From contig NZ_AUDQ01000001.1 of NCBI RefSeq assembly GCF_000425545.1, positions 372,001 through 436,000 of the forward strand: a stretch of DNA of 64,000 bases, written 5' to 3'. The stretch comes from Sporosarcina ureae DSM 2281. Its GTDB lineage: Bacteria; Bacillota; Bacilli; Bacillales_A; Planococcaceae. The notes below the pieces were generated by a model. That model saw nothing but the letters and a program-made list of their open reading frames with translations. It was not told where the DNA came from and did not search any database. The translations under genes were made by a program, and so were the position numbers. Of the stretch, positions 1-64,000 are shown piece after piece. Numbering within the stretch: the first letter of the stretch is position 1; each line of letters begins with the position of its first letter.

Positions 1-1
1 A

Positions 2-64
2 CACGAAGGTATATTGTCTGTTTATCATGCAGATGGATCGCATGATAAAACATTGTACGAATAA
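2..64 (+). CDS. 3' end of an unidentified gene (partial)
   Basis: A reading frame is open from the left edge of the window and ends at a TAA at 62-64. The 20 visible residues end in HADGSHDKTLYE. It is followed at once by a plus-strand hairpin terminator, which supports a real gene ending here. Too little is visible to name a family. Confidence 0.4.
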   Translation, partial: HEGILSVYHADGSHDKTLYE

Positions 65-106
65 CAGGAAAGCCCTTTGCTTCATAGGGCCTTCCTGTTA
101 TTTTTC
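61..106 (+). terminator. Rho-independent terminator
   Basis: ATAACAGGAA at 61-70 pairs with TTCCTGTTAT at 92-101, the stem is extended inwards by CCCT/AGGG pairing, and it is followed by TTTTTC. It sits directly after the TAA at 62-64, so it most likely terminates the gene entering from the left edge. Confidence 0.75.
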
Positions 107-652
107 TTCAGGGGGATATGTCACTTCATCATCTTTTGTCACTATAGGTTCTGCCCCCCACTTCCCCACTACATGATTTTCTATCAACGTCTGTTCTTTC
201 GGTCCATCTATAATGTGTTTCACATTCCAACCATGTGTAGCGAGCCAATTACTAATCAACAAGCGATGGCATCTTGCCGGATGCCTTTCGGAACAGCAGA
301 TGGCAATTCGTTGTTCTGCAGCTACTTTCATTAGGTTGTCGACTCCTTCTTGAAATTCCTCTGTCAACGTATAATCCGCGTAGTTATGGAACGATTGATT
401 GTTCCATCCATCGTTTATTTCATGATCAATCGTTTTGGATTTCCTTCTACGGCCACCCAACTTACTACAATGCGCATAGTCGATATCGTGTGCCGGTAGC
501 CATTCTTTCATTCGATCCTCATGGAAATGTGGAAATTTGCGACTCCCCGGAAATGCTCGTACATCGACTAATTTCTCGATACCTGCATCATCCAATAACT
601 TTAAAAACTCTTCCTTTGTATGCGTAGAATGTCCAATTGTGTAAATATCCAT
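98..652 (-). CDS. DUF488 family protein
   Basis: A 184-residue protein with the family hallmarks: GHSTH at residues 7-11, DVR and PGS at 30-37, and a cysteine-rich CCSE...CH segment at about 119-129. DUF488 proteins are small cytoplasmic proteins without a settled biochemical role; the conserved Asp/Arg/Cys/His residues suggest a catalytic or nucleic-acid-related function, which is inference. The ATG at 652 is preceded by AGAGGAG at good spacing. It is transcribed alone, divergently from the lipid kinase gene, and its 3' end meets the terminator region of the upstream plus-strand gene. Confidence 0.85.
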   Translation of the reverse strand: MDIYTIGHSTHTKEEFLKLLDDAGIEKLVDVRAFPGSRKFPHFHEDRMKEWLPAHDIDYAHCSKLGGRRRKSKTIDHEINDGWNNQSFHNYADYTLTEEFQEGVDNLMKVAAEQRIAICCSERHPARCHRLLISNWLATHGWNVKHIIDGPKEQTLIENHVVGKWGAEPIVTKDDEVTYPPEEK

Positions 653-777
653 ATCTACTCACTCCTCTACTAGTTACCATTCCCCGAGATTCATATAATT
701 AACCAGTTGCTTGAGTTCAGCACATGGTTTCTACATCGTGAAATCGGGAATAATAAAGGAAAAAAGGAGTGGAGATT

Positions 778-1677
778 ATGCTTCATTTCAACCGCGCTCT
801 CTTTGTTTATAATCAGGCAGCTGGAGAAGAAGATACACAGCTAAAACTTTCCCAGACGCTTCATGTGTTTGCACAAGCTGTAGATGAACTCATTGTGTTG
901 AACACTTCTTCAGAGAAACAACTCCAGCAAGCTTGCGTTACTTATAGCGACCAAGTCGATCTGCTCATCATACTCGGTGGTGACGGTACGGTACACACAT
1001 GTATAAATAGTATCGCTCCTCTTGCTACACGTCCTATCATCGCGATCTTGCCTGGTGGCACATCAAACGACTTTAGTCGTGCGTTAGGAATTCCCCAACC
1101 ATTGCATGATGCAGCTACTTCCATACTCAACGGATCCATCATAAAAACCGATATTGGAAAGGTCGGTGAGCATTACTTCATGAATTTTTGGGGAACCGGA
1201 TTAGTCACCGACACATCGGAAAATATAAAATCAGATGAAAAGAAACGTTTTGGTTCTATTAGTTATATGCTTAGTACATTACGTACATTGAATCAGACCA
1301 AACCATTTCGATATAAACTCCAATCTGCAGATACGGAATTAGAAGGAGAGGCTATTTTACTTTTCGTTCTAAATGGAAGATTCATTGGTACAACCGAGCT
1401 TCCTATCGCTTCCTTGTCCCCTATTGACGGCAAATTAGATGTTTTAATTGTGCGCGATTCCAACTTAGCTGCTTTTCGCGAATTATTTGCTTTACAAAAT
1501 CCTACTGTGAAAAATGAACAATTAATCGAACTCGAATATATTCAAGTCACGTCTCTTGAAATCATGCAACCCATTAGCAATAAAGTAGATATGGACGGAG
1601 AAATCTATGAAGAAACAGCACAGAAAATTACTGTGTTACCTGGTCATTTACGAATGATTCATGTAAATACAAGCTAA
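778..1677 (+). CDS. Diacylglycerol/lipid kinase family protein (YegS/DagK type)
   Basis: The nucleotide-binding loop GGDGT lies at about residues 67-71 and PGGTSNDF at about 92-99, the two signatures of the DagK/YegS/BmrU lipid kinase family, which phosphorylate diacylglycerol or related lipids at the inner face of the membrane. The 299-residue length is normal. The ATG at 778 is chosen over an in-frame GTG at 769 because AAAGGAGT (about 763-770) is well spaced only for 778. Single gene; no terminator seen immediately after it. Confidence 0.85.
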   Translation: MLHFNRALFVYNQAAGEEDTQLKLSQTLHVFAQAVDELIVLNTSSEKQLQQACVTYSDQVDLLIILGGDGTVHTCINSIAPLATRPIIAILPGGTSNDFSRALGIPQPLHDAATSILNGSIIKTDIGKVGEHYFMNFWGTGLVTDTSENIKSDEKKRFGSISYMLSTLRTLNQTKPFRYKLQSADTELEGEAILLFVLNGRFIGTTELPIASLSPIDGKLDVLIVRDSNLAAFRELFALQNPTVKNEQLIELEYIQVTSLEIMQPISNKVDMDGEIYEETAQKITVLPGHLRMIHVNTS

Positions 1678-2004
1678 ACAGACAGATTTTCAATTGACTA
1701 TATTGCAATCGCTTGTGTAACCTTCACAATCTGTTGCAAAATTGTAAGATCCTACATGGTATAGTAAAGCCGATTCACTTTCCACCGAGTTTCCTTCCAT
1801 ACTACTAGCCAATTCTATGCTCAAGAAATTCTTTTAACCTCGTCTACTAATTAACATGACTCTATTTTTCTGTGCGTAGAATGGCTAACTGTATATACCT
1901 CCAACTATTATTACTCCCTTCCACTTTTTTAATGAACAATACCATTTAATATTTCACACAGCATGGTATTCTATATCTACTAACATGTTTACCGGGGGTT
2001 CGAC
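1678..2004. other. 327-bp intergenic stretch with one inverted repeat
   Basis: No gene-like frame was found. An 8-bp inverted repeat AATACCAT (1938-1945) / ATGGTATT (1963-1970) with a 17-nt spacer lies about 35 bp upstream of the sensor kinase start. It could be an operator, but that is speculation. Otherwise A/T-rich and featureless. Confidence 0.35.
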
Positions 2005-3645
2005 ATGATCCGCATCCGAAAAGAAGATTTATCCATTTATCGAACAAAAAACAAACCCTTTTTCAATCTTCACCTGAAAATGATTAGCTTGATTGGTGCG
2101 CTATCTATCACGATCATTCTGATAATCGGTGGATTCATGAGTTTCTTTGTCACGGATACGTTAGAAACTCAAATTGGTGAAAGGGCGCTCAGTGTTGCAA
2201 AGAGTGTGGCGGTGATACCTGAGATCTCTCAGGCTTTTGAGTCGAATAATCCTTCTGCAATCATCCAACCGATTGTACAGAAAATTCAAGCCCAGACAGA
2301 CGCAGAGTTTATCGTTGTTGGTAACCAACAGGAAATCCGTTATGCCCACCCGGCTCCCGAACGGATTGGCGAAAAAATGATTGGTGAAGATAATGAACGT
2401 GCCTTACAATACGGAGAATCCTATACTTCCAGATCAACCGGATCTTTAGGTAACTCACTCCGTGCAAAAGCTCCAGTCTATTTAAATGGCGAAATCGTGG
2501 GCGTTGTCTCGGTAGGGTTCTTAGTAGATTCCATTGAATCAATCATTTGGGGGTATAGCAAGGAAATCTGGCTTGTTCTTCTAGGCGTTTGCACAGCCGC
2601 GATCATTGGCGCCGTGCTGATTGCGAACTATATAAAGAACGTGTTATTCGGATTAGAGCCGGAAGAGATTTCGCATTTACTCTTTCAAAAAGAAACTATT
2701 TTGTATTCAATTCATGAAGGCATTATTGCGATAAATAAGGATGGCCGAATTACGATGGTCAACTCCGCTGCGTTAAAGCTTTTGACAGGCGACGAACAGC
2801 GCGCTGACGAATGGATAGGTAAACCTATACAAGAAAGCTTCCCAAATTCCGATCTGCCTTATGTGCTGGAGCATGGTGAATCCGTCTTTGATCAGGAAAG
2901 AGTTTTTAGCAACCACATCGTGTATGTAAACAGTGTGCCGATCTTCTACGAACAGGAATTACTCGGTGCAGTCGCCACTTTCAGGAATAAAACAGAGATC
3001 GAGAAGTTAACGAAAAAACTGACGCACATCCAACAATATGCTAATGCCTTACGATCACAGACACATGAATTCGCTAATAAATTGTATACGATTATGGGAC
3101 TGACGCAGCTAAACAAAAAAGATGAAGTACTTGATTTTATCCGACAAGAAACTAGCATTCAGCAACACTGGACAAACACACTACTTGATAATATAAATGA
3201 TCCATATATTAGTGGTCTGCTTGTCGGAAAACTTAGTCAAGCGAACGAATTGCAAATCAATGTATCAATCCAACCAGACAGCCAATTCCATTCTCCAGTG
3301 TCCGACGTGAACCGCCAAGCTTTGTTGACGGCGATCGGAAATCTACTTGATAACGCATTTGATGCTGTATATGATGAACGCGCCATTTCCCGAGAAATAT
3401 CGATTTCATTTACTGATATTGGACAAGATCTGCTGTTTGAAATCGATGACGCAGGTCCGGGTATCAATGATGCTTCACTTGATAAAGTTCTAACCCGTGG
3501 TTTCTCGACAAAAGTTGGAACGGAGAGAGGTTTCGGCCTAGCTCTAACAAAGAACGCTATTGAAGCAGCGAATGGCCAGCTGTCCATTGAACCGAGTGAA
3601 TTAGGCGGTACATACTTTGTCGTTTCATTGCCTAAAGATAAATGA
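2005..3645 (+). CDS. Sensor histidine kinase, CitA/DcuS family
   Basis: A 546-residue membrane sensor. Transmembrane segments at about 25-49 and 187-210 flank an extracytoplasmic sensor domain; a cytoplasmic PAS domain follows (about 222-330). The H-box has LRSQTHEFANKL with the likely phospho-acceptor His354, typical of CitA/DcuS/MalK kinases that sense citrate or C4-dicarboxylates. The ATPase domain shows the N-box NLLDNAFDA (N450), DAGPGI (about 482) and GFGLAL (about 509). It precedes its response regulator by 16 bp and a CitMHS transporter further on, so citrate or a similar tri/dicarboxylate is the probable signal (inference). Confidence 0.9.
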   Translation: MIRIRKEDLSIYRTKNKPFFNLHLKMISLIGALSITIILIIGGFMSFFVTDTLETQIGERALSVAKSVAVIPEISQAFESNNPSAIIQPIVQKIQAQTDAEFIVVGNQQEIRYAHPAPERIGEKMIGEDNERALQYGESYTSRSTGSLGNSLRAKAPVYLNGEIVGVVSVGFLVDSIESIIWGYSKEIWLVLLGVCTAAIIGAVLIANYIKNVLFGLEPEEISHLLFQKETILYSIHEGIIAINKDGRITMVNSAALKLLTGDEQRADEWIGKPIQESFPNSDLPYVLEHGESVFDQERVFSNHIVYVNSVPIFYEQELLGAVATFRNKTEIEKLTKKLTHIQQYANALRSQTHEFANKLYTIMGLTQLNKKDEVLDFIRQETSIQQHWTNTLLDNINDPYISGLLVGKLSQANELQINVSIQPDSQFHSPVSDVNRQALLTAIGNLLDNAFDAVYDERAISREISISFTDIGQDLLFEIDDAGPGINDASLDKVLTRGFSTKVGTERGFGLALTKNAIEAANGQLSIEPSELGGTYFVVSLPKDK

Positions 3646-3661
3646 AGGAGGGATTCTTCTC

Positions 3662-4362
3662 GTGATCAGTACTATACGCGTAATAATAGTTGAAGATGAT
3701 TTTCGAGTGGCAAAAATTAACCGCCAACTAATTGAACAGATTGCTGGCTATGAAGTTGTATCGGAACAAAGAACAGCTTCAGAGACCATTGCCTTTTTAC
3801 GGCAGTCAGAAGTGCTACCTGACCTAATTTTATTGGATGTCACATACCCGACAGCCCGGGACTCGATTTATTTTGGTGTCTGCGGAGGGAATTTCCCAAC
3901 ATAGATATTATGTTGCTAACAGCTGCGAAAGAGACAAATACAGTAGAAGAAGCACTCCACGGAGGTGTGTTGGATTATTTAATCAAACCCGTTGAACCTA
4001 AGAGGTTTACAGACACTTTCAAACGGTACCGTTCTAGAAAAGTATTACTATCATCAAAAAGCGAACTATCTCAAGATGATCTTGACCGCATACTATTTGG
4101 TATCGAGATACAACAAGCCCCTGCCCTTACATCTGATGGATTGCCAAAAGGTATAGACCGCCTGACACTTGAACGCATTGAAAACGTATTACTACAATGC
4201 TCGAAAGAAGGAATAACTGCTGCTGATGCTGGCGAGGCAGCTGGTGTCAGTCGGTCTACCGCACGTCGATATTTGGAATACCTTGTATTTATTGAAAAAG
4301 TAAAAGCGAAATTGCACTACGGGGATGTCGGCAGACCAGAACGCACGTATATCAAACTCTAA
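3662..4362 (+). pseudogene. Response regulator, CitT/DctR family, broken by a single-base frameshift
   Basis: The GTG start at 3662 has AAGGAGGG eight bases upstream. The receiver begins normally (IIVEDD, phospho-acceptor Asp59 in LLDV), then the frame shifts just after 3841 and stops at 3904. The continuation in another frame reads PDSPGLDLFW and on through LLTAAKE, the receiver Lys motif (YLIKP) and a C-terminal helix-turn-helix of CitT type (GVSRSTARRYLEYL) to 4362. Inserting one base after GATGTC at 3841 restores a continuous protein of about 233 residues. Either the gene is inactivated or the base is a sequencing error; the rest of the coding sequence is intact, so any inactivation is recent. 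Confidence 0.85.
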
Positions 4363-4549
4363 GTGCTTTCACGTGAACAGAATGAACAAAATGCATAATA
4401 AAAACTATATTCGTCTTATGATCACAAGCTTTTTAGCGACTTTTCGACATGGTACATTATGGACAACTTAAGAGAGTCTATTCAGATACAAATGTTTGTA
4501 TCCGCTTACATCACTCTTTCACCATTTTATCCATTGGAGGGAAATCACT

Positions 4550-5875
4550 ATGTTAAGTATTATTGGATTACTGACTATCTTTATTATCGTGGCATTACTG
4601 ATCAGTGGCCGGATTACACCTATTGTCGGTCTGGTCATTGTTCCTATTTTCGGTGCATTCTTTGCCGGCTTCAACTTCAAGGAGATCGGGGAATTCTTCA
4701 ACAGTGGAATTGAATCTGTTATCAGCGTTGTCATTATGTTCATATTCGCTATTCTGTTCTTTGGTATTATGCAGGATGCAGGGGTATTCAACCCGCTAAT
4801 TAATACGATGATTAAAATCTCACGGGGAAATGTAGTTGCTGTTGCAATGGCTACAGTGGTCATCGCAGCTATTGCACAGTTGGACGGTTCAGGTGCTTCC
4901 ACATTTCTAATTACAATTCCTGCGCTATTACCGCTCTATAAAAGATTAAAAATGAGTCCTTATTTATTGCTACTGCTTGTCGGAATCTCAGCAAGTATCG
5001 TCAATATGGTTCCATGGGGCGGACCTCTTGGACGGGCTGCAGCTGTGCTTGGTGTCGATGTTACGGAACTGTGGCGTCCACTTATCAAAATCCAAATTGT
5101 CGGCCTACTACTATTAATCGCGTTTGCTTTCATTCTCGGATTACGCGAAAAGCGAATTATCGCTAGGAAGTTTGCTAGCGGATCTTTTGAGGACGAGCTG
5201 GATGAAATAAGTGAAGAGGGAGAGCAGAAAGCAGGATCTGAAGACGTTCTTCTTCTTCGTCCAAAAATGCTCTGGATCAACGTAATTATTGCCTTAAGCG
5301 TCATCGGATTGCTCGTTTGGGGAAAAGTACCGGCAGGCTTTATTTTCATGGTTGGATTCAGTATCGCTCTTCCATTAAATTATCGCACTGTGAATGAACA
5401 GATGGACCGTATTAAAGCGCATGCACCGAATGCTCTGCTTATGGCGGCAATCATTCTAGCGGCCGGTTCATTCCTGGGTATTCTTAACGGTGCTAATATG
5501 CTAGATTCTATAGCAACAGATTTAGTGAAAGTGCTACCGGCAATCATCGTACCGTATTTGCATATCATCATCGGCCTCTTTGGTGTTCCGTTCGATCTAT
5601 TGCTAAGTACGGATGCCTATTACTTCGCATTACTGCCGATTGTAGAACAAGTCGTCTCTAGTTTCGGTGTTCCATCGATTTCCATCGCGTATGCATTAAT
5701 TGTTGGGAACATTATCGGTACATTCGTCAGCCCCTTCTCCCCTGCGCTATGGCTGGCCTTAGGACTTGCAGGTTTGGAGATGGGCAAGCATATCCGCTAC
5801 TCATTCCTCATCATGTGGGGCTTCAGTATCGTGTTATTTCTAATCACAATAGCTATGGGTGTTATTACATTCTAA
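4550..5875 (+). CDS. CitMHS family citrate/metal symporter
   Basis: A 441-residue hydrophobic protein with about 11-12 membrane segments, an N-terminal hydrophobic block and the conserved loop around QLDGSGASTF, as in CitM/CitH transporters that import citrate complexed with divalent metal together with protons. The ATG at 4550 follows GGAGGG at normal spacing; the longer frame from 4496 has no comparable site. It lies downstream of a CitA/CitT-like pair, the usual arrangement for citrate-induced transport. The exact metal preference cannot be read from sequence. Confidence 0.88.
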   Translation: MLSIIGLLTIFIIVALLISGRITPIVGLVIVPIFGAFFAGFNFKEIGEFFNSGIESVISVVIMFIFAILFFGIMQDAGVFNPLINTMIKISRGNVVAVAMATVVIAAIAQLDGSGASTFLITIPALLPLYKRLKMSPYLLLLLVGISASIVNMVPWGGPLGRAAAVLGVDVTELWRPLIKIQIVGLLLLIAFAFILGLREKRIIARKFASGSFEDELDEISEEGEQKAGSEDVLLLRPKMLWINVIIALSVIGLLVWGKVPAGFIFMVGFSIALPLNYRTVNEQMDRIKAHAPNALLMAAIILAAGSFLGILNGANMLDSIATDLVKVLPAIIVPYLHIIIGLFGVPFDLLLSTDAYYFALLPIVEQVVSSFGVPSISIAYALIVGNIIGTFVSPFSPALWLALGLAGLEMGKHIRYSFLIMWGFSIVLFLITIAMGVITF

Positions 5876-5920
5876 GATAACTAATCTATAAAGATCATAT
5901 TATTCTTATAAATATACGCT

Positions 5921-5957
5921 AAAAGCAACTAGAGAGACATTCTCTAGTTGCTTTTTT
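5921..5957. terminator. Bidirectional terminator between convergent genes
   Basis: AAAAGCAACTAGAGA (5921-5935) pairs with TCTCTAGTTGCTTTT (5941-5955), giving a long stem with runs of A before and T after it. It serves the transporter on the plus strand and the oxidoreductase on the minus strand. Confidence 0.85.
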
Positions 5958-7155
5958 AACGTTCTATTTCTACTATTGGTTCATTAGGATTTGACTTCCC
6001 TGCCAATTCATCACGCAATAAATACGCACCTAACATACTGTAGACTGTTCCATTACCGCCAAGTCCAATTAGGTAGTAAATATTCGGCTCGACTGGATGA
6101 CGTCCGATGACCGGTAATTCATCTGTTGACTCACCGAATAATGCCGTCCACTCATATTCAAAGTCGAGCTTCTGATTAGGAAACAGCACTTGCAACTCTT
6201 GCTTTAATTGAGCAAATTTCTTATCAATTTCTTCTTGTGAGCTCGGTAATGTATCCATATCCTGATCCAAACCACCCGCCACGATGCGATTTTCATCCGT
6301 CAATCGCATATACAAATAAGGTCGTTTCGTTTCCCAAATCATCATACGTTCATGCCAGAACGACAAATCGTCTATTGGCTGTGTAGCGATTGCATATGTA
6401 ACTTTTAAGTCTTTTTGGGGAATCTTCGTATCAAGAGTTGGTTCATAACCCGTAGTGACAACGACTGACTTTGCCTGAAAGTCTCCATTCGTCGTTTTAA
6501 TGAGAACGCGTTCTTCTGTATCTCGAATCCCAAGCACTTCCGTATGTTCAAATATATCCATGCCCTTTTCATATGCATAATGAATCGCCCCCATACACAA
6601 ACGTAAAGGATTCACTTCTGCATCTCCTGCTGTCACGATTGCAGCAGGTTGTGAAAATGGGAAGTGTGCTTCAATATCTTCACGTTCCCAAAACTCTACT
6701 GGAAAACCATATTTTCGTAGCGCTTCAAACTCTTTGCGTAATCTGGCGACATCTTCTTCTGTACTAGCATAGTATAAACTTTCGCGTGTATGGAATTGGA
6801 CATCGAACGGTGCATGTTCCGCAACATCTTTCAAATTCTCCATCGCTATTTTACAAGACCGATAAAATTCCACGGCTTTCTCTTCGCCAATTTGTTCCAT
6901 CAATTCATGCAGCATAATATCATTGGAGAACTGCAATAGACCAGTATTTGCAGAAGTACTACCACCACCTACTTCTTCTTGTTCAATCAACGCGATCGAA
7001 TAGCCTTCATTCGCTAATACGTAGGAAGTCAATGCACCCGACATCCCGCCACCTACTATGGCGACATCATATACATCTTGACGATTCACTTTCACAAAAC
7101 CTTCTTTTGTAAAAGTCGACTCCCAATATAATGACCCCGTATGTAACTTCATCAT
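5956..7155 (-). CDS. FAD-dependent oxidoreductase, DadA/glycine oxidase-like
   Basis: A 399-residue protein with an N-terminal FAD-binding Rossmann motif (VAIVGGGMSGALTSY, about residues 27-41) and a C-terminal region ending in LIGLGGNGTVYSMLG, typical of DAO-family flavoenzymes that oxidise amines or D-amino acids. The substrate cannot be assigned. ATG at 7155 (the first of an ATGATG) is preferred because TAGGGG lies seven bases upstream; an in-frame TTG at 7161 is poorly placed. It stands alone between two terminators. Confidence 0.8.
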   Translation of the reverse strand: MMKLHTGSLYWESTFTKEGFVKVNRQDVYDVAIVGGGMSGALTSYVLANEGYSIALIEQEEVGGGSTSANTGLLQFSNDIMLHELMEQIGEEKAVEFYRSCKIAMENLKDVAEHAPFDVQFHTRESLYYASTEEDVARLRKEFEALRKYGFPVEFWEREDIEAHFPFSQPAAIVTAGDAEVNPLRLCMGAIHYAYEKGMDIFEHTEVLGIRDTEERVLIKTTNGDFQAKSVVVTTGYEPTLDTKIPQKDLKVTYAIATQPIDDLSFWHERMMIWETKRPYLYMRLTDENRIVAGGLDQDMDTLPSSQEEIDKKFAQLKQELQVLFPNQKLDFEYEWTALFGESTDELPVIGRHPVEPNIYYLIGLGGNGTVYSMLGAYLLRDELAGKSNPNEPIVEIER

Positions 7156-7221
7156 GAGCAATCCCCTATCTATTCGTTTTTCCTTTCTTTACCCTATAAG
7201 CTTAGTCTTATAAACATAGAT

Positions 7222-7257
7222 AAAAAAGGTGCCCAGTCTGTAGCTGAGCACCTTTTC
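7222..7257 (-). terminator. Terminator of the MMPL operon
   Basis: AAAGGTGC (7225-7232) pairs with GCACCTTT (7248-7255); on the minus strand the hairpin is followed by a run of six T. It starts just past the MMPL stop at 7259. Confidence 0.8.
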
Positions 7258-7258
7258 C

Positions 7259-9905
7259 TTATCCTCTAAACGGCCACCAAACTCCACGTCCAAATGATAC
7301 CGTAATGGCCGGAATTAACAGTGGCAAAATAATTAAGCCATAGAGCAGTAATCCCGAAATAACAATTGTTGCAATTTGCATAAGACTCAAGACGCCTGAA
7401 GGCATCATCGCACCGAATGTCCCTGCCAATATGACAGCTGCCGTAATAATAACCGTACCCATCTTCGCCATTGAATACATTAAGGCTTCCTTGACTTTCA
7501 TACCCCCGATACTCTCTTCGCGGAAACGATCGAGTAAGAAGATGGAGTAATCTACGCCAAGCGCAATCAGCATAATAAATCCGAAGAACGGAACGGCCCA
7601 ACTGATTCCGTCATAGCCAAGACCATTGACGAAGATCAATTCCGTAATAGAGATCGCTGTATAATATGTCAGCAATAATGAACCGATCATATACAATGGC
7701 ATGATCGCCGAACGGAATAAGACGAAGAGAACGATGAATAACCCTATTAACATAATGGTGACTGTGCGTGTAAAGTCAGCGGATGAAATATCACTCAAGT
7801 CCAAGTTCATGCTCGAAATACCACTGAATGCTAAATCTGCATCTTCAAATGGCGTACCGATGACCGAGCGCTTCACCGTATCTTTAATATCATGCACCGT
7901 CGAAATGGCTTCACGTGAATACGGGTTTTCTTTCAAGATTACTTCCATCAAAATTCCCTTTTCATCATCGAATGTAGCGATCAATGACTGGTGTAAACTC
8001 TTCGTTATCGAGCGTCCCTTTTGGAATGAATAAACCCGTGTCGCGTACACTTTTCGTATCCGCCATATCATCGAGCATATCCGCAATTTCCTGAAGTCCT
8101 GTCGTTACTTCAGCTAAACCGTCCTTGGAGGCTTTAACACCACTACCTAGCTGTTTCAAACCACCTTTTAATTGGCCTATTTGCGAACCACTTTGGTTGA
8201 TCTGCGACCCAGCTCCTGCAATTCCCTTACTGATTGTATCCAATTCATTTCCTAACGCATCCAAACCACCAGCTGCTTGTGCGGCAGGAAGACCTTGTTT
8301 TAGGCCACCGGAAATCTGTGCTAGCTGACCATTGATCTGCTCAATACCGTTTGCAGCTTGGATCAGGCCGCCACTGCCACCAGCTCCACCAGAGGGCAAT
8401 TGATTAGCTGCGTCACGTAAATTATACTGCACTGTCGCTAACCCTAGACGTATTTCCTGTATCCCATCATTCGCTTGTTTCAAGCCGTCTGCCATCAAAC
8501 CGATTTGATGATCCACATACAAGTCTTCCAACAACTCACCAGTCGGTCGTGTAACGGTACGAACACTTTTGACTCCCTCTACTTTCTCCAAGTCTCGGGA
8601 AATCGCTTCTAAATAGGTGATATCCCCTTCTTTAACAATTGGAGTATCTTTCTTTAACAACACTTGTACGGGTAGTGAATCCCCTTCACCAAAAGCATCT
8701 GAAATAAGATGTAATCCCTTTACAGACTCTTTACTTCCATCAATTTCATCTACCGTATTGAATGATAAATCATTGTCGTACGTCAATAATAGCGGAATCG
8801 TAATGATCGCTACGATTAACATGGAAAGTAGTGGACGCATTACGGATACTTTACTGAATGCAATCCATAATTTACTATCCTTATGGGAAGCCGCGCCTTT
8901 TGCAGGCCAGAATAATTTGTCTTTCAAAATAGACATCAACAGCGGTACGACAGTGAATAGAACGAGCATCAATACCGCAATCCCAACTGCGACAGCGACT
9001 GCCGATTTAAATATAGGGAAGTCTGCAAATCCGATTGCTGCGAAACCGATAAATACTGCAAGTGCACTGATGAAAAGTGTGCGTCCCGCTGTTTTATACG
9101 TATTGATAATCGCCTCTTCCACTTCATGTCCAGCTAGTAACTCTTCTTTATACCGACTTAATAACAGAATACAGTAATCTGTTCCAAGACCGAATAAGAT
9201 CGCTACTAAAAATATTTGAGTATAATTCGAAACCGGGAACCCAAACCAGTCAATGAAGAATGCTACGAATGACTGACTTAATAAATAGGTGATCCCTACC
9301 GCCACTAACGGAACGAATGGTGTCACAATCGAGCGGAAAACAATGAGCAATAAGGCGAAAATCAATACAACCGTAATAATTTCTGTCTTTTTCAACCCTT
9401 CTTGCGCACTTTCATTTACGTCATTATTAATGATTGCCTCGCCTGTCATATATACTTTGTCTTCTTTAGATACGATATCTTTTTTTATTTTTTCAGCCAA
9501 CTGAATGATTTCATCCTCTGTACCGTCAACCGTGATCGGAAGCAATACAGTTTTCTGATCTTCTGAAACGAGCTGATCTTCCATTTCTTCACTTTCAAAC
9601 GGATCCAGAACATCCGTCACAATCTTGCTGGCACTCGTAATCTCTTTGGCAGTCGCGGAGATTTCTTGTTTCTTTGCTTGATCAGCCGGTTGATCTAGAT
9701 CATAAACTAGCGAAATGGTTTCATCTGCTTCACCCGCATCTTCTAGCATTTGTGCAGCCTTTTGGGAATCTGCTGAGTCGAGCAGTTGGAAGGAACCTGC
9801 TTTTTCCGCCTGCTTTGCCAAGTCAGGTGCTAGTATAAATAAAACAGCAGTCAGTATCACAATTCCAATCGTAATAGGCCATTTGAATTTCACTATCGTT
9901 TTCAC
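7259..9905 (-). pseudogene. MMPL-family (RND-like) exporter, frameshifted
   Basis: Two overlapping frames together make one MMPL transporter of about 880 residues: the first (start 9905) carries TM1, the extracellular loop, a six-helix sterol-sensing-like block and a long Gly/Gln/Leu-rich periplasmic coil; the second (to 7259) carries the matching C-terminal half with the second membrane block (ALGVDYSIFLLDRFREE). The frame is lost at about 7970-7976: the first frame reads FTPVIDRYIR then stops, while the neighbouring frame continues FDDEKGILMEV. MMPL proteins export lipids or hydrophobic drugs. It follows a MarR regulator by three bases, so the pair is one operon. True inactivation and sequencing error are both possible. 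Confidence 0.85.
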
Positions 9906-9908
9906 GCG

Positions 9909-10355
9909 TTATCTCTCCTTCGTTACTAAGATCGATTTAAGTTTACGAAATGTCTTGATGAATTGATCGAGCTCCTGTTCATCGATTTGATCTGTAAACA
10001 GGCCTTCGATGCTTTCATTTATTGCCGCATTTGAAACGGATAGTACTTCGTGGCCTTTTGAGGTCATTGATATCCGGTTAATTCGCTGATCGTTCAAGTC
10101 TTTTTCAGACTGTACAAGATCTTTTTCGACTAGTTTCTTAAGACGTGTCGAAATAGCGCTTTTATGTACACCTTGAATTTCTGCCAGTTGTCCGCTAGAT
10201 AGTTTCCCGTAGGCTGCCAGGATTTTTAGTACTTGTATTTGCTCTGGTGAGTAGTCATTCCAGATAGGAACGTCCAAGTTTTTCACGACATGTTCCGTGC
10301 CGTAGATCATAACTTCTTCAAATAGTTCTACCGCTTCTTGAAGTTGATTTTTCAA
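9909..10355 (-). CDS. MarR family transcriptional regulator
   Basis: A 148-residue winged-helix protein: recognition region SSGQLAEIQGVHKSAISTRL at about 57-76 and wing with DQRINRISMT. Starts at TTG 10355 with AGGGGGTG upstream, inside a long palindrome that is probably its own operator. It precedes the MMPL exporter gene by three bases, the standard layout of a MarR repressor controlling an efflux pump in response to the pump's substrate (inference). Confidence 0.88.
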   Translation of the reverse strand: MKNQLQEAVELFEEVMIYGTEHVVKNLDVPIWNDYSPEQIQVLKILAAYGKLSSGQLAEIQGVHKSAISTRLKKLVEKDLVQSEKDLNDQRINRISMTSKGHEVLSVSNAAINESIEGLFTDQIDEQELDQFIKTFRKLKSILVTKER

Positions 10356-10357
10356 AG

Positions 10358-10403
10358 TAGTCCACCCCCTAAACTAATAATTAATAGTTTAGGGGGTGGA
10401 CTA
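10358..10403. promoter_or_regulatory. Probable MarR operator overlapping the Shine-Dalgarno
   Basis: TAGTCCACCCCCTAAACTA (10358-10376) is perfectly inverted at 10385-10403 around an 8-nt centre. On the minus strand the proximal arm contains AGGGGGTGG, the ribosome binding site of the MarR gene. A protein bound here, or the RNA hairpin itself, would block expression of the operon. Confidence 0.75.
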
Positions 10404-10468
10404 AATAAAGTCAAATGAAAAAGCTAGCTTTAGAGATATTTCTCTGAAGCCAGCTCTGCTAAATGCTA

Positions 10469-11506
10469 TCAAATAATAAAGTACGCGATGACCGATAATA
10501 GTATGGATGTGACTGTCATAGCCGCTAGCGGACGCATGGCACGTTCTTTCAAGTCTCGTAGGCTAACGTTGAGTCCAAGTCCGACCATGGCTGCTGTTAG
10601 TAACCAAGTAGTCAATGTGAAGATGCCTTGCATTACATTATCTGAAACAGGAATAGAGTGACCGAATACGTAGCTTCCGAGAATACTTAGGATGATAAAT
10701 CCTAACAGGAACCACGGAAACTCAATTTTAGCCCCTGATTCGTCTGTGTCTTTATGTTTACGTTTCATGATAAATATTAAAATAAAGCAGAGCGGTACTA
10801 ATAGGAATACACGACCGAGTTTGGCAAGTAAAGCAATCGCTAGACCATCTTCCCCTGCCGGTGCACCCGCCAATGCTACGTGCGCGACTTCATGTAAACT
10901 GATACCTGCCCACATTCCATACTCGATTGAATCAAGCGGTAGAATTGGCCGCAAAATCGTGTAACCGATTGCAAACACCGTACCCATTAATGCGATGATT
11001 CCTACACCTATTGCTGTGTCTTCATCCTTTGCTTTGATGATGGGTGCTACTGCCGCAATTGCCGCCGCACCACAGACGCCTGTTCCGACCCCTAAAAGCA
11101 TAGATATATTTTTATCTGCCTTAAATACTTTTGCAAGCCAAATTGTCATGAAAATCGCGAAAAGGATGACCCCTACATCTCGTACAAGCAAGCCGAGACC
11201 ATCACTTAAAACCGTGTTTATATTTAATTTCAAACCGTACAAAATGATTGCTGTGCGCAGTAAACGCTTGGATGAAAAAGCAATTCCACTTCGGATCACT
11301 TCAGGATAGCCGAAGAATTGACGATATGCCACTGCGATAATGATGGCACATGCTAATTGTCCGATATGATCGAATCCAGGTACTTTCGCTAATAAATACC
11401 CTAATAATGCAATTAAAAATGTAAATAGTACTCCACCGATCCAAGGTAACCATTTGGATGAACGCTGTGATGCTTGCTGTTCTGAAGTTATATTTGAAGA
11501 AATCAC
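10469..11506 (-). CDS. yeiH: YeiH/UPF0324 family membrane protein (putative anion exporter)
   Basis: A 345-residue protein with about ten membrane helices and the family motifs RTAIILYGLKLN, GVGTGVCGAAAIAA and GISLHEVAHVALAG. The family is annotated as putative sulfate exporter on thin evidence. GTG start at 11506 with AGGAGG upstream. It is divergent from a LysR regulator across a 111-bp gap, the same neighbourhood as yeiE-yeiH in enterobacteria, so control by that regulator is likely. Confidence 0.85.
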   Translation of the reverse strand: MISSNITSEQQASQRSSKWLPWIGGVLFTFLIALLGYLLAKVPGFDHIGQLACAIIIAVAYRQFFGYPEVIRSGIAFSSKRLLRTAIILYGLKLNINTVLSDGLGLLVRDVGVILFAIFMTIWLAKVFKADKNISMLLGVGTGVCGAAAIAAVAPIIKAKDEDTAIGVGIIALMGTVFAIGYTILRPILPLDSIEYGMWAGISLHEVAHVALAGAPAGEDGLAIALLAKLGRVFLLVPLCFILIFIMKRKHKDTDESGAKIEFPWFLLGFIILSILGSYVFGHSIPVSDNVMQGIFTLTTWLLTAAMVGLGLNVSLRDLKERAMRPLAAMTVTSILLSVIAYFII

Positions 11507-11557
11507 GATAACAACACCTCCTGCTAGTAGTATATAAAATAGCTGGCTATAAGAGAA

Positions 11558-11578
11558 ATAACTATTTATAATAGGTAT
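11558..11578. promoter_or_regulatory. Possible LysR-type operator between yeiH and its regulator
   Basis: ATAACTATT and AATAGGTAT form an imperfect palindrome (8 of 9 pairs) around a 3-nt centre, with the T-N11-A character of LysR binding sites, and it is placed between the divergent start codons. Confidence 0.5.
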
Positions 11579-11617
11579 GATAAGTAAATCTATATAGATG
11601 GAAAGGGGTTATTTCCT

Positions 11618-12532
11618 ATCGATCAGCAACTGCAAGTATTCATTGAAGTAGCCGAGCAAAAGAACTTCTCTAGGGCAGCGGAAGAACTTCATATGACACA
11701 ACCCGCTGTCAGTCAATACATTCGTTCATTCGAGGAATCTATTGGTGTACGATTGCTTGAACGTACCAATAAATACGTACGACTTAATCAAGCTGGGGAA
11801 ATTGTCTATCATCACGCAAAAGAAATTGCCGGACTATACTCCAAAATGCAAAACTTAGTTGATGACTTGGCCAATAAAGCGAGCGGCCCTCTAACCATTG
11901 GGGCTAGCTATACATTCGGTGAATACGTCTTACCCCATGTTCTGTCTAAACTTGTCGCAGACTATCCATCGATTGAACCACAAGTAACAATCGGCAATAC
12001 AGCAGACATTGCGGAGTTAGTCATTACTCACCAGCTCGACGTCGGTTTGATCGAAGGACACTTCAAGGAAGCCGCCCCGCTTCAAAATGAAGATTTTGCA
12101 GAAGACGAAATGTACATCGTGACTTCCATCGATCATCCGCTTTCACAGAATAAAGATCGTCAATCGATTACTGAATTAGAAGATGATATTTGGCTATTAC
12201 GCGAAGAAGGCTCAGGTACACGCGAAGCAGCAGATTTATTCTTCTCCCAGTCAGGGTTCTATCCAAAGCGCATTATGCAATTCAGTAGTACCCAGCCGAT
12301 AAAAGAATCCGTCGAAGCTGGCCTCGGCGTCAGTCTGCTGTCACAGTGGGCGATCCAAAAGGAATTGCGCTATGGTAATTTAACTACCCTGTCGGTGAAA
12401 GGAACACCATTCAAGCGTCATTTCTCCATCGTTACGAATTCGCCGTTTCAAACAAAGGCGTTGCAAGTGTTTATTGAGTTGCTGAAGAATAGCGAGGAAT
12501 TGACAGTTTTGAACATGGAGACGAAAACGTGA
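11618..12532 (+). CDS. LysR family transcriptional regulator with a non-canonical (ATC) start
   Basis: The frame codes a full LysR protein: winged helix DQQLQVFIEVAEQKNFSRAAEEL followed by MTQPAVSQYIR, then an effector domain to residue 304. No ATG, GTG or TTG occurs in frame between the upstream stop (11585-11587) and 11693, and starting at 11693 would delete half of the DNA-binding helices. The codon expected to be the start, immediately before DQQLQ, is ATC at 11618-11620, nine bases after AAAGGGG. Either ATC is used as a weak start or an ATG was mutated. Divergent from yeiH. Family assignment is firm; expression is uncertain. Confidence 0.8.
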   Translation: MDQQLQVFIEVAEQKNFSRAAEELHMTQPAVSQYIRSFEESIGVRLLERTNKYVRLNQAGEIVYHHAKEIAGLYSKMQNLVDDLANKASGPLTIGASYTFGEYVLPHVLSKLVADYPSIEPQVTIGNTADIAELVITHQLDVGLIEGHFKEAAPLQNEDFAEDEMYIVTSIDHPLSQNKDRQSITELEDDIWLLREEGSGTREAADLFFSQSGFYPKRIMQFSSTQPIKESVEAGLGVSLLSQWAIQKELRYGNLTTLSVKGTPFKRHFSIVTNSPFQTKALQVFIELLKNSEELTVLNMETKT

Positions 12533-12672
12533 TGTTCTTTTCTGGATGCTGACCTTCAGATGGCTTTCACCAGAGTGTCTGTAGGTCAGTTCCGAAAGTT
12601 GTTTTAGATGGTATGAGTGCGTAAGTGACTACAGATTACGGTTCTGTTAAGAGTGCGTAAGAAGCGGCAATG

Positions 12673-12959
12673 GGTTGTGGTTCTTGCACGTGCGTTTTCT
12701 GTTTCCTGTTCATTCAGGAGGTTGTGCTTTAGCCGGCAATCTAAGTGGCAAGTTCATTGTCCCCACTTCGGCGCTGGTGGATGGCTCTCGCGATGAGCCA
12801 CAGACAGGAAAGTGCGCCTGTCTCTGTCTCATCGCTACGCCTACCACAGCAGGCGCCTTCGTTGCGTCGAGTGTAGGGCAGTTCGTAGACTTCTTTCGCA
12901 AGCAATACATACTAGATATCATGATGTAGCTGATATTTTTTACTATTAGAACCACAACC
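12673..12959. repeat. 287-bp segment bounded by a 12-bp inverted repeat
   Basis: GGTTGTGGTTCT at 12673-12684 is exactly inverted as AGAACCACAACC at 12948-12959. The segment contains a long hairpin (12790-12835) and a stretch resembling the one at 29161-29232 (common text AATNTAAGTGG and CGCGATG). No transposase or convincing gene is present. The right end is also the first motif of the structured repeat that follows, so the ends may mark a mobilisable unit (inference). Confidence 0.5.
12790..12835. repeat. Long imperfect hairpin
   Basis: GCGATGAG...ACAGG (12790-12808) pairs with CCTGT...CTCATCGC (12817-12835) at 17 of 19 positions around an 8-nt loop. There is no T-run, so it is not a normal terminator. 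Confidence 0.6.
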
Positions 12960-13199
12960 AAATTAAATACCACCCAGTAGCGCAGGCACAACTGCGGGGT
13001 AGGCCGTGGCCAGGAGACGCACCATCGCCAGCTGGCTCCTGGCTGGAGGCAATCCCCCACGTGCCTACGCGGGTCCAGAAAACGAACACTCGCTAACTTT
13101 AGTACCCAACAACCAATCGAGCAACGCCTCAACAAAAAGTAACAAAGACCCGCAGCCGCATAGTCTCTTCCGCCAAACTCGTTTGTTAGTCGGGTACTG
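12951..13199. repeat. Structured dispersed repeat, copy 1
   Basis: It begins ACCACAACC and ends near TCGGGTACTG. The centre folds: GCGCAGGCAC (12980-12989) pairs with GTGCCTACGC (13061-13070) with one mismatch, GGGG with CCCC and GGCCAGGAG with CTCCTGGCT lie inside. This copy lacks about 11 bases (AACTGGCAGCA) found in the others. Lies in the gap between the convergent LysR and antiporter genes. Confidence 0.75.
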
Positions 13200-13232
13200 T
13201 ACGCTACCTCTTGTTTTGCTTTACCGCTTAAA

Positions 13233-13488
13233 ACCACAACCAAAATAACTACCACATAGTAGCGCAGGCACAACTGCGGGGTAGGCCGTGGCCATGAGAC
13301 AACTGGCAGCCCCACCGCCAGCTGGCTCCTGGCTGGAGGCAATCCCCCACGTGCCTGCGCGAGTCCAGAAAACGAACACTCACTAACTCCAATACCCAAC
13401 AACCAATCGAGCAACACCCCAACAAAAAGTCACAAAGACCCGAAGCCGCATAGTCTCTCCTCCAAAAGCAATTGTTAGTCGGGTAATA
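13233..13488. repeat. Structured dispersed repeat, copy 2
   Basis: Tandem with copy 1 at a 282-bp offset. The outer stem is perfect: GCGCAGGCAC (13262-13271) with GTGCCTGCGC (13351-13360); inner stems GGGG/CCCC, GGCCA.GAG/CTC.TGGCT and CTGGC/GCCAG are present. It ends near GTCGGGTA, partly complementary to its own TACCCAACAA. Confidence 0.78.
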
Positions 13489-13585
13489 CGCAACCTCCCA
13501 GTTTGCTAAACACACTCTAACTTCAACCCCACTACGCAAAAAAAGACTGTCAAAGCCAGTAATGCACTTTGACAGCCTAATCCAC

Positions 13586-15403
13586 TTATACATTAGCAGG
13601 AACACCAGACCTCAGCTTCAACACAACCAACCGATCACCCGCATCCAACGAAATCTTCTTCTGAAGCGTAGCGAATACCAACGTATCATTCTTCTTCTTC
13701 ACAAACAACGCAGTCGCTGTCTCCGGAATAACCTCCTTGAACGCCAAATCCGTCTCTGTCCCTTCCCACTCATACAAACCAATTTCATAATTCGTATTGA
13801 TCTTGCGGTTTAACTCAGGAAACGTAGCTTCTTCTCCGAACAATAAATGCGCTTTTAATGAAATCGGCAACGCAGACTTACTCATCGTATGGTTGGATAC
13901 AGCCGTCAATGAGAACGTGTTGTTAAAACCGAATTCAGGCGCAAAGGATTGTGTGATCAATGCGTTATAAGACGCATCTCCAGTCATAGATAAAATCGTA
14001 TCATACGGCGCCAAATCTATGGAAAATCGCGACCGTTCCGATAACATTTGCCCCGTAAACGTATCAATACCTGCTTCAATCGCTGGGCGCAAACGTCCTT
14101 GTGAAGGATCGACAATCAGTACCGGTATTTTCATTACTTTTAATTGAATAGCTAACGCAATCGAAAAACTGCTTGCTCCAACAATTAACACGCCCGGTGG
14201 TTCATTACTCGCTAAGTTCAGCTTTTTCGCTAACGGTCCGAGTGTAAATCCATGTGCAGTTACCGTAATAAAGACGAGAGCGAAGGTCAGTGCGGTCAGC
14301 AAAGTAGCTTCTTCGTAACCGTCTTCTGCAAGCGTCGCAGCAAAATAACCCGCGACGGTTAATGCAACAATCCCTCTTGGTGCAATCCAGCCGAGTAGTA
14401 ACTTCTCTCTCCAGACCAATTCAGTGCCCACAGTCGAAATCCATATAGATAGTGGACGTACAACGAATAGCATAACCAATACAAACCCAATAATCGGTAG
14501 AGTGAAGATTTGTGAGAGGGTTTCTCTCCCAAGTGATGCTGTCAATAAAATAAAGACCGTTGATGTCAACATGACGGAGACATTTTCAACAAAATGTCCA
14601 ACGTTTCCGATGGACGAAACATAGCGCTTCGTGCGCCCCAGTACTAGCCCCATAACAGTCACTGCAAGCATTCCCGTTTCATGCATGATGATTTCCGCCA
14701 TCGTAAAGCACAACAGTACAAATGCCAAAATGACGGGTGATTTCAAGTACTCAGGAAACTGGCCTTTATTCGCCATCACACTGATCAACAATCCCATCGC
14801 TAATCCAAGAAGCGCAGCAAGTGCTGCACCGCCAAAGAAGTTCAATAAATAATTCATCGATAAGTGTTCATTTGTTAAGACTTTAATCACTTCATATGCA
14901 AATAAAGCAAGTAACGGACCGGCGGGATCTACGATAATTCCTTCCCACTTCAAGACGGCGGCGGTTCGTGCCTTTAATTTTGCATTACGCAGCAACGGAA
15001 TAATTACCGTCGGCCCTGTCACCACGAAGAGACCTCCAATGATAAACGACACTTCCCACGTTAATCCGGCAATGAAGTGTGCCGTAATCGATCCTAAAAC
15101 CCATGCTAAAAACGCACCCAATGTAACGACTCGGAAAACAGACTTCGAAATGCCTTTTATCTCCCGAAAGTCTAAGTTAGAACTTCCTTCAAATAAAATA
15201 ATAGCTACCGCCAGTGATATTAGTGGACTATACAGCTCGTCCAATGCCACTTCCGGATTCACCCAACCAAAAATCGGACCAATCAACAAGCCGGCAATGG
15301 ACATGATGAATATTGAAGGCCATTGGATTTTCCAGGCTAGCCACTGCGAGAAGATACCGAGCGCCAATATGGCTACGATGCTAATCAGTGCTGCTTCTTC
15401 CAT
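13586..15403 (-). CDS. CPA1-type cation:proton antiporter with C-terminal RCK domain
   Basis: A 605-residue protein: about 12 membrane helices to residue ~390 with antiporter motifs (FVVTGPTVIIPLLR; WEGIIVDPAGPLLA; WIAPRGIVAL), then a TrkA-N-like nucleotide-binding fold (GVLIVGASSFSIALA, about 400) and a TrkA-C-like tail. This architecture exchanges Na+ or K+ for protons and is gated by nucleotide or c-di-AMP binding in relatives; the ligand here is not knowable from sequence. ATG at 15403 follows GGCGGG. Its 3' end faces the structured repeats. Confidence 0.88.
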   Translation of the reverse strand: MEEAALISIVAILALGIFSQWLAWKIQWPSIFIMSIAGLLIGPIFGWVNPEVALDELYSPLISLAVAIILFEGSSNLDFREIKGISKSVFRVVTLGAFLAWVLGSITAHFIAGLTWEVSFIIGGLFVVTGPTVIIPLLRNAKLKARTAAVLKWEGIIVDPAGPLLALFAYEVIKVLTNEHLSMNYLLNFFGGAALAALLGLAMGLLISVMANKGQFPEYLKSPVILAFVLLCFTMAEIIMHETGMLAVTVMGLVLGRTKRYVSSIGNVGHFVENVSVMLTSTVFILLTASLGRETLSQIFTLPIIGFVLVMLFVVRPLSIWISTVGTELVWREKLLLGWIAPRGIVALTVAGYFAATLAEDGYEEATLLTALTFALVFITVTAHGFTLGPLAKKLNLASNEPPGVLIVGASSFSIALAIQLKVMKIPVLIVDPSQGRLRPAIEAGIDTFTGQMLSERSRFSIDLAPYDTILSMTGDASYNALITQSFAPEFGFNNTFSLTAVSNHTMSKSALPISLKAHLLFGEEATFPELNRKINTNYEIGLYEWEGTETDLAFKEVIPETATALFVKKKNDTLVFATLQKKISLDAGDRLVVLKLRSGVPANV

Positions 15404-15601
15404 CTACACACCCGCCTTCATACTAAACTTATTGATTTGCCTAGTGTAGCAAAAGAGAATTACAATGCATACTAGAAAGGCAATCTACCTTGTAAACCTT
15501 CTGCTAATTAACTATATCTAGTAAAAGTTAGTATAACCTTTTTCGACAATTGTTAACCATTTTCTTACTTCGATCGACGTGAATGAAATCTATAATAAGA
15601 C

Positions 15602-15629
15602 AAAAAAAGAAGTGGACTAAGCCACTTCT
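15602..15629 (-). terminator. Terminator of the chemoreceptor gene
   Basis: AGAAGTGG (15608-15615) pairs with CCACTTCT (15622-15629), followed on the minus strand by seven T; it lies a few bases after the stop at 15635. Confidence 0.85.
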
Positions 15630-15634
15630 CTACA

Positions 15635-17737
15635 TTATGATAGCTTGAATCGTTCCACTACACTCCGCAATTCCCCTGCGATCTGATTCATTTGATTGGT
15701 GGAATCTGCTACTTGCTCCAATTCTCCTTGCTGAGCTGCAGCTGACGCACTCACTTGTTCAGAAGATGCGGCCGTTTGCTCGGAAATGGCAGATACATTT
15801 TGGATTGCTAAAATGGCTTCATCCTTATATTCCATCATTTCTGCAAGCTTTTCAGATAGCTCCGTAATCGATTCGCGTATTTGATCGACGATACCTGCAT
15901 TTTGTACGAATGATTCCTCCGTATCGGAAACGGACTGGTTTTGACCATCCATTGACTTCATATTCAATTCTATGACATCAACTGTCTGTTGTGATTCTGA
16001 TAAGATTTCCTTCACGGTCTCTTGAATTACTTCAGTTTCTCTTCGGGACTGTTCCGCTAGCTGACGTACTTCATTCGCAACTACCGCAAATCCTTTACCA
16101 CTCTCACCAGCTCGTGCCGCTTCAATGCTCGCGTTGAGAGCCAGAAGATTCGTACTCGCTGTAATATCATGCAATGTTTGAATAACCTGATTGATAGATG
16201 TAATTTTATCGGTCAGTGTTTGTATTTGAAGTTGTACTTTTTTATTGACTTCATTGGCTGTCGTATTATGATCACGTAGTTTTTTCACTTCCGACATTCC
16301 ATTTTCCGCAGAATTGGACGCGTCTGTAGATAACTCGTTCATCGTCATGAACATCGTGTGGATATGATCCATACGGTCTGCTAAATCAGAAATTCGTAGG
16401 CTGGTTATCTCAGTATCTTCGGATTGCTTCGAAGCCCCTTGAGCGATCTCATCCGTTGCTACAGATACCTCCTGATTGGCAGCTACTAACTCTTCAAAGG
16501 CATATGTGACTTGTGTCGATGAATCACTTAGTTGCCCCGAGGACTGCTGCACGGTTTGTAGAGCCGCATTTGTCCGACGCAACATATCGTTATAAGCAAG
16601 CGCCACTAAGCCTATCTCATCGTGGCGAATTTTCTGTTCATCTACCATCATAGTCAAATCGCCAGTTGCAGCGGTTTCCATAGATTGTTGTAATGTTTTC
16701 AACGGTCTCAATTGACGATAAATAAAGAGCGTTGATGCACTTGACATCAGTAACACGATAACAATTGCAGATATAATGGTTATCCACAATATAGTGGTAA
16801 ACGTATCTAGAATCTCAGATCTTGGTGTAACAGTTTGCACTGACCACTTCTCATTGATTCCTTTTAAGTTAATAGGAGCGAACGCATTAAATGCTTGTTC
16901 ATGCAGACTTTGAGAATCTACATACATACTCGCCAATTCACCTGTATCCAGTTTCACTTTTGCACTATTCCAATCAATCGCATCTGCCATATTGCTATTG
17001 TTCAATTCAGCCTTCAAACTATTCGCCGTGATATAACCAGCGTCTGTAATGACAGAAGCATAACCGCCTTTTGGTTGAATGGTCTTCACTACATCAGTCA
17101 AGAAATCTATAGATAAATCGGTTGTCAATAAACCAAAGTAATTTCCTGATGCATCGACCATCGGCACAGAAATAGTAGTCATAAGAATCGTTTGACCATT
17201 CGTTTCATACGAATAAGGTTCGGTCAAAACGGCACGTGCTTCATTTTTCGGAATGGTGTACCAGCTGTTCGCTGTAGGATCATCCATTCCACTTAACGGC
17301 TCTACTTTAGTCGTATTGTCCTCTTTAAAGACATAGGGTATGAATTGTTGATTTCCATCAAGCAAATTCTTTGGTATGGCTTCTCCTTTAGCAAATGCAG
17401 TCTGATCGATTACCGCAGCCATACCTGTCGCGTCATCATTTTTTTGCAAATTGCTTTTGATGATGCGAATGACTTCTTCCGGTTTCATATCGCCCGTCGT
17501 TTGTAATGTTTCCAATATGTGACTTGTTGTGCGCAACATTTCATTTGTTTCACTTAGTTTCGCACTCAGAACAAGCGAGTTTTTATTTGCACTTTCTAAC
17601 GCATATTCCTCCGCATCTTTAATGCTTTGCCTATGTAACATGACGCTCGTTACGATTGAGTAAACCAAAAACAATAATAAGAATAATGCGATAATTAATC
17701 CTGAGAGTTTCATCGCAATACTTGCAGACTTCTTCAC
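15635..17737 (-). CDS. Methyl-accepting chemotaxis protein (dCache)
   Basis: A 700-residue receptor: N-terminal membrane helix (about 10-33), large extracellular double-Cache-like ligand domain, second helix (about 310-335), HAMP, and the cytoplasmic signalling hairpin with the highly conserved tip [17 protein letters not shown] and [14 protein letters not shown]. The GTG at 17737 is chosen because AGGAGG lies nine bases upstream; the longer frame to 17770 runs through this site. A short conserved 3' terminator follows, so it is monocistronic. Ligand unknown. Confidence 0.92.
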
Positions 17738-17825
17738 TTTATAGGCCCTCCTAGTAAAATATAAGTACACTAGTAGTATACCTTTAGTCCCTGTTAAAGT
17801 ATACCTTTTAGCTAAATGTCACACA

Positions 17826-17854
17826 ATAAAAAACCTTGTCGGATCGACAAGGTT
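17826..17854 (-). terminator. Terminator after the BCCT transporter
   Basis: AACCTTGTCG (17832-17841) and CGACAAGGTT (17845-17854) form a perfect 10-bp stem with a 3-nt loop followed by a T-run on the minus strand. Confidence 0.88.
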
Positions 17855-17866
17855 ACGAATGGATCA

Positions 17867-19480
17867 TTATGAAGTTTTTATTTCATTTATTTTATTCTGT
17901 ACTGTTTCATTCTCAGCCTTTATATCTGCTAAGTTGACTTCTACATTCTCCGCTGGTGCTTCTTCTCCGAATTGTTCAGCGTATAAGAGTTTAGCTGCTT
18001 TTGGAGCAGCCCAGAATGTAGGTAAAAGTAAAAGTGAGACCGGTATGGCCGTTACTACGATAAAGGATTGGATGGCTTCTACTCCGCCTTCACTAATCAT
18101 CAATAAAACGCTTGCCACCGCTCCCATGATTACCGCCCAAAATACGCGCATGACTTTTGGTGGATGGCCGTCACCTGTAATCGCGACAGAAATCGTATAC
18201 GCCATGGAGTCACCTGTCGTGACTACGAACAGGATTGTAACGAGAAGAAACAATGGTCCAACGATCACATTCAACGGTAGTTGCTCGGTAATGGCAATCA
18301 TCGCTGCAGGCATACCCGATGTATTTAACGCTTCGGATATTACACCTGGCTGCGCCATTTCGTAAAATATACCTGCCCCACCGACAGTAGTGAACCAGAA
18401 TGCCGTTACAATGGGTGCCGTAATGGATACAGCTAATACGAGCTCGCGAATCGTACGTCCGCGTGTAATCGTGGCGATAAAGATTGCCATCATCGGTCCA
18501 TAACCGAGGAACCAACCCCAGAAAAAGATCGTCCATGACCCAAGCCAACTAGAATCACCGCGGAATGTCGCCATGCCGAAGAATTCTTGAAGATGCACAC
18601 CCGATGATGAAATAAATGTATTGATGATAAATCCGCCGGGGCCGAGAATGAGGATTGCGACCATCAAAATCAACGTGATGATCACATTCAGATTACTCAA
18701 GAACTGAATCCCTTTACGTAAACCTGTTACCGCCGAAACAGTAGCGATCGCCACCACTCCAATAATAATGAGTATTTGAGTCATTAACGTATTCGGCACG
18801 CCATATAATGCTTCCATTCCATAAGCTGCCTGAAGACCGAGAAAGCCAATTGGTCCAATTGTGCCGGCAGCTACTGCAATGATGGAAAACGCATCAATAG
18901 TAGTACCGAGAGCGCTTTTACGCATGATCTTTTCACCAAGGATCGGGTAAAGCAATGTACGCGGTTTTAACGGCATCCCTTTGGAATAATGCGCATACAT
19001 TAGCACAATCGTCCCTAACGTACCGAGAATTGACCAAGCAAGAAATCCCCAATGCAAATAGGACTGAGAAAATGCTGGAATAATAGCACTTTCCGTTGCC
19101 GATTCGACTCCTGTAAACAATGGAGGACGATCCAAAAAGTGATACATCGGTTCTGCAGCCGCCCAAAAAACTCCGCCTCCCGCAAGCAATGTCGTCATAA
19201 TCATGGCTAGCCATTTGAAATAACCAATTTCCGGCTTATTCATTCCACCTAAGCGAATCTTTCCATACTTTGAGAATGCTAGGAATAGCGCAATGAAAAA
19301 CGTACCCAATAATAATAGTTGCCAGAACGCGCCAAAGTATTTCACCGCAAATGCAAATGCCCAATCTACCATGTTTGCAACGAAATCCAAGTTAATAAAT
19401 GATGCGACGACAAATGCTACAAGCAATCCACCGCTAATAAATAAAACGGGACGGTCCGTTTTTGATTCATACTTATTCAA
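17867..19480 (-). CDS. BCCT family transporter (betaine/carnitine/choline type)
   Basis: A 537-residue protein with 12 predicted helices and the BCCT signature region around WTIFFWGWFLGYGPM followed by RGRTIREL. Compared with osmotic betaine carriers, the conserved WGWWISWSP-like stretch is altered (FLGYGP), and there is no long charged C-terminal osmosensor beyond ~45 acidic residues, so a catabolic substrate rather than osmoprotection is likely (inference). TTG at 19480 is used because GAGGAGG sits seven bases upstream. Last gene of a seven-gene minus-strand cluster with RidA, IclR, aldehyde dehydrogenase and an M19-like protein. Confidence 0.88.
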   Translation of the reverse strand: MNKYESKTDRPVLFISGGLLVAFVVASFINLDFVANMVDWAFAFAVKYFGAFWQLLLLGTFFIALFLAFSKYGKIRLGGMNKPEIGYFKWLAMIMTTLLAGGGVFWAAAEPMYHFLDRPPLFTGVESATESAIIPAFSQSYLHWGFLAWSILGTLGTIVLMYAHYSKGMPLKPRTLLYPILGEKIMRKSALGTTIDAFSIIAVAAGTIGPIGFLGLQAAYGMEALYGVPNTLMTQILIIIGVVAIATVSAVTGLRKGIQFLSNLNVIITLILMVAILILGPGGFIINTFISSSGVHLQEFFGMATFRGDSSWLGSWTIFFWGWFLGYGPMMAIFIATITRGRTIRELVLAVSITAPIVTAFWFTTVGGAGIFYEMAQPGVISEALNTSGMPAAMIAITEQLPLNVIVGPLFLLVTILFVVTTGDSMAYTISVAITGDGHPPKVMRVFWAVIMGAVASVLLMISEGGVEAIQSFIVVTAIPVSLLLLPTFWAAPKAAKLLYAEQFGEEAPAENVEVNLADIKAENETVQNKINEIKTS

Positions 19481-19555
19481 AGTTCTACCTCCTCTAGGCT
19501 GCACATACTTGTAACCGCTTACTTAGAAAGCTGTGGAGAATTCATCTCCACTTCC

Positions 19556-19999
19556 TTATTTTACTTCTACAATGACATCAATTTCAACTGCTGCACCGCG
19601 TGGCAACATCATTCCAACTGCCGTACGTGCGTGTGTACCTACTTCTTCACCGAATACTTCAACCAATAAATCTGAAGCACCGTTCATTACTTTAGCCTGT
19701 CCAGTGAAATCAAAAGCCGTGTTGATCATGCCGAGAAGCTTCACAAACTTTGTGACGTTCGACAACTCGCCCACTTCTTCTTTAATAGTGGATAGTGCAA
19801 ATAGTATTGCCTGTCTAGATGCAGCGTAACCTTCTTCTATCGTTAATGTATCGCCTACTTTACCTAGTACATCATATGACAGTGAGCCGGATAGAAATAA
19901 AAGATTGCCTGTGCGCACACAAGATATGTAGTTTCCGCCTTTTGCACGTTTTTCAGGTAGTTCCAATCCTAATTCTTGTAATTTATCTTCTGGTCTCAT
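19556..19999 (-). CDS. ridA: RidA family protein
   Basis: A 147-residue RidA/YjgF/UK114 protein (motifs VRTGNLLFLSGSL, ILFALSTIKEEVG, THARTAVGMMLPRGAAVEID). Archetypal RidA hydrolyses reactive enamine/imine intermediates; the conserved Arg in HARTAVG is present. In catabolic operons these proteins accompany enzymes producing imines from amines. Starts at ATG 19999 with AAAGGATGG upstream, 16 bp after the IclR gene. A hairpin (GTGGAGA/TCTCCAC at about 19532-19550) lies between it and the BCCT gene and may attenuate transcription. Confidence 0.88.
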   Translation of the reverse strand: MRPEDKLQELGLELPEKRAKGGNYISCVRTGNLLFLSGSLSYDVLGKVGDTLTIEEGYAASRQAILFALSTIKEEVGELSNVTKFVKLLGMINTAFDFTGQAKVMNGASDLLVEVFGEEVGTHARTAVGMMLPRGAAVEIDVIVEVK

Positions 20000-20015
20000 T
20001 TAAATCCCATCCTTT

Positions 20016-20756
20016 TTATAATGCGTCTGTTATTTCTTTGCTTGCAGCAATCACTGAAGCTACATGCTGTTCCATCGTTTTACGATTCCACCTGAATAAT
20101 GGTCCGGAAACAGATAATGCACCAATGACGCTTTGTTGCTTATCAAACACAGGTACTGACAAAGCCGCAACATTTGAGCTAATTTCCTCTTCATTGGTAG
20201 CATACCCTTGATTTTGTACTTCTTGTAAATTATGTTCCATTTCATGTCGTTCTTCTACAGACAATGTACCTAATACTCTTTCCTGCTGTTCAGGTGATTG
20301 GAAGGCAAGAATCGCTCTTCCGCTTGCACCTAAATGTAATGGCAGACGCTTACCGATTCCGACTGAACGCCTGATTTCTTGCTGACTTTCGTACTCCAAT
20401 ACACAAATGCGCATCTGTCCTGTAGGCATATAGAATCCGACTGTTTCTCCTGTATCGTTGCGCAACGACATGAGCCATGGTTCTACAACAGGTGCTATCG
20501 GCATTTCAGTCAAGATTTTATTGGCATAATCTAAAAAGATGGTCCCTAACGTATATAGTTTTGAACGCGGATCTTGAAACACCATACCTTCCAGTTTCAA
20601 TGTAGTCAGCAAACGGTGTACGATCGTTGTCGATAAACCGAGACCTTTACTAATATCACTGACTCCTTGAGGACCTGACACTTCATTCAAATAGTTGATG
20701 ACGGATATGGCCTTCACCACTGTGGATGAAACTTCCTGTGTCTTTGTCATTTTCAT
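20016..20756 (-). CDS. IclR family transcriptional regulator
   Basis: A 246-residue protein with N-terminal winged helix (GVSDISKGLGLSTTIVHRLLTTL, about 35-57) and a C-terminal effector domain (PLHLGASGRAILAF; SSNVAALSVPVFD). IclR proteins bind pathway intermediates and control catabolic operons. Two ATGs are possible; the second (20750) is better spaced from AAGGAG. It sits inside the minus-strand cluster after a terminator that ends the aldehyde dehydrogenase transcript, and is the obvious candidate regulator of the cluster. Confidence 0.88.
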   Translation of the reverse strand: MKMTKTQEVSSTVVKAISVINYLNEVSGPQGVSDISKGLGLSTTIVHRLLTTLKLEGMVFQDPRSKLYTLGTIFLDYANKILTEMPIAPVVEPWLMSLRNDTGETVGFYMPTGQMRICVLEYESQQEIRRSVGIGKRLPLHLGASGRAILAFQSPEQQERVLGTLSVEERHEMEHNLQEVQNQGYATNEEEISSNVAALSVPVFDKQQSVIGALSVSGPLFRWNRKTMEQHVASVIAASKEITDAL

Positions 20757-20780
20757 AAACTCCTTTTGCGTGATGAATAG

Positions 20781-20816
20781 AAAAGAAGAGGAAAGACTGC
20801 TCTATTCCTCTTCTTC
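20781..20816 (-). terminator. Terminator after the aldehyde dehydrogenase gene
   Basis: GAAGAGGAA (20785-20793) pairs with TTCCTCTTC (20805-20813) and is followed by TTTTC on the minus strand, splitting the cluster into two transcripts. Confidence 0.7.
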
Positions 20817-20828
20817 ATCCACTCTAGC

Positions 20829-22253
20829 TTAGTTGCTGTTGATGTAACGAGTTTTATTTTGGCAATAGAAGTCAACCGCTTCGCTGCCGAGTTCCTTATA
20901 TGTTCCAGTACTTGATTGCTTATAGCCGCCAAATGGTGCTTGGAAGAACGTACCGGTTGTCGTCATATTCACTTTAACAATCCCTGCTTGAATTTCATTC
21001 AATGCGCGGTTCATGTATGTTAGATTACGTGTACAGATGGCTGCGGACAGACCGAATGCTACATCGTTCGCTACTTCAATCGCTTCATCGATCGACTCGA
21101 TTTCAATGATGCTGATTACTGGACCGAATACTTCTTCCTGTGCAATCGTCATTTCTGTCTTCACACCACCGATTACTGTCGGCTCCACGAAGTATCCTTT
21201 ATCTGACCCATCGAATTCAGGAATACCGCCACCTGTTAGGATTTCTCCGCCTTCAGCTTTAGCTTTTTTAATAAGATCCAGTGTAGATTGACGCTCGCCA
21301 TCACTAACTTGAGGTCCCATTGTGACACCTTCGTCCATACCATTACCAATTTTAATTTTCTTCGAAGCTTCTACTAATTTATCCGTGAACTCTTGACCTG
21401 TTTGACCGTATCCACCCGCTACAGCAAGTTGAACAGCTGCGTCTACGTCTGCGTCTTCCATTACGAGTAATGGATTCTTACCACCCATTTCAAGTAATAC
21501 ACGCTTCATATCTTTTGCTGCTTCTTTATAGATTAAGTTTCCTACACGATTCGATCCAGTGAATGTGATTGCTTTTACAGCTGGGTGATTGATCATATCT
21601 GTTACCAAACGACCTGGTCCCACTAATTGGTTAACGACACCTGCAGGAACGCCAGCTCTTTCAACAATTTCAATGAACTTCTGTGCTGTCAATGGTGTTT
21701 CAGATGAAGCTTTCAACACGACTGTGTTACCGCTTAGAATAGCCGGTGCAATTTTCCAAGCTGGGATAGACAGCGGGAAGTTCCAAGGCGTGACGACTAA
21801 CACGACACCAAGTGCTTCTTTGTGTAATTCAATTTGTACACCTGGCATGTCCGACTCAACGATACGGCCTGTCATGCGACGACCTTCACCTGCGTAGAAT
21901 TTAACGATACCCGCTGCATAATTTACTTCTTTGAATGCATCCGCGTACGTTTTTCCTTCTTCTTGTACAATGATGCGCGCGATTTCATCAGCTTCTGCTT
22001 CCATGATCGCAGCAATTTTGAATAAATACTCGCCTCTCGCAGGAGATGGTGTCTTACTCCATTCAGGGAATGCTTTTTCTGCTGCTTCAATAGCCGCTTG
22101 TGCATCTTCAGCATTGGATTGCTGAACCTTCACAACCAATTCATCTGTGTTCGCTGGGTTTCTGATTTCCAACATATCTGTACCCGAAGTTTCTACCCAC
22201 TCACCGTTAATATAGTTCTTTAATACTTTAACTTCACTTGTAACTGTCATCAT
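20829..22253 (-). CDS. Aldehyde dehydrogenase family protein lacking the catalytic-cysteine segment
   Basis: A 474-residue NAD(P)-dependent aldehyde dehydrogenase: NAD-binding TPWNFPLSIPAWKIAPAIL, glycine motif FTGSNRVGNLI, catalytic base region LLEMGGKNPLLV, and the C-terminal PFGGYKQSSTG. Where the family has GQxC followed by about 14 residues, this protein reads GQTGQ then directly EFTDKLVE. About 15 codons are missing in frame, including the nucleophilic Cys, so ordinary dehydrogenase activity is not expected. Restoring them would give the usual ~489 residues. ATG at 22253 follows GGAGGAG. It lies 30 bp after the Ldh-like gene in the cluster. Confidence 0.9.
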   Translation of the reverse strand: MMTVTSEVKVLKNYINGEWVETSGTDMLEIRNPANTDELVVKVQQSNAEDAQAAIEAAEKAFPEWSKTPSPARGEYLFKIAAIMEAEADEIARIIVQEEGKTYADAFKEVNYAAGIVKFYAGEGRRMTGRIVESDMPGVQIELHKEALGVVLVVTPWNFPLSIPAWKIAPAILSGNTVVLKASSETPLTAQKFIEIVERAGVPAGVVNQLVGPGRLVTDMINHPAVKAITFTGSNRVGNLIYKEAAKDMKRVLLEMGGKNPLLVMEDADVDAAVQLAVAGGYGQTGQEFTDKLVEASKKIKIGNGMDEGVTMGPQVSDGERQSTLDLIKKAKAEGGEILTGGGIPEFDGSDKGYFVEPTVIGGVKTEMTIAQEEVFGPVISIIEIESIDEAIEVANDVAFGLSAAICTRNLTYMNRALNEIQAGIVKVNMTTTGTFFQAPFGGYKQSSTGTYKELGSEAVDFYCQNKTRYINSN

Positions 22254-22283
22254 GTATAGTCTCCTCCAGTAAATAATGTAGTT

Positions 22284-23084
22284 TTATGCCATTTCTCCTG
22301 CACCGCGTTCACGCGATTGATCAGTAGATTCTACCAGCATACGCTTGCCTGTTTCGTTTAAATCAAGCCACAGTTCTCTGCTGACTTCTGTTCCAAATTG
22401 CCACGAAGATTCCCATCGTTGTTCGAAATCATCTGTGGTCGTTAAAATATACGATGTATCTATTGTGTTTTCAAAGCGTTCAATCACTTCATCAATTGCT
22501 TCAATTTTGGTTGTACCAAATATACAAAATCTTGTTGTAACAGTTGGTAATTTCAATTTCTGATCACCTGTTAAGCCTAGTTCTTTATTGATTCCTTCCA
22601 TGATATCCTCATTATTACGTTTGTGGACCATGATCGGGTATGCGAAATTCGGTGATGAAATGATTAATGATGAGTGACTAGGCTTCTTGTACAAAATAAT
22701 ACTAGCCAATCCTTTTTTTGATATATACATCGCTTGTTGAGCAAGCACCCGGGACGGTCGTGCATCCCGGACGCAGACAGCTACTGACGGTTGAGCTTCC
22801 AAGCGCGCAATTAAATAATCGGCACATGCTTTTCCAAGTAGCATTCCACTTTGCTTCCCGCCATCTATTACAGTTACGCGGTCCGATTCATTCAATACTT
22901 CCAACTCTTCGAACTCACCTTGCAAATCCTGCAGTTCATCGTAAAGTTGTTGTAATCCATACAATCCAAGAAACTCAGCATTTGCTACCGTTTCTGCTCC
23001 TTCTTCCGCATAGCCATAAGGAACTCCAAGAGCTTGGAAGATTTTTTTACAATGAGTATATAATTCTAAGTGAGAGACACGCAT
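22284..23084 (-). CDS. Uncharacterised protein with Ldh/AllD-like N-terminus
   Basis: A 266-residue cytoplasmic protein I cannot name securely. Residues 1-50 (LELYTHCKKIFQALGVP, then YAEEGAETVANAEFLGLYGLQ) resemble the first helices of malate/lactate-type (Ldh2/AllD) oxidoreductases; a second conserved stretch is GKQSGMLLGKACADYLIARL. It is shorter than those enzymes (about 330-360) and the classic SHG motif is replaced by GLYGLQ. It may correspond to a DUF3726-type family (from memory, unverified). It overlaps the M19-like gene by 19 bp, so the two are co-transcribed. Confidence 0.6.
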   Translation of the reverse strand: MRVSHLELYTHCKKIFQALGVPYGYAEEGAETVANAEFLGLYGLQQLYDELQDLQGEFEELEVLNESDRVTVIDGGKQSGMLLGKACADYLIARLEAQPSVAVCVRDARPSRVLAQQAMYISKKGLASIILYKKPSHSSLIISSPNFAYPIMVHKRNNEDIMEGINKELGLTGDQKLKLPTVTTRFCIFGTTKIEAIDEVIERFENTIDTSYILTTTDDFEQRWESSWQFGTEVSRELWLDLNETGKRMLVESTDQSRERGAGEMA

Positions 23085-24088
23085 TTCGCCAACTCCTTCT
23101 CAGACTTGAACCCTTCCGTAAAGAACCGGTGCCAGTTACCGCCCATAATTTTAGATATTTCCTCATATGTCATACCGCGAGCTTCTAATCCATTTGCGAT
23201 ATTTGGAAAATCGTCAGGCGTCTGGAACCATTCCGGCCAATCCGGCCATCCTGGACTCGCTTTCGAACCTGCACCATAATCGATTTCATGAGTCCAGCGA
23301 CCCATCCGCATCCATGCAAGGAAGTCCGTAGACATATTATGTGTTAAATCCGTTCCAATCCCCACATGGTCAATTCCCATGAAATCAGCCGTACGAGCAA
23401 TCATATCACAGAACTCTTCTAGTGTTGTATCCGCTCCATTAATCAAGTGAGGATATGCACAAACACCAAGTACTCCCTTGTTGTCACGTAAAGCAGAAAG
23501 TATTTCTTCTGACTTATTACGTTTAGATGGATAAATCCAATCCGGATTAGCATGGGTAATCGCGACAGGACGGCTTGAAAGTGCCAATGTATCCAGTGAT
23601 GTTTTCGTTCCGACATGCGATAAATCAATAACCATTCCTACTCGGTTCATTTCTTTAATCACATTCTTACCGAATCGAGAAAGACCGGGATCCGTTTCTT
23701 CATAACAGCTACTACCGATCAAGTTTTGATTATTGTATGTCAATTGCATAATTTTAACGCCCATCTCATTGAATACAGAGACGAGACCTAATTCATCTTC
23801 TAAAGCTGAAGTGTTTTGTGCACCTAAAATGATTCCTAATTTACCGATACGCTTCGCTGTTTCGATATCTTCTCCTGTTTTTACAGGCATAACCAAATCA
23901 CTGTTCTCATTAAAGAAGCGATGCCATTCCGCTACTTTAGTTAATGTTTCGCGGGCATTTTCCCACAGTCCAACGCAAGCATGAACAGCCGTAACGCCAC
24001 CTTTTTGTAGCATGATGACAAAATCGCGGTCCCATTTACTTAATTCCAAAGCATCTATTACTATCATATCTTTCATATCTATAGTCAT
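23066..24088 (-). CDS. Membrane dipeptidase-like (peptidase M19) protein
   Basis: A 340-residue TIM-barrel metal-hydrolase-like protein of family M19: GLSRFGKNVIKEMNRVGMVIDLSH, RPVAITHANPD and HVGIGTDLTH are characteristic. The N-terminal HxD zinc pair of true renal dipeptidases is missing (VIDALELSKW instead of DGHND). The same divergence is remembered for the M19 proteins located beside glycine-betaine catabolism genes in Pseudomonas. ATG at 24088 has AGAGGAG upstream and overlaps the preceding gene by ATGA, so translation is coupled. It probably acts on a quaternary-amine-related compound rather than a dipeptide (inference). Confidence 0.82.
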   Translation of the reverse strand: MTIDMKDMIVIDALELSKWDRDFVIMLQKGGVTAVHACVGLWENARETLTKVAEWHRFFNENSDLVMPVKTGEDIETAKRIGKLGIILGAQNTSALEDELGLVSVFNEMGVKIMQLTYNNQNLIGSSCYEETDPGLSRFGKNVIKEMNRVGMVIDLSHVGTKTSLDTLALSSRPVAITHANPDWIYPSKRNKSEEILSALRDNKGVLGVCAYPHLINGADTTLEEFCDMIARTADFMGIDHVGIGTDLTHNMSTDFLAWMRMGRWTHEIDYGAGSKASPGWPDWPEWFQTPDDFPNIANGLEARGMTYEEISKIMGGNWHRFFTEGFKSEKELAKCVSLT

Positions 24089-25803
24089 TTGATCTCCTCT
24101 GCTTTCGCTATTAATGGATAGAACCAATCATCCTCGAATGAAGTAGTTCCGATTTCTTCAACTAGCGGTGCTCCTTGGAATAGCGTAATTCGTACCCACC
24201 GATTGGATTTCGGATCATAACGTTCAGCGCCTAGTATTGCTAGTTTACAACGCAATAGATATACCGGAAGTAGATCTTTTCCTGTCAAGTTCGCTTGAAT
24301 TTCACCATACTCCAAACCGTCCAACGATTGTATTCTTCTGACAATCCCTCTGAGCTCCGGCTTTTTCAATAAAAATGCCGCTACTTTCAGATCATTATCA
24401 CAGACCTCTATTTCCGTAGCTAGTTGCTGTACTTGTTCTGCGATATTCATTGGCATATACAACTCATCGCCTGGGTCGATTCCACGTTCTCCGATACGCG
24501 GTTCTTCTTTTTCAGCAGAACGGTACCAGAAATAATGTCTCGACTCGTGTTTTGTGAAGTCGTATTGGAACGCCCACTGGTATTGTTTCTTAATAATTTC
24601 GCGTAATGAACCAATTGACATTTCAGGTATCAAATGGAGGCCGTCGTCTGCATTCGTCTGATGCTCTAAGTCGACGATTACTTCAGGATAGAGATCGATT
24701 AGTTCTGAGTTAATCAATTCCTGTGCTTCCATTGTGAAATTCGCTTGTACTTTATCAGCAAACTCCAACCACAGTCCTCCTACTTCACTATTGGAACGCT
24801 CTATAGAGTTACACACATCTTCTACTAACTTTGAAATCTCTCCGACTTCTTTTGCCAAGTCTCTCGGATTTCTAAATACTTCCATGTCCGGGATTGGAGC
24901 GTCTTCAAAGAATGTACGTATTTGTTGTAGTTTGGCAATGAAGCGCTGACAATCAACTGCCGTTGGTTCCATTTTCTTTGCACGTGCCAATGCTACTTCA
25001 CGAATCCACATCCATTGATGAAGAAGTTTTGGATGAGATATCAAGTAAGGTACCATTCCAAGTCCCGTTGCATTACCTGTTCCAAGTAATTTCTTTAGTT
25101 CCGGCTTTAATGTAGCCGCTTTAGGATTATTCTTGCGCGCAATATGTTCAACCAGATCAAAGCTGAAGTGACGTAACATATAGACAGCAAACATTTGAGA
25201 TTGATAGGCACCGCTGAACGTATGATTATCTTTCATATGTTCATAAGGCGCAATTCCAAATTTACCATTTCCATAGACTGCAGTTGTGCGGAATAGATAA
25301 CCAATATCGTAAATCATTTCTGCATCTGGCTGCTTACCTTGAGATAGCGCTTCCACGACATGAGAAAAGACACGTTGGCTTTTATTCGCTCTCGACCATA
25401 CGAGATCCGTGACATCTCCTCGGCCCACTTCCTGTTTCGGTAGTTCTTGTTTCATTCGTTTTAGTTTTTTATCGGAAATTGCTCCATCGCAAAGCGCAAA
25501 TGTTACATCCCATCTTTCAGAAATGACCCGATCACTTCGAGTTTCTTCACTGATCTCACGGGATAATGCGACAAATGTATACGTACCTTGTGGGGTAGTA
25601 ATACTATAAAGCGCTTCACCGTATCCTTCGTCATCTATATCAAAGGTCGTTTGCTCAATTTTCCAAGCTTCACGCATCATTTTTCGAATTAAAATGCGTA
25701 AAAAGCTAAGACTTGTTGAGCGCATTACGCCTAGTCGTTGGATGTCCATTACTTCAGATGCCGGTCTTAGCGCATCTGTATTTTCAATAGCTAATTTAAA
25801 CAT
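24085..25803 (-). CDS. Uncharacterised 572-residue protein, first gene of the catabolic cluster
   Basis: No family recognised. It is a soluble, mostly helical protein with no signal peptide or membrane segment. Visible landmarks: SLSFLRILIRKMMREAW near 32, a conserved-looking segment IGYLFRTTAVYGNGKFGIAPYE at about 168-189, TGNATGLGMVPYLI at about 244, and YFWYRSAEKEEPRIGERG near 434. ATG 25803 follows GGAGGG. The ATGA overlap with the M19-like gene indicates an obligate partner. Its size and lead position suggest the pathway-specific enzyme, but this is inference only. Confidence 0.75.
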   Translation of the reverse strand: MFKLAIENTDALRPASEVMDIQRLGVMRSTSLSFLRILIRKMMREAWKIEQTTFDIDDEGYGEALYSITTPQGTYTFVALSREISEETRSDRVISERWDVTFALCDGAISDKKLKRMKQELPKQEVGRGDVTDLVWSRANKSQRVFSHVVEALSQGKQPDAEMIYDIGYLFRTTAVYGNGKFGIAPYEHMKDNHTFSGAYQSQMFAVYMLRHFSFDLVEHIARKNNPKAATLKPELKKLLGTGNATGLGMVPYLISHPKLLHQWMWIREVALARAKKMEPTAVDCQRFIAKLQQIRTFFEDAPIPDMEVFRNPRDLAKEVGEISKLVEDVCNSIERSNSEVGGLWLEFADKVQANFTMEAQELINSELIDLYPEVIVDLEHQTNADDGLHLIPEMSIGSLREIIKKQYQWAFQYDFTKHESRHYFWYRSAEKEEPRIGERGIDPGDELYMPMNIAEQVQQLATEIEVCDNDLKVAAFLLKKPELRGIVRRIQSLDGLEYGEIQANLTGKDLLPVYLLRCKLAILGAERYDPKSNRWVRITLFQGAPLVEEIGTTSFEDDWFYPLIAKAEEIK

Positions 25804-25916
25804 GTAAAACCCTCCATTCTTCTACTCCCACAAATATGTACTTTTACGATTATCGGAATGCCTTTCCGAATATCTATTTCCATCATAAACCCGTTTGAAT
25901 TCTCTGTCAACAATTC

Positions 25917-25965
25917 TATTAAAAAAGTCTATAAAGATTCGACAAGAATCTCCATAGACTTACAT
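25917..25965 (-). terminator. Terminator of the cvfC gene
   Basis: AAGTCTAT and GATTC pair with GAATC and ATAGACTT around a 5-nt loop, followed by TTTTTT on the minus strand, directly after the stop at 25969. Confidence 0.82.
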
Positions 25966-25968
25966 CAT

Positions 25969-27090
25969 TTATTTAGTTCTTTCAGTCATTTGACGCCAGA
26001 TGGAACCTTTTGCCTCTTCACCTTCTTCAATTCGGGCGATCGCCATCCGGACTTGCAGTTTCACTTCAAATTCGTTATCGTTTTCTGCTTCGTGCAGTGC
26101 GGGTAATGCTTGTTCCGTTCCGGATTCATAGAGGAACATAGCTGCACGCCAACGTACTAATTTGTTTTTGTCTTGTAATAGACGGATAGCAGCCGATTCA
26201 AAACCAACATAACCAAGGTCACTCATGCAGTCTGCGGCTGTACGACGAACTGCCCAGCTTTTGTCCTTAAGTGCTTTTTCGATAAACGGAATGACCGTTT
26301 CATCTTCGATCATACCAAGGTATACAGTGGCCAATCTACGGATGGACATTTTCTCATCTTCAAGTGCCATCGTTAATACTGGATAATCCGATACGTCCGG
26401 ATCCGGCATTTGGTCCAGTAAGCGGAAGCGCGTTTCCCATTCGGGAACAGCAAATTCGGCCACACTTACTTTCTGCCCACGAGTTTTTGTTTCCTCGTCT
26501 GCCTTTTCCGCTTTTTCCACAAGCTCATGCAAGCGTGTTTCAGGATACGCGGCTTCAAGTTCTTGTACAACTTGCTCGCCTACTTCCTGCAATTCTCCGT
26601 AACGGATTCCGTAATCTGCCCACTTCCGAAGTAAAATATAGTTTTCTACTTCAGAATGGTGAACGGTTTCCATTGCCTGAACGAAACGTTCACTTAATCC
26701 AAACCTAGATTCCTCATCACTATTGAACACTTTCACTTGTAACGGAATTTCTTTATACGTCTGTACATGAACGTAAACTTCCCCGTAGTGCTCATCTATC
26801 TTTTGCTCCTCCGCTTGTTCTAGCGATTCGCCGCCTTCACTTAAGACAGAACGCACTTCGGCAAGAATGGATTCCCACGCAACGTTTCCGATTCGCTCTA
26901 CTGCCATGAAGTCTAATACATGATAGATTCCTTTAATCCCTTGTATAGCCAAAAGAGAACGAATCGGCTCAGGTGCCTGTGCCTCATCTTTCTTCTTATA
27001 GTTATGGCTAGTTCCATCAGGTAAAGGGGTATCTAAAACAATTTTCATAGAATTTGGACTCGGTGTTGGTTCAATCGATTTGATTTTCAA
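25969..27090 (-). CDS. cvfC: Conserved virulence factor C family protein (NifU-N domain plus HEAT repeats)
   Basis: A 373-residue protein. Residues 1-90 match the Nfu/NifU N-terminal scaffold type domain (IEPTPSPNSMKIVLD; GIKGIYHVLDFMAVER), and residues ~225-365 form HEAT-like repeats (AVRRTAADCMSDLG; VRWRAAMFLYESG). The architecture is that of staphylococcal CvfC and Bacillus YpgR; function is unclear. The start is a TTG with AGGAGGAG upstream. It follows the ABC-F gene by 20 bp on the same strand. Confidence 0.82.
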   Translation of the reverse strand: MKIKSIEPTPSPNSMKIVLDTPLPDGTSHNYKKKDEAQAPEPIRSLLAIQGIKGIYHVLDFMAVERIGNVAWESILAEVRSVLSEGGESLEQAEEQKIDEHYGEVYVHVQTYKEIPLQVKVFNSDEESRFGLSERFVQAMETVHHSEVENYILLRKWADYGIRYGELQEVGEQVVQELEAAYPETRLHELVEKAEKADEETKTRGQKVSVAEFAVPEWETRFRLLDQMPDPDVSDYPVLTMALEDEKMSIRRLATVYLGMIEDETVIPFIEKALKDKSWAVRRTAADCMSDLGYVGFESAAIRLLQDKNKLVRWRAAMFLYESGTEQALPALHEAENDNEFEVKLQVRMAIARIEEGEEAKGSIWRQMTERTK

Positions 27091-27110
27091 GAAAATCTCC
27101 TCCTATATAA

Positions 27111-28991
27111 TTAATCAGCTAATTCCTGCAAATAAGACCAGCGCTCGACCAGTTCTTCGTATTGTTGATTCAGCGTTACTAGCTCTTCATCCAATTGGCG
27201 AAGCTGATCATAGTCTGAACCTGTAGTCGTCATTTGTTGTTCTATCGCTGCTATTTTTTCTTCCATTACTTCTATATCTGTTTCAATCGTTTCCCACTGA
27301 CTTTTTTCAGCGTATGTCATTTTCTTTTTAGGTTCTTTAACTTCTGAAGCCGGAGCAACAACCGCAACTTTCGCTTGTGGCTTCACGTCTTTTGTATTCT
27401 TTTCATCAAGGTAGTCTGAATACAGGCCAAGACGTACATCGATTTCACCTGAGCCGTCTAGAATCCACAGCTTACGTGAGATTCGATCCAAGAAGAAACG
27501 GTCGTGGGAAATCGTCACGACGACTCCAGAGAACGTGTCAATGAATGACTCCAAAACGGAAAGTGTTTCGAGATCCAAGTCATTCGTAGGCTCATCTAGC
27601 AGCAAAACGTTCGGCTGTTCCATTAATAACTTCAATAGATAGAGACGTTTACGTTCCCCACCTGATAATTTACCGATTGGCGTTCCGTGTGCAGAAGAAG
27701 GGAATAAGAATCTCTCCAACATTTGCGTCGCAGATAATCGCTCACCGTCTCCTGATTCAATATCATTGGACGTCTCACGAATATACTCAATAATGCGCTG
27801 ATTTTCCTTCATTGGTGGCAAATGTTGATGGAAATGAGCAATCTTTACAGTGGAACCTTTATCGACTTCACCGGTGTCCGGCATAGTCGTTCCATCCAGC
27901 ATTTGAAGAAGTGTCGTCTTCCCTACACCATTCGGTCCGATAATCGCAATACGTTCTTTCGCTTGTAGAATAGCAGAAAAACCGTTCAATATAACTTTAT
28001 CGTCAAATCTTTTCGTAATATTATTGATTTCCAACACTTTTTTACCAAGACGTGTCGTTTGTAAATCCATTTCAAAATCCAATGACTCATCGGTCTGCTT
28101 CACTTTCGCTTGAAGGTCATCAAAGCGGTCAATTCTCGCTTTCTGTTTTGTCGAACGCGCTTTAGCACCGCGGCGTATCCATTTCAACTCACTACGGTAG
28201 CGATTACGGTCTTTCTGATCCGAAGCAGCTGACATCTCTTCACGTAGTGCTTTTGACTCCAAATAATCTGCATAATTTCCAGTATGCGAATAAAGTGTTT
28301 TATCGGCTAACTCGTAAATATGCGTAGCGACTTGATCCAAGAAGTATCGATCGTGTGTAACGAATAATACTGCCCCTTGAACATTTTGCAAGAAGTCTTG
28401 CAACCACTGAATCGATGCAACGTCCAGATGGTTCGTTGGCTCGTCCAGTAATAATAAATCTGCTGGTTCGATTAATACTTTAGCGAGAGCCACACGCTTC
28501 AGTTGACCACCTGATAATTCGCCCAATTTCTTATCGAATGTCTCGATACCCAGCTTCATTAATATAGTACGTGCCAATGCATTCAAATCCCAGCCACCCG
28601 TTGAATCCATTTCATTTTGATAGAATGAGTAACGCTCCTGATACTCTTCATTTGAAGAATCTTCGGTAAGTAGTTGCAATGCATGCTCGTAATTAAGATT
28701 TGTACGAATAACAGGTGCATCACTTTCGAATACTGCTTCCATCACGGTTAAGTCCGGATTGACAATCGGTTCTTGAGGCAAATATGCCACACGGAACTTA
28801 TTCGGATGATCCATCGTCAACGTATCCGCACTTCCCTGCCCCGAAATTATGGATAGTAACGTAGATTTCCCAGTACCATTAATCCCAATCAAACCTATCT
28901 TGTCTCCACTTTTCAAGTTAAATCCTACATCTTTAAAAAGTGTTTTTTCTCCAACTGTTTTGGTTAATTTCTCTACTACTAAATGACTCAT
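27111..28991 (-). CDS. ABC-F family ATPase (Uup/YfmR-like)
   Basis: A 626-residue soluble protein with two ABC domains: Walker A GINGTGKS (about 37) and GPNGVGKT, two signatures (LSGGQLKR, LSGGERKR), two Walker B/DEPTNHLD motifs, an inter-domain linker rich in Lys/Arg, and a C-terminal coiled coil (about 555-626). ABC-F proteins act on ribosomes to resolve stalled translation; the C-terminal coil fits the Uup/YfmR branch. ATG at 28991 is chosen because homology begins at SHLVVEKLTK; the frame runs 288 bp further upstream only through repeat sequence. Confidence 0.9.
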   Translation of the reverse strand: MSHLVVEKLTKTVGEKTLFKDVGFNLKSGDKIGLIGINGTGKSTLLSIISGQGSADTLTMDHPNKFRVAYLPQEPIVNPDLTVMEAVFESDAPVIRTNLNYEHALQLLTEDSSNEEYQERYSFYQNEMDSTGGWDLNALARTILMKLGIETFDKKLGELSGGQLKRVALAKVLIEPADLLLLDEPTNHLDVASIQWLQDFLQNVQGAVLFVTHDRYFLDQVATHIYELADKTLYSHTGNYADYLESKALREEMSAASDQKDRNRYRSELKWIRRGAKARSTKQKARIDRFDDLQAKVKQTDESLDFEMDLQTTRLGKKVLEINNITKRFDDKVILNGFSAILQAKERIAIIGPNGVGKTTLLQMLDGTTMPDTGEVDKGSTVKIAHFHQHLPPMKENQRIIEYIRETSNDIESGDGERLSATQMLERFLFPSSAHGTPIGKLSGGERKRLYLLKLLMEQPNVLLLDEPTNDLDLETLSVLESFIDTFSGVVVTISHDRFFLDRISRKLWILDGSGEIDVRLGLYSDYLDEKNTKDVKPQAKVAVVAPASEVKEPKKKMTYAEKSQWETIETDIEVMEEKIAAIEQQMTTTGSDYDQLRQLDEELVTLNQQYEELVERWSYLQELAD

Positions 28992-29180
28992 CCTGGCACA
29001 TCCTATTCTTAAATTGCTTCTAGTCCTAGTATAGCCGAAATTCGGGTAAGTTGAAAACATGCACGTTTGTGTACGGTGTCTTGGTAAGTTTGGAGAGGTC
29101 TGAGGAAGTTGTTTTTCGGGAGTTAGGGATGAAGTGCTTGTTGGATCATGAATTTCTTGTTTCGCTGACAATGTAAGTGG

Positions 29181-29226
29181 AAAGCCCATTGACCCCACTA
29201 TGGCGCTAGTGGGGTCAATGGGCTTT
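29181..29226. repeat. Perfect 20-bp inverted repeat (hairpin)
   Basis: AAAGCCCATTGACCCCACTA (29181-29200) is exactly inverted at 29207-29226 around the loop TGGCGC. No T-run follows. A degenerate relative without the perfect stem occurs at about 12733-12800. Confidence 0.85.
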
Positions 29227-29256
29227 CGCGATGTTACTAATCTTCTTCTTATTAGA

Positions 29257-29513
29257 ACCACAACCAAAATAACTACCACTCAGTAGCGCAGGCACAACTG
29301 CGGGGTAGGCCGTGGCCAGGAGACAACTGGCAGCACCACCGCCAGCTGGCTCCTGGCTGGAGGCAATCCCCCACGTGCCTGCGCGGGTCCAGAAAGCAGA
29401 CACTCACTAATTTCAATACCTAAACGCCAGTCGAGCGACGTACCCAACAAAAAGTAACAAAGACCCGCAGCCGCGTAGTCTTTCCGTCAACCGAGTTTCT
29501 AGGTTGGGTACTG
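29257..29513. repeat. Structured dispersed repeat, copy 3
   Basis: Same element as at 12951 and 13233: starts ACCACAACC, perfect outer stem GCGCAGGCAC (29286-29295) / GTGCCTGCGC (29375-29384), inner GGGG/CCCC, GGCCAGGAG/CTCCTGGCT and CTGGC/GCCAG, ending near TTGGGTACTG. Confidence 0.8.
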
Positions 29514-29523
29514 ATCGCATAGA

Positions 29524-29757
29524 ACCACAACCAAAATAACTACCACTCAGTAGCGCAGGCACAACTGCGGGGTAAGCCGTGGCCAGGAGACAACTGGCAG
29601 CACCATCGCCAGCTGGCTCCTGGCTGGAGGCAATCCCCCACGTGCCTGCGCGGGTCCAGAAAACGAACACTCACTAACTCCAATACCCAACAACCAGTCG
29701 AGCAACGCCCCCCAACAAAAAGTAACAAAGACCCGCAGCCGCATAGTTATTCCGCTA
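29524..29757. repeat. Structured dispersed repeat, copy 4
   Basis: Tandem with copy 3 at a 267-bp offset; outer stem 29553-29562 / 29642-29651 is perfect. It ends just before the 3' end of the rocB gene; the tail is shortened compared with copy 3. Confidence 0.8.
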
Positions 29758-29778
29758 ACATGTAAACGTTAAGAAACA

Positions 29779-31401
29779 TCATCTAGACTTCGGCTGATTC
29801 ATGCCCGCAAGCTTCTTCACCAACTGCTCCAACAACACCGGCATCTCCCTGAACGCACTATCAATATGCAACCGCTCCGTCTTCTGATGCGCATCCTTAC
29901 CAAACGGCCCTACATTCAACACAGGCGCAGTTAGCTTACGCATATCTTCAAACGGAATCGAATACGTCGCACCATAGACCGGCGTATTCTCCGCAAACGC
30001 CTTCCAATGATCTTCTTCATCCTTATAATGTACATAACTTAAATCGCAAATCCCATTAAAATAATGCACTTGCTCAATGGTTAGATCAAACACTTGTGCA
30101 CGCTCCTGCAAAAACTCGATCGATTCCTGTACAAGCGGATCTTCAGACGAGTTGACAGCTGGATAATATGGCGGCGCATAGAAAAGCACAGTTGCTGGGC
30201 CTAGTTCCTGACACTCCATCATTAGCGTATCGACAATACGTATGCATTGCTCGCGGTCATCCCATTCTTCTTGCAACAGCACTTCTTGTTTCAATCGACT
30301 CACTTCGTTTTTCCCTAACTGTTCTTCAGCGTACTTTAATAACTCTTCAAAACGCAGTACTCGAATATCTCCTAGCGGCACTGCTGATTCACGATCACAT
30401 ACTGCTTTATAATGTTCATTACACTCTGCCATCGCCTCATTCGCCACTTGTTCGAATAAACTCATGATTTCAGCCGCTGTCCGCTTGAATAGAAAGACAT
30501 TATATAACGCAGCTGCTCGCTGTGGTGTTTGTGTAGAGTACTGGATTTTCAAATCTTTTTGGTGCAGTGTGACCGGAAGAGGTGTTGATTCGTCCTGATG
30601 TATTTCACGGAATAGAGGATTCCACTCCATCTTATGTGTCAAAAATGATGCCATATAATCTGCAGTAATTCCTTTTAAAGGTTCACCGACATGCGTTTCT
30701 TTGCCATAGAATAAAGCGGACGGCATAATCTTTCCGATTGTCCCAGAATAAACATATTCTTTCGTATCCGAAGGCCCTTGTGAAAATGAGGGCTCTCCGT
30801 TTAGGAATAATTTAAAGCGATGACCTTCCTGCTCTTGCAGACGGACAAGTTCTTTAACAGCGGCGCGCATCCCCGCTGAGTTTACCTCTTCATCCGGTAC
30901 TGTGCACAATAATAGATTAATAGGCCACTTCTCTATACTTGCTCGTTCGATCAACTGAATATGTAACGCCAAACCCATCTTCATATCCATCGTACCTCGG
31001 CCAAATAGGTATTTTCCAGATTCTAAATCAATGCGTGCCGCTTCAGGCAACATCTCTTTGTTTTCTAGCAACTTCTTCGTCAGTTCTTCTGGATGGAAAG
31101 CGAGCGGTTCAAGCGCTCCGTATTCATCTGTCTGCACAGTATCGAAATGACTGATCAAGACAATGGTATCTATAGCATCCGGATGTTCATACAGAGCGTG
31201 CACGACTTGCCGCCCGAGACCCGCATCATGAAGCGTAATATTGTCAGGATTCTCAGTGAAATATTCCAGTTCGCTCAACTTATTTTGCAACTTCCAGGAA
31301 AAGAAACGCTCTCCTTCCGTCAACGTACGACTATCCCAACTTACTAGTTCACATAATAATGCACGCAGCTTTTCGGGGGTATCAAAACGGTATCGATTCA
31401 T
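29779..31401 (-). CDS. rocB: M20 family peptidase, RocB-like
   Basis: A 540-residue M20/M28-fold metallopeptidase: zinc-binding motifs ISHFDTVQ (about residue 93), GRGTMDMKMG (about 147), PDEEVNS (about 180), and an unusually long insertion as in RocB of the arginine utilisation pathway of Bacillus. ATG at 31401 follows GGAGGAG; the frame upstream of it lacks a start site. No other roc gene is nearby, so the role in arginine degradation is by family only. Confidence 0.82.
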   Translation of the reverse strand: MNRYRFDTPEKLRALLCELVSWDSRTLTEGERFFSWKLQNKLSELEYFTENPDNITLHDAGLGRQVVHALYEHPDAIDTIVLISHFDTVQTDEYGALEPLAFHPEELTKKLLENKEMLPEAARIDLESGKYLFGRGTMDMKMGLALHIQLIERASIEKWPINLLLCTVPDEEVNSAGMRAAVKELVRLQEQEGHRFKLFLNGEPSFSQGPSDTKEYVYSGTIGKIMPSALFYGKETHVGEPLKGITADYMASFLTHKMEWNPLFREIHQDESTPLPVTLHQKDLKIQYSTQTPQRAAALYNVFLFKRTAAEIMSLFEQVANEAMAECNEHYKAVCDRESAVPLGDIRVLRFEELLKYAEEQLGKNEVSRLKQEVLLQEEWDDREQCIRIVDTLMMECQELGPATVLFYAPPYYPAVNSSEDPLVQESIEFLQERAQVFDLTIEQVHYFNGICDLSYVHYKDEEDHWKAFAENTPVYGATYSIPFEDMRKLTAPVLNVGPFGKDAHQKTERLHIDSAFREMPVLLEQLVKKLAGMNQPKSR

Positions 31402-31456
31402 TCCATCTCCTCCTTCACGGTTAGGTAAAGTATAGCTGATTTGGAGTAAAATGAGA

Positions 31457-31494
31457 AAAGAACTTGTATGCCATAGTAAGGCAAACAAGTTCTT
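31457..31494 (-). terminator. Terminator of the DinB-like gene
   Basis: AAGAACTTGT and ACAAGTTCTT pair, extended by GCC/GGC, with a T-rich run on the minus strand; immediately downstream of the stop at 31500. Confidence 0.78.
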
Positions 31495-31499
31495 ATTTA

Positions 31500-32030
31500 T
31501 TATTCAGACGTGGAAACTAGCTGTACGCGAGCCGACTTCACTTGCTCCACTGCTCGTTTCAATTGTCGTAGATGACGTTTTTCGTGGAATCCTACGAAAC
31601 GGAACCATTGAATTAACGGCACATTGCCAAAAACCGGATGCTTGAGCGATTTACAGCGAAGTTCTGTAATAGTGGCAGATTCATAGATATCCAGCAAATA
31701 ATTTCTAGATGCATGCAACTTCTCTTTAACTTCTGGAATAGAAAGATGCATATCTGTTGGTTGTGTATATTCCATGAAATACGCCTTTACTAAAGGACTT
31801 GCCGATACACTGATTGGTTTTTTGAATACACGCAAACTCTCAGGATTTTTCAATTCTTGGGCGATGTTTGTAGCAACTCGACATTCCATTAATGCTAAAT
31901 GTTCTACAATCTGTTTGGGTGACCAGCCGCCATGTGATGGTGTTCCGTTAAATTCCTCATCTGTTAAGCCATCAATCAACTGCAAGATGCGTTTACGGAC
32001 CTTGATGTTTTCTCCAAAAACCATCAACAT
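31500..32030 (-). CDS. DinB superfamily protein
   Basis: A 176-residue four-helix protein with the DinB_2 pattern GGWSPKQIVEHLALME (about 34-49) and the C-terminal metal-site helix FVGFHEKRHLRQL (about 147-159), preserving three histidines for metal binding. Many members are bacillithiol- or mycothiol-dependent enzymes; the substrate is unknown. ATG at 32030 with GGAGG upstream; monocistronic with its own terminator. Confidence 0.75.
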   Translation of the reverse strand: MLMVFGENIKVRKRILQLIDGLTDEEFNGTPSHGGWSPKQIVEHLALMECRVATNIAQELKNPESLRVFKKPISVSASPLVKAYFMEYTQPTDMHLSIPEVKEKLHASRNYLLDIYESATITELRCKSLKHPVFGNVPLIQWFRFVGFHEKRHLRQLKRAVEQVKSARVQLVSTSE

Positions 32031-32176
32031 CTACCTCCATTTCTTCCTCGTAATCCATTCTATTGCCATAGCATACGCCTTTTGTTCAGAGATTTAAAGG
32101 GGGAACGGTTATATTTTTTGTAAAGCTTGTCAATGGTGACAGAAGGGTGCCAACTAGCCTTGATATAAAAGGATTT

Positions 32177-33067
32177 CTAGTTGTTTTTATCCGCCATATT
32201 TTCTGCTATTTTCATTACTTCATGCGCTGTTGGCACACCGCCTTGCGCACCGAATCTGCCTACCGATAATGAAGCCGCCACATTGGCGAAATGAACGGCA
32301 GACTGTAAATCGCTCCCTTGAACTAACCGGCTAGCAAGCGCTCCGTTAAATGTATCTCCCGCGCCTGTTGTATCCACAACCTTTGCAGGCACACCCGGCA
32401 CGTAGATTACTTGCTCTTTATCATGATAACAAACACCGTCTTTTCCTAGTGTCACGAGCAGTTGATTCGGATAATTTGTCACAGTTTCTTCTATTGAAGT
32501 ACCGAAGAGTTGCGCGCACTCCGTTTCATTAGGCGTCAAATAGTGAACATACGGCATATATTCCATTTGAAAACTACTCGAAGGCGCCGGATCCATCATG
32601 ACAGGCACTTCAAATTGTTTACATAGCTTAAGCACAGACCACACAGTATCTATAGGAAGTTCCAATTGCATCAACACCAGTTGACTGGCCCCAATAACGG
32701 ATTTCAATTCCCCAATCCGCTCTGGAGTCAACGCGTGGTTCGCTCCCGGTATGGAAATGATTCGGTTGTCCCCTTCCGTCAATAAAATAATAGCTACACC
32801 GGAAGGACCTTCTTCTTGTGTGATATAAGTAGTATCCACTTGTTGATCCCGCAAATTAGCTACAATCATTTCTCCAAATGAATCCGTACCCGTCGTGCCG
32901 ATTAGCTGCACTTTCTGCCCGAGCCTTGCACAGGCAACGGCCTGGTTCGCCCCCTTGCCGCCAGGTGCCGTCTGAAAGTCCTTTCCTCTAACCGTCTCGC
33001 CTTGTAACGGAAACTTGTCCGCTTGTGCAATGATATCCATATTCGCACTGCCAATTACTGTAATCAT
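32177..33067 (-). CDS. Ribokinase (paralogue outside the rbs operon)
   Basis: A 296-residue PfkB sugar kinase: N-terminal VIGSANMDIIAQADKFP, GGKGANQAVACARLG (about 37-51), LTPNETE (about 169) and the catalytic DTTGAGDTFNGAL (about 239-251). It closely resembles the rbsK product at 52292 and phosphorylates ribose or a similar pentose. It is divergent from a YjiH nucleoside-recognition membrane protein across 177 bp, which hints at ribose freed from nucleosides (inference). Confidence 0.9.
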   Translation of the reverse strand: MITVIGSANMDIIAQADKFPLQGETVRGKDFQTAPGGKGANQAVACARLGQKVQLIGTTGTDSFGEMIVANLRDQQVDTTYITQEEGPSGVAIILLTEGDNRIISIPGANHALTPERIGELKSVIGASQLVLMQLELPIDTVWSVLKLCKQFEVPVMMDPAPSSSFQMEYMPYVHYLTPNETECAQLFGTSIEETVTNYPNQLLVTLGKDGVCYHDKEQVIYVPGVPAKVVDTTGAGDTFNGALASRLVQGSDLQSAVHFANVAASLSVGRFGAQGGVPTAHEVMKIAENMADKNN

Positions 33068-33244
33068 GCATACGCCTCGCTTCCCATTCTTTTATCGATC
33101 ATATGCTTTTGTATATCCTGTTTCAATATAGACTGCTCGCTGACTGAAAAGTTACACTTTGTGCTAAAGTATTTACAACGACTCGTTAAACAGTATAATG
33201 AATAAATATACATCAACTAGATTATTCACAAGGAGAGAAATACC

Positions 33245-34597
33245 TTGAAAAAATATACAGCTAGCACTTGGTTAGTATTCTTACTTCCATCAATACTCGG
33301 TGTGCTATTATTCATGATTCCACTGCCATTTGCAGCAGGCTGGAAAGTACCAATTGCCAAATTGGCGGATTTATTGTCAGGCTCATTGGAACCAATTATT
33401 CCACAACTTATGATGTACTTGATCATTGCATCTGCACTCGGATCGGTGTTCTATTTATTCGTTAAAAAAGATCCAAACAGACCTTCATTCTTTACAAACT
33501 TATTCAAAGTGACACCGTTTTGGACGATTACCCGCATTGTAGGAGCGATCTTCGCGATCATGGTCGTCTATAAATTAGGACCCGAAGCGATTTGGAGCGA
33601 TAATACAGGCGGATTGCTACTTGCAGGTGATGGACTCGTTTCCTTCCTGTTCAGTATCTTCTTCTTCGCTGGTCTATTGCTTCCTTTATTACTGAACTTC
33701 GGATTGCTCGAATTCTTCGGTACGTTAATGGTGAAGATTATGCGACCTTTATTTAAATTGCCTGGACGTTCTTCCATTGATGCACTCGCTTCATGGATTG
33801 GAGACGGCACAATAGGTGTCTTGCTAACAAGCAAACAGTATGAAGAGGGTCACTATACACAACGTGAAGCGGCGATTATTTCAACTACGTTCTCTGTTGT
33901 GTCGATTACATTCACACTCGTCATCATTGATAAAGTCGGTCTTGGAAACTACTTTCTACCATTTTATGCGACGGTTCTGTTCACAGGGTTGATCCTCGCC
34001 CTCATTATGCCAAGAATTTATCCATTACGTTCTATTAAGAATACGTATATTGACGATCGGGAATATTCCACTGAAAATGAAAAACTGCCTGCCGGGACAA
34101 GCGTATTTAAACTAGGTCTCAATAGCGCACTTGATACGGCTTCAAAACAACGCTCTGTTGTGAAGACGGTACGTGCAGGTATGCAGAACGTGCTCGACAT
34201 GTGGTTCGGCGTGGCACCAGTGGTTATGGCTTTCGGTACGGTCGCTTTAGTGATGGCCGAGTATACGAGCGTATTCCGTATTTTAGGAAAGCCGTTCGAA
34301 TACATTCTGAATTTCTTGCAGATTCCTGAAGCTGCCGAAGCTGCACAGACAATGGTCGTTGGATTCGCGGATATGTTCTTGCCTGTTATTTTAGCAGAAG
34401 GCGTCATTACATCGCCTATCACGCTATTTACAATTGCGGCAGTATCCGTAATCCAGCTGATCTACATGTCTGAAGTCGGTGGCTTGATCTTAGGTACTAA
34501 AATCCCATTGAATATTTTTGACTTACTCATCATTTTCTTATTGCGTACGATCATCGCCCTGCCCATCATTGCAGGTATTGCGCATTTATTATTTTAA
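33245..34597 (+). CDS. YjiH family membrane protein (nucleoside recognition domain)
   Basis: A 450-residue integral membrane protein with about ten helices; the Gate/nucleoside-recognition type segment is seen in the paired repeats DALASWIGDGTIGVLLTSKQYEEGHYTQREAA and VVGFADMFLPVILAEG. Start is TTG at 33245 with AAGGAGAG upstream. It is followed by a strong terminator and then by repeat array 1. The transported compound is unknown; the neighbouring ribokinase supports nucleosides or ribose. Confidence 0.82.
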   Translation: MKKYTASTWLVFLLPSILGVLLFMIPLPFAAGWKVPIAKLADLLSGSLEPIIPQLMMYLIIASALGSVFYLFVKKDPNRPSFFTNLFKVTPFWTITRIVGAIFAIMVVYKLGPEAIWSDNTGGLLLAGDGLVSFLFSIFFFAGLLLPLLLNFGLLEFFGTLMVKIMRPLFKLPGRSSIDALASWIGDGTIGVLLTSKQYEEGHYTQREAAIISTTFSVVSITFTLVIIDKVGLGNYFLPFYATVLFTGLILALIMPRIYPLRSIKNTYIDDREYSTENEKLPAGTSVFKLGLNSALDTASKQRSVVKTVRAGMQNVLDMWFGVAPVVMAFGTVALVMAEYTSVFRILGKPFEYILNFLQIPEAAEAAQTMVVGFADMFLPVILAEGVITSPITLFTIAAVSVIQLIYMSEVGGLILGTKIPLNIFDLLIIFLLRTIIALPIIAGIAHLLF

Positions 34598-34607
34598 GTA
34601 GAGTGAG

Positions 34608-34641
34608 AACCCGTTACTTCTTTTTGAAGTGGCGGGTTTTT
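34608..34641 (+). terminator. Terminator of the YjiH gene
   Basis: AACCCGTTACTTC pairs over 13 positions with GAAGTGGCGGGTT around a T5 loop and is followed by TTTTTTG. Confidence 0.88.
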
Positions 34642-34648
34642 TGTTTGG

Positions 34649-35370
34649 GATTGAGCGGGTAAGGCTTGGGATTGAGCGGATAAGGCTTGGAATTGAGCGG
34701 TTAACCTGACTGATTGAGCGCTTGAAGCTTGATATAGAGCGGTTCACACGATTGATAGAGCGCTCTACGCCTGACTTTGAGCGGATTACTCGATTGATTG
34801 AGCGCTCCATGCCCAGCATTGAGCGCATAGCACAACCTATTGAGCGCTCCCTCAACATTGAGCGGATAGCTAGACCAATAGAGCGCTCCACTCCCAACAT
34901 TGAGCGGATAGCACAACCGATAGAGCACTCTGCCCCCAACATTGAGCGGATAGCAGGATCAATAGAGCGCTTCACGCCTGACATTGAGCGCAAAGCACAA
35001 CCGATTGAGCGCTCCCCCAGCATTGAGCGGGTAGCTCGATTGATAGAGCACTTTACCCCCAACATTGAGCGGATAGCTAGACTGATAGAGCGCTCCACTC
35101 CCAACATTGAGCGGATAGCACAACCGATAGAGCGCTTTACCCCCAACATTGAGCGGATAGCTAGACCAATAGAGCGCTCCACGCCCAGCATTGAGCGGAT
35201 AGCACAACCGATAGAGCGCTTCACACCTGACATTGAGCGGATAGCACAACCGATAGAGCACTCCACCCCCAGCATTGAGCGGATAGCACAACCGATAGAG
35301 CACTCCACCCCCAACATTGAGCGGATAGCACAACCGATAGAGCGCCCCACGACCAACATAGAGCACTCCC
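34649..35370 (+). repeat. GAGCG 21-bp periodic array 1 (about 34 units)
   Basis: About 720 bp in which the core ATTGAGCGGAT alternates with ATAGAGCGCTC at 21-bp steps (42-bp dimers). Spacers in this array are mostly AGCACAACCG and CACCCCCAAC. Three-base deletions occur in a few units (near 34850 and 35015). It begins 8 bp after the YjiH terminator, on the same strand, in a convergent intergenic region. Long frames run through both strands only because 21 is a multiple of three; none has a ribosome binding site. Confidence 0.92.
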
Positions 35371-35713
35371 CCAACAACACCATCCACCTTTATCAAATTC
35401 CAACACAAAAAAACTGCTCTCAATAAAGAGAGCAGCCAAATGAAACAACTTGAAAGCAACCCTGCTGGAATGTCGTGAATGTCCGCAAGTAAAGGGAGGG
35501 TTGCGTTTGGAAATTAGCGTGGCAAAGCAATGGTGGGCTTTTGTACGCTAATTACCAATGAATAGACGTGTACAGTTTGCTTTCAAGTGTTTACGCGATA
35601 TACGTGTATGCTGACGGGGTAACCGAAAGCCATCTATACAGTGGAGGCCTATTCCACTGCATAGATCACCTTCGAAATGTCAGCGACAAGTTTTGTCTTG
35701 CCGCTGTGATGAA
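35371..35713. other. 343-bp gap after array 1, with two hairpins
   Basis: Holds a minus-strand terminator-like hairpin at 35406-35435 (CTGCTCTC/GAGAGCAG plus a T-run), and a second hairpin at 35632-35666 (ATCTATACAGTGGA / TCCACTGCATAGAT, one mismatch, 7-nt loop) without a T-run. No gene seen. Confidence 0.6.
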
Positions 35714-36055
35714 TTACTTGGTTTCTACTGCCTCTGCCGGTAAGTGCTGAACTTTCACATCGAATGTCTTCAATTCATTTCCTAGGATTGGACTCGATAC
35801 AGTCGGTGCTTTGACGTCATGTGTTTTTGCATTTTCACGACTATGTAGCCAGCTATCGAAAAACTGACGGTCTTCCCACGTCGTACATACTTTTATTTCG
35901 TCATGTTCTTCGTTGTCTCCATTCAACAATACTTCCATGCGAATGAAGCCTTCAAATGTGTGAACAGATTTTGCTTTTGCAAAACGTGCGGTTACTTGCT
36001 CGCCTTTCCCTTTTTCAACATATATCGTATTAATTGCGATCATTTTCTGCATCAT
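35714..36055 (-). CDS. IsdG/HmoA-like heme-degrading monooxygenase
   Basis: A 113-residue ABM-fold protein. The residues expected for an IsdG-type heme monooxygenase are visible: Asn9 in the first strand (IAINTIYV), Trp in CTTWEDR (about 61) and His in SWLHS (about 71). It would open the porphyrin ring and release iron in the cytoplasm. It is the last gene of the heme uptake operon, overlapping the ankyrin gene by ATGA. Second ATG (residue 2) may be the real start. Confidence 0.85.
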   Translation of the reverse strand: MMQKMIAINTIYVEKGKGEQVTARFAKAKSVHTFEGFIRMEVLLNGDNEEHDEIKVCTTWEDRQFFDSWLHSRENAKTHDVKAPTVSSPILGNELKTFDVKVQHLPAEAVETK

Positions 36056-36480
36056 ACTACCTCCAATTTAATTGACTGTAAATATTCGAGGACGGGCGCT
36101 GATTGTGCCCCACCCACTGCTGCATGGCGAAGTAACAGAATGCCGTGTGGACCTTTCAGTTCGTCCCAGCTCGGATACCATTTCAACAACGCTTTCACGA
36201 TTTCGAGTTCACCGAGCATAGCAGCTGTGAATATATCCATACGTGCACCTTTTTCCAATAAATATTCCGCAATATCGCGATTGCCGGTATGCGCCGCAGC
36301 CCCGAGACCGCTTTCCCAGTCGTCACCACCCCAGTTCATGACAGCATGTACCAAATCAGGCTCCTGTTCAATCAGCTTTTGTACTTCTTCAAAATTCCCA
36401 TGTGCTGCAATCAAGTAGTCACGTACCAGCGCTTGATCAATGGGTTGCTTCTTTTCTACATCAGCCCTCATAGCACTCAC
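36052..36480 (-). CDS. Ankyrin-repeat protein in the heme operon
   Basis: A 142-residue protein with three to four ankyrin-like units (AAHGNFEEVQKLIEQEPDLVHA, AAHTGNRDIAEYLLEKGA, AAMLGELEIVKALLKWYP). No enzymatic motif. It overlaps the ATPase gene upstream by 20 bp and the IsdG-like gene downstream by 4 bp, so it is part of the operon. A heme-handling or protein-interaction role is only inferred from position. Confidence 0.8.
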   Translation of the reverse strand: MSAMRADVEKKQPIDQALVRDYLIAAHGNFEEVQKLIEQEPDLVHAVMNWGGDDWESGLGAAAHTGNRDIAEYLLEKGARMDIFTAAMLGELEIVKALLKWYPSWDELKGPHGILLLRHAAVGGAQSAPVLEYLQSIKLEVV

Positions 36481-37252
36481 CCTTTTCTAATGTACTTGGT
36501 GTGAAAAAGTATTTCCCATTATTCATGAAAATCTCTGCGTCGATTTCGAAAATGGAATGGAACATTTCTTTGCATAGCACGCATTGTGGAATTCCGTCAA
36601 AACGCACACTGCCGTCTTTCAACACAATGAGACGATCGCTGTAACTTGCCGCTTGGTTAATATCATGAAGAACCATGATGACAGTCATTCCGTACGTTTC
36701 ATTTAATTGTGTGACCAATTCCATGACTTCCAATTGATGCGAAATGTCTAAATACGTAGTAGGTTCATCTAGCAATAACACTTTCGGTCGTTGAGCAATT
36801 GCCATTGCAATCCACGCACGTTGACGTTCGCCACCGGATAATGACTGCAACATGCGATTCTTGTACTTCTCTAACTTCGTTACGCCGATTGCCCAGTCAA
36901 TAATCTCCTGATCTTCACGACTTAACTTGCCGTAGCCTGACCGATGAGGATGTCGTCCGAATTCTACCAACTCGCCTACAGTGACGTCGAGCTGATGATC
37001 TTGCATTTGCGGGAGCATAGCTAAATTACGAGCCACTTCTTGAGATTTCATTCGGTTCAATCGTTCGCCGTTTAGCAGAACTTCGCCGCTTCCAGGTGTG
37101 ATCAATCTAGAAATTAAGCGCAGAAATGTCGACTTACCCGAACCATTAGGGCCTAGCAAACTAACGATCTCCCCCTGCTTAATATGCAAATCAATGGACG
37201 TTAATTCGAATGAATCCGAATGACGATAGGTAAGTTCCTCAGTTATCAGCAA
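36461..37252 (-). CDS. Iron/heme ABC transporter ATP-binding protein (FecE-like)
   Basis: A 263-residue ATPase: Walker A GPNGSGKST (about 35), signature LSGGERQRAWIAMAIAQ, Walker B VLLLDEPTTYLD and switch His in VLHDINQAA. This is the FecE/FhuC branch for iron chelates or heme. The TTG start at 37252 has GGAGGG upstream and lies inside the permease gene's end (14-bp overlap). Confidence 0.9.
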   Translation of the reverse strand: MLITEELTYRHSDSFELTSIDLHIKQGEIVSLLGPNGSGKSTFLRLISRLITPGSGEVLLNGERLNRMKSQEVARNLAMLPQMQDHQLDVTVGELVEFGRHPHRSGYGKLSREDQEIIDWAIGVTKLEKYKNRMLQSLSGGERQRAWIAMAIAQRPKVLLLDEPTTYLDISHQLEVMELVTQLNETYGMTVIMVLHDINQAASYSDRLIVLKDGSVRFDGIPQCVLCKEMFHSIFEIDAEIFMNNGKYFFTPSTLEKGECYEG

Positions 37253-38273
37253 ATGAATCCCTCCGTTTTTGAATGAGATACAAGAAGAATGGCCCGCCGA
37301 GGAATGAGAGTAAAATTCCGACCGGCAGTTCGATTGGATTAAATACTGTACGGGCAATCGTGTCGGCAACTACGACTAGCAATCCTCCGCCGAGCGCAGA
37401 TGCCGGTAATAAAAACCGGTAATCTCCTCCTACTATGGAGCGCATAATATGTGGAACGACAAGACCAACGAAACCGATCAAACCCGAAACACTGACTGCC
37501 ATTCCCGCAAGTAGCGTACTCAACACAATGAGGAAAAATCGACTTCGCTCCACATGATGTCCGAGCAACTTCGCCACTTCGTCGCCAAGACGCAGTATAC
37601 GGATATGCTTGACCGAGAAGATAGCCAGCACGAATGCAGCAATCGCATAATAGATGATCATTTCAAACTGTACCCATCCGACACCTGCGATTCCTCCTGC
37701 AAGCCAAGGTAACACCGCTTGCACACGGTCGCTGTATAGTAGCATCAATGCACTCATACACGCACCGATTACCGCGTTAATTGCGACACCGACTAAGATG
37801 ATTCGTAAAGGCGATGCCCCGCCTCTCCATGACAATGCATAGATGACAACGGCAGTTGCAAGCGCTCCAAGAAATGCGGCAAGCGGTAAGAACATGATGT
37901 AGGCTGGATAAATAATCATAATGACTGTCGCGGCGAGTCCTGCTCCCGATGAGACGCCAATAATTCCTGGGTCAGCTAACGGGTTCCGCATAACTCCTTG
38001 TAATATGGCACCGGCGACTGCAAGGCTGATCCCGACAATCATGCCAACCAACACACGTGGAAAGCGAAGTTCCCATACAATTCGCCGTTCCATCGTGTCA
38101 TTGGCTATAAAGATTCCGTTCCAAATTTCCTGCATAGAGAACGAAACCGGGCCAATCATCAAGCTTAAGACAGCTGCGATGATGAGTAAGCTGCCACTCG
38201 TTACGAGGACGATGATCCGCTTTCTGGCAAGTGGATGACGTTCTTTCTGCGTCTGTTCTCCTGTTGCAATCAC
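37239..38273 (-). CDS. FecCD-family permease for iron/heme uptake
   Basis: A 344-residue permease with about ten helices and BtuC/FecCD motifs (RFPRVLVGMIVGISLAVAGA, NPLADPGIIGVSSGAGL, GLIGFVGLVVPHI). It starts one base after the lipoprotein gene ends, showing tight coupling. It works with the adjacent lipoprotein and ATPase. Confidence 0.92.
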   Translation of the reverse strand: MIATGEQTQKERHPLARKRIIVLVTSGSLLIIAAVLSLMIGPVSFSMQEIWNGIFIANDTMERRIVWELRFPRVLVGMIVGISLAVAGAILQGVMRNPLADPGIIGVSSGAGLAATVIMIIYPAYIMFLPLAAFLGALATAVVIYALSWRGGASPLRIILVGVAINAVIGACMSALMLLYSDRVQAVLPWLAGGIAGVGWVQFEMIIYYAIAAFVLAIFSVKHIRILRLGDEVAKLLGHHVERSRFFLIVLSTLLAGMAVSVSGLIGFVGLVVPHIMRSIVGGDYRFLLPASALGGGLLVVVADTIARTVFNPIELPVGILLSFLGGPFFLYLIQKRRDSFADN

Positions 38274-38274
38274 C

Positions 38275-39249
38275 TTATTTAACCTGTCCTAAACTTTCTT
38301 TCATCACGTCTAGTGCTTCCACTACTTTTGTTCCAGGGTTCGTACCGAATAAGTGGGAAGGTAAGACAATGACGTTTCCTGCTTTCACTGCATCTAAGTT
38401 TTTCCACGCTGGATTCTTTAACATTTCGCTTTCAAATGCCGCTTTGACAGCTTCCGGCTCACCGTGTGTAATCAACATCACCATTTCAGGATTACGTTCG
38501 ATGATTTTCTCGACGCTTAAGCTTGCATACTGTGGATATTTTTCTTCATTCGGGAAATCACTAGCAATATTTTCCCCACCAGCCAGTTCTAGTAGATTAC
38601 CTGATAATGAATTCGGAAGCGCCACCATGTATGTACCCGGTGCTCCGTATACTAATAAAGTTTTCACAGCATCTGCTTTGTCCGCTGTGCTTTTTTCAAT
38701 TTGTTCTGCGATAGTGTTTTGTATGGTTTTTGCTTCTTTCTCTTTATCAAACAGCTGACCGAATAGTCCAATCGTGTGTTGAATGTCTTCCACAGAGTTA
38801 GCTGCTGTGTAGACAGTCTTCGTTCCTTGGCGCTCCATATTCGCTTCATGTTGCTTGAAGCTTGGTGCAGCGATCAGGACTTCAGGATGTACTTCCGCAA
38901 TCTTCTCAAAATTCGGCTGATGCGGATTCCCTATTTCAGCGATGCCTTCTAAATCTTTATTCGGAGGTCCTTGCACTGTCGGTCGTCCATCTACTTCTAT
39001 TCCAAGCGCTAGAAGCATGTCGAGATCACCTGAACTTAGCGTGGCGACAGATTTTGGTGTTTCGTCGAATGTTACGGTTTGGCCTGTCATGTCTGTCACT
39101 TCGATGCTTGTATCAGTTGTTTTCTCCATCTCTTCTGCTTTTACTGCGGATGCGTCTGTTTTATCTTCCGCTTTTTCTTCCTCTGCACCGCACGCACTGA
39201 GTACAAACAGTAACATCAGTACGCTAAACACGCCTGCTAACCTTTTCAT
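38275..39249 (-). CDS. Iron/heme-binding lipoprotein (IsdE-like)
   Basis: A 324-residue substrate-binding protein. The signal peptide ends in the lipobox LSAC with lipidated Cys20, followed by an acidic linker and a class III binding fold (SVATLSSGDLDMLLALGIEVDGRP; NPEMVMLITHGEPEAVK). Lipid anchoring places it outside the membrane. Two Fur-box-like palindromes lie upstream. Association with an IsdG-like enzyme favours heme as ligand over siderophores (inference). Confidence 0.88.
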   Translation of the reverse strand: MKRLAGVFSVLMLLFVLSACGAEEEKAEDKTDASAVKAEEMEKTTDTSIEVTDMTGQTVTFDETPKSVATLSSGDLDMLLALGIEVDGRPTVQGPPNKDLEGIAEIGNPHQPNFEKIAEVHPEVLIAAPSFKQHEANMERQGTKTVYTAANSVEDIQHTIGLFGQLFDKEKEAKTIQNTIAEQIEKSTADKADAVKTLLVYGAPGTYMVALPNSLSGNLLELAGGENIASDFPNEEKYPQYASLSVEKIIERNPEMVMLITHGEPEAVKAAFESEMLKNPAWKNLDAVKAGNVIVLPSHLFGTNPGTKVVEALDVMKESLGQVK

Positions 39250-39273
39250 CTCTCTTCATTCCCCCTCGAATAT

Positions 39274-39292
39274 AATGAGAATGTTTCTCATT
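39274..39292. promoter_or_regulatory. Fur-box-like palindrome, proximal
   Basis: AATGAGAATGTTTCTCATT: perfect 8-bp arms around TGT, similar to the Fur 7-1-7 consensus, 25 bp upstream of the lipoprotein start. Confidence 0.72.
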
Positions 39293-39308
39293 GAGGAATA
39301 TCATAGTC

Positions 39309-39327
39309 GATAATGAGAATCATTGTC
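39309..39327. promoter_or_regulatory. Fur box, distal
   Basis: GATAATGAGAATCATTGTC matches the 19-bp Fur consensus at 17 positions. With the proximal site it predicts iron-repressed expression of the five-gene heme operon. Confidence 0.85.
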
Positions 39328-39423
39328 AAATAGATTTGTGAGAATGATTACTTTGTACTAGATTTGAGGTGTTGTAACTGGTGAGTAATTTGTACGTTAC
39401 CTAACAAGGAAACTCTTATTGTA

Positions 39424-39500
39424 GGGGGTCGTTGCTCGACTGGTTGTTGGGTACTGAAGTTAGTGAGTGTCTGCTTTCTAGACCCGCACAGGAAAGCACG
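39424..39500 (-). repeat. Truncated inverted relic of the structured repeat
   Basis: The reverse complement reads AGACACTCACTAACTTC then GTACCCAACAACCAGTCGAG, matching the tail of copies 1-4; a CGGGTCTAGAAAGC segment is also recognisable. The foldable core is absent. Confidence 0.7.
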
Positions 39501-39643
39501 TACAAGAACCAAAACCCAAAGCCGCTTCTTCCCCACCTATCACCATGCCTAAATCTTGAATGTAACCGCTAAAACCTGTTTCCTCCTCCATCATCAAGGG
39601 AATGCTAGCTATAACACAACCCCCTAAGAAAGGAGTGAATGGG

Positions 39644-40831
39644 ATGAGTACTGTACAAATCCTCATTTTATTAACCATAGGCTACGTCGCGATGACGATC
39701 GATAAAAAGCAGAAGAACTTTCCACTTCCTGTCTTTCTAGTCGCGATCGGTTTTGGGCTGTCATTCATCCCCTACTTCGATAGCATCAATATATCTAAAG
39801 AAATCATCTATACTATTTTCTTACCAGGACTGCTATTCACATCTGCGTACCACTACTCGGCCAGATCATTACGAAAGCATGCCAAAGTTATCGGAACGCT
39901 TAGTACTGCTGGTTTACTCGTGACCGCTCTCCTCTTAGGACTCGCTACATATTGGATGGGAGCGAGTATAGAGATTTCATTAGTAGGGGCATTATTGGTC
40001 GCTTCTATTTTGACGCCGACTGATCCTGTTTCTGTTGTGTCCATATTAAAAAAGTCGTTGGATGATCCTTCGGTTGCGGATATTGTCGACGGGGAATCTA
40101 TGATTAACGACGGGACTAGTGTCGTGTTATTCACTGTACTGTTGACGATGTTCACGACGCAGCAAAAGTTTGAATTTTGGTCATTTGTAGGAGAGTTTCT
40201 TTCCGTATCGATTGGTGGTGTGGCTACAGGATTAGTCGCAGGTTGGATAGTCAGTAAAGCGATTCACCTTTCAAAGCATCGGGAAAATCAAGTAGTACTC
40301 AGTATCATCATTGCGTACGGAGCGTTTCATTTAGCCGAAGCATTCGGGTTTTCAGGTGTATTGGCAACAGTTGCGGCGGGTATTATGTTATCTGCTGAAC
40401 TAGGACGTGCTGATGAGGAGGAAATGCACCGAGAGTCATTGGATGGGTTTTGGGATGTGGCGGAACCTGCGTTGCTTTCGATATTGTTTTTAGCTATCGG
40501 AATTGTGGCAGCTGACTACTTGTTCCCTTTGCATAATGGGTGGCTAGCAATCGGAATATTTATCGTTTCGATTATCATACGATTTATCGTAATTACCGGG
40601 ACGATGCAATTATTCTCAGGTTATCGAAAGTTATTAAACATCAAAAAAGCCTTGCTCCTATCATGGGCAGGCATTCGTGGAACGATGTCGATTTTCTTAT
40701 TGCTAAGCTTGGCTGATGCCGCAGACAGTTCAGCGGATGCTCTCGTTTCGTTAGGATTCGCCGTAGTCTTGTTGTCCCTCGTCGTGCAAAGTATTGGTAT
40801 TTATCCACTTTCAAAAGCACTCGAAAAGTAA
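39644..40831 (+). CDS. CPA1 family Na+/H+ antiporter
   Basis: A 395-residue membrane protein with about 12 helices and CPA1 motifs: ASILTPTDPVSVVSILK (about 124-140), VDGESMINDGTSVVLF (about 146-161) and LSWAGIRGTMSIFLLLSLA. No cytoplasmic RCK tail, unlike the antiporter at 13586. ATG at 39644 follows AAAGGAG. Its stop codon lies inside the loop of a terminator shared with the convergent fetB gene. Confidence 0.88.
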   Translation: MSTVQILILLTIGYVAMTIDKKQKNFPLPVFLVAIGFGLSFIPYFDSINISKEIIYTIFLPGLLFTSAYHYSARSLRKHAKVIGTLSTAGLLVTALLLGLATYWMGASIEISLVGALLVASILTPTDPVSVVSILKKSLDDPSVADIVDGESMINDGTSVVLFTVLLTMFTTQQKFEFWSFVGEFLSVSIGGVATGLVAGWIVSKAIHLSKHRENQVVLSIIIAYGAFHLAEAFGFSGVLATVAAGIMLSAELGRADEEEMHRESLDGFWDVAEPALLSILFLAIGIVAADYLFPLHNGWLAIGIFIVSIIIRFIVITGTMQLFSGYRKLLNIKKALLLSWAGIRGTMSIFLLLSLADAADSSADALVSLGFAVVLLSLVVQSIGIYPLSKALEK

Positions 40832-40849
40832 TTACTTCGAGTGCTTTTG
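40812..40849. terminator. Bidirectional terminator made of two gene ends
   Basis: CAAAAGCACTCGAA (40812-40825) pairs perfectly with TTCGAGTGCTTTTG (40836-40849). The stop codons of the two convergent genes abut (TAA 40829-40831, TTA 40832-40834) inside the loop, so both stems are coding sequence. Confidence 0.85.
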
Positions 40850-41599
40850 TTGTCGTTGATTCATTTGCATGCGTTCATTGAACAGAGTCGGATAGGAAAG
40901 TAACCCTAAACAAACACTCGTCAATGCAGCCGTTGTCAATAATAGAAATATGACTAAGATTTGAAATTGGACAGCCTCTAACGGGTCCGCCCCTGCAATG
41001 ATTTGACCGCTCATCATACCTGGCAATTGCACGAGTCCTATCGTCTTTTGGCTTTCAATTGTCGGGATCATACTTGCTTGAATAGAGCGCATCAATTGCT
41101 TATGTATCGCCTGTTTTGGTGTGCCGCCAAGTGACAAGATTAGTTCACTTTCCGAGCGATGCGCTTCAACTTCCGACACGAAACGATTGAGGAATAAAAT
41201 TGCTAGGACCATCGAATTTCCGATTACCATACCGGTCAATGAAATAATATATTGTGCAGTAGCTGGGACAATTTTGAAGCCTAGTAAGATACTTTGCGTC
41301 AACACTTCCAGTAATACAAACGTCACGATCAACTTCCATGTGATCCCTTTAATACCTTGGCCTTTTTTACGCGCATTTTGCACGGCTGCTCCAATCATCA
41401 GGATGACCATCAAGAAGATGAACATATAACTTTCCGAATCGAAGACAAACTTCAGTACGAAGCCTACCGCCACTAATTGCACAGTCGAACGGATCGTCGC
41501 GACAATCGTATCTTTCTCCAACTGCAATCCGAGTGTTTTGGACAGGACTAGCGGGATCAGCACAAAGATCAGTGTCAGGAATAAAGCAGTCGTACTCAT
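40832..41599 (-). CDS. fetB: FetB/YbbM (UPF0014) iron exporter permease
   Basis: A 255-residue permease with about seven helices and the UPF0014 motifs (RSTVQLVAVGFVL; GNSMVLAILFLNRF; QLPGMMSGQIIAGADPLEAVQFQ). With FetA it forms an ABC exporter linked to iron homeostasis and oxidative-stress resistance in E. coli. It overlaps the fetA reading frame by ATGA at 41596-41599. Confidence 0.88.
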   Translation of the reverse strand: MSTTALFLTLIFVLIPLVLSKTLGLQLEKDTIVATIRSTVQLVAVGFVLKFVFDSESYMFIFLMVILMIGAAVQNARKKGQGIKGITWKLIVTFVLLEVLTQSILLGFKIVPATAQYIISLTGMVIGNSMVLAILFLNRFVSEVEAHRSESELILSLGGTPKQAIHKQLMRSIQASMIPTIESQKTIGLVQLPGMMSGQIIAGADPLEAVQFQILVIFLLLTTAALTSVCLGLLSYPTLFNERMQMNQRQQKHSK

Positions 41600-42277
41600 G
41601 AAAAGTCCCCTTTCAAAAAGCGATGGACTGACGGGATATCTGAATGATCAAGTACAGATATTTCGCCGGCATCCACTAACTTCCCATCCACCATAATCCA
41701 TGCATACTGCCCCATTCGCTTCGCCTGCTCCAAGTTGTGCGTAATCCAGATGACCGTAATAGCATGCTGAACATGCAGTTTACGAATCAAATCCTCTACT
41801 TCATTCAACGAAGATGGATCTAGCGCAGACGTAATTTCATCCATCAACAAAATCTTCGACTGATTCAATAACGTTCTGGCAATCGATACTTTCTGCTGCT
41901 GACCACCCGACAAGTTCTGGCTGTCACGTTCAAGATACTCTCCTTCAAGACCGACCTGATCTAAAATATCCAACGCTTTTTCTTTACTCAACGTCTTGCC
42001 TTGTAAACGCAATGGCAGTGCCAAATTATCATAGACACTTCCAGCGATCATTGGTGAATTTTGTAACACCATCCCCACTAGTAGGACTCAGCAGACCGTT
42101 ACACATTTTTAATAAAGTTGTTTTCCCTGCACCCGAAGGCCCGACCAACACCGTAATCTCATTTGTAGGAAAAGATCCGGTTATCGTATCGAGAATCTTC
42201 GTGCCCTCCGCTTCAAACGATACATTTTGAAAATGAATCGCAGGCTCATACAAGGTTGTATTCTGTTCACTATCCAT
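41596..42277 (-). pseudogene. fetA: FetA/YbbL ATP-binding subunit with an internal deletion and frameshift
   Basis: From ATG 42277 the protein reads normally through Walker A ([12 protein letters not shown]) to LLSPTSG, then at about 42073 enters a wrong frame and stops. The next frame continues [18 protein letters not shown] (Q-loop), signature LSGGQQQKVSIAR and Walker B ILLMDEITSALD to 41596. The normal ~21 residues between SPTSG and the Q-loop strand are missing, so this is a deletion of about 60-70 bp not divisible by three, not a single-base sequencing slip. The exporter is probably non-functional although fetB is intact. Confidence 0.85.
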
Positions 42278-42301
42278 TTATTTCACCTTTTCCACACTTC
42301 T

Positions 42302-43006
42302 TCATTCATCTATTTTCAATAAATCCAATGGAGTAATGATGCCGATCAGTTTCTCATCTTTACCACCTTGCTCGGTGATGAGCAAGGCCTGGAGACGTTT
42401 TCCCGACACAATGGACTTTCTAAAAAATCCTTCTGCTTCATAAACCGACATCGAACTTTTGACAAAACGATAGGTTTTCTTTCTTTTCTCGTGATTATAT
42501 ACGTCTAATAATGTCGGTATTTCCCGGGAAATGCAATCTGTTTCCTGATCCGCTAACCAATTCATGATGCCATCTGCGGTAATTAATCCGATAAATTGAC
42601 CTTTTTTGTAAATAGGTAATTGATTGATTTTCCATTTTCTAACTAAACGCAGACCTGTGGCGAGTGATTCATCTGCTTGCACGATATGTACTTTTCCAGA
42701 GAATAAATCTTTGACCGTGACCGGGTTGGATAATCGTTCATCTATATTCTCAATCAGTTTTACCACGTCATCATGAGGCTCCGCTATAGCATAGTCAAAG
42801 CCTGTCCGATTATGCACAATCGCGTTCCGTAAACTGCCAAACTCTCGCAAATCATCTTCATAATGAGCAACTAACGCATGTTGCGATTTAGCTCGATCGA
42901 TTTTTTTTGAGAATGAAAAATGATTCGGCAAACCTGTAATCTTCATTAACGATTTATCGATTCGGTTAAACGCAATGAGAAAACGCTCTGAATTTTTATG
43001 CTCCAT
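42302..43006 (-). CDS. CBS-domain protein with HEPN-like N-terminal region
   Basis: A 234-residue protein. Residues 1-95 are helical and include FGSLRNAIVHN (about 56-66), the R-x4-H pattern of HEPN domains; residues ~95-234 are a CBS pair (VTVKDLFSGKVHIVQADES, LPIYKKGQFIGLITADGI, LIGIITPLDLLK). CBS pairs bind adenine nucleotides and regulate attached domains. Lies 24 bp upstream of fetA on the same strand. Function unknown. Confidence 0.75.
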   Translation of the reverse strand: MEHKNSERFLIAFNRIDKSLMKITGLPNHFSFSKKIDRAKSQHALVAHYEDDLREFGSLRNAIVHNRTGFDYAIAEPHDDVVKLIENIDERLSNPVTVKDLFSGKVHIVQADESLATGLRLVRKWKINQLPIYKKGQFIGLITADGIMNWLADQETDCISREIPTLLDVYNHEKRKKTYRFVKSSMSVYEAEGFFRKSIVSGKRLQALLITEQGGKDEKLIGIITPLDLLKIDE

Positions 43007-43098
43007 GACACATCGCCCCTATTCTAGGCAAAGTATAGCATATTTCAATTCCATTTCGCGCCTTTAGACTTCATGGAAAGCTCTACTTTTATAGATTC

Positions 43099-43138
43099 AA
43101 AAAAGCCGTTGCAGTGACTGGTTATGGACACTGCAGCG
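43099..43138 (-). terminator. Terminator downstream of a small unannotated frame
   Basis: GTTGCAGTG (43108-43116) pairs with CACTGCAGC (43129-43137) with one mismatch and is followed by GGCTTTTTT on the minus strand, a few bases after the stop at 43144-43146. Confidence 0.65.
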
Positions 43139-43143
43139 ACTAA

Positions 43144-43269
43144 TTATTGATTGGCAATCTGATTAATTTGATAATCCCCATACTCATCATGAACCACCGT
43201 GTACAACTTGTTCTTTTCTAAAAACTGCACCGTTCCATCTCTAAATACAACTTCCAGTAAATTTTTTAT
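43144..43269 (-). pseudogene. Small gene remnant without a usable start codon
   Basis: An open frame ends in FRDGTVQFLEKNKLYTVV then HDEYGDYQINQIANQ and a TAA, followed by a terminator. Its composition looks coding (about 40 residues), yet there is no ATG/GTG/TTG with a ribosome binding site ahead of the conserved-looking part, and the frame is closed by TGA at 43270-43272. Probably the 3' part of a decayed small gene. Family unknown. Confidence 0.4.
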
Positions 43270-43376
43270 TCACAATGCATACACCAATTCATTCTAATTG
43301 AATATATCCAATGAAGTGACACAGTTCTCTAGCAAATTTCCACATACGCTAAAGAGAGAAGGAGGTGCATAAAATC

Positions 43377-43661
43377 ATGTCATCTAGAAAGTTCAGACCT
43401 CACCATGATTACGACGTGCCGTATATTCCGAAACGAAAAGCGCGATGTTATGATGAAAAGAAAATTATTCATATACTAGCCGATCTGACTATGGGCGCGC
43501 CTGTAGAAATTACATTGAAGGATTCCAAAGAGGTACAATATAACGGTTACTACTTACAGTTTGATCGGAAAGGTCGTACCATCCACTTTCAACCATTTGG
43601 AGATTCTGACGTCCAGGAGATTGATGTAGAAGATATTTGTACTATTAGATATGGCTCTTAA
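43377..43661 (+). CDS. Small conserved-looking hypothetical protein
   Basis: A 94-residue basic N-terminus (RKFRPHHDYDVPYIPKRKARC) followed by a compact beta-rich region (PVEITLKDSKEVQYNGYYLQF; VQEIDVEDICTIRYGS) resembling Sm-like or other small beta-barrel nucleic-acid-binding folds; this is a visual impression only. ATG 43377 is downstream of AAGGAGG; a strong terminator and array 2 follow. Confidence 0.7.
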   Translation: MSSRKFRPHHDYDVPYIPKRKARCYDEKKIIHILADLTMGAPVEITLKDSKEVQYNGYYLQFDRKGRTIHFQPFGDSDVQEIDVEDICTIRYGS

Positions 43662-43670
43662 AGCCATTAT

Positions 43671-43707
43671 AAAAAAATGTACACAGCGCACTGTGTACAT
43701 TTTTTTA
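43671..43707 (+). terminator. Strong terminator before array 2
   Basis: AAAAAAATGTACACAG pairs with CTGTGTACATTTTTTT around CGCA; usable in both directions. Confidence 0.9.
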
Positions 43708-43722
43708 TTCTATTTGGTAAGT

Positions 43723-43967
43723 GATTGAGCGGATGAACGGATTGATAGAGCGCTTGTGGGCTGGGTTTGAGCGGATGAATGATCGCATTGAGCGCTCGAG
43801 GGCCGCGATTGAGCGGATGAATGATCACATTGAGCGCTCGCGGGCTGCGATTGAGCGGATTGACGTTCGCATAGAGCGCTTGCAGGCCACGATTGAGCGG
43901 TTAAACGGTCACATTGAGAGCTCACAAGCCGCAATAGAGCGAATAACCGTATACATAGAGCGCTCAT
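43723..43967 (+). repeat. GAGCG 21-bp periodic array 2 (about 12 units)
   Basis: The same core (ATTGAGCGGAT alternating with ATTGAGCGCTC or ATAGAGCGCTT) repeats every 21 bp, but spacers differ from array 1 (GAATGATCAC, GCGGGCTGCG). It begins 16 bp after the terminator at 43671-43707, GAGCG on the strand of the terminated gene, and runs up to the 3' end of the convergent PfkB kinase gene. Confidence 0.9.
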
Positions 43968-43987
43968 TCAAAATCCAAGTTGCGACA

Positions 43988-44923
43988 TCACTCCAATTCA
44001 TCCGCACGAGGCATCGCGGAAAGCGCACCGACTTTCATTGCACATAACGCACCCATTTGATTGCCGAACTCAATATGTGCAAGCATTTCTTCGAGCGATT
44101 TGGGCTTGCCATTCAAATGAAGACCGCGAAGTACGCCCGCCAAGAAAGCATCTCCTGCTCCTGTGGTATCTACGGGATCGATTGGCTCTACTGCTACATG
44201 ATGTTGTGCTCCTTCAATGACGGCCAGAGTTCCCTCCTCACCCATCGTCATCATAATAACAGGGATATTATAGGTGGCCAGTTGATCTAGTGCTTTTTCT
44301 ATACTCGATTCTTGCATGAGAAAAGTGAGTTCTTCTTCCGTAAGTTTTAGCAAGTCCGTCTGATCTAAAAATGAAAGAATGGTGTTACGACATTTCTCTT
44401 CACTTTCCCAACGTAACGGACGAATATTAGGATCTACTGAGATGAATAATCCATTTTCTTTTGCTAATTCAACAGCTCTTTTAGTTGTCTCCAAAGCAGT
44501 AGGCTGGAACATCGTACCGGAACATATATGTAAAATCGAAGCATTTTGGAAAGTTTCCTCTTGTAAATTACTCGGTTGGACTTGAAGATCAGGCGTGTCG
44601 TCTATATATTTTACAAATATCCGATCGTATTCCGGAGTCAAATGTACATAAACACGGTTTACTTTCTTCTCCGGTGAACGGACAGCAAACGTTACATCGA
44701 CACCTTCTTGTCGCAGCTGATTTTCTGCAAAGATCGAATCCTCGTCTTCCCCGATTACGGTGATTAATGAAGACTTTGCACCCAGGCGCGAGACACCCGC
44801 CGCTACATTGACTGTTGCACCACCAAGGAATGTTGAGAATTCGGTGTTCGTCTCGTCTGTTGCGATGTAGTCTACGAAAATGTCTCCGTATATTAGGACA
44901 TGTTTTTCTTGTTGATTCTTCAT
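43988..44923 (-). CDS. PfkB family carbohydrate kinase
   Basis: A 311-residue kinase: YGDIFVDYIA, GGATVNVAAGVSRLGAKS (about 34-51) and catalytic DTTGAGDAFLAGVLRGL (about 248-264). Closer in pattern to fructokinase/2-dehydro-3-deoxygluconokinase groups than to ribokinase; the substrate is not assignable. ATG 44923 follows GAGGAG. Confidence 0.85.
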   Translation of the reverse strand: MKNQQEKHVLIYGDIFVDYIATDETNTEFSTFLGGATVNVAAGVSRLGAKSSLITVIGEDEDSIFAENQLRQEGVDVTFAVRSPEKKVNRVYVHLTPEYDRIFVKYIDDTPDLQVQPSNLQEETFQNASILHICSGTMFQPTALETTKRAVELAKENGLFISVDPNIRPLRWESEEKCRNTILSFLDQTDLLKLTEEELTFLMQESSIEKALDQLATYNIPVIMMTMGEEGTLAVIEGAQHHVAVEPIDPVDTTGAGDAFLAGVLRGLHLNGKPKSLEEMLAHIEFGNQMGALCAMKVGALSAMPRADELE

Positions 44924-45026
44924 GTATTCGAACTCCTCAGAAGTTTTCTTACTATCGTATCACGGAATTAGCTTAACTGTGATAATGTCCAAGTAAAATA
45001 TTGTTCAGTACGTTCTGTACGAATTA

Positions 45027-45053
45027 AATTAAACTACACACTACAGTTTAATT
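45027..45053. promoter_or_regulatory. Palindromic operator candidate
   Basis: AATTAAACT (45027-45035) is exactly inverted as AGTTTAATT (45045-45053) around 9 nt, containing the ACTACA/ACTACAG pair, 60 bp upstream of the thioredoxin-reductase-like gene. Confidence 0.5.
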
Positions 45054-45112
45054 CATGCACTTCATGGGAAGTCATATAACTAAAATGGAATGTAAAAGGG
45101 ATGAAACTAGGT

Positions 45113-46024
45113 ATGATCTATGAATGTGCAATCGTTGGTGGCGGACCCGCTGGATTAAGTGCCGCTTTAGTACTCGGACGGGCAAGACGGAATATTATTA
45201 TATTCGATGATGATCATGCAAGAAATCGCGTCTCCCGTGCATCACACGGATTTTTAACACGTGACGGTATACAGCCTTCAGAGTTACGGCAGATCGGACG
45301 GCAGGAACTGACACAGTATCCGTCTGTGATATTTCATCATCAAAAAGTTGTTGCAGTGGACCGTTTGGACAAATCGCATTATGAATTAATGACAGCAGAC
45401 GGTAGAACGTTCCGCACACAAAAAGTACTTCTTGCTGTCGGTTTGCGTGATGAACAGCCTAACGTGCCAGGTATTGAGCGCTTTTACGGCACGTCTATCT
45501 TCAGTTGTCCCTATTGCGATGGCTGGGAATTGAGAGATCGCTCATTGGCTGTATTTGCGGATAAAAATGTGTTTAAATTAGCAGCAGAAGTGTATACATG
45601 GAGCCGAGATCTAATTGTATTTACGGGTGGAGAAGGTCAGCTGACGGCAGAGGAACAAAAGAAGTTGAATGCGAAAGGGATACAAATTGTCGATGATATT
45701 ATTTCGGGGCTTGAAGGAGAGGATGGGCACCTGCACAAGGTACGGCTTGAAGATGGTACATTGATAGACCGCGCAGGAGGATTCGCCTCTCCTCTCTGGA
45801 GTCATCCCAATCATTTCGCTCAAGACTTAGGGTGTGAACGCAATAAAAATGGTGGAATTCTAACAGACGAATATGGCCGCACGAACGTTTGGAATGTTTA
45901 TGCAGCGGGTGATGTTTCACATATCGTCCCTTCGCAACTACTGGTTGCAGCGGGAACCGGAAGCGCTGCCGCTATAGGGATTAATGGCGACTTGACGAAT
46001 GAGTTTTTCAATCGAATAGATTAA
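45113..46024 (+). CDS. Thioredoxin-reductase-like FAD/NAD(P) oxidoreductase
   Basis: About 303 residues: FAD motif AIVGGGPAGLSAALVLGRA at the N-terminus, redox pair CPYC in SCPYCDGWELRD (about 137), and C-terminal FAD-binding NVYAAGD. It resembles the short TrxB-like proteins that lack a clear NADPH motif. Several starts are possible (45101 or 45113); neither has ideal spacing from AAAGGG at 45095-45100. Monocistronic, followed by a terminator. Confidence 0.82.
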   Translation: MIYECAIVGGGPAGLSAALVLGRARRNIIIFDDDHARNRVSRASHGFLTRDGIQPSELRQIGRQELTQYPSVIFHHQKVVAVDRLDKSHYELMTADGRTFRTQKVLLAVGLRDEQPNVPGIERFYGTSIFSCPYCDGWELRDRSLAVFADKNVFKLAAEVYTWSRDLIVFTGGEGQLTAEEQKKLNAKGIQIVDDIISGLEGEDGHLHKVRLEDGTLIDRAGGFASPLWSHPNHFAQDLGCERNKNGGILTDEYGRTNVWNVYAAGDVSHIVPSQLLVAAGTGSAAAIGINGDLTNEFFNRID

Positions 46025-46025
46025 G

Positions 46026-46063
46026 AACACCCCCTTACCAACAATTAAGGTAAGGGGGTGTTT
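46026..46063. terminator. Terminator between convergent genes
   Basis: AACACCCCCTTACC pairs with GGTAAGGGGGTGTT around a 9-nt loop, followed by TTTC. Confidence 0.85.
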
Positions 46064-46069
46064 CAGTGT

Positions 46070-47746
46070 TCATTGCCATTCAAGTCGATCTACATAACCA
46101 CCATGTACATATAGCGATCCATACGGTGTTTTATCTGAACGGATTTTAATCCATGGATTTTCTGGTAACTGATCATTCTGGATAATGAGCGGCATGCCCA
46201 CTTTTGGATAGAAATAAATCTGAAGCGACTCTTTTATTGGTTCAATTCGTGCTTTTAAATCAACGTAATTTGTTAAGCCAATCTTCAACTGATTCGCCAT
46301 TTCTTTCCCACCCATCGAACGATCCATTCGATATAGATGTCCGCCGATCTTAGAACCCCAGTACGGATCGGAAGCGTATTTAACGTTCATGCCAACCGCT
46401 TTATTTCCAAAATTCGTACCGTTTGCATATGCAGCGTTCGGTGGTAAATAGTTTCTGTTCAAGAACGAATCGACTAGCTCTTGGATGTTTTCACTCACCG
46501 ATGCAAAGACTTGATTGGATGGATCATCATCTGTCACATACAAACCGAATAAGTTATTATTGTCCAACGCGCGCTTACTTAGACCGTACTGACTTTCATG
46601 TTGTGCCAATGCTAAAATATGCATCGCATTCACATGACTTTCTCGTTCGATACGTTTTAGCTCGGTTCCTAATCCAATCAACTTACTTCTTGTCGTAGCG
46701 TCTTTATAAATTGTGTAGTTAGGATAATATTCTTCTAGACTTCGTAACTGCTTCATAATATACGCATCCAACTCTTCAGCCGTATAGCGCGTCATGCTAC
46801 GCATCGGTAAGTATTGGAAGTATTGATGCGCCGTGCCAATCAAAGCACCCGTTTCATTATGGAAATGACTGCCATCCGTGCTGTAATACCTAATTCCTTC
46901 TTGCATGAAGTTTGGGGCAGCACCCATTTCATATGAAGCAAACGTCTTTGTCTTATGAGAGTAAATCGAGTGATGGAGTGAACCATTCACCACTTTATAG
47001 TGTGTGCGATCCGTTACAGTCTGGCTCGGTAGCATCGTCGCATTTTGTGGTTTGATGTAAAAGTTTCTTCCTGCCAATTCGACTTTTACAGAGGTCTCAG
47101 TTGAGTCAACGTACACAAGTTCCGTGTCTGCTGGGACATAGGTTTCTTCTCGTGTCAAATTTTCATTAGCATACAAAATCGTCAATGAGCTGCCACCGTA
47201 TGCCACGGTCGAGATGAGCCCGCTCGGCATGTGGATGATGTTGTTTTGGAACAGCACGACTTGATTGCTATTCATACGACTTGCCGCTGCTTCAAAGCTT
47301 GGAAACTTTTCCACTATAGTTGTCGTGCCATTGGCTTGTACATTCGCCAAGTCATATGTCATTCCCGCTTTAATGGAAAATGTTTTAGTAACCGATGCTT
47401 TTAATGGTTTGCCATCGGTATTATGCACGGCTTGCGTAATATGTAATGTGTAAGTTTCACCACTACGATAATTTCCTGCTGGCGGTGCAATATGTACTTT
47501 CTGGTCGGAGTCTGAGTAGGTTATTTCATTGTTCTGCGTAACTCCTTTAGAATCCGTAATATAAATCGATTTTTTGTTGACCGTATTTTTATTTACTGGT
47601 TTATTGAACGTGACAGTCCACGGCTTGTCCGGATTCTGGTCAGGCGAATGGTCCTCCCAAGTAGCTGCTTTAGTGGATAGCGTCATCGCGAAAGTGAGCA
47701 GAAAGACGATGACAGTAGTTGTAAGTAGTTTCGTCATAGATTTCAA
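46070..47746 (-). CDS. Secreted cell-wall glucosaminidase (GH73) with Ig-like domain
   Basis: A 558-residue secreted protein. Signal peptide (TTTVIVFLLTFAMTLSTKA), SbsA-type Ig-like domain (about 35-125; WTVTFNKPVNKNTVN), a middle region, then a GH73 N-acetylglucosaminidase domain with the catalytic Glu in LALAQHESQYGLS and the GNKAVGMNVKYASDPYWG segment, and a C-terminal SH3-like wall-binding region. It cleaves peptidoglycan glycan strands. TTG at 47746 is chosen because AAAGGAGG lies about nine bases upstream; an ATG nine bases further in is the alternative. Confidence 0.85.
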   Translation of the reverse strand: MKSMTKLLTTTVIVFLLTFAMTLSTKAATWEDHSPDQNPDKPWTVTFNKPVNKNTVNKKSIYITDSKGVTQNNEITYSDSDQKVHIAPPAGNYRSGETYTLHITQAVHNTDGKPLKASVTKTFSIKAGMTYDLANVQANGTTTIVEKFPSFEAAASRMNSNQVVLFQNNIIHMPSGLISTVAYGGSSLTILYANENLTREETYVPADTELVYVDSTETSVKVELAGRNFYIKPQNATMLPSQTVTDRTHYKVVNGSLHHSIYSHKTKTFASYEMGAAPNFMQEGIRYYSTDGSHFHNETGALIGTAHQYFQYLPMRSMTRYTAEELDAYIMKQLRSLEEYYPNYTIYKDATTRSKLIGLGTELKRIERESHVNAMHILALAQHESQYGLSKRALDNNNLFGLYVTDDDPSNQVFASVSENIQELVDSFLNRNYLPPNAAYANGTNFGNKAVGMNVKYASDPYWGSKIGGHLYRMDRSMGGKEMANQLKIGLTNYVDLKARIEPIKESLQIYFYPKVGMPLIIQNDQLPENPWIKIRSDKTPYGSLYVHGGYVDRLEWQ

Positions 47747-47936
47747 ATCTAGCAACCTCCTTTTAGTGTCAATTATACAGGTTATTGCTAGATTTGACAG
47801 GAAGTTTGGAAAAATTGGTACATAGTTTTGAATTCGGTGTTGTAGCGGAGTAATTGACATTTTTTACACGGGGATATGGGTAGAATGTGCTTTTAGTTTG
47901 GATGTTTATTTTTGGAATGCTCAATAAAATATTTAT

Positions 47937-48421
47937 GCGCTCTATCTAACTAGTGATTCGCTCTATGATATGTGGTGAGCGCTCTATGGCGTGAGATATC
48001 CGCTCTATTGCGGGCCCTAAGCGCTCTATCACACCGACTATACGCTCTATAATGGCCCGCAATCGCTCTATAGCACAGGCTATACGCTCTATGACACGCG
48101 ATTCCGGCTCTATAGTGTCACCCGCTCTATCACACACGGCTTCCGCTCTACTGCGGGCCCTAAGCGCTCTATCACACCGGCTATACGCTCTATAATGGCC
48201 GGCAATCGCTCTATAGCACGGGCTATCCGCTCTATGACAAGCAATTCCGGCTCTATAGTGTCCACCCGCTCTATCTAACTGGTGATTCGCTCTATGATAT
48301 GTGGTGAGCGCTCTATGGCGTGAGTTATCCGCTCTATTGCGGGCCCTAAGCGCTCTATCACACCGACTATACGCTCTATAATGGCCCGCAACCGCTCAAT
48401 CACACGCCATATCCGCTCAAT
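47937..48421 (-). repeat. GAGCG 21-bp periodic array 3
   Basis: Reads CGCTCTAT on the plus strand, so ATAGAGCG on the minus strand, mostly every 21 bp. Two steps are shortened to 17 and 18 bp (near 48110-48125 and 48255-48270). A block of about 115 bp (47942-48060) is repeated nearly identically at 48277-48392, with a third diverged copy between. It begins about 30 bp after the rbs operon terminator, GAGCG on the rbs strand. Just beyond it is a C10-type homopolymer (48422-48431). Confidence 0.9.
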
Positions 48422-48452
48422 CCCCCCCCCCGCCCCACTCCCTCCATAAAAC

Positions 48453-48491
48453 AAAAAAGCCCCCCAGCCAAAAAAAACTGGCCAGAGAGCT
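48453..48491 (-). terminator. Terminator of the rbs operon
   Basis: On the minus strand AGCTCTCTGGCC (48491-48480) pairs with GGCTGGGGGGCT (48469-48458), including G-U pairs, followed by TTTTTT. Confidence 0.78.
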
Positions 48492-48513
48492 CCCCTCAAA
48501 CTAAAACTCACAC

Positions 48514-49449
48514 TTACTCTTTAATTAACTCCAAATCAACTGGAATATCCGCCTCTACATCTTCACCGTTCAACAGAGCAACCGCTGCTTCCATTGCCTT
48601 GACCCCGATTTCCTCGGGCTTCTGAGCAATCGTTGCGGACAACTTACCATCTTTGACAGATGCTACAGCGTCGTCTGTTGCGTCAAATCCAATGACCGGA
48701 ATATCCTTGCCCGCTGACTGAATGGCTTCTAACGCACCTAACGCCATCTCATCATTATGCGCGAATACGCCTTGGATGTCTGGGTTAGCTTGCAAAATAT
48801 TCTCCATTACTGTCAAACCTTCTGCACGGTTAAAGTTTGCTGTTTGTTTCGCCACGATATTCACCTTGCCGTCAACCGCTTCGTTAAAGCCGGCTCCACG
48901 GTCACGCGCTGCGGATGAACCTGAGATTCCTTCAAGTTCTGCTACTTGCGGTTGATCTTCGCCAAGTAACTCGAGCAGGTATTCTCCAGCTAACACACCG
49001 CCTGCTTTATTATCCGAGGCAATATGAGAAACGACTTCTCCACCTTCTGCTCTGCGGTCTACTGTGATGACTGGAACGTTCGAGCCGTTTGCTGATTCCA
49101 CTGCAGATACAACCGCTTCAGAATCCGTAGGGTTAATGATTAACAAATCTACACCTTGTTGGATTAAATCTTCTACGTCACTCGCTTGTTTAGACGCATC
49201 ATCTTGTGCATCGACAACGATCACTTCAGATCCAGACTCTTTCGCCTGTTCCTTCACACCTTCACTCAATGTCACGAAGAATGGATTGTTAAGCGTCGAT
49301 ACGGAAAGACCGACTTTATACACTTTGTCGCCATCATTTCCAGCCTCGCCTTGATCATCTGATGAAGAATTTGAACCGGGTTGCTCTAATGAACAAGCAG
49401 CCAAAACAAGCACGATGGCCATAAGTAGTAACCATTTGATATTTTTCAT
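48514..49449 (-). CDS. rbsB: Ribose-binding lipoprotein RbsB
   Basis: A 311-residue periplasmic-binding-type lipoprotein: lipobox LAAC with Cys19, Ser/Asp-rich linker, then the RbsB fold (VGLSVSTLNNPFFVTLSEGVKE; PVITVDRRAEGGEVVSHIASDN; AHNDEMALGALEA; VIGFDATDD). It delivers ribose to RbsAC. The ATG at 49449 is preferred to the GTG at 49458, which is too close to AAGGAG. Last gene of the rbs operon. Confidence 0.95.
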   Translation of the reverse strand: MKNIKWLLLMAIVLVLAACSLEQPGSNSSSDDQGEAGNDGDKVYKVGLSVSTLNNPFFVTLSEGVKEQAKESGSEVIVVDAQDDASKQASDVEDLIQQGVDLLIINPTDSEAVVSAVESANGSNVPVITVDRRAEGGEVVSHIASDNKAGGVLAGEYLLELLGEDQPQVAELEGISGSSAARDRGAGFNEAVDGKVNIVAKQTANFNRAEGLTVMENILQANPDIQGVFAHNDEMALGALEAIQSAGKDIPVIGFDATDDAVASVKDGKLSATIAQKPEEIGVKAMEAAVALLNGEDVEADIPVDLELIKE

Positions 49450-49464
49450 ACAATTCACATCTCC

Positions 49465-50406
49465 TTATGCGGTTTTTTTGCGATCTAAGAGTACTGCAAT
49501 TAATATAACTGCACCCTTAACTACCTGTTGGAAGAAAGAGGATACGCCTATCAAATTCAAACCATTATTCAAGACACCTATAATCAATGCACCGATTAAT
49601 GTACCGACAATCCAACCGCGACCGCCAGTCAAGCTTGTCCCGCCAAGTACAACGGCCGCAATCGCATCGAGTTCAAACATATTACCCGCTGTTGGCTGTG
49701 CGGAGTTTAGACGTGACGTCAAAATAAGTGACGCGATTGCCGTTAGACCACCTGCCAATGAATAGACATAAATCTTCACTCGATCGACATTAATTCCAGA
49801 AAGACGTGACGCTTCTTCATTGCCACCGACCGCATACACACGGCGTCCAAATGTCGTTTTCTTCAATATAAAGTACAGCACTGCAAAGGAGATCGCCATC
49901 GTGATGACCGGAACCGGAATACCGAAAATATATCCTTTTCCGAGCATTTGGAATGTGAATGAATCGCCAAGTCCTGAAATCGGGCGTCCTTTAGTATAGA
50001 CTAAAGTCAATCCGCGGAAAATCGTCATCGTCGCGAGTGTTGCGATAAATGGTGCGACCTTCCCTTTCGCAATAATCAATCCGTTGATTGCACCGAGCAG
50101 CACACCTAGTAATACGCCGAGTAGCATAGCTAAAATCGGATCCATACCGCCTGACATCATACCTGCTGTCACGGCACCGGTTAACGCGAGAATCGATCCA
50201 ACTGATAAATCAATTCCACCTGTCAAAATAACAAACGTCATCCCGAACGCAATCAATGCGTTAATTGACACTTGACGCAATACGTTGAACAAGTTGTTCA
50301 GCGTTAAAAAACTTGGACTCATAATGGAAATAATGACCACGATCAATAATAAACCAATGAACGGTCCTAATTTCTGTAATGACGATTTCATATTAGTCTT
50401 GGACAA
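49465..50406 (-). CDS. rbsC: Ribose ABC transporter permease RbsC
   Basis: A 313-residue permease with about ten helices and the family region [17 protein letters not shown] and [20 protein letters not shown]. The TTG start at 50406 has AGGAGG eight bases upstream and overlaps the end of rbsA by 14 bp. Confidence 0.95.
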
Positions 50407-51889
50407 CTTTGTCACCTCCTGTTGCAAAATGCATAATTCGTTCTTGTGTCATTTCCTCTTTCGGTATATCTGCCATCAATTGACCTTCATGCATGACGAG
50501 CACGCGGTCTGCCATCCCGATCACTTCCGGTAGTTCGGATGAAATCATCACAATCGCGACTCCACGCTCAGCCAATTCATTGATGATGCTGTAAATTTCT
50601 TTCTTCGCACCCACGTCGACACCTCTTGTAGGTTCATCCAAAAACAGAATATCTGGCTCAATACCAAGCCATTTTGCGATGACGACCTTTTGCTGATTAC
50701 CACCACTCAATGACTTGACGATTTGTTCTGGTCCAGACGTGCGAACACCGAGACGTTTAGACATCATGTCATACAACTGACTTTCTTTCGTTCGTTGAAT
50801 GACACCTGAATTTGAAATTCGGTTGAAGTTTGTCAGGCACATATTTTCCCGAACCGAAAAATCGAGAATCAACCCTTCAGTTTTCCGGTCTTCTGTGACA
50901 TATCCGATCCCAAGCTTTTTCGCTTGCAACGGATTTGAAATAATCACTTGCTCCCCATCAATGAAAATCTTGCCCGCAGTCGGTTTCTTAAAGCCGAAAA
51001 TCGATTGAATCACTTCCGTACGCCCCGCACCCATCAATCCGGCAATACCGACGATTTCACCTTTTCGCACTTCAAACGATACATCTTCAAAATAGTCATT
51101 GCGCGAGAGACTTTCTACTTTTAGTTTCACATCGCCAATTTCACACGCTCGTGCTGGGAATCGTTCACCCAATTCACGTCCAACCATCATCTGCACAATT
51201 TCTTCAAACGTCGTGTCCTTTATATTCCGCACACCGACGTATTGACCGTCCCGTAATATAGTAATACGATCGCACATCGCGAAAATCTCTTCCATCCGAT
51301 GTGATATATAAACGAATGAAACGCCTTCCGCTTGCAATGCTCGAACAGTTTTAAATAACGTTTTGATTTCACGATCCGTCAATGCTGCAGTCGGCTCATC
51401 CATAATAATTAATTCTGCATTAGAAGAAACCGCCTTCGCAATCTCAATAATCTGCTGTTTACCAACAGATAAATCACGCGTGATGGTCCGCGCATCAACA
51501 TGCAAGCCTAACTTCGACAGAATTTCTTCTGCTTGACGATTCATCTCTTTCGTCTTCAAAATCCCGCTTTTCCCGAATGTCTTTTCATTACCTAAAAAGA
51601 AGTTCTCTGCAACGGTCAAGTCAGGTAAAATATTGAGCTCTTGGTGAATGACCGCAATTCCCGCTGCTTCAGCTTCCTTGGCGTTCTTAAACTCCACTTT
51701 CTTACCTTTGACCGAGATCTCTCCTGAATCACGCGTATAGATCCCTGTCAAAATCTTCATCATCGTAGATTTCCCTGCACCGTTCTCTCCCATGAGCGCA
51801 TGGATTTCACCTTTGACTACATTAAATTCCACATTGTCGAGTACTTTATTTCCATTGAAACTTTTCGATATCCCGCTCATCGCAATCAT
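50393..51889 (-). CDS. rbsA: Ribose ABC transporter ATP-binding protein RbsA
   Basis: A 498-residue double ATPase: first Walker [10 protein letters not shown], signature LSVGKQQ, Walker [12 protein letters not shown]; second half with degenerate Walker [10 protein letters not shown], signature LSGGNQQK, and [11 protein letters not shown], typical of sugar CUT2 importers. ATG 51889 gives the family length; its ribosome site (AGTGGGTG) is weak, and the gene follows rbsD by 16 bp, so translation may be partly coupled. Confidence 0.94.
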
Positions 51890-51905
51890 CTCTGCACACC
51901 CACTT

Positions 51906-52295
51906 TCAGAATATGACGCCTGACTGGACGATAATATTGGCATAAGGTGTCGCCTCTCCTGTACGAATAATCACTTTCGATTGTCTTGATCGTTCTTTTA
52001 ATTGATCATGTGTCAGCTCATCTATCGGACATTCTAGTTGTGTAATTTCACTATAGACTGTAGGATTCTCTTCTTTTATTTCACTTGCAATATATACTTT
52101 TTCTGCTTGAAAGTCTTTCAGTAATTCCAATAATATCTCCGTGAATTCAGGTTTTCCAATCGTATACGAAAGATCGATACACGGAACACCTTCAGGAATC
52201 GGCAGACCGCAATCTGCAATCGTCAATTGATCAGTGTGACCCATTTTAGCCAGCACAGCCGCAATATCGCGATTGATTATGCCGTGCTTTTTCAT
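51906..52295 (-). CDS. rbsD: D-ribose pyranase RbsD
   Basis: A 129-residue pyranase: [22 protein letters not shown] with the catalytic His20, IADCGLPIP and a C-terminal [20 protein letters not shown]-type end. It interconverts pyranose and furanose ribose before phosphorylation. Overlaps rbsK by ATGA. Confidence 0.96.
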
Positions 52296-53173
52296 CGACT
52301 CTCCTCCAAACGTGCTGCCACTTCTTCAAATGAAGGCATGCCGCCTTGTGCGCCGAACTTCTCTACGGAAAGTGAAGCGGCCGCATTCGCGAAACGAACT
52401 GCTCGTTCCAGTTCCATCCCCGCTACTATTCCATGTGCAAGCGCTCCGTTAAACGTATCACCCGCACCTGTCGTATCCACGGCATGTGTCTTAAAGCCTT
52501 CTACTATGACATGCTTTTCTCCATCAAAGAATCGTGCGCCGTCATTACCTAGCGTAATAATTAAACGGTTCGGGTACTTCTCTAACGCACTCACCATGTC
52601 CATGCCGAAGATTTGTTCACATTCCGTTTCATTCGGCGTTAAATACGTAATCGAGGGCATCATGTCAAGTTCGAATCCACGCGCTGGAGCAGGATTCAAC
52701 ATCACCGGAACGCCAATGGCTTGGCACTTCGCTAATGTATAAACGACAGTAGGAATTGGTATTTCCAATTGAAGCATTACCAAGTCGCTACGTTTGATGA
52801 GATCTTCTATTTCGTCAATATGTGCTGGCATCAACAAAGAGTTAGCACCCGGTACGACGATAATCCGATTATCGCCTTCGGACAGCAAAATATTCGCAAT
52901 GCCGGAAGCCCCGTCCACAGTAGCTACACCGGTGACGCCGACTGTATTCTGTTGCAGATTATTCACAATACTCGTACCGAATAAATCATTTCCCACACAC
53001 GCAACCATATGTGTTTCACTACCCAGTCGTGCTGCAGCAATTGCCTGATTCGCACCTTTTCCACCTGGCACTGTGTCGAACACATTTCCAAGAACCGTCT
53101 CTCCCTGGTTCGGGAAGTTTTCCGCGCCAACTACCAAATCCATATTGGCACTGCCAATTACCGTTATCATCAT
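52292..53173 (-). CDS. rbsK: Ribokinase RbsK
   Basis: A 293-residue ribokinase: VIGSANMDLVVGAENFPNQGE, GGKGANQAIAAARLG and DTTGAGDTFNGALAHG. It phosphorylates D-ribose at O5. Start overlaps the rbsR stop (ATGATGA), so two ATGs are possible. Confidence 0.96.
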   Translation of the reverse strand: MMITVIGSANMDLVVGAENFPNQGETVLGNVFDTVPGGKGANQAIAAARLGSETHMVACVGNDLFGTSIVNNLQQNTVGVTGVATVDGASGIANILLSEGDNRIIVVPGANSLLMPAHIDEIEDLIKRSDLVMLQLEIPIPTVVYTLAKCQAIGVPVMLNPAPARGFELDMMPSITYLTPNETECEQIFGMDMVSALEKYPNRLIITLGNDGARFFDGEKHVIVEGFKTHAVDTTGAGDTFNGALAHGIVAGMELERAVRFANAAASLSVEKFGAQGGMPSFEEVAARLEESR

Positions 53174-54147
53174 GCTTCACTCCTCGTTGTTTGGCGAATG
53201 AGCAACTCTGCCGGAATCAGTACTTCACGTTCCGTCAGCTCTTGCCCTTTAATTAATTCAATGAGCATCCTCGCTGCCATGGCACCCATTCTATATAAGT
53301 CCTGCGCTACCGTCGTTAAGCCTGGTGTTAATTGGCTCGCAAGCATCGTTCCATCATATCCAACGATTTGAAGCTGATTCGGTACATGAATACCCGCTGA
53401 ATACGCGGCTTTCATTGCACCTGCTGCGGTCACGTCGCTGCTCGCAAAAATCCCATCAATTGACACTTCTTGCAAAATCTTTTTCACCATCGTTTCCGCT
53501 ATATCAAAATGGAAGGGACATTCAATAATATGTGTTTCTATATTCTTCCCCTTTACCGCATCCATGAATCCAGCAAATCGATCATCAGCAGGACCTAATC
53601 CTGAAGGCCCGCGCATACAAAGAATGTTTCGGCAACCGCTATCCAATAAATGCTCAGTTCCTATACGAGCGCCTTCGCGGTTATCCGTCGCAATATACGG
53701 TATCGACGAATGAATTCTTCGATCGATTGCTACAATGGGGATATCCAGCCCCATATAATGCTCCGCTTCTACATGATTCGACGCAACAATAAACCCCGCC
53801 ACATATTTCTGTTGCAGAGTCTTTACATAATTAATTTCCTTTTCAAGATCCTCATCCGAGTTACACAAAATCAACGTGTATCCGTACGCCAGCGCAACAT
53901 CTTCAATCGCACGCGCCAGTTCCGGAAAAAACGGATTGACGATATCCGGAACAATCAAGCCAATAAAAGTAGATTGCTTCGTACTAAGAGAACGCGCAAT
54001 CATACTAGGCTGATAGTTCAACTCCTCCACCGCCTTAGCAATCACCCGTTTCGCCTCTTCACTTATGTATCCTTTATTATTTAAATAGCGTGAAACAGTC
54101 GCAACTGAAACTCCAGCAGCTTTAGCCACATCCCGTATATTCGCCAA
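53170..54147 (-). CDS. rbsR: LacI-family regulator of the ribose operon
   Basis: A 325-residue LacI protein: HTH NIRDVAKAAGVSVATVSRYLN at 3-23 and the hinge/effector domain (TFIGLIVPDIVNPFFPELARAIE). It is the first gene of rbsRKDACB, repressing the operon in the absence of ribose or its phosphate (family knowledge). TTG start at 54147 with TAGGTG upstream; a palindromic operator lies 25-45 bp upstream. Confidence 0.93.
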   Translation of the reverse strand: MANIRDVAKAAGVSVATVSRYLNNKGYISEEAKRVIAKAVEELNYQPSMIARSLSTKQSTFIGLIVPDIVNPFFPELARAIEDVALAYGYTLILCNSDEDLEKEINYVKTLQQKYVAGFIVASNHVEAEHYMGLDIPIVAIDRRIHSSIPYIATDNREGARIGTEHLLDSGCRNILCMRGPSGLGPADDRFAGFMDAVKGKNIETHIIECPFHFDIAETMVKKILQEVSIDGIFASSDVTAAGAMKAAYSAGIHVPNQLQIVGYDGTMLASQLTPGLTTVAQDLYRMGAMAARMLIELIKGQELTEREVLIPAELLIRQTTRSEA

Positions 54148-54170
54148 CTATTTCACCTACATTCTGTTCT

Positions 54171-54190
54171 ATGTGGTACCGGTTACACAT
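54171..54190. promoter_or_regulatory. LacI-type operator upstream of rbsR
   Basis: ATGTGGTACCGGTTACACAT: near-palindrome with the central CG and flanking TGT.../...ACA typical of LacI/CcpA family sites. It could be bound by RbsR, CcpA or both. Confidence 0.7.
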
Positions 54191-54307
54191 AATGATAACA
54201 GACGGAGTTTTTTAGTGTCAATAGCGAAGTGGATTTAGGTGGGAGTAGGGTTTATTGAGTGAATATTGGGTTAGATTGTGGGGTTGTTGTGAGGATTTAC
54301 TAGGCGG

Positions 54308-54721
54308 GATTGAGCGGTTATACAGCTGTTTAGAGCGGATAGCGTGATACATTGAGCGGGTATGACTGCTGCATAGAGCGCTCGTGGACTTGGATTGAGC
54401 GGATAGCGCGGGCGATAGAGCGCTTAGGCCGACACTTTGAGCGCTCGCGGACAGGCTTTGAGCGGATGGCGCGAGCGATAGAGCGCTTCGACCAACACAT
54501 AGAGCGCTCGTGGACTTGGATTGAGCGGATAGCGCGGGCGATAGAGCGCTTGAGACGACACATTGAGTGCTCGCGGATATGGTTTGAGCGGATGGCGTGA
54601 GCGATAGAGCGCTTGAGACGACACATTGAGCGCTCGCGGACAGGCTTTGAGCGGATAGCACGGGCTATTGAGCGCTTTAGCCGAAACAAAGAGCGCTCGC
54701 GGACATCCTTTGAGCGGATAC
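54308..54721 (+). repeat. GAGCG 21-bp periodic array 4 (about 20 units)
   Basis: Cores TTGAGCGGAT, ATAGAGCGCTT and TTTGAGCGCTC every 21 bp, organised in ~84-bp higher-order repeats; spacers (GCGCGGGCG, GTGGACTTGG, GACGACAC) are private to this array. It lies between the divergent rbsR and GRAM-like genes, so unlike the other three it is not behind a terminator. Confidence 0.9.
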
Positions 54722-54766
54722 ACAACTAAATCCTAACGGAAACAATAGAGCATAAATCAAGATGTC

Positions 54767-54795
54767 TTGTTTATACATATCTATAGAGGTAAAAT
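54767..54795 (+). promoter_or_regulatory. Sigma-A-type promoter for the GRAM-like gene
   Basis: TTGTTT (54767-54772) and TAAAAT (54790-54795) with a 17-bp spacer, 43 bp upstream of the ATG. Confidence 0.55.
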
Positions 54796-54837
54796 AAAAA
54801 TAGAGTCGTAGATATAATCCATAGAGGAGAGATCTGC

Positions 54838-55158
54838 ATGATGAATTCTCGAGAAAACGAAAAAGTCCAATATGAATTACCTGTGGACTTGCGAAAGAGT
54901 ATTGATTACGTCAGTGGCAACTTATTTATTACAAATCAGCGCTTCATCTTCCAGCCATACAATATGCATTTTCAACGAGATATTTTGGAGTTCGATATTG
55001 CCGACATCAATAATATCGATTCTTCCTACGTGTTAGGTATTGTGCCGAATGGAATTACGGTCGAGTTAAAAGATGGAAGTCTGCATACATTTGTTTTAGA
55101 AAGTTCACTATTTGTGAAATGTGATGATATTATCAAGACCGTTTGGGATTTGATGTGA
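54838..55158 (+). CDS. GRAM-like domain protein
   Basis: A 106-residue protein whose pattern (SGNLFITNQRFIFQP...FDIADINNID...VELKDGSLHTFVL) matches small bacterial GRAM/PH-like beta proteins that bind lipids or proteins. ATG 54838 follows GAGGAGAG. Function unknown; it stands between array 4 and the primase-helicase gene. Confidence 0.72.
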   Translation: MMNSRENEKVQYELPVDLRKSIDYVSGNLFITNQRFIFQPYNMHFQRDILEFDIADINNIDSSYVLGIVPNGITVELKDGSLHTFVLESSLFVKCDDIIKTVWDLM

Positions 55159-55298
55159 GAAGTGAGTTTCTAAATGTTTTGTAAATCAAATACAATTTCA
55201 CAAAATTGAATATTGGGAATCCTCTTGTGTTTGCTCTATCTTTATTAGTACACTAAGTATAGCGAATCACTGAATTGAATTATAAGAGGTGCATGTTT

Positions 55299-57548
55299 AT
55301 GAAGATACCTGAACAGGAAATGAATCTAGAACTAGAAAAACTTCAGACTGAGAATAAGTACTTAAAAATGATAGTACAAAATTATTTGCCAGAATTTCAA
55401 ATCAAAGAATCTGCTAGTTTAGTTACCTATACTTCAACAGCACAACAGAAAGTTCAATTATTTCAAAGTGTATTTCGGGGTAGAACCGATGTATATGCAA
55501 CTAGATGGAAGTTGGAGGATGGTAAGAGCGGATATTCACCAGTTCGTCGGAATAAGGTCAATACCCCTCTTACAGATCAAACAATTTATGATCATTTAAG
55601 TGGTAAGCACATTGTTGGTCTATATCCCTTGTTAATAGATAACTCTTGTTGGTTTCTTGTTTTAGACTTTGACAAAAAGAATTGGCAGGATGATGTACTT
55701 GCATTCGTAAATGTTTGTAGAAGTATTCAGCTTCCTTTTAGTATTGAAAGATCCCGCTCTGGTAATGGAACACATGTATGGTTCTTCTTTTCAGAAGCCT
55801 TACCTTCCTCTTTAGCTCGCACTCTCGGCAAAGCACTGATTGCACATGCGGATAAGAAAACATCTGCTGAGTTAGATTCTTTTGATCGTTTATTTCCAAG
55901 TCAGGATTCTCTTGCAAATACTAGAAGCCTAGGAAACCTAATCGCCCTACCACTACAACGTTATGCCCGAGATCTTGGCAATAGCGTTTTTGTTAATGAA
56001 GCCTTTCAACCATTTGAAGATCAGTGGCTTTATTTATCTTGTTTAAATAAAGTGGATAAGAATATGATTTACAAATACCTTCAGTTACTTAATGTGCAAG
56101 TTCCCGCTAATAATGCCACTGATTATCCAACTACTCTACAAGCTATTAAAAAGAACGGCATTCATTTCAGATTGGAAGAACTTCCTGATTCACTTACATC
56201 ACAACTCGAAAGTTTAGCTTCTTTTGGAAACCCTGAGTATTTTAAAGCAAGAGCAAAGAGATTGTCTACATATACCATACCTTCAACGATTGAAGGTTTT
56301 GATAAAACTACTTCTCATTTAATCCTTCCAAGAGGATGTGAGCAGGCTATCCAGGACTTAATGTCTTCTAAGGGAATTGAATTAGATTGGATAGATGAAC
56401 GTTTTTCAGGAAGCCCAATTGAGACAAACTTCAACGGAACCCTATCTTCACAACAAGTAGACGCACTTCGACAGTTGCAAGCCCATGATGGCGGTGTATT
56501 AGCAGCCGCCACTGGATTCGGAAAAACCGTGACAGCAGCTGCTCTTATCGCTGAGCAAAAAGTAAATACCCTTATCATAGTGAACCGTAAACAATTAATG
56601 AATCAATGGATTGATCAGCTCTCATTGTTTCTAGACTCAACCCGTAAGGAAATAGGCCAATTTGGCGGTGGAAAACGGAAGCCTACAGGAAAAATTGATG
56701 TAGCCACCATACAAACATTGACCTCTAACGGAATTGATCCTATTATCACCCAATACGGTCAAGTTATTATAGATGAATGCCATCATCTATCTGCTTATAC
56801 TTCTGAACAATTAATGAAGATGGTTCGAGCGAAACATGTATATGGTCTTACAGCTACGCCGGCTCGTAAAGATGGACTTCACCCAATAATTACGATGCAA
56901 TGTGGTCCAATTTTATATAAAACAGATGCTAAAGAACAGGCCCTAGTTCGCCCTTTTCATCATCTTATCTTTGAAAGAAAAACCTCTTATAAAAATACAT
57001 CTGATAACATTCAACAAATGTACAATGAAATGGCTGAGGATAATAAGAGAAATGGACTTATTTTCGAAGACGCGCTTTTAGCATTAGAGGAAGGTATGAC
57101 ACCATTAATTCTGACCGAACGAATAAATCATGTACATATACTTCATAGTTTGTTTAAGGGATTCGCAAAAAATATTATCGTTCTTTCCGGAGAACTCTCA
57201 AAAAAAGAACAAGAGAAGGCATTAAACTTCATCCGGGATCTACCGAGCGAAGAAGAACTCTTAATTATAGCGACAGGAAAATATATAGGTGAAGGATTTG
57301 ATTTTCCACGATTAAATGCGCTGTTTCTAACTATGCCAATCTCTTGGAAGGGTTTATTAACTCAATACGTAGGACGGTTACACCGTAATCACTCTGAAAA
57401 ACAGGAAGTACGCGTATATGATTATATTGACCAAAAGGTTCCTGCCCTTATAAATATGTCTAAAAAGCGCTCCAAGGGCTTTAGGGATTTAGGCTATGTT
57501 AATGGGACAAGTGAGAATAGTAATTCGGAGCAAATGAAGTTATTTTAA
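55299..57548 (+). CDS. TOTE-type archaeo-eukaryotic primase fused to an SF2 helicase
   Basis: A 749-residue protein. Residues ~45-260: primase (AEP) domain with acidic LVLDFD (120-125) and the diagnostic SRSGNGTHVWFFF (152-164). Residues ~380-720: SF2 helicase with Walker A AATGFGKT (403-410), DECHH (492-496), TATPARKDG and the C-terminal motif YVGRLHR. This fusion occurs in the predicted TOTE conflict systems, thought to act against invasive elements. ATG 55299 is chosen for its spacing from AGAGGTG. Codon use is visibly more A/T-rich than the neighbours, suggesting acquisition. It has no obvious partner nuclease nearby. Confidence 0.85.
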   Translation: MKIPEQEMNLELEKLQTENKYLKMIVQNYLPEFQIKESASLVTYTSTAQQKVQLFQSVFRGRTDVYATRWKLEDGKSGYSPVRRNKVNTPLTDQTIYDHLSGKHIVGLYPLLIDNSCWFLVLDFDKKNWQDDVLAFVNVCRSIQLPFSIERSRSGNGTHVWFFFSEALPSSLARTLGKALIAHADKKTSAELDSFDRLFPSQDSLANTRSLGNLIALPLQRYARDLGNSVFVNEAFQPFEDQWLYLSCLNKVDKNMIYKYLQLLNVQVPANNATDYPTTLQAIKKNGIHFRLEELPDSLTSQLESLASFGNPEYFKARAKRLSTYTIPSTIEGFDKTTSHLILPRGCEQAIQDLMSSKGIELDWIDERFSGSPIETNFNGTLSSQQVDALRQLQAHDGGVLAAATGFGKTVTAAALIAEQKVNTLIIVNRKQLMNQWIDQLSLFLDSTRKEIGQFGGGKRKPTGKIDVATIQTLTSNGIDPIITQYGQVIIDECHHLSAYTSEQLMKMVRAKHVYGLTATPARKDGLHPIITMQCGPILYKTDAKEQALVRPFHHLIFERKTSYKNTSDNIQQMYNEMAEDNKRNGLIFEDALLALEEGMTPLILTERINHVHILHSLFKGFAKNIIVLSGELSKKEQEKALNFIRDLPSEEELLIIATGKYIGEGFDFPRLNALFLTMPISWKGLLTQYVGRLHRNHSEKQEVRVYDYIDQKVPALINMSKKRSKGFRDLGYVNGTSENSNSEQMKLF

Positions 57549-57602
57549 TGTAGTAGCTTCAAAAAAATCATATAATTGAGTGCTCTAAATCTAATTACAT
57601 AT

Positions 57603-57652
57603 AAAAAGACTGTACAATAAGTTAGTAAAACCACTTTCTGTACAGTCTTTTT
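57603..57652. terminator. Terminator between convergent genes
   Basis: AAAAAGACTGTACA pairs with TGTACAGTCTTTTT around a 22-nt loop; T-rich on both strands. Confidence 0.8.
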
Positions 57653-57655
57653 CCA

Positions 57656-60637
57656 TCACATCACAATATTACTTTCCTTCGCCTTCTCAATAAACTTATC
57701 ACTCGATTTATTAAAGAACTTCTTCAATCCAAGCCCTGCTACGAGCGCTAACGCGAAGTAGATGGACAGGTAGAGTATTTGTTTTAACGCTACTGCCCAG
57801 ATAATTCCGCCAATGGATTCACGCAATAACGTGATCGCATGTGTGAAGGGCATAAATGCAGAAATCTTTTGGAAGAATTCTGGTGCCATTTGGATAGGGA
57901 ATGTACCTCCTGATGCACCGAGCTGCATGACCATCAAAACGATCGCGATAACTTTACCAGTGTTACCGAATACGGACACGAGTGTGTACACGATGGAAAC
58001 GAATACGACACTGATCAGTACACCGAATAATACAAACGGTAGTTTATTCACGACGTAGACATTCATGATGAATAATTCACCTAGCGTAACGATCAATGAT
58101 TGAACCGTGCCAATCCCCGCGAAGATAATCAACCGTCCAAGATACGTTTGATAACTCTTGAATCGTGTCTTTTCTCGGATATCGACTTTCAGCGTGGATA
58201 CCATGAGCAATGCGCCCACCCACAATGAAAGTGTCGTATAGAATGGGCTCATGGCTGAACCGTAGTTTGGAATCGGATATAACGCATGTTCATTCAAGAC
58301 AACCGGTTCAGCGAGAAACTTACTGACGCCTATTGGATCCGTTGAGAGAACATCCAATAATTTATCCAAGTCTCCTTCGTCTTCTAACTTGCGGATTTTC
58401 TCTGCCATCGTTTCAATCGTTTCACGAGCTTCTGGGAAGAGTTCCTGAGCTTTCGCCAAATCTTTTTTGCCAAGTGCCACGCCTTCTTCCGCTTTTTCAA
58501 GTGCAGAACGCAGACGTGGAATCCGTCCATTTACTTCATCCAGTACATCGGACACATCATACAACGCATTGGTTGCATCACGCATCGCGGATTTATACTT
58601 TCTCGTCAAATCACTATTGACGAAATCGATAGCTTCCCCAACCGAACGATCCAATTCTCCGGATACACGATCGACTTCAGCTAAATGCTTTTTACCGTTC
58701 GCTTTTGATTCATTGATTCGACCAACTAAGCCGTCAACGGATGAATGGGCAGATGACAAGCTGTCTTGAACCGTTTTGATTCGCTCAATTTCAGCAGACA
58801 GTTTATCCGAATTAATGAATTTCTCAAGATCTGTTAATCCATTGTTAATGGAGCTAATTGCCGTTAGTCCATTATCAATCCGGCCAACCATTTTTTGAAG
58901 AGCACCGATCGTAACCTCAGGATTTTCCGCTGTCTCTAGCAACCCTGCAAGCTTCTCATCAATTTCTGTCTTCGATGCTTGGAGTTCATTGAACCGATCG
59001 CGCAGTCCTTCATCGAAAGTTTGTAGTTGTTCAATCGCATCTCCAATCGCTTGTTGGCTATTTGCATCAAATTGATTCCGTGCATCCGCAATCTTTTGCT
59101 GACTCGCCTGTAGCTGTCCTTGAAGTTGATTCAACAACTCGAGGCTCGGTTTCTCCCCTTTATTGACGGCAGCTTGCACTTTATCGATGGCTTGTTTAGT
59201 CGACGATAACTGATCACGTAACGCGACGAATCGCTGTTGCAGACCGACAATTTGGTCACTGCCCGTCACATTACCTGCAGCTTCTAAAACGGAAATCACC
59301 GAATCCACTTTACCAATTTGACTTTCTATCGCAGTGGACATACTGTCGAGTTGTTCTTGGTATTTGCTGAAATCAATGGATTCACGCTTATTGATCAAGC
59401 CTTGAACAACTTCCTGCGCATTGCCATTCACTTTGGTCCCACGATCCAATAAGCCCGTGATATTAGCGGAAAGCTCATTCAACTGCTTCATAAGCTTTTC
59501 AGTTTGCGGTGATAATACATTTTCGTAATTGCCTTTGATTTTTTCCATATCTTCAGCGAGTTTATCGGACAACGCTTGTGTTTGCGTTATCAAATCAGTT
59601 GCTGGGTTCTTACCGCTCTGCAAATCTTTAATATTCGTTGAGTCTTTTAGATTCTGATCCTGTTTTTTCAAATAATCGTAAATATCATCTAATCGGGCAT
59701 TCGTATCTTCTAATTTGTCTTGCTTATCCCGTAGCGAGTCGACAATACGATCGACATCTTCTCCTTTACCTGACAGCTCACTCGTCAAATCGGGTACTTT
59801 GCGGAATGCTGTTTGTGCACTCTCCAAGTTAGACGTAATGACACGCAATGTGTGATCCACGGTCTTTTCATTCTCTTGCAACTTACTAATCAGCCGTGCG
59901 TTTAACTTTTTCGCATTGGCATGCACTACATTGACGTCGTCAAGCACGACATCTACGCGATCAATAGAAGTATCTGCAAAATCCAAGCCTTTATCTACCA
60001 TCTGTAATTTCGAATAAATATCTGGAATGTCATATTCTAATTGATAAATTAAATCACGTAGCTTTTCGATATTCCCACGATTGTCTTCAAGTTCTACTCC
60101 CAGATTATTGAATACTTTGATGACTGCTTCATTCGCTTGTTCAACGAATGTTTTATCAATATTTTCTACTATTGCAGATGCACCTTTACCCGCTACTTTA
60201 GGGGAAATCGCATTAATTTTTTCATTGATATAATAATCTAATGTCGGCTTCTTCATATCGTCGGTGACGACACTGCTTAAATTCTCCGAAAAGTCTTTTG
60301 GAATGATGATCGCAGCATAATAATCCCCGTGCTTCACGCCTTTTAACGCTTCGTCTTTCGTTACGAACTGCCAGCCGAGATCATCGTTATTGGTCAGCGA
60401 GACAATCACTTCATCTCCGACATTGAATTCTTTGTCCTCAATCTTCGCCCCTACGTCTTCACTGACGATTGCGACTTCCACACCTTCCGTATTGGAATAC
60501 GGATCCCACGAAGCGAGGATGTTCATCCAAGCATAAAGGGAAGGCAGAAAAGCAATCGCCGCAATGACAATGAGTGCTGCTTTATTCTTGAAGATATTCC
60601 GGAGATCCCGTCTGACTATAAACCATATTTTATTCAT
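57656..60637 (-). CDS. yhgE: YhgE/Pip family membrane protein
   Basis: A 993-residue protein: N-terminal membrane helix (about 18-40; RDLRNIFKNKAALIVIAAIAF), a conserved extracytoplasmic start (NTEGVEVAIVSED), a very long helical coiled-coil middle (about 170-780), and six C-terminal helices of ABC-2 permease type (about 800-985). YhgE/Pip proteins include a phage receptor of lactococci and are related to WXG100 secretion factors such as EsaA. Located 39 bp downstream of a TetR regulator, as in Bacillus yhgD-yhgE. Confidence 0.88.
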   Translation of the reverse strand: MNKIWFIVRRDLRNIFKNKAALIVIAAIAFLPSLYAWMNILASWDPYSNTEGVEVAIVSEDVGAKIEDKEFNVGDEVIVSLTNNDDLGWQFVTKDEALKGVKHGDYYAAIIIPKDFSENLSSVVTDDMKKPTLDYYINEKINAISPKVAGKGASAIVENIDKTFVEQANEAVIKVFNNLGVELEDNRGNIEKLRDLIYQLEYDIPDIYSKLQMVDKGLDFADTSIDRVDVVLDDVNVVHANAKKLNARLISKLQENEKTVDHTLRVITSNLESAQTAFRKVPDLTSELSGKGEDVDRIVDSLRDKQDKLEDTNARLDDIYDYLKKQDQNLKDSTNIKDLQSGKNPATDLITQTQALSDKLAEDMEKIKGNYENVLSPQTEKLMKQLNELSANITGLLDRGTKVNGNAQEVVQGLINKRESIDFSKYQEQLDSMSTAIESQIGKVDSVISVLEAAGNVTGSDQIVGLQQRFVALRDQLSSTKQAIDKVQAAVNKGEKPSLELLNQLQGQLQASQQKIADARNQFDANSQQAIGDAIEQLQTFDEGLRDRFNELQASKTEIDEKLAGLLETAENPEVTIGALQKMVGRIDNGLTAISSINNGLTDLEKFINSDKLSAEIERIKTVQDSLSSAHSSVDGLVGRINESKANGKKHLAEVDRVSGELDRSVGEAIDFVNSDLTRKYKSAMRDATNALYDVSDVLDEVNGRIPRLRSALEKAEEGVALGKKDLAKAQELFPEARETIETMAEKIRKLEDEGDLDKLLDVLSTDPIGVSKFLAEPVVLNEHALYPIPNYGSAMSPFYTTLSLWVGALLMVSTLKVDIREKTRFKSYQTYLGRLIIFAGIGTVQSLIVTLGELFIMNVYVVNKLPFVLFGVLISVVFVSIVYTLVSVFGNTGKVIAIVLMVMQLGASGGTFPIQMAPEFFQKISAFMPFTHAITLLRESIGGIIWAVALKQILYLSIYFALALVAGLGLKKFFNKSSDKFIEKAKESNIVM

Positions 60638-60676
60638 TTCGTATAAACCCTCACTCTATATTCCGTCATGCGCACG

Positions 60677-61246
60677 TCAAACTAACAAACTGGAGAAGAT
60701 CGTACCGTTCAAAATGTCTGTTATTTGCTTCTCCGTCAGCTGTTCATCATGCGTTTTTGACCAATCATTAACTAGTGCTAAATATGATCTGAATAAAAGG
60801 AAAGCAATCAGTTCGCTGTCACATGGCTTCAATTCACCTTTTGCGACACCGCGCTCAATCTTTCCTGCAATGAACTTCAATATTTCCTTCTCTATAGAAG
60901 TTAACGCATCTCCTACAGCAGGTGTACGCAACTCTTTCTCTTCTTCAATCAATTTAATGAATAGCTGATGCGTCTCGCGAAACTTCAGCAACTGCATAAT
61001 ACGTGCATGGGCATTTTCCTGAAAAGATGCTCCTTCTTTAGCAGTTCGTTCGGAGACGTTTTTCATTTCTTCAACCATTTTCCAAACAATCGAATGAAAT
61101 AACTCTTCCTTATTTGAGAAAAATGTATAGATTGTGCCCTTCCCCACATTCGCAATCTTAGCGACCCGGTCCATCGTTGTCGCTTTATATCCGAACATCG
61201 AAAATGATTTTTCAGCTGCCAACATAATTTCTTCTCTGCGATCCAT
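60677..61246 (-). CDS. TetR/AcrR family regulator (YhgD-like)
   Basis: A 189-residue regulator with HTH at about 25-45 (TMDRVAKIANVGKGTIYTFFSNKEEL) and a helical ligand domain. ATG 61246 follows AAAGGAAG. It precedes yhgE in the same direction, and a perfect palindrome overlies its promoter-proximal region, implying autoregulation of the pair. Confidence 0.9.
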   Translation of the reverse strand: MDRREEIMLAAEKSFSMFGYKATTMDRVAKIANVGKGTIYTFFSNKEELFHSIVWKMVEEMKNVSERTAKEGASFQENAHARIMQLLKFRETHQLFIKLIEEEKELRTPAVGDALTSIEKEILKFIAGKIERGVAKGELKPCDSELIAFLLFRSYLALVNDWSKTHDEQLTEKQITDILNGTIFSSLLV

Positions 61247-61267
61247 TATGACACTTCCTTTAAAAGT

Positions 61268-61288
61268 GACCGAAATACCATTTCGGTC
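61268..61288. promoter_or_regulatory. TetR operator upstream of the yhgD-like gene
   Basis: GACCGAAAT and ATTTCGGTC form a perfect palindrome around ACC. A minus-strand -10 element TATAAT lies 8 bp upstream (61302-61297), so a bound repressor would cover the transcription start. Confidence 0.85.
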
Positions 61289-61343
61289 TGCTAGTCATTA
61301 TACTACATAGATTGATGAATGAATGCAAGATATTGCACAAAAA

Positions 61344-61383
61344 AACTATCATACAAGTCATATTTTATGACTTGTATGATAGT
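61344..61383 (-). terminator. Terminator of the DUF4430 protein gene
   Basis: ACTATCATACAAGTCATA is inverted perfectly on the other side of a short loop and followed by a T-run on the minus strand. Confidence 0.9.
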
Positions 61384-61391
61384 CTACAATT

Positions 61392-64000
61392 TTATTTGAT
61401 TACAAATACTTTTCGAATAGGTTCTTTAATCACTTTCCCATTTGCTGACTTTACTTCGGTAATCGTCAAATAGTATAGCTCGCCTTTAGTATAGCTAGTA
61501 ATCGGCTTGATCTTTAACGACTTTCCATCTTCTCCAAGCGTTGTAGAAACCTGAACGATTTCGCCCGCTGCATTTTGAACGACTACTTTATCTAAGTTCG
61601 CACGATCATTCTGTAATGTACCTGAAAATTTGATATTCCATTCTTTCGTTGCTTCAATTTTACTTACCGTTTCGAAATAATTATACAGTTGATCATTATT
61701 GAGCACTACCGCTTGTACTATTCCTGCAGGCAGTTCAAGACCTTTTAGCGCATCCAGTACTTCGCCCGTCTCCCCAATTTGAACGATCATAATTCCGTCT
61801 ACCACTTCTATTTTCTCTACTTTGGCAGGTTGGAATTCTCCTGTCTTTTCATCTTTCAGTTGAATTTGAAGCTTTCCATCCGTAATGGTTGCTTTTACGT
61901 TTTCAGGTGCTTCGACTGAGTGTTCAGGTGTAGGATTCCAATCATCCCCTAAATCTGCACCCAAGTTCGTTGTATACTGCCAGCGTAAAATATCATCCTT
62001 CTGTAATTCATAAATTCCTGCACCATACTGCGGGAACTCCCCATTGACTGAATACATCCAGCCGCTAAGCGGTCCGCCATCAAATTCACCTAAATTATTT
62101 ATACTCTTCACGTAAATAGTTGGACCTACACCAGTAAATTTGATTGGTATGGAGAGATTTTCTACTTCACGTTTTAATGCCGTGAATGCCGTATCTCCAG
62201 ATTCAATTTTCAACTGTTTCGGGCTGATAATATCCCCAGTCCCCATTGTCCGTGTTTCTACAGAAAATGTTATATACTCCGGTTCAACTGGCGGCTCTAC
62301 ATTTCCCACTTCAGAAAATTGTTGCCATACGGATTTACCCGTTTTAACTTCTTGTAGGGCAATTAAGGATTGTTCTACTGCTTTCATATTGACCCATTGA
62401 TCGGCCGGTAAAGTATAAGCAAATGCTCCATTTTTCGTTTGGAATTTGCTTAAAGCATCTAAGGGTAATTCCTCACCTTTTTGCCACTTATCCGATGTAA
62501 CGTCTTCTCCTACCGCTACCAGACCTGAAATGACTGTCGCAATACTATTGGAGTTTTCTGTTCCCCAAGAGCCCCAGCCAGCTGTATCAAGTTGTTGTTT
62601 GCGCAAGGCTTGTTTTGCACGTTCAATTGCTGCATTCGCTGCACTATCATCTTGATAATTTGCTAGTGCCAGCAAGACCATTCCCGTTATATCGGGATCT
62701 GCTATGTCTGCCGCCTTTAATGAAAGTGAAAAGCCACCCTTATCTTTTTCTTGATTTAATATATGTTGTAACGCTTTCTCTTTTGTTGTGTTATCCCATG
62801 TTCCTACATCTTGTCCACGCTTCTCACCTGTATCTAAAGCGAGCACCGCCCAGACGTGTTTATTTATAGCACCGATCGATCCGTCTGTTTTTTGTTGTGC
62901 TGCTAGCTCTGCATAAAGATTTCGTTTAGTTTCCCATGCAGTAGATGGATCTTTTCCTACTGCTAGCAAACCGAAGATATAGCGAATATGATGCGTATCT
63001 GCTTCATCTTTCTGTAATCCTGGATCTTTAGTGAGCCAATCTGGGAATTGTGCTGTACCATCGCTTAATTGTAAACTAGACGCACCCAATGCAACCAATT
63101 CTGTCCAACTAATTCCAGGCATACCCCATCTAAAATTATCTTTATTATATCTCTCCACTTCATAGAAACGTAACGTATCCGCAAGCATATCGTCTACCGT
63201 ACGAATAACTTCTGGTATAGCCGGAGTATTATTTGCAGTAGTGTTTACATTCGACTGCACTGCTTTAGCAAGTCCAGTTATTGATAACGTTACATTTGGT
63301 ACTTCGCCTTGCACATGTAGAAGTACTTTCTGGTTACTATCAACTGTAACGGAGCCAACTGTTAGGTCACTGTTACCTACAGTCCAATTACTAGCATCTG
63401 AAGCCGCTTCCGTAAACGTATCCCCACTTAATTTGATTTCAATAGTCGGATCCTTGTCGCCGACTTTCAATTTTGTCATGGATTTGAGAACTGCATTACG
63501 TTTATAGAAAATATGAATCTTATCATTGTCGTTTACTGCTTTATCGATAAATGAAGTAGATGATTCTTCATTTAAATCAACAACCCACTGATCAGTGCCA
63601 TGTAAGCTTCCATTTTGAACGTTGTTAATCGATACAAAATTTTCTCTCAGTTGATCCAGCTCGTAAGGAATATTTTGTTCTTTTAACAACTGTTCAACAA
63701 CTTGTACAATCGTATCGCCTGTTTCGAATGCCACTGCAGTATCTGCAAGAATCGGTGCATCTACCCCATCGACTTTCACGTTGGCTGTAGGTTGTTCTGC
63801 TTTTAAAGCAATTCGATTCCAAACAGAACTTCCTGCTTTAATATCCGCCAGCGCAAGTAAAACTTGTTCTGTTGCCATTAAATTAGCACTCTTATCAGTC
63901 ACTTTCCACTTATAAGACCCGTCTTCAAACTGAAAACCTTTTATTGCATCTACTACTGTCTGATCGCCTACATGCCACTTTTCTGCTAGTATATCTTCAT
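61392..64000 (-). CDS. Intrinsic-factor-like surface protein: DUF4430 and prenyltransferase-like repeats (5' end missing)
   Basis: The frame stays open to the right edge of the window, so the N-terminus is missing; at least 869 residues are visible. Order, numbered from the internal GTG at 63902: a DUF4430 domain (about 40-115), a beta domain (about 140-215), an alpha/alpha-barrel of squalene-cyclase-like helical repeats (about 235-530), a second DUF4430 domain (about 545-660), and a C-terminal SbsA/Ig-like domain (about 750-836). The repeat block around WQKGEELPLDALSKFQTKNG is echoed at the window edge (WHVGDQTVVDAIKGFQFEDG), showing internal duplication. Helical barrel plus DUF4430 recalls transcobalamin/intrinsic factor; ligand is unproven. 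Confidence 0.78.
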   Translation of the reverse strand, partial: EDILAEKWHVGDQTVVDAIKGFQFEDGSYKWKVTDKSANLMATEQVLLALADIKAGSSVWNRIALKAEQPTANVKVDGVDAPILADTAVAFETGDTIVQVVEQLLKEQNIPYELDQLRENFVSINNVQNGSLHGTDQWVVDLNEESSTSFIDKAVNDNDKIHIFYKRNAVLKSMTKLKVGDKDPTIEIKLSGDTFTEAASDASNWTVGNSDLTVGSVTVDSNQKVLLHVQGEVPNVTLSITGLAKAVQSNVNTTANNTPAIPEVIRTVDDMLADTLRFYEVERYNKDNFRWGMPGISWTELVALGASSLQLSDGTAQFPDWLTKDPGLQKDEADTHHIRYIFGLLAVGKDPSTAWETKRNLYAELAAQQKTDGSIGAINKHVWAVLALDTGEKRGQDVGTWDNTTKEKALQHILNQEKDKGGFSLSLKAADIADPDITGMVLLALANYQDDSAANAAIERAKQALRKQQLDTAGWGSWGTENSNSIATVISGLVAVGEDVTSDKWQKGEELPLDALSKFQTKNGAFAYTLPADQWVNMKAVEQSLIALQEVKTGKSVWQQFSEVGNVEPPVEPEYITFSVETRTMGTGDIISPKQLKIESGDTAFTALKREVENLSIPIKFTGVGPTIYVKSINNLGEFDGGPLSGWMYSVNGEFPQYGAGIYELQKDDILRWQYTTNLGADLGDDWNPTPEHSVEAPENVKATITDGKLQIQLKDEKTGEFQPAKVEKIEVVDGIMIVQIGETGEVLDALKGLELPAGIVQAVVLNNDQLYNYFETVSKIEATKEWNIKFSGTLQNDRANLDKVVVQNAAGEIVQVSTTLGEDGKSLKIKPITSYTKGELYYLTITEVKSANGKVIKEPIRKVFVIK

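What the first reader, a model, noticed from the sequence alone, without database searches (positions are those of the whole stretch)
34649..54721. A family of GAGCG arrays with 21-bp (two-turn) periodicity at four intergenic loci
Seen directly: at 34649-35370, 43723-43967, 47937-48421 and 54308-54721 a core TTGAGCG or ATAGAGCG recurs every 21 bp. The 10-11 bp between cores are similar within an array but different between arrays, so only the core is conserved across loci. A 21-bp step puts every core on the same face of the helix. Many units contain the palindrome GAGCGCTC. This pattern fits multivalent binding of a sequence-specific protein (nucleoid organisation, anchoring, or insulation), or a processed RNA. 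I know of no described system with this signature.
Basis: partly seen in the sequence, partly recalled or inferred. Interest (0 to 1): 0.88.

Follow-up and report, generated by a model that had tools for sequence, protein, structure and literature searches.

The report
Replication-polar 21-bp arrays in Bacillales
Between the genes of this Sporosarcina bacterium and many of its relatives lie dozens of arrays in which the same short DNA word recurs every two turns of the helix, mostly in conserved places and facing the same way relative to chromosome copying, which points to an undescribed protein-binding or chromosome-organising element.

Summary
The window (Sporosarcina) has four intergenic arrays with 30, 11, 22 and 21 exact GAGCG cores, spaced almost always 21 bp. 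The whole genome has 400+202 pattern matches against 0 in the control. An unbiased scan of intergenic DNA finds arrays at lag 21 and almost none at other lags from 12 to 40.
Between orthologous arrays of two species the core diverges 1-4% per site, spacers mostly 18-35%, flanks about 10%. Place and orientation are kept (18 of 18 loci), while array length varies several-fold. Arrays are intergenic, enriched between convergent genes (odds ratio about 4), depleted between divergent ones, and polar: GAGCG lies opposite the leading strand in 53 of 63 arrays, including convergent sites (19/24).
Genomes differ in core ('dialects'): ATWGAGCG, AAYGAGCGGGT, TTTGGTGCG, GTTGGACACTT and others. The class recurs in 14 of 19 genera of the family and, with other cores and 20-21-bp pitch, in Bacillaceae.
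Coding, RNA, uptake-sequence and Chi readings are disfavoured. Best reading: helically phased binding arrays for an unidentified DNA-binding protein. Binder and function are not shown. I found no description in the held literature.

The parts
34649..35370 (+). Array 1: 30 exact GAGCG cores, 42-bp dimers and a ~207-bp super-repeat, between convergent genes (yjiH-like Gate protein 33245-34597 + and ABM monooxygenase 35714-36055 -); a terminator-like hairpin and T-run lies on either side
   Evidence: arrays at the same locus in P32b, P2, P34, an S. ureae MAG, G018 and G047
43723..43967 (+). Array 2: 11 exact cores, 42/84-bp repeats, starts just behind a terminator-like hairpin at about 43668-43705, before the 3' end of the pfkB-type kinase gene (43988-44923 -)
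   Evidence: orthologous arrays in G018 and G047
47937..48421 (-). Array 3: 22 exact cores in minus orientation, ~143-bp super-repeat, downstream of a sugar-binding-protein gene (48514-49458 -); an exception to the polarity rule
54308..54750 (+). Array 4: 21 exact cores, 63/126-bp repeats, between divergent genes (LacI-type regulator 53170-54147 - and GRAM-domain protein 54838-55158 +)
   Evidence: orthologous array in G018 aligned unit by unit

Best explanation
The arrays are DNA-level binding platforms: tandem asymmetric sites of about 8-10 bp (here ATWGAGCG[G/C]) set 21 bp apart, so that many copies of one DNA-binding protein sit on the same face of the helix and act together. They lie mostly at the 3' ends of genes, above all between convergent genes, and point against the leading strand, so they probably serve a polar or topological task there, such as a chromosome-organising or insulating hub. 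Core and protein drift together between species, giving dialects. Shown: arrays, pitch, core conservation, location, polarity, dialects. Inferred: the bound protein, multivalency, co-drift and the task.
For: Core divergence 1.4-4.2% per site against mostly 18-35% in spacers and about 10% in flanks of orthologous arrays. Exactly 21 bp in 408 of 525 core-core steps of the own genome. Lag 21 is the only clearly enriched lag without assuming a motif, in the own genome and in a Sporosarcina genome that has no GAGCG arrays. Same place and orientation at 18/18 loci G000-G018 and 9/10 loci G000-G047. 56 of 57 arrays intergenic. Convergent sites enriched (OR 4.05, p 8e-7), divergent depleted (p 0.003). 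GAGCG opposite the leading strand in 53/63 arrays, in 19/24 at convergent sites (p 0.007) and in 3/3 cases where codirectional genes run against replication. Core singletons outside arrays are not clearly enriched (15 against 9.3 expected), so the signal resides in the array. Recurrence with other cores in the family and in Bacillaceae.
Against: No binding protein was identified and no binding data exist. Some genomes hold several core families, which would need several proteins. Steps of 20, 22 and 18 bp occur, so phasing is not absolute. Intrinsic terminators at gene ends facing arrays are only slightly more frequent than elsewhere (34/72 against 64/172), so the arrays neither replace nor clearly accompany terminators. 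Orientation-dependent stability of repeats could produce the polarity without function. Array loci of G000, G018 and G047 are partly orthologous, so their orientation counts are not independent (G065 and G154 are outside this clade).
Confidence: 0.5

Rival explanations
1. Polar signals for a machine that moves along DNA, such as the replication fork (polar pausing or barrier sites) or a chromosome translocase of the FtsK/SpoIIIE or SMC type. The array direction tells the machine which way it is going.
For: Polarity relative to replication, not to neighbouring genes: 53/63 arrays, 19/24 at convergent sites, 3/3 in discordant codirectional cases; also in another genus (G154, 14/18).
Against: Known translocase signals are dispersed single sites (from memory), while here the signal is in arrays of about 5-50 copies at a few dozen loci per genome and core singletons are not clearly enriched. 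About 16% of arrays point the other way.
Confidence: 0.2
2. Satellite-like DNA without a host function: tandem arrays that grow and shrink by slippage and unequal exchange, share sequence by recombination, and persist in one orientation because that orientation is more stable during replication.
For: Array lengths differ several-fold between orthologous loci, there are higher-order repeats, and the same spacer strings occur at different loci of different species (GGCTCGCGGAGTTTGAGCGG in L085 and in C5 arrays of G000).
Against: Slippage and conversion do not keep a 5-bp core at 1-4% divergence amid spacers at mostly 18-35%, nor the same core among arrays whose spacers are unrelated; positions and orientation are conserved.
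Confidence: 0.2
3. Transcribed arrays acting as RNA (processed repeats or sponge RNAs).
For: Arrays lie just behind terminators in several cases; folding energy is below shuffled sequence in all eight tests (z -1.5 to -4.8).
Against: The excess is modest and not tied to one strand of the motif; GAGCG/GAGCGCTC repeats alone can give it. No Rfam family. Location between convergent terminators (array 1) argues against steady transcription.
Confidence: 0.06
4. Protein-coding heptapeptide repeats ([I/F/L]-E-R-x-x-x-x), 21 bp being seven codons.
For: The arrays are open in several frames on both strands, and GAGCG at 21 bp can also arise in coding DNA, which probably explains many hits of the phage-collection scan (those hits were not individually translated).
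Against: Frame-breaking steps (20, 22, 26, 38, 41) are frequent, GAG does not alternate with GAA in the window arrays as a glutamate codon would, only low-complexity coiled-coil-type Pfam matches appear, and other species have a 20-bp pitch.
Confidence: 0.02

Closest known systems
REP/BIME elements of enterobacteria (from memory)
   Same: Intergenic, many loci, at 3' ends of transcription units, bound by proteins (gyrase, IHF, Pol I)
   Different: REPs are 35-40-bp imperfect palindromes with hairpin potential, not 21-bp asymmetric cores with variable spacers
Plasmid iterons and partition (parC/parS-type) arrays (from memory)
   Same: Tandem protein-binding sites of ~20-22 bp pitch, multivalent, phased
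   Different: One locus per replicon beside rep/par genes; here dozens of chromosomal loci without a linked gene of that kind
DNA uptake sequence dialects of Neisseriaceae (from memory)
   Same: Short asymmetric word repeated genome-wide, often near terminators, with clade-specific dialects around a conserved core
   Different: DUS are dispersed singletons; here words outside arrays are not clearly enriched
KOPS/SRS and Chi (from memory)
   Same: Short words polar relative to replication, differing between species
   Different: Dispersed single sites on the leading strand; here arrays with GAGCG opposite the leading strand, and the B. subtilis Chi word AGCGG present in only about half of the units
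Eukaryotic alpha-satellite with CENP-B box (analogy only, from memory)
   Same: Tandem monomers in higher-order repeats with a short conserved protein-binding box amid fast-evolving sequence
   Different: Different domain of life, monomer size and scale

Membership tests
REP/BIME | Palindromic 35-40-bp unit able to form a hairpin | tested here: not met
   Unit is 21 bp, core asymmetric; GAGCGCTC in only 2-7 units per window array
REP/BIME | Intergenic, near 3' ends of genes | tested here: met
   56/57 intergenic; convergent sites enriched, divergent depleted
DNA uptake sequences | Word enriched as dispersed single copies through the genome | tested here: not met
   ATWGAGCGS outside arrays 15 observed, 9.3 expected in 456 kb
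Chi (AddAB) sites | Conserved recognition word (AGCGG in B. subtilis), dispersed, co-oriented with the leading strand | tested here: not met
   Base after GAGCG is G in 54% (G000) and 44% (G047) of units; GAGCG opposite leading strand in 53/63
KOPS/SRS translocase signals | Replication-polar word | tested here: met
   53/63 arrays polar
KOPS/SRS translocase signals | Dispersed single sites | tested here: not met
   Signal confined to arrays
KOPS/SRS translocase signals | Read by the FtsK/SpoIIIE gamma domain | not testable with these tools
   Needs binding or translocation assays
Plasmid iterons / partition arrays | Tandem phased binding sites beside a rep or par gene | tested here: not met
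   The window neighbours examined (yjiH-like, pfkB kinase, sugar-binding protein, LacI regulator, GRAM protein and others) are not rep/par genes
CRISPR array | Repeats of 24-48 bp separated by unrelated unique spacers | tested here: not met
   Repeat core 5-9 bp, pitch 21 bp, spacers similar within arrays
Coding heptad repeats | Reading frame kept by indels of multiples of three | tested here: not met
   Steps of 20, 22, 26, 38, 41 bp common
Known RNA families (Rfam 15) | Covariance-model match | tested here: not met
   No match at gathering score in the window

The most novel reading that the evidence does not exclude
Bacillales chromosomes carry a previously undescribed class of cis element: dozens of helically phased, replication-polar binding arrays at gene 3' ends, read by an unknown, fast-drifting architectural protein whose specificity and sites change together from species to species.
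Probability: 0.4. Interest if true: 0.9.

Novelty: categorically new. Interest (0 to 1): 0.8.

Why it matters
A class of element with the same pitch, place and polarity but a changing word, spread through a large bacterial order, would show that these bacteria have a dedicated multivalent DNA-binding system that has escaped notice because the words differ between species and the arrays look like junk repeats. It gives a direct test: the array itself is the bait. It also offers a natural record of co-drift between a DNA-binding protein and its sites.

Tried and rejected
Literature searches on 21-bp repeats, GAGCGCTC, Planococcaceae/Lysinibacillus/Bacillales repeats and minisatellites at convergent genes gave nothing relevant; the library lacks most subscription papers. 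The viral-contig scan with the GAGCG pattern hit many phage contigs, probably coding E-R heptads, and was dropped as uninformative; the hits were not translated one by one. A first guess that oriC lies at coordinate 0 of G047 was wrong; GC skew and dnaA place it near 1.86 Mb. Local GC skew of short stretches misjudged the leading strand where arrays dominate it, so dnaA-based arms were used for the final counts. Chi, uptake sequence, coding and RNA readings were tested and set aside. Two requests for regions failed on length.

Full report
Observation. They hold 30, 11, 22 and 21 exact GAGCG cores; array 3 is in minus orientation. Steps are almost all 21 bp, or 42 where one core is degenerate, with a few of 18, 22, 38 and 39. 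Many arrays are built of 42-bp dimers (units with GAGCGG often alternate with units with GAGCGC) and of longer super-repeats. The window lies in a Sporosarcina genome of 3.32 Mb.

More than chance. In the own genome the three-core pattern matches 400 times forward and 202 reverse against 0 and 0 for the reversed pattern. Distances between GAGCG words in 456 kb peak only at multiples of 21. To avoid choosing the motif, I scanned intergenic DNA for low-identity tandem periodicity at every lag from 12 to 40: the own contig gives 8 arrays at lag 21, one each at 13 and 24 and none elsewhere; 44 named Bacillales loci give 14 at lag 21, 5 at lag 20, 2 at lag 40 and none elsewhere.

Core against spacer. 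Over 557 units of 32 arrays in the own genome the three bases before GAGCG carry about 0.8-1.0 bit, the first bases after it 0.4-0.8, and the spacer 0.0-0.4 (the core itself was the search key, but a motif-free scan of the same contig recovers the same array loci). At orthologous loci of the own genome and G018 (flanks about 90% identical) the five core positions diverge by 1.4-4.2%, the positions just before them by 11-21% and the spacer by 18-35%. The core is therefore more conserved, and the spacer less conserved, than the surroundings. Alignment of repeats can favour core-to-core matching, but the colinear pairs (for example L175/L188, L176/L189) show the contrast without ambiguity.

Place. 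Of 57 arrays in the own genome and G047 (complete, 3.24 Mb), 56 are intergenic. With G154, 28 of 68 lie between convergent genes against 91 of 618 intergenic gaps over 60 bp (odds ratio 4.05, p 8e-7), and 4 of 68 between divergent genes against 126 of 618 (p 0.003). Genes were called by a simple script, not by a published gene finder. Both flanks identify the same locus with the array in the same orientation at 18 loci between G000 and G018 (none inverted) and at 9 loci between G000 and G047 (one inverted). The array 1 locus behind yjiH holds arrays in P32b, P2, P34, an S. ureae MAG, G018 and G047, with very different lengths and spacers. In S. aquimarina the same gap holds a degenerate 21-bp array of another word (CGAACCAA/CGCACCAAA), read directly from the sequence.

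Polarity. With dnaA as origin marker, the GAGCG strand is opposite to the leading strand in 67 of 83 array loci of four complete genomes. In the sampled stretches of three genomes it is so in 53 of 63 arrays, in 19 of 24 at convergent sites where neighbouring genes give no direction (p 0.007), and in all 3 arrays between codirectional genes that run against replication; no case follows the genes against replication. So the arrays appear to be oriented by replication rather than by transcription. G000, G018 and G047 share some loci, so these counts overstate independence; G065 (9 of 9) and G154 (14 of 18, another genus) repeat the result. Window array 3 is an exception.

Spread and dialects. 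GAGCG at exact 21-bp pitch occurs in 116 of 261 genomes of the family (14 of 19 genera), with counts up to 535 in one genome; single-digit counts may be chance or coding, and zero counts say nothing about other words. The surrounding word differs: AAYGAGCGGGT (G010, G065), TTGAGCGCG (G051, G053), TTCTAYGAGCGCTT (G122-125), CCCGAGCG (G158, G159). Other genomes use other words: TTTGGTGCG in G027 (111 pair matches), G048, G046 and G056, and in G041, which has no GAGCG arrays, GTTGGACACTT, GTTATCACCGC and CATAAC arrays at lag 21 (6 against 1 at any other lag). Outside the family, Lederbergia has TCTATTAGAYG arrays at several loci with 20-21-bp steps, B. timonensis TAGTGACAGTATTT arrays with 20-bp steps, and Pontibacillus, Jeotgalibacillus and Fictibacillus give examples in single loci. 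Some genomes hold two or more words (S. luteola L092, G041).

Mechanism. Invariant asymmetric core, free spacer, two-turn pitch, conserved place and orientation point to cooperative binding of a protein along one face of DNA. That a protein binds, that it drifts with its sites, and that the task is chromosomal organisation or insulation at gene 3' ends are inferences; I give the binding reading 0.5. The polarity keeps open a role for a moving machine (0.2), and orientation-dependent repeat stability keeps open a passive origin (0.2). Coding is disfavoured by frame-breaking steps, RNA by the absence of a strand-specific folding signal, uptake sequences and Chi by the tests in the membership table.

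Known systems. REP/BIME, iterons, DUS dialects and KOPS each share one or two properties and fail on another that was tested; what defines them is taken from memory. I found no report of such arrays in the held literature, which does not include most subscription journals, so novelty is provisional.

Noticed in passing
window 35400-35712, minus strand: Block of ~290 nt behind the ABM monooxygenase gene, ending in a terminator-like hairpin, conserved across Sporosarcina (10 sequences) with helices such as CTTGAAAGC/GCTTTCAAG and CGCAA-CCCTCCC-TTGCG; candidate structured RNA with a C-rich loop, no Rfam match, only 2 pairs with double changes.
   Followed up: partly
L092:13840-14010, L114:11352-11486, L105:4473-4617, L117:11407-11490: Arrays of the same kind with a 20-bp instead of 21-bp pitch; the one in L114 starts directly behind a terminator-like hairpin.
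   Followed up: partly
L131:9183-9923 (G175): A genome with no GAGCG arrays has an array of GCGACGGAAAGAA words running straight into a second array of AAAAGCTGGATAGAACCATC words.
   Followed up: no
L347:7941-8041 (G223) and L114:11352-11486: The word GACAGTATT recurs in arrays of a genome of the same family (21 bp) and of B. timonensis (20 bp).
   Followed up: no
L086 (Sporosarcina sp. P13), behind yjiH: In place of the array there are long direct repeats containing CTTCGGCACGTGGGGGATTGCCTCCCGCC.
   Followed up: no
L166:6446 (G000) against L154:17204 (G047): The only orthologous array found in inverted orientation relative to its flanks.
   Followed up: no
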